In this document: positions 1-23,329 of the stretch, piece by piece
Layout: each line of letters opens with the position of its first letter
Numbering within the stretch: the stretch's first letter is position 1
Virus record (IMG/VR): IMGVR_UViG_3300050011_000035
Span: 1-23,329 of that record
DNA from: a virus
DNA: 23,329 nucleotides
Strand: one strand, 5' to 3'
The notes under the pieces: model-generated
What the model was told of the DNA's origin: nothing
Seen by the model: only the letters and a program-made list of their open reading frames with translations
The model's database searches: none
Made by a program: the position numbers and the translations under genes

Positions 1-10
1 CGCGCTTACG

Positions 11-358
11 ATGCTTCTCACGCTGCCGGTGTTGGCCGCCGATCCCTGGACTGGGCCGCAGATCGCGCTGGAGGGGGTGTATCAGGCCGCGCTCTTGTGC
101 GACTGGAGGCAGACTTCGGACTTCCATAAGACGTGGAACCGTGCGTATCAAACCTACGAGAAAAATCCCATGCTCGGGCGTCATCCGCGACAGGCGACGA
201 TCAACGAAATGTGCGCTATGAGTTCGATAGGGCATGTCTTAATCTCCGAGGTGCTTCCTAGTGGGTGGAGAACGGCGTGGCAGGGAGTTTCGCTGGTGGT
301 TGAGGTTGATGTGGCGTTTCACAAACAAGTAGGGGTTGTATTCAGGTGTGGGATTTAG
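11..358 (+). CDS. Conserved phage protein of the NPxLGxHP type, possibly 5'-truncated by the window edge
   Basis: Encodes 115 residues from the ATG at 11. The frame is open to the window edge, so the true start may lie outside. The N-terminus is short and hydrophobic (MLLTLPVLAADPW). It is followed by DW.QT near residue 32, NPMLGRHPRQATIN near 52-65, a hydrophobic AMSSIGHVLISEVLP stretch, W....QGVSL.VEV, and a C-terminal segment ending VGVVFRCGI. This pattern fits a small family of uncharacterised, probably membrane-associated proteins known from phages and Proteobacteria. Its biochemical role is unknown. It is the only gene here on the plus strand. It runs head-on into the tail fibre gene, sharing four bases at the two stop codons. 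A place in a lysis or host-takeover block is possible, but nothing in the sequence proves it. Confidence 0.7.
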   Translation: MLLTLPVLAADPWTGPQIALEGVYQAALLCDWRQTSDFHKTWNRAYQTYEKNPMLGRHPRQATINEMCAMSSIGHVLISEVLPSGWRTAWQGVSLVVEVDVAFHKQVGVVFRCGI

Positions 359-2187
359 GCGAGCACGGTAATAAGGACATTGCCAATCGTCACGACAATC
401 CCAGAGTAATTATTGAAACCGCCCGTTATGTCAATTACCGACGGCGATGTAGTCTGAAATCCGGAGCTGAGTAAACCTGTCGTCGAGGATCCCAGGGCTG
501 CCCCAGTAGAAGCGCTATACGCGGTAAACGATATGGCGCCTTGCGCTTTGGCAGTTCCGCTCGCGCCCACTGCGATGCAGGTGACAGCGGCCTCCACCTT
601 CATTGAGTAGGAAGTAGATGCGACGAGGTTATTACCCATGCTTGCGGCGACGATGGGAGCGCCAACAACAATATATAGAGAGGGAGCTCCTATTCCTGTA
701 GAAGTGGTGAAGGAGCACCACATCTCAATTTTTATTGATTTCCCGACGACCCAGAAATTAGCCGGAAGGGTGAGGGTGTTTAAAAAATCTGCGGCCGGAA
801 GCCAATCGTAGGAGAACGTCCCAGCCGTTGTGCATGTGACACTATAGCCGCCGGGCGTTTTCATGGTTGCAAGGGTCCCGCTCTTGTAAACCTTCACCGG
901 GTTGCCGCTCGCCCCCTCTTCGGCGCACAGGGTCTGCTGGGTTGAGTCCATCCACACATCACCAAGCGCGGGGGATGCGTTGGCAAGCAGAGTCCAAGTC
1001 TGCTTGCCGAACCAGATGGTGTTAGTCGTGCCGGTAGGGACGGCCATGACTTCTAGCCCGCTAGCGCCGAGCAAAGCCATGTCAGAGCCAGATCCCGTCT
1101 TTCCGTATAAGCACATGCCGTTCGCTGAGTTATAGAACACAGACCCCGACGTTCCTGAAGTAGATGCTCCAGTTTGCAGCACAGGTGCGGTGACGGTGCC
1201 GTTGAAGATGGTATTTAGCGTACCGGTAGGCACGGACATAATTGTGGCGGAATTGGCGGGATTCAGCATTTCAAAATCGTAAGAGGAGCCGCCCTTGGCC
1301 CACACAACAAGTCCGGCTACGGCATCGTAGAATAAGCTGCCAGCAGCATTGCCAGCGCCAGTAACTTGTAGAGACATCGCAGCAACGTGGCTGGCAAAAT
1401 TGGCGTTCAGGGTGCCAGTTGGAACGGACATAACTAAAGAATTGCCTGGATTGAGCAGAGTCAGATCGTAGGAGCTTCCGGTGTCGCCACGTACAGACAT
1501 TCCATTAACGGAATTAAAGAACACAGATCCGGCAGGGCCTACGGTAGTAGCTCCGGTTATTAACGCAGGGGTAGTGACAGTGCCGCCGAAGTTTACATTC
1601 ACTGTGCCGGTGGGCACAGTCATAACGTTGTTTATAAGGTTGGCGCCTAGAATGGAGAAGTCGTACTGAGTTCCTGGCTTGCCTTGCAGAGTTAGGCCGT
1701 CGGCAGAATTGTAGTACATCGACCCGTTCAGCGCGTTGGCAAGGGCAACGGATCCCCCAGTACCTACCACCTGTCCGTACGTGTACTGCCATCCGGTCAT
1801 TGACGAGTTCGGGTTGGTGGAATTGCTTGCCGCAGTACTCATCACCGCTTGAGTACCGGTTCCAAGCATGAGCGTGGTGCCAATTGGGTATCCGCCAAGG
1901 TCAGTCGCCAGCGTGGAGTTGAATGGGAACATCTGCCCCGCGTTAACCCACGCCTGAAACAGGGTGATGTAGTACAGCGCGGCATTCATGTCGCCGCCGT
2001 TCGGCGCATAGCCTCCGGCAGACATGTTGTCTATCGGGAAACCGTCAGCCAGTGATGCGGAGGGCTGATTGGCCGGAGATGAAAGCACGTTGTTGGTGAT
2101 GGTGCCGAGTGTGTTCAGCAGACCTTGATTAGCGCCGCCACCAGAGCACCACGCTTGTGGAAGTAGCACAGGAAAAGTGAGGGACAT
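355..2187 (-). CDS. Tail fibre / receptor-binding protein with four internal repeats
   Basis: Encodes 610 residues. ATG at 2187 has AAGGAG five bases upstream, and the preceding gene's TAA lies inside that site. The N-terminal 105 residues carry the usual fibre attachment pattern: FPIDNMSAGGYAPNGGDMN, then ITLFQAWVNAGQMFPF and GGYPIGTTLM. Residues 155-395 are four degenerate repeats of about 64 residues, each opening with GS(M/V/L)(F/Y)(Y/F)(N/D) and holding a (V/M)xVPTGT(L/V/T)N motif. Residues 400-610 are Gly/Ser/Thr/Ala-rich and look like a beta-sandwich tip, with WVVGKSIKIEMWCSFTTSTG and a hydrophobic C-terminal strand. The protein probably trimerises and contacts the host surface. It is the last gene of the operon, a common site for a host-range determinant. 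No endosialidase or chaperone domain is visible. Confidence 0.85.
   Translation of the reverse strand: MSLTFPVLLPQAWCSGGGANQGLLNTLGTITNNVLSSPANQPSASLADGFPIDNMSAGGYAPNGGDMNAALYYITLFQAWVNAGQMFPFNSTLATDLGGYPIGTTLMLGTGTQAVMSTAASNSTNPNSSMTGWQYTYGQVVGTGGSVALANALNGSMYYNSADGLTLQGKPGTQYDFSILGANLINNVMTVPTGTVNVNFGGTVTTPALITGATTVGPAGSVFFNSVNGMSVRGDTGSSYDLTLLNPGNSLVMSVPTGTLNANFASHVAAMSLQVTGAGNAAGSLFYDAVAGLVVWAKGGSSYDFEMLNPANSATIMSVPTGTLNTIFNGTVTAPVLQTGASTSGTSGSVFYNSANGMCLYGKTGSGSDMALLGASGLEVMAVPTGTTNTIWFGKQTWTLLANASPALGDVWMDSTQQTLCAEEGASGNPVKVYKSGTLATMKTPGGYSVTCTTAGTFSYDWLPAADFLNTLTLPANFWVVGKSIKIEMWCSFTTSTGIGAPSLYIVVGAPIVAASMGNNLVASTSYSMKVEAAVTCIAVGASGTAKAQGAISFTAYSASTGAALGSSTTGLLSSGFQTTSPSVIDITGGFNNYSGIVVTIGNVLITVLA
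1003..1725 (-). repeat. Four tandem ~64-residue repeats within the tail fibre gene
   Basis: Units begin at protein residues 155 (GSMYYNSADG), 220 (GSVFFNSVNG), 283 (GSLFYDAVAG) and 348 (GSVFYNSANG). Each contains a (Y/S)D...L motif followed by VPTGT. In the DNA the VPTGT segments remain similar but not identical, so the duplications are old. They probably form repeated beta-strand units of the fibre shaft. Confidence 0.8.
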
Positions 2188-2196
2188 GGCAGCTCC

Positions 2197-3066
2197 TTAG
2201 TAGACGACAGGGTACTGTACACCGCCGACGTAGATGTAGTTCATAACTCCGGTGGGTCTCGGCAAGGTTTTCGTGTTTATCAGAATCGCAAGGTTGGTTT
2301 GCGTCAGGGCGGTAAAATTCATCTGCATCTTCATACCGCCTAGGTCCTGGGTGTACACCACTCCGGCACCGAAAAGGTTCTGCAGCAACTGATTGAGAAC
2401 CTGGGCTGAGCACACTGAGATATTTGCCAATGCCTTTACCAGAATCAACGGCAGAAACTGCGCGTCGGAAAGACGATACACAGAGGTAAGTGCCGAGCCA
2501 TTGAAGAATGGCGAAGATCCAGCGGGACCAAAGGGAGTCCCTATGCCTGACTCACGGAAATTGAACCAGTTAGGCGCGGTAGGGTTATTGAAATACCGGG
2601 TGACACCCACGATCCTCCCCCACACGTCCAGTCCATATCCTTGTGCAGCCATCACATTCCAGATCTGCGAGTAAAAATTAAACAAGATGGCCAAAGGATC
2701 AATGTACGCATTCATGTTGTTGATGAGCTGTAGCAAAATTGGTGAGTTGGCGTACTGAGCTATAATCGTCTGCTCGCAGTTAAGCGTCCAAGGCGTGGCC
2801 AGTAGTGTGGAGCTAGCTAAGGTGATGTTGGCAGGGATGAGTTGAGGTACTGGGAACCCGCTGACTTGGGTGTACGTGCTCAACGTGTACACGCCCGCTT
2901 CTCCGTTAGAAGGCCCCGCGCTGATCACCACATTTGCCGGGATGCCGGTGCCTGCGATCAGGCCGTTCAACACAATCGGTCCGTTTACAACCTCCGTCAC
3001 CGTCATCGTGCTTCCGCTGATAGACGCGGTGACGGTGATGTACGGGTAAGCTTGGTTGATGATCAT
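2197..3066 (-). CDS. DUF2612-type baseplate/tail protein with an N-terminal inserted module
   Basis: Encodes 289 residues. The start ATG overlaps the preceding stop as ATGA. From about residue 95 it matches the DUF2612 pattern: CEQTIIAQYANSPILLQLIN, YIDP, FYSQIWNVMAAQGYGLDVWG, RIVGVTRYF, FFNG and YRLSDAQFLPLILVKALANI, with a C-terminus near RPTGVMNYIYV. Proteins of this group sit at the baseplate periphery between the J-like wedge protein and the fibre, as here, and may act as the adaptor for the fibre. Residues 11-70 (GSTMTVTEVVNGPIVLNG, then GVYTLSTYTQV) are a beta-rich module also found in other virion genes of this window. It appears to have been added near the start of the canonical domain. 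Confidence 0.85.
   Translation of the reverse strand: MIINQAYPYITVTASISGSTMTVTEVVNGPIVLNGLIAGTGIPANVVISAGPSNGEAGVYTLSTYTQVSGFPVPQLIPANITLASSTLLATPWTLNCEQTIIAQYANSPILLQLINNMNAYIDPLAILFNFYSQIWNVMAAQGYGLDVWGRIVGVTRYFNNPTAPNWFNFRESGIGTPFGPAGSSPFFNGSALTSVYRLSDAQFLPLILVKALANISVCSAQVLNQLLQNLFGAGVVYTQDLGGMKMQMNFTALTQTNLAILINTKTLPRPTGVMNYIYVGGVQYPVVY
2857..3036 (-). other. Inserted beta-module copy 1 (in the DUF2612 protein)
   Basis: Residues 11-70 of the DUF2612 protein. Hallmarks are S(G)STMTVTEVVNG, then GTGIPANVVIS, then GVYTLS. This is the shared pattern xMTVxxVxxGxLxxGQxLxGxGIxxxxxIxxxGtxxGtxT(I/L)S. The boundaries are estimates. Confidence 0.6.
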
Positions 3067-4595
3067 GCGAGCACCAGAGTGATAGTCCCCATCACGGGAA
3101 TCTGATTGATGTTCACCGGAACCTGCGAGAGCGTGGGCGATCCGGTGCCGATCAGCACGCTGACGATCGACGCCCCTGGAATCACCTGGGCGATGGTTGT
3201 GTAGAACCGTGATGCGTAGACGGTGACGCCAATCTGGCTCACCGGTGCGTAACCATCATTACCGCTAAAGGCCGTCTGCAATCCAGTCGATGACTGAAGA
3301 AGAGCAAGAGCGTTACTCGGTGGATTGGAGGCGGATGCGAGAGTCACCTGAATGTTGATTGAGAGAGTCACCGGAACGGTGAAGGTGACGTTGTAAGACG
3401 GTTGTGAACTGGCGTAAGTCTGGTCATAGACCACACTAGTTGAACCCGACCACATGGTGGTTCCACCAGCGATGTTACCGCCAGAAGGAATCCCGCTGAG
3501 GACCCAAGCGGTGCCTGACCCACTAGCAATGGTAATCTGCGCCCCGGCAGATGTGACGTAGGGAATACCGGCGTTGGTCTGCAACGTCTGGCCTATTGCC
3601 AGTGTGCCACTCGTCACTGAACTCACGGTGAGGGAAGTTCCTAAGGTGCTACCAACAAAGATCGCGCTAGGGGCATAGGTGCAACCAAGTGACTTCTTGG
3701 TCCAGACGGCGGTGGCCACGCCGATGGGGACCGCATTGGATGACGAACTACTCCAGCCACTCTGCTGATAACCATAGGCAGCAACGTAGACGGAGTTAGG
3801 CGGAAGTGTGATTCCACCTACGACGTTGGACACCGACAGCGGGTTGTCGACGACGTAAACAGAAGACGGGTAGGATAGTGGCGTAAGCGAGAGGATGGCG
3901 GCCTTGATCGCCTGGCTGGTATTACTGGCGTTGGCCGCGACCGAGTTTTGACGCCTGATCTCGAAGGCCTGGGCATTCTCGATCGGTGACCCTAAGGTGT
4001 ATTGGGTTGTGCCCGAGATGAGATCCCAACCTGGGATCGTCTGATAGATGGTTAACGGTCCAACATAGGCAATCGAGCCAGTCACCACGTTGATGAATAC
4101 CGCCGATGTCGAACCACCGGAACCGATCGTTACTGCGCCACCAGCGACGATAGCACCGAGGGCGTTAGTGGTAGCCAACGCTACTGAGTACAGGTTTCCA
4201 GCAGCATCCTGCGCCACGGCAGTTCCAAGCGGCAGTGAAGTGCCAGATAGACCAACTACAGTTCCGGTGACAAGTGTCGAAGTCGCAGGGTTCCGAGTCA
4301 TGAAGTAGATGTTACCGATGGCATCTTGCATGGTTCCCTGAGCATACTGGGGATCGGTCTGCGTGGTAAAGTATAGGAACTGGTTGTAGCAGTCAGCGAT
4401 CTGAGCCGCGATGGACGATGCTAACTGTCCTTGCGGAGTAGACAGACTGGCTGTGTTGGAGATCGAGAGGTTGAGCTGCCCACCAAAAGCCGCCTGAAGA
4501 TCGAGGATGACGCCAGCCAGAATCGCTGACTCAGACGGGATGACGTAGCCGGTGGATCCAAGAGTGGGAACGGGGACGTTTGTTCCTGATGGCAT
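3063..4595 (-). CDS. Baseplate J-like wedge protein (gp47/J family)
   Basis: Encodes 510 residues from ATG at 4595, preceded by AGAGGTGAAG, and the upstream TAA sits just before it. J-family features in order are: IPSESAILAGVILDLQAAFG near 19-38; LSTPQGQLASSIAAQIADCY at 51-70; YAQGTMQDAIGNIYFMTRNP at 84-103; a beta-prism-like region with GTSLPLGTAVAQDAAGNLY; an LGSPIENAQAFEIRR segment at 201-215; and NSVYVAAYG near 267-275. This is the wedge protein that links the gp25-like wedge to the peripheral baseplate. Residues 310-383 are an inserted beta-module between KKSLGCTYAP and STSVVYDQTY. That point is a short loop of the C-terminal domain in ordinary family members. The gene ends in an ATGA overlap with the DUF2612 gene. 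Confidence 0.9.
   Translation of the reverse strand: MPSGTNVPVPTLGSTGYVIPSESAILAGVILDLQAAFGGQLNLSISNTASLSTPQGQLASSIAAQIADCYNQFLYFTTQTDPQYAQGTMQDAIGNIYFMTRNPATSTLVTGTVVGLSGTSLPLGTAVAQDAAGNLYSVALATTNALGAIVAGGAVTIGSGGSTSAVFINVVTGSIAYVGPLTIYQTIPGWDLISGTTQYTLGSPIENAQAFEIRRQNSVAANASNTSQAIKAAILSLTPLSYPSSVYVVDNPLSVSNVVGGITLPPNSVYVAAYGYQQSGWSSSSSNAVPIGVATAVWTKKSLGCTYAPSAIFVGSTLGTSLTVSSVTSGTLAIGQTLQTNAGIPYVTSAGAQITIASGSGTAWVLSGIPSGGNIAGGTTMWSGSTSVVYDQTYASSQPSYNVTFTVPVTLSINIQVTLASASNPPSNALALLQSSTGLQTAFSGNDGYAPVSQIGVTVYASRFYTTIAQVIPGASIVSVLIGTGSPTLSQVPVNINQIPVMGTITLVLA
3447..3668 (-). other. Inserted beta-module copy 2 (in the baseplate J-like protein)
   Basis: Residues about 310-383: SLTVSSVTSGTLAIGQTLQT, then GIPYVTSAGAQITIASGSGT, then WVLSGIPSGGN. 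The module follows the shared T.SG.LAIGQ.L pattern. Flanking residues on both sides match the uninterrupted J family. Confidence 0.65.
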
Positions 4596-4605
4596 GCTTC
4601 ACCTC

Positions 4606-6177
4606 TTAGAAGTTAACGCCGAGTGCTTGCCCGGTGGAATCAAGAATGTTGATGTAACCACTTACTTGACGATTTAGAAAAGTCGTGATGGTCGCCTTCG
4701 CCTTAACCACACCAGGGACGGAGAGTGCCGCTGATTCGAGCAACGGGGTGATCACCGAAGGTGCGTAAGGCTGCCCCATTACTTCAGTGAGATAAGGGAG
4801 GCCGAGCGTAACGTCGTAGTAGAGTTCACCGAAAAATAGCTGAATAGCGCTGGCAACATCCTGCGCGATCTGGGAGGGGCCGGACACGCTGGCGATATTT
4901 CCGTTGCCATCAAGGCCCAAATCCCATGCAGAGCCAGGGCTGTAGAGTGGCACCTGGACCGGCCCTAGATATGTTCCGTTCCCGCTCCAGGTGAGGGCCG
5001 CTCCGGGAAGCGGGGCCACGGCCAGTGTCACCGTGTTCCCGGTGAGGGTGTAGTCGGTGATGCTCACGGGGGTGCTGGTGGTGGGGATGTAGGAGGTTGG
5101 GACAGACCCGGGCTCGACTTGTCCAAAGGCAACGTCCACCTGATCGCCGGATGTTGCCAACTCCACGCCCCAATACGCTACGTTATAAGTGGAATTACTC
5201 AGCCCGGAATTAGAAAACTGTTGCCACGAGGTGGTTAAGGTTACTGGGACCGAAACGGCGGTGCTTACGTTTAATATAGAAATTTGCCCACTCCCGGTCC
5301 TGCGGCGCAACCACATGGATGTAGTGGCCGGGTAACCTCCGGTCATGTAGCCGTATGCTATAACCTCCGCACCGGCGGCTGTCGCCGTAAGCGTCCACGC
5401 CTGGTTTGTTCCAGCCGGATCAGATACGCCTGATGTGGCGGTCATGTTTGTCAAAGGACCGTTGTTTTGCGGGAGATAGTTATACGATCCGATGAGATAA
5501 TTAGTTCTGCTAGTTGAATAAAGAAGTTGGTTCCCCTGCCAGTCGTTGCGATAAAGTGCGGGCGCGCCGTTTGGAACCACCGCCACACCGCTGGTGGTGA
5601 CGGTCACCGGCGCATTGGTTGTGGGGATGTAGGCTGTGGGGGTGACGCCCGGTTCAACCTGGGCAAATGCGATGTCGACCTGGTCGCCTATTGCATTGAG
5701 CACAACCGCGATATAGGCGTTTCCGGTGGATAGATCAGAGCAGGAGAACTGCTGCCAGATGCTAGTGACCGGGACCGTGATAGTCCTGATGTTTGGCGAC
5801 TGAATTTGCACGGGGCCAGATCCAGTCCTCCGCCGAATCCAGATGGAATCACAATAAATGCCAACGGGACACCAACAGTATTGGCAAATATAACTACCAC
5901 CAGACAATCCCGTGCATGTTAGCGTGGACGCAGTCATCCCGCCAGATGGGTCATGGACACCAGGTAAAACTGTGGCGTTATTTGTGCCCCAACCGCTGGC
6001 GAAATTTTGAGAGTATAGGACGTAATTCGTCCTGCTCGCTGGCATATCCGTCAGCGGGAACGTCACCGTGCTGCCGTCCCCGGCACCGAAACTAAGCGCA
6101 GATGCTGTGAACGGAAGCTGCTCCATAACTGGGATGGTTACGGTTTCACTGAAATTAGACAATGCCAAGGTGTTCAT
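4606..6177 (-). CDS. gp25/W-like baseplate wedge protein with two carbohydrate-binding-like domains
   Basis: Encodes 523 residues; the upstream spike gene's stop overlaps this ATG as ATGA. The C-terminal part (417-523: WDLGLDGNGNIASVSGP, IAQDVASAIQLFFGELYYD, GLPYLTEVMG, LLESAALSVPGVVKAKA) is the gp25/W-like wedge domain that joins the hub in contractile-tail baseplates. The N-terminal part differs. After GAGDGSTVTFPLTD come two homologous domains, residues 47-193 and 221-373. Each has SRTNY, DP.G, W(I/L)RRRTGSG, a W-Q-Q-F-S strand, GDQVD(I/V)AF.QVEPG and YIPTT at its end. This is the usual profile of carbohydrate-binding (CBM-like) domains in phage fibres. Between them lies ALYRNDWQGNQLLYST, a segment common in phage fibre proteins. 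The protein probably combines wedge assembly with surface sugar binding. Confidence 0.8.
   Translation of the reverse strand: MNTLALSNFSETVTIPVMEQLPFTASALSFGAGDGSTVTFPLTDMPASRTNYVLYSQNFASGWGTNNATVLPGVHDPSGGMTASTLTCTGLSGGSYICQYCWCPVGIYCDSIWIRRRTGSGPVQIQSPNIRTITVPVTSIWQQFSCSDLSTGNAYIAVVLNAIGDQVDIAFAQVEPGVTPTAYIPTTNAPVTVTTSGVAVVPNGAPALYRNDWQGNQLLYSTSRTNYLIGSYNYLPQNNGPLTNMTATSGVSDPAGTNQAWTLTATAAGAEVIAYGYMTGGYPATTSMWLRRRTGSGQISILNVSTAVSVPVTLTTSWQQFSNSGLSNSTYNVAYWGVELATSGDQVDVAFGQVEPGSVPTSYIPTTSTPVSITDYTLTGNTVTLAVAPLPGAALTWSGNGTYLGPVQVPLYSPGSAWDLGLDGNGNIASVSGPSQIAQDVASAIQLFFGELYYDVTLGLPYLTEVMGQPYAPSVITPLLESAALSVPGVVKAKATITTFLNRQVSGYINILDSTGQALGVNF
5059..6039 (-). repeat. Tandem duplication of a CBM-like domain inside the wedge gene
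   Basis: Two domains of about 150 residues, encoded at about 5599-6039 and 5059-5517, share the markers SRTNY, RRRTGSG, WQQFS, GDQVDxAFxQVEPG and YIPTT in the same order and spacing. They have diverged clearly outside these markers, so this is not a recent copy. Confidence 0.75.
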
Positions 6178-7016
6178 CCCACTGGCCCTCCGGTGGATCC
6201 GCCGCCAGGGGTGACGCCGGTATGTGTGTGCGACGTGAGTGTGTGTGTGCCAGATTTAACCTCTCCGGCGGCGGTGATGCTACTGTTGGCGGTGATCGGA
6301 ACGCTGACCGTGAGGCCGCCACTTCCACCGGCACCTGAGACTGTGCCTGAAACCTGTATACTGGCGTCTGCAAGAAGCAAACCCTTCACCTCTGCCTGCG
6401 CGTCACAGGTGACGTTGCCAGTCACCTCAGCGGTGCCATTGACCTTGAGGTTAGCATTGACGGTCAACAAGTCGCTGGTAAGCACCGCCGAGGTGCCGCC
6501 CAGAACCATCTGTATGACGGCGCCGGTGATCTGGACATAGTTTGTTGGGGCCAAGTTGCCGTTCCAGCCACCAATGTAGAGTCCGTCCGCATAGTCAAAC
6601 CGACGAGCGGAACTAGGAGGTGCACCCGAACTAGGGACGGCGGTCATGGCTGCGTTGCCATCGGCTATCCCCGCCTGTGCTGAACCGATGTCACGATCAG
6701 CGAAGACGCAGAACCCGAAGTCACCTATCACCGGATCTACGATCACCGCATTTGCCCCGCCCTGATAGCGGAAGTAGGGTAGGCCGTAGATAGTAGTGTG
6801 CGGCACGGTCTGATCCGCACCGGTTACCTGGTTCACCACTGGCAGAACATCTACCGTTCCAACCGGTCCCGTGCCGGTGTTGTAAACCGCCTGGACCTGG
6901 ACCAGCGTGGCAACGTTGACACCAGCCATGGCACGCTTGATGACGAACATCAACGAGTTGAATGGTGTGGACCCATCGGCTAGCTCTTGCTGTGGATAGA
7001 CAGGGGCGTCGGTCAT
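6174..7016 (-). CDS. Baseplate central spike protein (gpV-like)
   Basis: Encodes 280 residues. I chose ATG at 7016 (MTDAPVYPQQ) over the upstream ATG at 7064. It follows the hub gene's TGA by one base, and the longer form would overlap the hub coding frame. The first ~140 residues resemble the OB-fold part of gpV/gp45-like spikes: FVIKRAMAGVNVATLVQVQA, YGLPYFRYQGGANAVIVDP and GDFGFCVFADRDI. A run of short beta-strands follows, as in a trimeric beta-helix (LLTVNANLKVNGTAEVTGNV and similar). The end, THTLTSHTHTGVTPGGG, is the typical apex with an HxH motif (His263 and His265) that holds a metal ion in related spikes. It forms the membrane-piercing tip under the hub. Confidence 0.88.
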   Translation of the reverse strand: MTDAPVYPQQELADGSTPFNSLMFVIKRAMAGVNVATLVQVQAVYNTGTGPVGTVDVLPVVNQVTGADQTVPHTTIYGLPYFRYQGGANAVIVDPVIGDFGFCVFADRDIGSAQAGIADGNAAMTAVPSSGAPPSSARRFDYADGLYIGGWNGNLAPTNYVQITGAVIQMVLGGTSAVLTSDLLTVNANLKVNGTAEVTGNVTCDAQAEVKGLLLADASIQVSGTVSGAGGSGGLTVSVPITANSSITAAGEVKSGTHTLTSHTHTGVTPGGGSTGGPVG

Positions 7017-7017
7017 G

Positions 7018-7887
7018 TCAGCTCCCGGTCCAAGAGGCTTCAACCTGTGAGATCCACTTGCCACCTGGGACTAAGCTCTCCAGGTGATGCTTTAAGTGGT
7101 TGATTCGCCATGTGCCGCAGCAGACTTGGATGGACGATTGGACGTTAACTAAACCACCAAGCTGCAGCCCGGAGTTATAGAGGCAGCTGAACTTGATACC
7201 CTTCTTATCGAAAGTCGGATACTCCATCAGACCAGTCTGAGGTGAGATCAACGGTGCCGTTCCAGGACGGGCTGAACCACGTGGGGCGATGAAAAGTGTT
7301 CCGTTGTCGATGCCGAACTCAATGTTGGCAGCCGTGGCGACCGACTGAGCCTGCTGCATCGCGGTGCCAGAGAGATAGGGGTTGCGAAGCTGAGCCGTAA
7401 CGCCTGCGTCCTGAAAAGCGTAACCCATCTGATCAGCTAGTGACTGCATTATCGAATGAACGGAGACGCCGCCCTTGTAGCTTTTGGGGGCGACGGGGGC
7501 GATGGCGGGGTAGAACCCAGCGATAGCCTCCAAGCTAAAGTAGGTATTAGGTTCTGAGTGGAAGTTGGCAAAAGCTTCTGAAACATCGCCTTGAAATACC
7601 GTCCCCATGCCACTGATGTCACCAGCCAGCACCTGGACTAGGTTGTGGTGCACTGCCAACGGCTTGTTCGCCTGTGAGGGCAGTGTGGTCAGGGCACTCA
7701 TATCATCAGCAAGCATGCCGTAGATCTTCAGCTTGCAGGTGCTCTTGGAGGGACTACCGCCCTTATCGGTTTCGCATGACACTCGCAGCTCAGAGATTAT
7801 CTTGGTGTTGTTGACGCCGTCAAACGTTCCACTCTTGAGCGTCAGGTTGACGGTGATGAGTTTCTGGGTGAATGAGCCAGTCGTCAT
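7018..7887 (-). CDS. Baseplate hub protein (gp27/gpD-like)
   Basis: Encodes 289 residues from ATG at 7887 (MTTGSFTQKL), four bases after the preceding TGA. An ATG at 7941 in the same frame would overlap the plug gene and is less likely. Visible segments are ISELRVSCETDKGGSPSKST near 31-50, KLKIYGMLADDMSALTTLP, GTVFQGDVSEAFANFHSEPN and FSLEAIAGFYPAIAPVAPKS. The middle has GGVSVHSIMQSLADQMGYAF, and the end has YNSGLQLGGLVNVQSSI and WRINHLKHHLESLVPGGKW. This is the layout of hub proteins, where the trimer closes the tail tube and carries the spike. No lysozyme domain is fused to it. Its place between plug and spike supports the call. Confidence 0.82.
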   Translation of the reverse strand: MTTGSFTQKLITVNLTLKSGTFDGVNNTKIISELRVSCETDKGGSPSKSTCKLKIYGMLADDMSALTTLPSQANKPLAVHHNLVQVLAGDISGMGTVFQGDVSEAFANFHSEPNTYFSLEAIAGFYPAIAPVAPKSYKGGVSVHSIMQSLADQMGYAFQDAGVTAQLRNPYLSGTAMQQAQSVATAANIEFGIDNGTLFIAPRGSARPGTAPLISPQTGLMEYPTFDKKGIKFSCLYNSGLQLGGLVNVQSSIQVCCGTWRINHLKHHLESLVPGGKWISQVEASWTGS

Positions 7888-7891
7888 GATG

Positions 7892-8188
7892 TCACTTCGT
7901 GTAGAGAGAGATGGTGCAGAGCTGGTTATTGAGGATGACATCGAGCTGTTGAGACGGAACTGCTTGGATGGGAATCGTCACAGCATCAGCGCCGGTCACG
8001 GCATAAACTAAAACGTAGCGAGTTCCAAGCTCGGTGTAATCAGGGTCGGAAGACTCCTGGGTGTCGACAAATAGAAGTTGGCCGTAGAACCCCATGTAAC
8101 GATACCAGTTCAGACCATTGAGGTTAAGACATAGTCGGCCATACCAGACTGGGTTACCGTTGATAGCTAGGTCACAGAAAAGACTCAT
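7892..8188 (-). CDS. Baseplate plug-like protein (Pam3 gp18/DUF6983 type), apparently circularly permuted
   Basis: Encodes 98 residues, starting in an ATGA overlap with the Dit-like gene. The protein opens with MSLFCDLAINGNPVWYG, continues through YRYMGFYGQLLFVDTQ, ESSDPDYTELGTRYVLVYA and a linker VTGADAVT, and ends with IPIQAVPSQQLDVILNNQLC and TISLYTK. In family members I recall, the IPL..VPSQ...L.GQ.C.I.LYQK segment is N-terminal, followed directly by GLF.DL..NG. Here it is at the C-terminus. The two real ends fall exactly at the usual LYQK/LF.DL junction. The reading frame is intact and both ends have proper start and stop codons, so a simple frameshift does not explain it. The protein probably plugs the tube lumen above the hub. 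Confidence 0.7.
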   Translation of the reverse strand: MSLFCDLAINGNPVWYGRLCLNLNGLNWYRYMGFYGQLLFVDTQESSDPDYTELGTRYVLVYAVTGADAVTIPIQAVPSQQLDVILNNQLCTISLYTK

Positions 8189-8781
8189 ATTGCCACCCCG
8201 GATCCGGTCAGTGCATTCGTCACCGAACCGCCGCCGAATAGCTGTCTAGACATTGCCCCATTTTGCTGCTCAATCGTTGGTGCTGGTGTAGTTTGTGACT
8301 GGCCGCTCACCCCCTTATCCGCTGATTTAGGATTCTTCGCCTTAGACGCGGGAATGACGGTCTTCGTGTAGGCAGGGGAGACCTGGATGATCTCCTTGAA
8401 AGTCAGCTCCACCTGAAGAAGATTCTTTCCCTGCTTCTGGGCTCGGCTGAAGTCATACTTGATGAATGCCACACCAGCGTAGGTGGCTTCAGGGGTGACC
8501 ACATCGAAGAGCTGAGTTGTTCCAATTAGAGTTTTGAGTAATGCCATCAGTGTCTGAATGCGGACCTGACCACAAACAGCCACACGAATCTTAGGATCAT
8601 TGGGTTCATTCACGATGTTGTAAGACGCGAAAGATCCGAGCTCTACGGGAAAGGTGCTGATCTTGGCCTCTTGTCCAAACTTCAGATCGACGACAGTGTC
8701 AACATCGAACACTGCACCGGCTCCGGTGTGGTAATACACGCCCCACACTTGTGAGAGCGGAATGGCAGATGAACTGCTCAT
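8185..8781 (-). CDS. Dit-like baseplate/tail protein
   Basis: Encodes 198 residues; it starts in an ATGA overlap with the tape measure gene and ends in another with the plug gene. Residues 25-130 fit the Dit-like pattern: FDVDTVVDLKFGQEAKISTF, PVELGSFASYNIVNEPNDPK, IRVAVCG, LLKTLIGTTQLFDVVTPEAT and YDFSRAQKQGKNLLQVELTF, then KEI. This domain connects the tube end to the hub. The last ~65 residues (KAKNPKSADKGVSG onward) are low in complexity and probably flexible; they end in GGGSVTNALTGSGVAI. The position between tape measure and plug is the one expected. Confidence 0.82.
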   Translation of the reverse strand: MSSSSAIPLSQVWGVYYHTGAGAVFDVDTVVDLKFGQEAKISTFPVELGSFASYNIVNEPNDPKIRVAVCGQVRIQTLMALLKTLIGTTQLFDVVTPEATYAGVAFIKYDFSRAQKQGKNLLQVELTFKEIIQVSPAYTKTVIPASKAKNPKSADKGVSGQSQTTPAPTIEQQNGAMSRQLFGGGSVTNALTGSGVAI

Positions 8782-10694
8782 GACATACCCCCATCGGCCT
8801 GATTCACCAAGTCAGAATGCTTCTCTGCGAGAGCTCCGGTAATGCCGCCCGCAACCCCCTGGGCATCCGTTGCTTGAGGGGCATTGACGTTGATCGTATC
8901 AACATGCATACTTGACGTCGAGGCGCTGTTGGAACTGTTGACAGATGACGGGCGAATAGCATCACCAGCGTGGTAACCATTAAGCCGCTGTTGCTGATGT
9001 TCTTCCCACGCCTTGTTGAAAGCATTTTCGTCAAAGGTAGGTTTAGCCGTGGTAGTTGGTGCCTGAACCAAGCCCGAAGGTGCTGGTGACGGGATATGGG
9101 TTTTTGGCGCGGGCGAGAACGCCAGACCGCCTGCCGCCACGGCGGCACCCACAGCGCGGGGAAGGAAGTTTCCCGGTGAGGTATCATGCATGGGCGCCTG
9201 ACCGCCCGCCGCCACGGCGGCACCCGCAGCGCGGGGAAGGAAGTTTCCCGGTGAGGTATCATGCATGGGCGCCTGACCGCCTGTGCTACCAACTTGACTA
9301 CCAGCTGAGGCACCGGGTATTAGGCTAGCGATGGCTTTGAACACCTTGGCCACGGCGGCGAACTTCTCCGCGATCCAGTTGAAGAATGTCTCCGCAGGTT
9401 TCTTGATCACACCCCACATCAGGTTGAAGGTGTTCACCACCGCAACCGCCATGGTCAGGACGTAGAACACCAGGATGGCACCAAGCTTCTTGAACGCAGC
9501 ATTGATGAAACCACAGACACGGCCCCAGGCTGCACTGATCCGACTACCATCCATGGTGAAGATCCCGACCAATAGGCCCAATCCACTCTCGATCGCCCCA
9601 AACACGTCCTTCACCGTGTCCCACAAGGCGATCATGATGGTTCTAATGTAATTCCAGCCACCCGCCATCGACTCTCGGAAGGTTTCCGACTTCATGTAGA
9701 GCAGTGCCAGACCTGCTATCACCGCGCCGATCAGTGCCGGAATAAGAATTAGACCACCGGTGGCCATCACCCAGCCGGCGAACATCTTAGCGCCAGCGAT
9801 GATCGCATTCTGCCCCATCACCAAAGCTGCCGCTGCTATACCAAGCAACACGGCCTTGATGACTTCAGGATTTTGCTGAGCCCATTGAGCGACTTTAGTC
9901 AGCGCTTCACTCAGCCACTTGATGCCGGGAAGCATCAGCTGAACGACGACCTCAGCCGCGTGCTGCATGGAGATCTTCAAGCCGTTCAGCGCCTCCTCGG
10001 TCTGCTCAGCAGCCTCAGCCTGCTCCTTGGTGATCTGACCGGCTGCTTTGGCCTTAGCCATAAACTCATCGTATTCCTCACCACTCTTGTGAAGTACTCG
10101 GATGGTAGCTTCGTCCAGCTGCATGCGCTTACCGAGGGTCTGCGCCTCGACCATGCTCAAGCCCTGGAACTTATCGTGGATCTTCTGATACATGTCGGTG
10201 ATCTCGACATGCTTTCCCTTACCGAGGCCGTGGATGCCAGCAGCCTCGAAGGCTTTCATCGCACGCTGAGCCCTGGGTAGTCCTTTCTCAATGGCAATGA
10301 GTGACTCACCCATCCCCTTGAGAGACTGGTTGAATCCTTCCGCACTACCACCAGCGATCACTGCCGCATTCTGCCACAGGCTGATGTCCTCAACGGACAT
10401 CTTGGTCTCCTCTGACAGGTGGTTCACCGCCGTCTGAGACTTAATGGTACTCTCGGTGAAGGCGAGGAAAGCACCGGTAGAAGCCATGATGCCGAAGAAC
10501 TCGATGGCATGTTCTTTCAGCTTCTCAAAGAACTCACCAGCCTTCTCGCCTTGCTCCTTCATCTTCTCAGCTGTTTCACGAGCTTCATCAGCCGCGTGTC
10601 GAAGATCCTCCCCCACCCGCTTGCAGGAGAGGGAGAAGTTCTCCGAGTCAAGATCGATGCTGACTATCAGGTTATCTACTTCATTCTCAGCCAT
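8778..10694 (-). CDS. Tail tape measure protein
   Basis: Encodes 638 residues. The start lies inside the end of the frameshifted chaperone reading frame, an 8-base overlap. An N-terminal charged helical region (residues 20-70, RHAADEARETAEKMKEQGEK) leads into the helices typical of tape measures. EETKMSVEDISLWQNAAVIA at 95-114 is a common motif of this family. Hydrophobic segments lie at about 280-335 and 405-420 and may insert into the host inner membrane during DNA entry. The C-terminal third is Ala/Gly/Pro-rich with a 25-residue duplication (APMHDTSPGNFLPR at 475-488 and 500-513). The end, MHVDTINVNAPQATDAQGV, is the usual tape-measure tail. At roughly 1.5 angstroms per residue the length suggests a tail near 95 nm. 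Confidence 0.9.
   Translation of the reverse strand: MAENEVDNLIVSIDLDSENFSLSCKRVGEDLRHAADEARETAEKMKEQGEKAGEFFEKLKEHAIEFFGIMASTGAFLAFTESTIKSQTAVNHLSEETKMSVEDISLWQNAAVIAGGSAEGFNQSLKGMGESLIAIEKGLPRAQRAMKAFEAAGIHGLGKGKHVEITDMYQKIHDKFQGLSMVEAQTLGKRMQLDEATIRVLHKSGEEYDEFMAKAKAAGQITKEQAEAAEQTEEALNGLKISMQHAAEVVVQLMLPGIKWLSEALTKVAQWAQQNPEVIKAVLLGIAAAALVMGQNAIIAGAKMFAGWVMATGGLILIPALIGAVIAGLALLYMKSETFRESMAGGWNYIRTIMIALWDTVKDVFGAIESGLGLLVGIFTMDGSRISAAWGRVCGFINAAFKKLGAILVFYVLTMAVAVVNTFNLMWGVIKKPAETFFNWIAEKFAAVAKVFKAIASLIPGASAGSQVGSTGGQAPMHDTSPGNFLPRAAGAAVAAGGQAPMHDTSPGNFLPRAVGAAVAAGGLAFSPAPKTHIPSPAPSGLVQAPTTTAKPTFDENAFNKAWEEHQQQRLNGYHAGDAIRPSSVNSSNSASTSSMHVDTINVNAPQATDAQGVAGGITGALAEKHSDLVNQADGGMS
9126..9275 (-). 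repeat. 75-bp tandem duplication in the tape measure gene
   Basis: Two copies, 9126-9200 and 9201-9275, differ at two positions that I can see (9132/9207 and one base in cacccacagc/cacccgcagc). The unit is a multiple of three and encodes a 25-residue repeat containing APMHDTSPGNFLPRA. Near identity points to a recent event. Confidence 0.92.
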
Positions 10695-11321
10695 CGTTGG
10701 TATCCGTCATCCGCTTGCGTTCGTTGTAGTTGTCCACCTGGATGATCTCGTAGAGATCCTGAGCATCCTCACCACCGTATATGGTCTGAAGCTCATGAAG
10801 TGTAGCTAACCCTCTACTAACGATGACTCCGATGAGGGGGTTGATGTTGACGTAGTCGGTGAGATCTTGAGTAGAGCGGCCGCCGAAGCTTTGAAGATCG
10901 AGAGCTTCTCGGCGAGAGAAAAACCCAGGTGCACCTCCAGCAGTTTCTCTCTGATCTTCAACAGAGTCTTGATCTCCTCGATGTCCTCCTCCACCAGTGG
11001 ACGAGCGGACTCATCCGGGTGACGTGGATCAGGGATGCACTTGACACAGGATAGCATCTCGTCCATGAGCGGGAGCAGAACCTCAGGGGCGATCCCGCCA
11101 AAGGCTCGCATCGAGATACTAGCGAGCCCAGCCATGCCCATCTTCTCGAATCCCTCAGGGAGATCCACACCTGACTTCATCAGGGCCAAGATCATCCGAG
11201 CCGCCCACTTCTCACCAGCAAAGGCGGACATCTCGGTGAGACGAAATATCTTGCCGTTGTCACGTTCGCCAACCTTCTCAGACCGGACACCGGGGATCTT
11301 CAGGTCTAGTGTGTTTCGCAT
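10687..11321 (-). CDS. Tail assembly chaperone, -1 frameshift fusion product (predicted)
   Basis: Residues 1-134 are shared with the short form. A -1 slip at GGGTTTT (10920-10926) then opens a 77-codon frame ending at TGA 10687-10689, giving about 211 residues. The extension reads FSRREALDLQSFGG, then DLTDYVNINPLIGVIVSRGL, ATLHELQTIYGGEDAQDLYE and IIQVDNYNERKRMTDTNDG. It has normal composition and GC-rich third positions, unlike the Thr/Ser tail of the unshifted frame. It has no good start of its own and fills the 111 bases that would otherwise be empty before the tape measure gene. In lambda the equivalent G/GT pair has the T part bind the tape measure. The join is predicted from sequence only. 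Confidence 0.85.
10806..11321 (-). CDS. Tail assembly chaperone, unshifted product
   Basis: Encodes 171 residues from ATG at 11321, with AAGGGGAGC upstream inside the end of the tube gene. The start MRNTLDLKIPGVRSEKVGER, then FRLTEMSAFAGEKWAARMIL and GIAPEVLLPLMDEMLSCVKC, fits the tail assembly chaperones encoded between tube and tape measure in many myophages. These proteins keep the tape measure soluble while the tube grows around it. The last ~37 residues, after Phe134, turn into a Thr/Ser-rich tail (PTTSTSTPSSESS) that does not look like a folded domain. That fits the unshifted short form of a frameshift pair. Confidence 0.85.
   Translation of the reverse strand: MRNTLDLKIPGVRSEKVGERDNGKIFRLTEMSAFAGEKWAARMILALMKSGVDLPEGFEKMGMAGLASISMRAFGGIAPEVLLPLMDEMLSCVKCIPDPRHPDESARPLVEEDIEEIKTLLKIREKLLEVHLGFSLAEKLSIFKASAAALLKISPTTSTSTPSSESSLVEG
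10882..10926 (-). promoter_or_regulatory. Programmed -1 ribosomal frameshift signal
   Basis: On the minus strand the sequence is G GGT TTT (10926-10920), a perfect X XXY YYZ heptamer in register with the chaperone frame (codons 133-134). A 6-base spacer TCTCTC follows. Then comes a stem: GCCGAGAAGC (10913-10904) pairs with GCTTCGGC (10889-10882), eight base pairs with a 2-base AG bulge and a 14-base loop. Heptamer, spacer and stem all match the standard -1 frameshift layout. Confidence 0.85.
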
Positions 11322-11323
11322 GA

Positions 11324-11758
11324 CTACATGCTCCCCTTAGTCACCTGTTGCCAGGTGATCTCCATCTCCTGCGGCTGAAGCAGCTTCTTGGCGTCAGGCA
11401 TGTTCTTGTATTGGGTAAGCCACCCGGTGGTGAGGGTGTAGACTGCCCCGTTGCCCGGCATGGTGATGGTCCCGCTGGCGGGGTAGGCGTCTAGACCGGT
11501 GTCCATCGCAGCCAGCCACTGATCGAAGTAGGTGATGCTTGGGGAGTCCGGGCTCAGCTTGATCTTCATCACGATCTGGTGCTTGACGTAGCCACCGGAA
11601 AGGTTGCCGTCCACACCCATGACGACCTCGACCGGCTTCTGTGGATCAGCACTGAACATGTCATCAGCGGCAAATCCCTGAACCTGAAAGGGGGAGTTGA
11701 ACACCCCTGGCACGGAGAGGAAAAAGGTGGCATTGTTTGAGGTGATCGTCTTTGCCAT
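11324..11758 (-). CDS. Tail tube protein (DUF3277-like)
   Basis: Encodes 144 residues; ATG at 11758 has AAGGAG seven bases upstream. The pattern VEVVMGVDGNLSGGYVKHQI, followed by MKIKLSPDSPSITYFDQWLA, GTITMPGNGAVYTLTTGWLT and PDAKKLLQPQEMEITWQQV, matches the DUF3277 structural proteins, which form the inner tube of contractile tails. Hexamers stack to build the channel for DNA. The gene lies directly after the sheath gene and before the chaperone, the standard order. Confidence 0.9.
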   Translation of the reverse strand: MAKTITSNNATFFLSVPGVFNSPFQVQGFAADDMFSADPQKPVEVVMGVDGNLSGGYVKHQIVMKIKLSPDSPSITYFDQWLAAMDTGLDAYPASGTITMPGNGAVYTLTTGWLTQYKNMPDAKKLLQPQEMEITWQQVTKGSM

Positions 11759-11770
11759 GGTTGGCTCCTT

Positions 11771-13546
11771 TTACTGGATGTCGATGGAGGCGAGAGTGAG
11801 GGAGTTGACAGAACCACCATCCATATACCAGAGGGTGCAGGTCGGAGTCTGACGGTTAGCCCGCTGAACGCCGGTGGCAGGAAGCACCTGCAGATACCAG
11901 CCGGTAGTCGCTAACACCGGATCGATAGTAAGACCGGAGGCGGAGTCGACTGAGGCCGCCTGCGTACTGGTAAGCGCGACGCCCTTGTTGATCACCCCAT
12001 TCTGAAGAGCAAGCGCGAGTGTGGAGTTGCATCCCGCCTTGATCATGGCGTATCCAGCGTTGTTGTAGGGAACCGAGTTCACACCGGTGAACATGTTGAT
12101 CAAAGCCAACTGCAACGCGTTGTTCAACCAGATGGCAGAGACGTAGGAGTCAAGCCAAGCAAATGGCCCGGTGAGAGCGCCGTTCCAGAAGAAGGTGAAG
12201 AGGCTATTGGCAGTAGCCCACTGACCGTAGAAGTTCACCCCGTTGGACACCGCGTTAGCGAATGAGGTGGGGTCCACAACCGAGGCGGGGATGCCAGTTC
12301 CGCTCTTGTAGGAGATGGCTGCGCGACCATTGGTTGCGTTGTAGTTGAGCGAAGCGATGAACCCCAGCACGAAGGCAGCAGCGCTTCCAGCCGGGTCATA
12401 CACCGGATTGACATAGACCTCGCATGTGCCACCGTAGGAGTTGATCTTACAGTAATACGCCATGCACGTGGTGCTGGAACCACTGGAGACGATGGTTGTG
12501 TCGGTGTTGTAGGGGGCGTACACGAACTCGCCGCCGGTTCCTGCGGTCCACGCACACAGGAGTTGCTTGTCCGAGGTGATGGGTTCATAGGCGGTGGTGA
12601 AAGCTGCCCAGTTGGTGGTCTGCAGCACCAGCGAAGACATGAAGACACTGACTGATACTACGTTGCTTCCAGTGCTGATGGTTCCAGCATTCAAGCCGAG
12701 CGTGGCGGCGTTAGTTCCACTGCAGACGGTGATCGAAGTTGAGCCAGCCGATCCCACCGTGGCGTTCAGACCGGCAGTGATCACGAAGGCATTGAACAGA
12801 CTGCTCCAGGTGACGGTGGAGCTGGCATCGGCCCCGGCAAATGCGAAGGCAGTCTGGATCAGTGATGCCGCGCTGCTCATGCTGCTGGCGGAACTGAGGT
12901 TCAAAGCGGCGATGCTCACCAGTGTTCCGTTGATGGTGATGTTCAGGGTGCCGGAGGTGATCGCCTGGACCTGGGCAAGCGTCAGGTTCGGCATCGAGGA
13001 ACCACGGAAGAACGCCGGCACACCCTGGTAGGTGTTGCTTACGCTGCCGCCTACGCCGGGGAACCGCGAGAAAAGCAGCGCGGTAGGCTTGAGCGTGGAA
13101 GCGGTGAACCCATTGAAATAGACTGCCGCCATGGAGGACTCCAGGCAGTTGGAGTACATCGTGCTGACAGATGCCTGGGTGAAACCCGCACCTGAGATGG
13201 TGACGGTGCCCACGCCGGTGCCGGAGGTATAGGTGCCCAGTGCGGTGATGTAAGTGCCAGGCGGCACACCCACTGCCATCGAGGACTGGATCTCCTGGCC
13301 AACGGCGAGTGAGCCATTGGTAGTGGATACGATGGTGAGAGTGTTGCTCACGCAGGTGGCGGTGCCGGACCAAGAGTACTGACCGAAGTAGGCCTGGACG
13401 GCGGCAAGCGACGGGAAGCTGACGGGCGCCCCCATCGGCAAGTTCTGGTTCTGGGAAAGAATGAGACCGTTCAGCGCAAGCGGGTTCCCGCCTGCAGCCA
13501 AGACGCTCGGCACCACAGAAACGATCGTTGAGGCGGGAATCGACAT
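11771..13546 (-). CDS. Tail sheath protein (DUF3383-like) with an inserted module
   Basis: Encodes 591 residues from ATG at 13546, with AAGGAA upstream overlapping the previous TAA. The N-terminus is the DUF3383 pattern: IPASTIVSVVPSVLAAGGNP, LALNGLILSQNQNLPMGAPV and SLAAVQAYFGQYS. After the insertion the family pattern resumes with ESSMAAVYFNGFTASTLKPT at 136-155 and FSRFPGVGG. The C-terminal domain has AFVLGFIASLNYNATNGRAA, NFYGQWATANSLFTFFWNGA, DSYVSAIWLNNALQLALINM and INKGVAL. These subunits contract to drive the tube through the envelope. Residues 60-128 are the beta-module that recurs in this genome. It sits between YFGQYS and ESSMAAVYF, which are nearly adjacent in ordinary members. 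Confidence 0.92.
   Translation of the reverse strand: MSIPASTIVSVVPSVLAAGGNPLALNGLILSQNQNLPMGAPVSFPSLAAVQAYFGQYSWSGTATCVSNTLTIVSTTNGSLAVGQEIQSSMAVGVPPGTYITALGTYTSGTGVGTVTISGAGFTQASVSTMYSNCLESSMAAVYFNGFTASTLKPTALLFSRFPGVGGSVSNTYQGVPAFFRGSSMPNLTLAQVQAITSGTLNITINGTLVSIAALNLSSASSMSSAASLIQTAFAFAGADASSTVTWSSLFNAFVITAGLNATVGSAGSTSITVCSGTNAATLGLNAGTISTGSNVVSVSVFMSSLVLQTTNWAAFTTAYEPITSDKQLLCAWTAGTGGEFVYAPYNTDTTIVSSGSSTTCMAYYCKINSYGGTCEVYVNPVYDPAGSAAAFVLGFIASLNYNATNGRAAISYKSGTGIPASVVDPTSFANAVSNGVNFYGQWATANSLFTFFWNGALTGPFAWLDSYVSAIWLNNALQLALINMFTGVNSVPYNNAGYAMIKAGCNSTLALALQNGVINKGVALTSTQAASVDSASGLTIDPVLATTGWYLQVLPATGVQRANRQTPTCTLWYMDGGSVNSLTLASIDIQ
13163..13369 (-). other. Inserted beta-module copy 3 (in the tail sheath)
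   Basis: Residues about 60-128 of the sheath: NTLTIVSTTNGSLAVGQEIQ, GVPPGTYITALGTYTSGTG, then GTVTISGAGFTQ. This is the clearest match to the shared pattern G.LAVGQ...G...GTYIT.LGT..G..GT.T.S. Confidence 0.7.
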
Positions 13547-13556
13547 GTGCTGTTCC

Positions 13557-14126
13557 TTATCGAGGTAGGGTTGAGACGTTGATAAGCGGATTGATGGATG
13601 CGCTGCTCATGAAGCTAGCCGGGACCGAGATCGCCTCGATCACGTTGAAACGAAGACGAACGGTCCATCTCTCTTCATACTGGTTCTCCGAGTTGGTGAT
13701 GGCGGTGTGCTTAGGCGGATCAGCATCGAGAGTGTCGATGGTAAAACCATTGGTGAGACCGTATGCTTGGAACCATTCACTGGTCGGGTCTGCCCGGAAC
13801 AGCACGTGTAGAAGCATGGCCGAGTCCGCTGGACCGTTGCTGGTGGAATCACCATAGATGTCCACCTGATACTCATACTCGATTCCGAGATTGATGATGA
13901 CAGACTCGGTATTGATGTCACCGGTGTCCTGGTTGGTGAGCCACGGGGTGGACACCGGGTTACGCGTGATGTGAGACATGACCACGAAGGGATCCAGAGG
14001 CGGAGCTACGAGGTTATCATGAGCTTCAACCACCTGGGCGATTGGAAGGTTAAGCGACATCATGATCCACGCTTGAAGAGCGGAGATGATGGCAAGCTCA
14101 TTGGGGGCGTTCTGATAGGTAGTCAT
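13557..14126 (-). CDS. Tail/neck terminator protein (gp12-like, LIC_12616 type)
   Basis: Encodes 189 residues. I chose ATG at 14126 because it forms the ATGA overlap with the preceding gene; the in-frame ATG at 14156 lies inside that gene. Features are ELAIISALQAWIMMSLNLPI, VAPPLDPFVVMSHITRNPVS, EYEYQVDIYGDSTSNGPADS, a LLHVLFRADPTSEWF segment, and EERWTVRLRFNVIEAISVPA near the end. This fits the neck terminator group, which caps the tail before it docks to the head. Its place directly before the sheath gene agrees. Confidence 0.8.
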   Translation of the reverse strand: MTTYQNAPNELAIISALQAWIMMSLNLPIAQVVEAHDNLVAPPLDPFVVMSHITRNPVSTPWLTNQDTGDINTESVIINLGIEYEYQVDIYGDSTSNGPADSAMLLHVLFRADPTSEWFQAYGLTNGFTIDTLDADPPKHTAITNSENQYEERWTVRLRFNVIEAISVPASFMSSASINPLINVSTLPR

Positions 14127-14494
14127 GCGAGTTGCTTCTGAAGGAGAGCGGTGCACCAGTCAGGCCAGACTTCCGGAACTGCCACGACGAGCCAAGCCGT
14201 CCCGTCAGGCAAGTAAAGCTTGTCACCACCAAGCTGGCTAGCTCGGTCTACCGCACTGAGGATGGCATCACACCACACCTTGCGAACGATTCCCTGAACG
14301 TTCAAGTCGCTCAGGTGCTGAAGATCTTTGAAGGTGAGTTGCTGAACCTGGACACTCACCGTCGTAGCTGGGGCGAAGGATGGGCTCATGCGTCCACCGA
14401 TTTCGACGGTGTTACCGGTGGACTTGAGCCACGGGCATTGCATCATCGGATTGATAGTGGAGATCACGTTCGCTGCCATGTCATGCAAACTCAT
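14123..14494 (-). CDS. Head-closure / collar protein
   Basis: Encodes 123 residues. The ATG shares one base with the preceding TGA (TGATG), suggesting translational coupling. The core is VSVQVQQLTFKDLQHLSDLN, then VQGIVRKVWCDAI, VDRASQLGGDKLYLPDGTAW and LVVAVPEVWPDWCTALLQKQ. This pattern recurs in small phage proteins encoded between the connector and the tail terminator, which by position act as head-closure proteins. No catalytic motif is visible. The exact biochemical role is inferred from gene order. Confidence 0.68.
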   Translation of the reverse strand: MSLHDMAANVISTINPMMQCPWLKSTGNTVEIGGRMSPSFAPATTVSVQVQQLTFKDLQHLSDLNVQGIVRKVWCDAILSAVDRASQLGGDKLYLPDGTAWLVVAVPEVWPDWCTALLQKQLA

Positions 14495-15039
14495 CAGAGC
14501 ACCGAGTAGTCAACTGCGTTGAGCATGTTGTGTGAGTCGATCAGTGGAGTGTCAAACCCCTTACGCGCCACGGTTCCGGGCTGGAGTGGTGCCCAATCAC
14601 CGTGCAGGATCGAGTCCTGAAGCTGTTCCTTGACATGCAAGCCAAGCGTTTCCAGCGCCACCCGAGAGTTGTAGTGATTGCGCTGAAGCTGAGTGACCAG
14701 AAACTTGTGCCAGTTTTTTCCTTCTTTCTTGATCAAGGTGCTGAAGAACGGACGTGATGGAATGTTGTGCTTGGGATCACCATACTCCATGATCGAGGCG
14801 ATGTAAGCGGCCGGCTGAGGATTTCCGGTGGCTTGACTCGCCTGCGCCTGGGCATGATAGCGTTTGTAGTTTGACACACTGGCGTAGTTCTTACGTGACT
14901 TCATCGGCCGAGGACCGGTGTACCCTGCGGTAGAACCTTCGAGAAATCCGACGTGCACCACCGTCGCCTGACCGAGCTCGCTCTGGATGTCACGAAGAAG
15001 TCGAAGAAGCTTGTCGCCGCCCTTCATGCCGATGTCCAC
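14494..15039 (-). CDS. HK97 gp10-like / virion morphogenesis protein
   Basis: Encodes about 181 residues. I place the start at GTG 15039, one base after the connector's TAA; the ATG at 15027 (MKGGDKLLRL) is an alternative. The longer open frame back to 15165 overlaps the connector and has an Arg/Ser-rich, non-native composition. Recognisable segments are GGDKLLRLLRDIQSELGQAT, VVHVGFLEGSTAGYTG, AAYIASIMEYGDPKHNIPSR, PFFSTLIKKEGKNWHKF and PLIDSHNMLNAVDYSVL. The (I)PxRPFF motif and the final strand are typical of the HK97-gp10-like group of head-tail joining or tail completion proteins. Confidence 0.78.
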   Translation of the reverse strand: MDIGMKGGDKLLRLLRDIQSELGQATVVHVGFLEGSTAGYTGPRPMKSRKNYASVSNYKRYHAQAQASQATGNPQPAAYIASIMEYGDPKHNIPSRPFFSTLIKKEGKNWHKFLVTQLQRNHYNSRVALETLGLHVKEQLQDSILHGDWAPLQPGTVARKGFDTPLIDSHNMLNAVDYSVL

Positions 15040-15040
15040 C

Positions 15041-15700
15041 TTACCACCCCCTCTCACCGAAGACGTCAAACACCGGAGCGACATAGTGTCCACCGAGTCG
15101 GTAGTTGAGCGACATCTGGTAGAACTGCGTGCCATACTTTGTCTGTGCCCAGAAGGCAGCGTCATCCGGAAACTTCATCTCCGTGGTAACACTGACTGAC
15201 CCCTCACGGGCATTGCTGACACGACCAACGAGCTGGTTAGCCTGCTGACCGTTCACCCCGTTGTTGATGGCGGTAAGATGTGCGGTGATCAGGTTCAAGA
15301 ACAACGTCAAGGTAGGAACGTCGCATACCCCACCACCATCATTTCGGCAATAGTAGGTGGCGGCGTCGAAGTTGGCGGTGAGGATGTTCCAGGCGTAGAG
15401 AATCAACGGCGCGTTGACGATCGCGGCGGTGACCGGAGAAGACAGGATGACGGTGCCACTCGTCCCGTTGAAAGTGCCGATGCTCTGGATGGTAATTCCG
15501 AGTGGCAGCGACGTTGGAACGAAGATGGCTGAGCCACAAACAGCCTCACCGACCGCAACCGTCCCCGAGGTGACCGAGTTGATGGTCATCACGTTGCTGT
15601 TGATTGGGACGGACACGTTGACAACCGCAGCCTGGTCGATGGTGCTGAACTCAGGATACTGAAGCAAAAATGACTGCGGGCTGAATGTGACTATGCCCAT
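15041..15700 (-). CDS. Head-tail connector (DUF4054) with an inserted module
   Basis: Encodes 219 residues; ATG at 15700 has GAGGAG upstream overlapping the previous gene's end. The DUF4054 pattern is split. FSPQSFLLQYPEFS is at 6-19. After the insertion come AWNILTANFDAATYYCRNDG, TLFLNLITAHLTAINNGVNG, GRVSNAREGSVSVTTEM and AFWAQTKYGTQFYQMSLNYR, with GGHY near the end. This protein forms the ring between portal and head-closure protein. Residues 27-100 are the recurring beta-module, which nearly doubles the spacing between the first two parts of the family. The insertion lies in what should be a surface loop near the first helix. Confidence 0.85.
   Translation of the reverse strand: MGIVTFSPQSFLLQYPEFSTIDQAAVVNVSVPINSNVMTINSVTSGTVAVGEAVCGSAIFVPTSLPLGITIQSIGTFNGTSGTVILSSPVTAAIVNAPLILYAWNILTANFDAATYYCRNDGGGVCDVPTLTLFLNLITAHLTAINNGVNGQQANQLVGRVSNAREGSVSVTTEMKFPDDAAFWAQTKYGTQFYQMSLNYRLGGHYVAPVFDVFGERGW
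15401..15622 (-). other. Inserted beta-module copy 4 (in the DUF4054 connector)
   Basis: Residues about 27-100: NVMTINSVTSGTVAVGEAVC, LPLGITIQSIGTFNGTSGTV, then ILSSPVTAAI. The segment encoding SIGTFNGTSGT is 33/39 identical in DNA to the second module of the cement gene (15446-15484 versus 17342-17380). Confidence 0.7.
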
Positions 15701-15703
15701 GTG

Positions 15704-16117
15704 CTACTCCTCAGGAGCGTCGCGATCATCGCGCTTGCCGCCGACCGTGCGGCCGGACTTGTCTTTCAGAGCGACCTTCGGATCGATGCGCTCGAAACCG
15801 GTCAGGGTGCTTTCCATGTTCTTCGCCTCGGCCGTCCCGTCGCCCTTGCTGGACATGGCGAACACCATGTGATTCCTGAGTGGCGGATAATCCTTACCCA
15901 CAGCTTTGATCCACGCCTCCCAGAACACCTTGCTGACTGGTGTGACGGAGCAGCCGTAGACGATGCGCTCCTCCTTGGTGGCAGTGAAATTGGAATGAGG
16001 CTGGATGTATCGGGACGAACGAGGCAGGTTCACACGAATGATCTCGCCTCGTTCCTCTAGACACATGGTCAGTCCATTGGGGATCTTGCAATAGACGTTG
16101 AGGAACTCTTCAGCCAT
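15704..16117 (-). CDS. Uncharacterised small head-module protein
   Basis: Encodes 137 residues from ATG at 16117 (MAEEFLNVYCKIPNGLTMCL), four bases after the capsid gene's TAA and with GGAGTG upstream. An ATG further back would lie inside the capsid gene. The N-terminal part, KIPNGLTMCLEERGE, is a motif I recall from proteins encoded just after the capsid gene in related phages. The middle has SVTPVSKVFWEAWIKAVGKD, followed by YPPLRNHMVFAMSSKGDGTA and TLTGFERIDPKVAL. The end is charged and probably flexible (KDKSGRTVGGKRDDRDAPEE). I do not recognise a defined function. A minor capsid or connector accessory role is only suggested by position. Confidence 0.72.
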   Translation of the reverse strand: MAEEFLNVYCKIPNGLTMCLEERGEIIRVNLPRSSRYIQPHSNFTATKEERIVYGCSVTPVSKVFWEAWIKAVGKDYPPLRNHMVFAMSSKGDGTAEAKNMESTLTGFERIDPKVALKDKSGRTVGGKRDDRDAPEE

Positions 16118-16121
16118 GACG

Positions 16122-17201
16122 TTACACTCCGATGATGCTGACAACGCCAGCGGGAATCTTGAGGATGAAGCCCCAGGAGCCACCAGACTTCTTCTGATGG
16201 GTGGAGCTGGTCTTGCGCACGATCGCGTGGGCGCGCATCTTCTCGGTGAAGGCGCAGAACCCGGTCTGCTGGCCCTGGACCTTCGGGGCGATCAGCTGAA
16301 CCAGATTGCCCGAGCCGGCGATGACATACTGCTGGGCGGTCTTGATGACGAGCTTGGGGAAGGCTTCCTTGAGGTAGGCCTTCAAGGACGGGGTGCCGTA
16401 CACGTTCTGCATCGGGGTCAGCAGGTAGGGTTGAACGGTGGATGGCAGACCCAGGATCAGGTCGTCTTCCATCTCGATGTTTCCCTGCAGCTGGTTCTGC
16501 AGCGTCACGAAGAGGTTCTGGATGTCCTGGAAGATCTGGACACCGGTGGCACTCTTCCACACGCCATTGAGCGGCGAGATACTGGCTGACAGCGACGGGT
16601 CGTTGGTGATGCCGTAGTTGTCGAGGTTGGCGACGCCGAAGAAGTAGGTGCGGTTCTGGAAGGTGTTCATGATCAGCGCAGAACTGACGTTCTGCTCCGC
16701 GGCCCAGTCCAGCTTGGCAAGACCGGCCTTGGCCAGTTCCTTGTCGCCCCACCGGGTAAAGCACTGGTAGGCAAAGGACTGACGCGGGATCCAGTTGGCA
16801 TTTGCGCCCACCAGACCGTTGTCGTTGTCGTCGCCGTAGGCACTGACTTCGCCCGTCGACTCGATGATCGGGAACTGGGTGCTGTCCATCAGCCAGTCAC
16901 CCTTCTTCTTCTCACCGAAGATGTCCACGGCCTTCAGCGGCACGGTCATGACTCGCACGATCTCCGGGTCGAGGTAGTTGGACAGGTAGTTGGGAATGCC
17001 GGCGTTGCTGATGGTGACCATGCCGGACTGGATCAGGTTGGTGGGCGCATCCTGGGCGAGCTGCAGAGCCTCATCCAGCGCCATACCCTTCAGCGGCGAG
17101 ACGTCCACGGCCGGGATCAGGTCAGCGTCGGTGCTGTCCATTCCGATACCGAAGCGCTCTGCAAGCAGCAGGGTTTCGTCGGTGTACTGTTCAAATGCCA
17201 T
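16122..17201 (-). CDS. Major capsid protein (DUF2184-like)
   Basis: Encodes 359 residues. ATG at 17201 is well supported by AAGGAG seven bases upstream; the open frame to 17219 is not needed. DUF2184 features are PNYLSNYLDPEIVRVMTVPL near 75-94, KKKGDWLMDSTQFPIIESTG, ANWIPRQSFAYQCFTRWGDK at 138-157, ELAKAGLAKLDWAAEQNVSS and FFGVANLDNYGITNDPSLSA. The C-terminal part has RAHAIVRKTSSTHQKKSGGS and WGFILKIPAGVVSIIGV. These proteins have the HK97 capsid fold. The gene follows the cement gene and comes before the connector, the usual order for this capsid type. No separate scaffold segment is fused to its N-terminus. Confidence 0.93.
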   Translation of the reverse strand: MAFEQYTDETLLLAERFGIGMDSTDADLIPAVDVSPLKGMALDEALQLAQDAPTNLIQSGMVTISNAGIPNYLSNYLDPEIVRVMTVPLKAVDIFGEKKKGDWLMDSTQFPIIESTGEVSAYGDDNDNGLVGANANWIPRQSFAYQCFTRWGDKELAKAGLAKLDWAAEQNVSSALIMNTFQNRTYFFGVANLDNYGITNDPSLSASISPLNGVWKSATGVQIFQDIQNLFVTLQNQLQGNIEMEDDLILGLPSTVQPYLLTPMQNVYGTPSLKAYLKEAFPKLVIKTAQQYVIAGSGNLVQLIAPKVQGQQTGFCAFTEKMRAHAIVRKTSSTHQKKSGGSWGFILKIPAGVVSIIGV

Positions 17202-17212
17202 GGTTGGTCTCC

Positions 17213-18214
17213 TTACCACCTGGTTCCGATTTTGACGAGGTCGCCCACGTTACCGGCGCTGTTGAAGTACCACGGCGTCTCGATGAAGGCGGAGAACTTG
17301 CAGGCCTGGGCGGTGATCGTTCCGGTGCTGGCGAGGCCCATGATGATGGTGCCGGACGTGCCGTTGAAGGTGCCGATGCTGGCCACCCAGTTGTTCGCGG
17401 GGATACTGGTGATCGGCTGAATCAGCTGACCAGGAACGATGTTCCCGTTGGTGACGGTGTTGATGGTCATGGTGGTGCTGGAGGTAGAGCTGACACTGGA
17501 GCAGGTGGCTCCACCGATTCCCACGTTCGCGATGGTGTTGAATGACCCACCGGTGGAGGCAGTGACCGCAGCCTGGGTGAGGTTGATGGTGCCGGAACCG
17601 GACGAAGCCGGAAGGACGAGGGTGCCAGCGGACTCGATGTAGTAGAGGCCGTTGGTGAGACCAGGACCACTCACCTGCTGACCAACGGCCAGGATGCCAC
17701 TGGTGAACGCCGTGACGTTCATGCTGTAGGAGCCGGCGGTCGTGGTGGCGGTGACCACCGCAGCGGAACCGACCACATCGGCGATGAAGGAGCCGGACGC
17801 GGCGGGGTAGACGTCACCACTGAACACGTTGGCAAACACCTTGCTTCCCACGGCGGCATCGGTGTAGACGGTCTTGCCCCAGAAGTCGCCGCGGTTGTAG
17901 AGGGTGACCGGGTAGCCGGGCGCGATGGCCATGCTCTGCTGACCGAGCCAGGTGGTGATCAGCGCCTGCTGTTCATTGGCCACGAAACCATCAGGGATGG
18001 TCGGCTGAGTAGGCGAGTAGTTGTTGACGATGGAAAGCATCGTGGCGGGGGTGAGGACCTGCCAACCGAACTTTCCGACGACGGCACCAAGCAGTCCCGA
18101 GGTGAGGTTGAATGGGCCGGCATCGACGGTAGCGGTGGGGTTCATCGACGCGCGATCACCCCAGACGGCCGGGGCCGGGTAGAGATTGACTTGCTGCTGA
18201 AAACCGGTGACCAT
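17213..18214 (-). CDS. Structural cement / head decoration protein with two inserted modules
   Basis: Encodes 333 residues from ATG at 18214, with AAGGAG overlapping the previous TAA. The N-terminal 135 residues match the cement-protein pattern: MVTGFQQQVNLYPAPAVWGD, NPTATVDAGPFNL, VGKFGWQV, PDGFVANEQQALITTWLGQQ, PGYPVTLYNRGDFWG and AAVGSKVFANVFSGDVYPA. The final 25 residues (AFIETPWYFNSAGNVGDLVK, then IGTRW) supply the last strand of that fold. The ~170 residues between are two copies of the recurrent beta-module, 148-222 and 235-305. They probably project from the capsid surface. Without them the protein would be about 165 residues, close to plain cement proteins. Confidence 0.85.
   Translation of the reverse strand: MVTGFQQQVNLYPAPAVWGDRASMNPTATVDAGPFNLTSGLLGAVVGKFGWQVLTPATMLSIVNNYSPTQPTIPDGFVANEQQALITTWLGQQSMAIAPGYPVTLYNRGDFWGKTVYTDAAVGSKVFANVFSGDVYPAASGSFIADVVGSAAVVTATTTAGSYSMNVTAFTSGILAVGQQVSGPGLTNGLYYIESAGTLVLPASSGSGTINLTQAAVTASTGGSFNTIANVGIGGATCSSVSSTSSTTMTINTVTNGNIVPGQLIQPITSIPANNWVASIGTFNGTSGTIIMGLASTGTITAQACKFSAFIETPWYFNSAGNVGDLVKIGTRW
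17300..17512 (-). other. Inserted beta-module copy 6 (second in the cement protein)
   Basis: Residues about 235-305: TTMTINTVTNGNIVPGQLIQ, SIPANNWVASIGTFNGTSGT, then IIMGLASTG. Its IGTFNGTSGT(I/V)I segment is shared with the DUF4054 connector copy both in protein and in DNA. Confidence 0.7.
17549..17773 (-). other. Inserted beta-module copy 5 (first in the cement protein)
   Basis: Residues about 148-222: GSYSMNVTAFTSGILAVGQQ, VSGPGLTNGLYYIES, then TLVLPASSGSGTINLTQAAV. It follows the G.LAVGQ.VSG.G pattern and is separated from copy 6 by about 12 residues. Confidence 0.68.
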
Positions 18215-18226
18215 GTGTTCTTCTCC

Positions 18227-19198
18227 TTATGCCAGGCCGGGAATGTTGGTGTACTTCTCACTGAGGGTCTTGGCCTTGGCCGAGTCCTGAGCGAGACGAA
18301 CGTTGGATTTCGTTCCACGCGTGGCGTCGATCGCCATCAGCGCCTTGAAGGTTCCCTTGTATGCCACGGGCGGGATCTCAGTCAGGTCAATACCCTTGCG
18401 GGTCTTGGCCAGCTCGTCCAGCGCCATCTTGAACATCTTGGTGGAACTGGTGGTGTAGGGGTCAACCTTGCCGATGACCGGCTTGACCAGAGCGGCAGCC
18501 TCGAAGCGGGCGCCCATGCGGGAGATGGCGAGCTCGGCACCCTCTTCACGGGCGGCGTCCAAGGCCTGGTCCAGAGCCTTCTTACTGGGAAAGGCGTCCT
18601 TGGCCTTCTTGCTGTCTTTCTCCACCCACTCCCCCTCATCGTTCTGGTCCTGATCGCCCTTCTTGTTCTTGAGAGCGATGTTCGTGTTCTTGATGGCAGC
18701 GTCTTCGCCGCCATCTTCTTCGTCTCCCTCCTCACCGTCATCTTCGGTGTCTTTCTTGCCCTTGGCTTTCTTGGCGTCCTTGGCCTTCTTGGCGTCTTTG
18801 GCCTTCTTCCAGGCCTTGAACTCCGCGTCTTCTGATTCCATCTCGTCCTTAGCCTTGTCGTTGGCATCGTCGTTGGAGTCGTCGTCTCCGTCCATGCACT
18901 CCGCGTTTTCCTTCTTGATGTCCAGGGCGAGGTCCACCGGCATCAGCGCGGTGAGGATCTTGCGCAGATCATCGAGCTTGGCGTCAGCGGCAAGACGCGC
19001 GCCGAACTTCTCATTGATGGTGCCCACGATGCCCTCGATCTGACGATCATAGCGGGCGGGGGTGATGCTCTTGCAGAGCGCTTCAAGCTCCACGGACTGG
19101 AGCGATTGATCCGCAGCCATCCTGGGTGCGAGGAAGCTGGCGAGCGCACCCATGACACGATGGCCTTGGCTGGAAAGGGGTTTGAGGTTCTTGCCCAT
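18227..19198 (-). CDS. Charged scaffold-like head protein
   Basis: Encodes 323 residues; ATG at 19198 has AGGAGG upstream. The first 95 residues are helical (HRVMGALASFLAPRMAADQS and KLDDLRKILTALMPVDLALD). Residues about 100-200 are extremely charged: an Asp/Glu/Asn run, then repeated KKAKDA units, then an acidic Glu/Asp/Gly run. The last 120 residues are helical again, with REEGAELAISRMGARFEAAA and VDPYTTSSTKMFKMALDELA. In several related phages I recall a similar helical C-terminal region fused behind the DUF2213 protease; here it is a separate gene. Coiled, charged, adjacent to the protease and upstream of the capsid gene are all marks of a scaffolding protein. I infer that role; no family match is claimed. 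Confidence 0.65.
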   Translation of the reverse strand: MGKNLKPLSSQGHRVMGALASFLAPRMAADQSLQSVELEALCKSITPARYDRQIEGIVGTINEKFGARLAADAKLDDLRKILTALMPVDLALDIKKENAECMDGDDDSNDDANDKAKDEMESEDAEFKAWKKAKDAKKAKDAKKAKGKKDTEDDGEEGDEEDGGEDAAIKNTNIALKNKKGDQDQNDEGEWVEKDSKKAKDAFPSKKALDQALDAAREEGAELAISRMGARFEAAALVKPVIGKVDPYTTSSTKMFKMALDELAKTRKGIDLTEIPPVAYKGTFKALMAIDATRGTKSNVRLAQDSAKAKTLSEKYTNIPGLA

Positions 19199-19222
19199 GC
19201 TGGGCCTCCTGATGTAGTGGGT

Positions 19223-20179
19223 TCATTTGCTCTCGGTCACGCTTCCCTTGTTGAACGTGCCGATCTTGAACTTCTTCTCTGCCGCGCGGATGCGCTGTTC
19301 GATCTTCGTCTGGTCCTCCTGCGAATACATGGAGCGGTTCTTGGGCATGCCCCAGTAGGAAGCGGCAGCCTGCACCTGCTCATGAGTGTTCAGCTTGTAC
19401 TTCTTGTTCTTCGGATCCGCATAAGTTCCTCCTTCTCCTTCTCGGAAGCTATTCGAGACGTCGTCCCGACGAGTGATGTCCTTGGTCTGCTCCACCGTGA
19501 TCGAGCTTGGCCCGGCATCACGAGCGTCTAAGCCCAGGGCGAAGCGAATTCGTTCGGTGTTACCACACCCAAGTGCTTCACTGATGCGCGAGTAGATGAT
19601 GACTGAGCACTCCTTCATCTTTGCGTCCATGACCTTCACATCATGACCAACCCTCCCCTCGGGCACCAGACTGACATGATTGCCACGGATGTCACGCATG
19701 ATTCCGTCGTAGTGCTTACCTTCAAAGGTTCCGGGTGTCATGTCCGGCTGATAGCGATAAGCGCAACTGAGTTCCGCCTTCTTCTCCGCCTCCACGTCCT
19801 TGATCGCCGATTGGGTGTGCACCACCATGGAGTTCTTCAGGTAACCGTCGGTAAAGGTGGCGTCGGTCCCCGTACTACCTACAACATGCTTCTTGACCTC
19901 CGGGTCATCCAACTGGAACTTATCCAGCGGGATGTGCTTGTCGAGCAGTGGGAGATTGTTGAAGGTTGCCGCGCCTTTCTTCAGCTCGGCCGGATCACGC
20001 AGCATGTAGTAGGTCTGATCAGGTTTAAGCCCCAGCGCCTCACTGCCAGGAATCTCCCGGCCCCAGTAGGGGTTGACGATCGCCTTCGAGATGTTGGTCT
20101 CGGAGATGTGAAGGAAGCCGTTGTCGTCGGTGTGACGCTTGGAACCTTTGTCGAAAGCGAGGACGCTGATGTCGATCAT
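19223..20179 (-). CDS. DUF2213 prohead protease with a C-terminal DUF6582-like segment
   Basis: Encodes 318 residues from ATG at 20179 with CGGAGC upstream. Residues 20-185 fit DUF2213: ETNISKAIVNPYWGREIPGS, EALGLKPDQTYYMLRDPAEL, FNNLPLLDKHIPL, VGSTGTDATFTDGYLKNSMV, then AELSCAYRYQPDMTPGTFEG and GIMRDIRGNHVSLVPEGRVG. Ser138 in ELSCAY and His168 in GNHVSLV, with His82, are candidate catalytic residues of the herpesvirus-assemblin-like prohead protease fold. Residues 250-305 (YADPKNKKYKLNTHEQVQAA, ASYWGMPKNRSMYS, then EQRIRAAEKKFKIG) match a short domain of the DUF6582 type often found next to DUF2213. The protease probably processes the scaffold and head proteins during maturation. Confidence 0.85.
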   Translation of the reverse strand: MIDISVLAFDKGSKRHTDDNGFLHISETNISKAIVNPYWGREIPGSEALGLKPDQTYYMLRDPAELKKGAATFNNLPLLDKHIPLDKFQLDDPEVKKHVVGSTGTDATFTDGYLKNSMVVHTQSAIKDVEAEKKAELSCAYRYQPDMTPGTFEGKHYDGIMRDIRGNHVSLVPEGRVGHDVKVMDAKMKECSVIIYSRISEALGCGNTERIRFALGLDARDAGPSSITVEQTKDITRRDDVSNSFREGEGGTYADPKNKKYKLNTHEQVQAAASYWGMPKNRSMYSQEDQTKIEQRIRAAEKKFKIGTFNKGSVTESK

Positions 20180-20227
20180 GTAAAGCTCCGGGCGGGTGGT
20201 TATCCCGCAAAGGAGAGATGATGAAAT

Positions 20228-20491
20228 TTACGGCTTGACTTCTTCGTTCGACGCCGGATCTTCAGGGAAGGGGATGGCATCCACGTAGCCGGGCTGACCC
20301 TGCGGGCCGAACTGAATGACGGTGATGGAACCATCTTCGTTGGCGAGGAAGTAGGCCTTGGTCTTGTCAAGCTTGGTAAACGGCATGAAGATCTCGTTCA
20401 TCTTCGCCTGGATTGGCGTCAGCTGCATCATGACTTTGTTCGAGGCGATGATGACTTCCTTCAGGTTAGTCACGTCGGTGTAGGTGATCAC
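20228..20491 (-). CDS. Small hypothetical protein
   Basis: Encodes 87 residues from GTG at 20491, chosen because AAGGAG lies six bases upstream and the preceding gene's TAA forms part of that site. The same frame is open to 20713, but that part overlaps the preceding gene in another frame and is a Pro/Arg-rich shadow. The protein reads MITYTDVTNLKEVIIASNKV, then MMQLTPIQAKMNEIFMPFTK and YFLANEDGSITVIQFGPQGQ. It ends in an acidic segment (FPEDPASNEEVKP). I do not recognise a family. The compact size and head-module position suggest a minor virion or assembly role. Between it and the protease start lie 48 bases with no obvious feature apart from that gene's ribosome-binding site. Confidence 0.68.
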   Translation of the reverse strand: MITYTDVTNLKEVIIASNKVMMQLTPIQAKMNEIFMPFTKLDKTKAYFLANEDGSITVIQFGPQGQPGYVDAIPFPEDPASNEEVKP

Positions 20492-20501
20492 GTAGTTCTC
20501 C

Positions 20502-20732
20502 TTATCGGCCAGCGGCCTTGAGTTGAGCGGCGCACGTGAGGTGCGTAGCCGCTTGGGTTTGGTGATAGATGACCTTCTGGGTAAGACCGATGCCGTTCCA
20601 CGCAGCCTGTGCGGCGATGTGAGCACTGTTACCCATGTAGTGAAGCTGCGAGGTCTGAAGGGCGTTGGCCTGGGCGGTAACGGCATCAGCCGCGGCGGAA
20701 AGGGTGTTGGCATTATCCAACTGAGCGGTCAT
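20502..20732 (-). CDS. Small helical hypothetical protein
   Basis: Encodes 76 residues; the ATG overlaps the stop of the minor head gene as ATGA, and GAGGAGG lies upstream. The sequence is rich in Ala, Gln and His (TLSAAADAVTAQANALQTSQ, LHYMGNSAHIAAQAAWNGIG, YHQTQAATHLTCAAQLKAAG). It should form one or two long helices. The HxxAxxA spacing resembles the helical tails of the portal protein and of the 21644-22042 gene. Function is unknown. Confidence 0.68.
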   Translation of the reverse strand: MTAQLDNANTLSAAADAVTAQANALQTSQLHYMGNSAHIAAQAAWNGIGLTQKVIYHQTQAATHLTCAAQLKAAGR

Positions 20733-21637
20733 GTGGCCTCCTCATCGTTGTAGCCAGGGATGATGGAATCGGCGAGACAGCCACAGTTGACTTCGGTGCC
20801 TGGCCACACCTGATCACCGTTTTCATTGGTCATTCCAACTTCAACGTCATACGTTGCCCCCTCGTCACTCCATGCTGAGTGCTCCTCACGAGGATGAAGG
20901 CTGGCGAATGTTTCCACCCAGAACGCTTGGGTGATGCCACAGTCGAGCTGTCGAGTGCGATGGAACATGCTCGTCATCTTGTTGTTCTGGTCACGGGCGA
21001 TGAGTGCGGCTCGACGACGAGTGATGTCAAACTCCTCTTCAAGCGCATCGGTGAAGCCCACCACGTCACGCCCAGCTTCGATGCTCTCACGGGCCATATC
21101 ACGTATCTGCTTGTGGGCTTTCTTGTGGATGCTCTTGATGAGATCGACGTTGTCTTTCAACTGGTTCTTGATGGTCTGCTTCAGCCGGTCGGTCAGGTCG
21201 AACTTCACGTCAAAGTCCTTCCACCTTGGCTTACTGCTCTCTGCCGAGTCCATGGAGACCTCGTCCCCATCAGAGTTTGGCTGACGTTGTGCTACGACGA
21301 TCTTCTTGTGCTGCAAGGCGCCACACATCGCGAGATCGTGGTGACGAAGTGCGCGATACACTGCACCGTAAGCAACGTTGAAAGCGACATCGTCAAAAGC
21401 TCTCTGCCAACCGGTCTCCAGCTCGTCGAGCTCTTGATTGAGCTCACCCATGTGGAAAGTCATCGGCAGCACCGGTCGTGGCGCCCGGTTGTAAAGCGGC
21501 ACGAGTGCGTGACTGTAGCTCTCACACATCGCGTCGATGAGCTTCACCATCTCCGCTTCATACCACGCACGGACACCCGCGCTCGGGTGGATGGGCCCGA
21601 GGCGAGTGGCGGTGGGGGATGGAGAGATGAGTTTCAT
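20729..21637 (-). CDS. Phage minor head / head morphogenesis protein (Mu gpF-like)
   Basis: Encodes 302 residues from ATG at 21637; the upstream site is weak (GAAAGAAG). Residues 150-295 contain the gpF-like signature: IRDMARESIEAGRDVVGFTD, EFDITRRRAALIARDQNNKM, TSMFHRTRQLDCGITQAFWV, ETFASLHPREEHSAWSDEGA, then WPGTEVNCGC near the C-terminus. The RxxLIARDQ...W...R.EH...PGT..NC.C order is characteristic. The N-terminal 120 residues are helical. Related proteins occupy the region near the portal and are needed to start head assembly. The gene keeps the usual position after the portal and before the protease, with small genes around it. Confidence 0.88.
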   Translation of the reverse strand: MKLISPSPTATRLGPIHPSAGVRAWYEAEMVKLIDAMCESYSHALVPLYNRAPRPVLPMTFHMGELNQELDELETGWQRAFDDVAFNVAYGAVYRALRHHDLAMCGALQHKKIVVAQRQPNSDGDEVSMDSAESSKPRWKDFDVKFDLTDRLKQTIKNQLKDNVDLIKSIHKKAHKQIRDMARESIEAGRDVVGFTDALEEEFDITRRRAALIARDQNNKMTSMFHRTRQLDCGITQAFWVETFASLHPREEHSAWSDEGATYDVEVGMTNENGDQVWPGTEVNCGCLADSIIPGYNDEEAT

Positions 21638-21643
21638 GTTCTA

Positions 21644-22042
21644 CTACTTCTTTCCGAACCAGATGGAACTCGGAGGTTTATAACCACCTACTGTGACATG
21701 CTTTCCTGGACCGGCATTCTTCTCAGCACTACGATGTGCCGCAGCCAAATCGGCATGCTGTTTTGCCTTTGCGGTGTATTTGGTGTGTTGCTCACGATGT
21801 GATGGCGACATAGTTTGAAGACCATTACCACTCTTCGCCTCAATTGCCCGGGCGTTAGCTTGTTGACGTTGAGCTGCGCCTGAGTGTGCCAGCGCAGCCT
21901 CATGATGCGCTTCTTTGGACCCGATCCGGTTGGCCTGTGCCGTCAGTTCATGCGCTTCTTTGGAAGATCCGCTGCCCGTATACTGATTGGTCCCTTCCGG
22001 ATTCGAGTCCAGCGTGATAGAACCTTTCAGTCGGTTGGTCAT
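21644..22042 (-). CDS. His/Ala-rich helical accessory head-module protein
   Basis: Encodes 132 residues; starts in an ATGA overlap with the preceding small gene. The N-terminus GSITLDSNPEGTNQYTGSGS is a Gly/Ser/Asn-rich linker type that I recall in portal-adjacent proteins of environmental phages. Residues 27-110 are a long helical run with regular A/H spacing (SSKEAHELTAQANRIGSKEA, HHEAALAHSGAAQRQQANAR, KYTAKAKQHADLAAAHRSAE). The end VTVGGYKPPSSIWFGKK is short and could be an anchor. The H..A...H..A pattern is shared with the portal C-terminal tail. No enzyme motif is visible, and function is unknown. Confidence 0.72.
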   Translation of the reverse strand: MTNRLKGSITLDSNPEGTNQYTGSGSSKEAHELTAQANRIGSKEAHHEAALAHSGAAQRQQANARAIEAKSGNGLQTMSPSHREQHTKYTAKAKQHADLAAAHRSAEKNAGPGKHVTVGGYKPPSSIWFGKK

Positions 22043-22281
22043 TGTCCGTCTCCGTTGTTCGACGTTCCGCCATCAGCACCGTCAAGCTGGGTGGGAATGA
22101 TTGGGTCGACGACCACGGTGCTGGGGTCAGCGATCGCCACAGTCTGCGGCTGAGACGACGCATATGCCAGACCGACGCACGGAATGTCATTCAGGCAAAG
22201 GTGTGGCAGTGTGACGGGACTGACACTGTCATCCAGAACGTTGACGGTTCGTCCACAGCATTGAAAAACGTATTGGGCCAT
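22039..22281 (-). CDS. Small cysteine-containing hypothetical protein
   Basis: Encodes 80 residues. ATG at 22281 has a strong AAGGAG site six bases upstream, and the stop overlaps the next start as ATGA. The N-terminal half has four cysteines and one histidine (QCCGRTVNVLDDSV, then LPHLCLNDIPC), which could bind a metal ion or form disulfides. The C-terminal half is Pro/Asp/Gly-rich and probably disordered (PTQLDGADGGTSNNGDGQ). I do not recognise a family. Confidence 0.7.
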   Translation of the reverse strand: MAQYVFQCCGRTVNVLDDSVSPVTLPHLCLNDIPCVGLAYASSQPQTVAIADPSTVVVDPIIPTQLDGADGGTSNNGDGQ

Positions 22282-22300
22282 GATAAGCTCCTTAGATGAC

Positions 22301-22497
22301 CTACAGGTAGTCGATGAAGCCAGTCACATCGTTCGCAGCGAGACTGGTAGTGGTGTTGTCGGTAAGACCGATGCCAGAGGTCACCGCCCACATGATGCCG
22401 GTGCTGACGCCATGACCGGCGAGGCGGAGTAGCTCCAAAGTGCGTTGGTAGACTGGTCGTTGGCGGATGCGTAAGCGATCGGGGGCGGATTACTCAT
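22301..22497 (-). pseudogene. Small head-module gene broken by an apparent -1 frameshift (or a sequencing error)
   Basis: An ATG at 22497 overlaps the preceding stop as ATGA and opens MSNPPPIAYASANDQSTNAL with GC-rich third positions. This frame then becomes poor and stops at about residue 38. At CTTT (22440-22437) the -1 frame takes over with ELLRLAGHGVSTGIMWAVTS, then GIGLTDNTTTSLAANDVTGF and IDYL before a TAG at 22301-22303. That second frame also has GC-rich third positions, has no start codon of its own at a sensible place, and fills the space up to the next ribosome-binding site. Adding one T would give a single protein of about 65 residues. A lost base in the phage, an assembly error, or weak slippage are all possible. 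Confidence 0.6.
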
Positions 22498-22709
22498 GAC
22501 TTCTTCTCCATGGCATTCTTGGTTGGCACGATGTCTTCGATCGGAAAGTTTATCGAGAATCCTTGTTCACGAAGAGTGGCGACTAAACGTGGTCCCTCAA
22601 TCTTGTGATCGAAAGTAGATGGTGCTTCAAGCTTCGCTTCCAGGTAGAGATGAATCAATAGTGGCTGCACCTGATAGCGATAGAAGCGGAGAGTGTCGAG
22701 GTCGTTCAT
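22494..22709 (-). CDS. Small conserved hypothetical protein
   Basis: Encodes 71 residues from ATG at 22709, one base after the portal gene's TGA, so probably translated by coupling. The frame stays open to 22934, but that part lies inside the portal gene and is Arg-rich. The protein reads MNDLDTLRFYRYQVQPLLIH, LYLEAKLEAPSTFDHKIEGP, RLVATLREQGFSINFPIEDI, then VPTKNAMEKKS. It looks like a compact alpha/beta protein with a lysine-rich end. The family is not recognised; its place just after the portal suggests a small assembly or connector accessory. Confidence 0.75.
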   Translation of the reverse strand: MNDLDTLRFYRYQVQPLLIHLYLEAKLEAPSTFDHKIEGPRLVATLREQGFSINFPIEDIVPTKNAMEKKS

Positions 22710-22710
22710 C

Positions 22711-23329
22711 TCAGTCCTCCACTTCTTCAGGCTGAGGTGCGGACTCCATCTGATGCAGTCCCATCGCCGTCTCGTGAGCGTCGATGTAAGCCTTGTGCAC
22801 TCGCTTGTTGGTTTTGTCCGCGGTAGCCAATGCAAGCTGGTGAGCCTTGCACGCGCGATCGTGAGCCTTGAATGCTTTCTCGTGAGACGCCTTGGTGCCG
22901 ACCGTGTTTGCCACGTTCGTAGCCTTCTGCGCAACGGCCGTGTGCTTCATCGCATTGACAGAGGGATCACCGTCATTCAGCGTTCCCGTGTGCTGGTTTC
23001 CCGGCCACAGGGTAGTATCACCGGCCAGCCGTGTGGCTTCATCCATCGTCATCCTGGCCGCATCCTGGAGCAGCGGGTTCACTGAGTCATTGGAGTTCTC
23101 TGCCTGCTGCATGTCCGGGTCGGGGGCGCCACTCTGCCCAGGCTTGCTGCCCATCTTCGATGAAGCGCCGCCACCCTTGGGCGGTTCTTGCTGCGCGGGC
23201 GGAGTGATCTTCTTGTTCGGATCAAGGTTGTTGTAGCCGCTGTCCGGGTCGGCGGCGATCTTCGCACGAACTTCTTCAGGCTCAACCACGCCAGCGGTGA
23301 TGTAAGCGGCATCGGTCTCGCCATCCGAC
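22711..23329 (-). CDS. Portal protein, C-terminal part (5' end outside the window)
   Basis: The frame is open to the right window edge, so the visible ~205 residues are the C-terminal part of a longer protein. An internal GTG at 23289 is probably not the start, because TDAAYITAGVVEPEEVRAKI runs across it, followed by AADPDSGYNNLDPNKKI. This D..Y...GV..PEEVR..I..D..SGY..L pattern is the end of the DUF1073-type portal (minor capsid) domain. A Pro/Gly/Ser-rich linker follows (PPAQQEPPKGGGASSKMG). The last ~110 residues are a helical tail with H/A-rich repeats (KASHEKAFKAHDRACKAHQL, DKTNKRVHKAYIDAHETAMG) and an acidic end. The portal forms the DNA entry ring. Terminase is expected further right. 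Confidence 0.75.
   Translation of the reverse strand, partial: SDGETDAAYITAGVVEPEEVRAKIAADPDSGYNNLDPNKKITPPAQQEPPKGGGASSKMGSKPGQSGAPDPDMQQAENSNDSVNPLLQDAARMTMDEATRLAGDTTLWPGNQHTGTLNDGDPSVNAMKHTAVAQKATNVANTVGTKASHEKAFKAHDRACKAHQLALATADKTNKRVHKAYIDAHETAMGLHQMESAPQPEEVED

What the first reader, a model, noticed from the sequence alone, without database searches (positions are those of the whole stretch)
2857..18214. One small beta-rich module inserted six times into five different virion proteins
Segments with the same pattern (MTVxxVTxGxLAxGQxLxGxGIPxGTxIxxxGTxxGtxGTxTxS) interrupt the DUF2612 protein (2857-3036), the J-like wedge (3447-3668), the sheath (13163-13369), the DUF4054 connector (15401-15622) and the cement protein (17549-17773 and 17300-17512). 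In each case the family pattern continues on both sides. The hosts belong to unrelated folds at different places in the virion, so the module behaves like a mobile, surface-displayed domain. Possible roles are virion stabilisation, weak binding to polysaccharide, or immune-like surface variation. The pattern is visible directly. That flanking regions are canonical is family knowledge from memory.
Basis: partly seen in the sequence, partly recalled or inferred. Interest (0 to 1): 0.8.

Follow-up and report, generated by a model that had tools for sequence, protein, structure and literature searches.

The report
Mobile barrel domain decorating phage surface
A small, almost uncharged protein domain that standard domain databases do not name has been pasted six times into five different proteins of this phage particle, and related phages carry it at other sites, nearly always in proteins expected on the outside of the particle, so it looks like a movable coating piece whose exact job is still unknown.

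Summary
One ~57-residue module occurs six times in five virion proteins of this 23-kb myovirus fragment. Relatives show empty sites: J residues 308-381, the sheath around 56-135, DUF4054 ~24-105 and the cement tandem ~146-308. One correction: in DUF2612 the module is an N-terminal extension, not an interruption. A survey of 165 sheath-bearing loci found about 13 insertion sites in 8 protein families, with up to 7 copies per locus. Outer proteins (cement, sheath, terminator-like, J, DUF2612, fibre) carry modules in 38 of 153 cluster-family cases; tube, tape measure, hub and spike in 0 of 155. One relative's sheath carries the module at a second site, and the DUF4054 module is most like the neighbouring cement module, so it moves between genes. 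AlphaFold2 gives the cement and sheath copies the same six-strand order. The nearest solved folds are EF-Tu domain II-type barrels, at sub-threshold Z. Pfam, NCBIfam and PDB sequences have no meaningful match; only undescribed PHROGs do. The modules are nearly charge-free (3.7% DEKRH; no K, R, H or D in the window's six). Best reading: a mobile surface-display domain, functionally analogous to phage Ig-like domains but a different sequence family. Ligand and benefit remain untested.

The parts
2857..3036 (-). Module copy at the N-terminus of the DUF2612 protein (residues 11-70 of 289)
   Evidence: family HMM 50.8 bits; DUF2612 core starts only at residue ~96
2197..3066 (-). Host protein: DUF2612 (T4 gp7-like wedge position, inferred)
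   Evidence: Pfam PF11041 E 1.8e-40
3453..3674 (-). Module inserted in the J-like baseplate wedge (residues 308-381 by the empty site; HMM core 316-371 in stop-to-stop numbering)
   Evidence: L014 homologue aligns 1-307 then 382-500 with nothing between; family HMM 37.0 bits
3063..4595 (-). Host protein: J-like baseplate wedge
   Evidence: PHROG 6 E 1.4e-31
13148..13375 (-). Module inserted in the tail sheath near its N-terminus (about residues 58-133)
   Evidence: empty in L014, L015, L141, L143-L146; six strands E58-66 to E124-133 in the AF2 model
11771..13546 (-). Host protein: tail sheath (DUF3383)
   Evidence: Pfam PF11863 E 6.8e-94; model matches Pa193/E217 sheath, Z 36.2/35.2
15386..15631 (-). 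Module inserted in the DUF4054 connector (about residues 24-105)
   Evidence: absent in L010, L011, L138, L140, whose capsid proteins are 79-81% identical; module nearest to cement copy B
15041..15700 (-). Host protein: DUF4054 head-tail connector
   Evidence: Pfam PF13262 E 1.7e-10
17549..17773 (-). Cement module A (residues 148-222)
   Evidence: family HMM 47.4 bits; strands E153-158 to E224-228
17300..17512 (-). Cement module B (residues 235-305)
   Evidence: family HMM 53.5 bits; strands E236-243 to E300-308
17213..18214 (-). Host protein: capsid cement/decoration protein; tandem pair inserted (about residues 146-308) before the last conserved strands FIETPW..GDLVKIG
   Evidence: Pfam PF23982 E 1.8e-16 and PF22758 E 1e-8; alignment with 0-, 1-, 2- and 3-module relatives; model Z 14 to solved cement proteins, which align around the insert

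Best explanation
This is a mobile, non-enzymatic surface-display domain: a ~57-residue, probably six-stranded beta-barrel that behaves as a plug-in unit. Shown: it sits in loops of otherwise intact virion proteins, is optional, occupies several independent sites, is inherited at a site within clades, is most simply explained as sometimes copied between genes of one phage lineage (cement module B to the neighbouring DUF4054 gene), and is confined in this phage group to proteins assigned to the outside of head, neck, sheath and baseplate. Inferred: the copies protrude and together give the virion a dense coat of near-neutral, Ser/Thr/Gly-rich barrels, with hundreds of copies per particle if cement and sheath copy numbers resemble E217. 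Inferred, and the weakest step: the coat works as a bulk surface property, through weak multivalent non-electrostatic contact with extracellular or cell-surface polysaccharide that keeps the phage near its host, as proposed for phage Ig-like domains.
For: Empty sites. A second sheath site in L141 and about 13 sites in 8 host families. Outer 38/153 against inner 0/155 cluster-family cases. DUF4054 module nearest to cement B modules (tree; 46% protein identity over 61 residues and 76% DNA identity over 67 bases, the best-scoring of all 15 pairs). Same predicted strand order in three copies in two hosts. Solved cement homologues align around the inserts. In 12 bacterial genomes most copies fall in one short cluster with the sheath gene, and only 2 of 190 genomes of one class, one of them the reference, have any. 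Charge depletion: 3.7% DEKRH in 136 modules against ~10% in cement cores and 17-22% in tube, MCP and TMP.
Against: No virion protein, structure or binding was measured. Exposure rests on host location and family knowledge; no model coordinates were available. MCP (0/26 clusters) and the gp25-like wedge (0/25), also outward, lack it. No conserved polar surface patch was looked for in three dimensions, so a specific ligand is not indicated. The outer families were grouped from virion anatomy, but after seeing which families carry modules, and the clusters are not fully independent. Trees of 60 residues resolve poorly.
Confidence: 0.6

Rival explanations
1. Passive coat: the modules bind nothing; a neutral, K/R- and D/E-poor shell reduces sticking to soil particles, prevents aggregation at low pH and removes protease sites.
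For: Near-zero charge, 30% Ser+Thr and 16% Gly in 136 diverse modules; placement on head and neck, far from the receptor-binding end; several module-bearing prophages lie in soil bacteria (titles).
Against: Some outer proteins of this phage are charge-poor outside the module too, so the trait is not special to the module; no pH, aggregation or protease data.
Confidence: 0.25
2. Structural stabiliser: the modules contact neighbouring subunits and cement the capsid and sheath lattices.
For: The most frequent host is the cement protein (66 of 121 loci; 1, 2 or 3 tandem copies); Evseev et al. (PMC9230969) propose stabilisation as one role for extra sheath domains.
Against: Copy number varies 0-3 among relatives, and sites differ between phages, so no fixed interface is conserved; J, connector and N-terminal DUF2612 sites do not form lattices.
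Confidence: 0.12
3. Selfish or nearly neutral domain: it spreads by recombination and survives only where outward loops tolerate it.
For: Patchy presence, many sites, no fixed copy number.
Against: Kept open and inherited at the same site across relatives only 55-68% identical in the sheath; consistent charge depletion suggests selection.
Confidence: 0.15
4. The segments are unrelated low-complexity Ser/Thr/Gly stretches that look alike by composition.
For: Two of the six are weak in leave-one-out tests, no better than the best of 2000 shuffles; the cement A-B pair alone is not significant (Z 1.5).
Against: A family HMM from other phages scores all six at 37-56 bits; aligned motif GxLxVGxxxxGxGVxxGTxIxxxGTGxGGxGTYxVS across 60 diverse copies; shared predicted strand order.
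Confidence: 0.02

Closest known systems
Promiscuous Ig-like domains of phage virion proteins (Fraser et al. 2006, cited in PMC8718954, PMC9230969, PMC10684548)
   Same: Small beta domain, optional, on several unrelated outer virion proteins, horizontally mobile; proposed weak carbohydrate contact
   Different: Different sequence family without Ig Pfam match; mostly internal insertions rather than C-terminal additions; up to 7 copies per locus; nearly charge-free; nearest folds are EF-Tu domain II-type barrels
PHROG 21413 (unknown function) and PHROG 38233 (tail fiber protein)
   Same: Contain the module (56 and 52 of 60 modules match)
   Different: They are whole-protein families that happen to carry it; neither names or describes the domain
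Translational GTPase domain II (EF-Tu, eEFSec) and RIFT-related cradle-loop barrels (Alva et al. 2008, cited in PMC10684548)
   Same: About 76 residues superpose on cement module A at 2.4-3.4 A (Z 6.5-7.7); RIFT-related domains are reported in phage tail and neck proteins
   Different: Z below 8, 8-17% identity, no sequence match; that EF-Tu domain II belongs to the RIFT-related group is from memory
Domains in Arthrobacter phage Bridgette 8eci_1 (7-79), Mystique tail tube 9n71_A (103-180) and T5 pb9 6f2m_B (87-170)
   Same: Phage structural proteins whose domains superpose on one module (Z 7.8, 6.8, 6.5; 20, 20, 16% identity)
   Different: No sequence-level match found; homology unproven
Additional domains of phage tail sheath proteins (Evseev et al. 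2022, PMC9230969)
   Same: Extra beta domains added to a conserved sheath core, away from the tube side
   Different: Described as often Ig-like and treated within the sheath only, not shared with cement, connector and baseplate

Membership tests
Promiscuous phage Ig-like domains | Occurs in several unrelated classes of virion structural proteins | tested here: met
   8 host families
Promiscuous phage Ig-like domains | Optional: homologues of the hosts lack it | tested here: met
   Module-free homologues of every host
Promiscuous phage Ig-like domains | Ig-like beta-sandwich fold or Ig/FN3/Big sequence family | tested here: inconclusive
   No Ig, Big or FN3 Pfam match among 60 modules; nearest solved folds are EF-Tu domain II-type barrels at Z < 8; an unlisted fold is not excluded
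Promiscuous phage Ig-like domains | Usually appended at a terminus (in SPP1 gp17.1 by frameshift) | tested here: not met
   Internal insertions in cement, sheath, J, DUF4054; only window DUF2612 is terminal. A usual rather than a strictly defining trait
Promiscuous phage Ig-like domains | Exposed on the virion and weakly binds carbohydrate | not testable with these tools
   Host location only; no binding data
PHROG 21413 / 38233 domain | Profile match | tested here: met
   56/60 and 52/60 modules
EF-Tu domain II-like (RIFT-related) barrel | Six-stranded barrel superposing over the whole domain with significant Z | tested here: inconclusive
   Z 6.5-7.7 over ~76 residues, below the tool's guide value of 8; no sequence match
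XM1 gp53 / E217 gp24 / Pam3 gp6 cement protein (host) | Pfam match and fold apart from the insert | tested here: met
   PF23982 E 1.8e-16, PF22758 E 1e-8; Z 13.6-14.8
DUF3383 tail sheath (host) | Pfam match and sheath fold | tested here: met
   E 6.8e-94; Z 35-36 to E217/Pa193

The most novel reading that the evidence does not exclude
A previously unnamed, nearly charge-free barrel domain that phages copy from gene to gene to cover the whole outer virion (head, neck, sheath, baseplate), creating a uniform neutral coat that sets the particle's physical behaviour, separate from the Ig-like system.
Probability: 0.35. Interest if true: 0.72.

Novelty: new variant of a known kind. Interest (0 to 1): 0.57.

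Why it matters
Why phages add extra beta domains to capsid, sheath and baseplate proteins is an old open question, studied mainly for Ig-like domains. This family is a second case with a clear rule (outer proteins only in this phage group, about 13 sites, 0-3 tandem copies in cement, almost no charge). Close relatives differ by single insertions, and copies exist in prophages of culturable Mesorhizobium and Rhizobium, so the function of such coats could be tested. The domain is absent from Pfam and NCBIfam; naming it would correct annotations, and its insertion sites mark loops of cement, sheath and J proteins that tolerate whole domains.

Tried and rejected
tblastn of single modules against phage records gave almost nothing, probably because half of each query is masked as low complexity; so rarity in isolates is not claimed beyond the five phage records checked directly. 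PDB sequence search with the module profile gave only chance matches. No Ig-like structure appears among the 50 listed structural matches of the cement model, but this does not exclude an Ig relative. Defence-system models: no match. A structural search with the module alone was not possible (two prediction jobs, used for cement and sheath). Automatic site positions for DUF4054 and some cement and sheath rows were distorted by alignment drift; the assignments for the window's own hosts rest on the multiple alignments.
Full report
Setting. The window is a 23,329-base virus record (IMG/VR fragment) holding the structural genes of a contractile-tailed phage, on the minus strand. Pfam and PHROG place cement (17213-18214), major capsid protein (16122-17219), DUF4054 connector (15041-15700), tail sheath (11771-13546), J-like wedge (3063-4595) and DUF2612 (2197-3066).

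Observation. The six segments are in frame at the stated coordinates. Leave-one-out HMMs find each omitted segment as the best hit in the window. Four are clear; DUF2612 and cement A are weak, their scores lying below the best of 2000 shuffles. Pairwise scores tell the same story: DUF4054 against cement B Z 12.0, cement A against cement B only 1.5. Homology of all six is established through other phages: an HMM enlarged with modules from other virus contigs scores them at 37-56 bits. After five rounds over 283 loci the family had 291 copies with the consensus [56 protein letters not shown].

Insertion. Relatives show module-free sites. J: homologue L014 matches residues 1-307 and 382-500 with nothing between. 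Sheath: L014, L015, L141 and phage records L143-L146 lack it. DUF4054: only the window and its close relatives L007, L008, L137 carry it (L155 is the same contig as L137), while L010, L011, L138 and L140, with 79-81% identical capsid proteins, have a clean short protein. Cement: the tandem pair lies between the body of the fold and its last conserved strands; relatives have 0, 1, 2 or 3 copies (55, 15, 45 and 6 loci).

Mobility. Sheath- and cement-anchored searches gave 91 viral loci and 66 bacterial-genome loci. Modules were found in cement (66 of 121 loci with the family), J (39 of 109, three sites), sheath (40 of 165, two sites), a tail-terminator-like protein (26 of 156, two sites), DUF4054 (6 of 137), a tail-completion-like protein (2 of 142, two sites), DUF2612 (2 of 88, two sites) and fibre (3 of 98). 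L141's sheath lacks the window's insertion and carries a module at another site. On a tree of 212 modules, site labels change 59 times against a mean of 140 for shuffled labels (minimum 129), so modules are mostly inherited in place, with some transfers; the tree is weak because the domain is short. The DUF4054 module falls next to cement B modules, and this pair has the best protein (46% over 61 residues) and DNA (76% over 67 bases) alignment in the window, pointing to copying between neighbouring genes.

Outer-surface rule. At 60% sheath identity the loci fall into 29 clusters. Outer proteins (cement, sheath, terminator, J, DUF2612, fibre) carry modules in 38 of 153 cluster-family cases; tube, tape measure, three hub proteins and the spike in 0 of 155 (Fisher p = 2e-13). 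Two cautions: clusters are not fully independent, and I grouped the families after seeing the counts, although the grouping follows virion anatomy. MCP, gp25-like wedge, HTJ2 and p10 have none. Protein roles come from family knowledge and gene order. In contractile phages the tube is covered by the sheath, and a review notes that Ig-like tube domains occur only in siphovirus-like systems because they would clash with a sheath (PMC8718954).

Distribution. In 12 bacterial genomes, most copies lie in one short cluster containing the sheath gene; a sample of 190 genomes of one class had copies in two, one being the reference. Of two off-cluster places checked, one encodes another phage sheath (PHROG 23) with a module, next to a second module-bearing protein without a PHROG match; the other is an unidentified 975-residue protein. 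So this is mainly a phage-structural domain, not a common bacterial one.

Structure. AlphaFold2 models: cement pLDDT 90.1, sheath 84.8 (sheath module region 61-85). The three modules have the same order of six strands: cement A 153-158, 164-172, 180-182, 191-196, 208-212, 224-228; cement B 236-243, 248-257, 264-265, 276-280, 288-292, 300-308; sheath 58-66, 69-78, 85-87, 99-103, 113-117, 124-133. Solved cement proteins of FCWL1, T1, Pa193, XM1, Pam3 and E217 match the cement core at Z 13.6-14.8, aligning 135-155 residues spread over the whole chain, that is, around the insert. E217 gp24 sits on the capsid surface at three-fold axes and forms a protrusion (PMC10329688). Cement module A alone matches Bridgette chain 1 (Z 7.8), translational GTPase domain II (Z 6.5-7.7) and the Mystique tail tube (6.8); module B matches T5 pb9 (6.5). 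These lie below 8 and may reflect only a common barrel arrangement. J, DUF4054 and DUF2612 copies were not modelled.

Composition. The six modules (423 residues) hold no Lys, Arg, His or Asp and five Glu. Over 136 non-redundant modules D+E is 2.6%, K+R 0.9%, His 0.2%, Ser+Thr 30%, Gly 16%; cement cores have ~10% charged residues, MCP, tube and tape measure 17-22%. The sheath, J and DUF2612 of this phage are also charge-poor outside the module, so the whole outer surface of this virion may be close to neutral.

Known or new. Pfam and NCBIfam have no meaningful match, PDB sequences none; PHROG 21413 and 38233 contain the domain without describing it. The behaviour is that of Ig-like phage domains (Fraser et al. 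2006, cited in PMC8718954) and of the extra sheath domains of Evseev et al. (PMC9230969), but sequence family, insertion mode and charge differ. I call it a new variant of a known kind.

Mechanism. Shown: optional, mobile, plug-in, outer proteins only in this phage group, uncharged. Inferred: protrusion, hundreds of copies per virion (the E217 head carries 180 copies of a trimeric gp24 and its tail 204 sheath subunits), bulk surface function. Undecided: weak polysaccharide contact, passive neutral coat, stabilisation, or a near-neutral passenger.

Noticed in passing
window 4606-6177 (-), copies about 5035-6060: The gp25-like wedge protein (523 aa; about 116-160 aa in most relatives) carries two copies of another module type (RTNYVLYSQNF..W, PHROG 5939 'tail protein') upstream of its core; L009, L013 and L014 lack it there, L012 has a longer version, and L009's DUF2612 carries one next to the barrel module. 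Possibly a second mobile surface-module family.
   Followed up: partly
window 355-2187 (-): Tail fibre-like protein with about four 64-residue repeats (192-base period).
   Followed up: no
window 9120-9269: 75-base tandem duplication, 96% identical, in the tape-measure-like protein; looks recent.
   Followed up: no
window 18227-19198 (-): Lys/Ala/Asp repeats (KKAKDAKKAK) in the protein upstream of cement, scaffold or protease position.
   Followed up: no
window 3063-4595, 11771-13546, 2197-3066: Sheath, J and DUF2612 proteins are unusually poor in charged residues even outside the modules (4-6% DEKR).
   Followed up: partly
L142 (Acetobacter phage phiAO1, LC644971): This related phage record is annotated with catalase, Cu-Zn superoxide dismutase, peroxiredoxin, sulfurtransferase and sorbosone dehydrogenase among its virion genes: possible oxidative-stress cargo.
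   Followed up: no
BFVD A0A6J5SIT1, A0A6J5QB28, A0A1V0SCQ2: The cement model's viral structure matches include an HK97-type capsid protein, a P22 gp10-like protein and a giant-virus (Indivirus) collagen-like protein; the barrel may occur in other virus groups.
   Followed up: no
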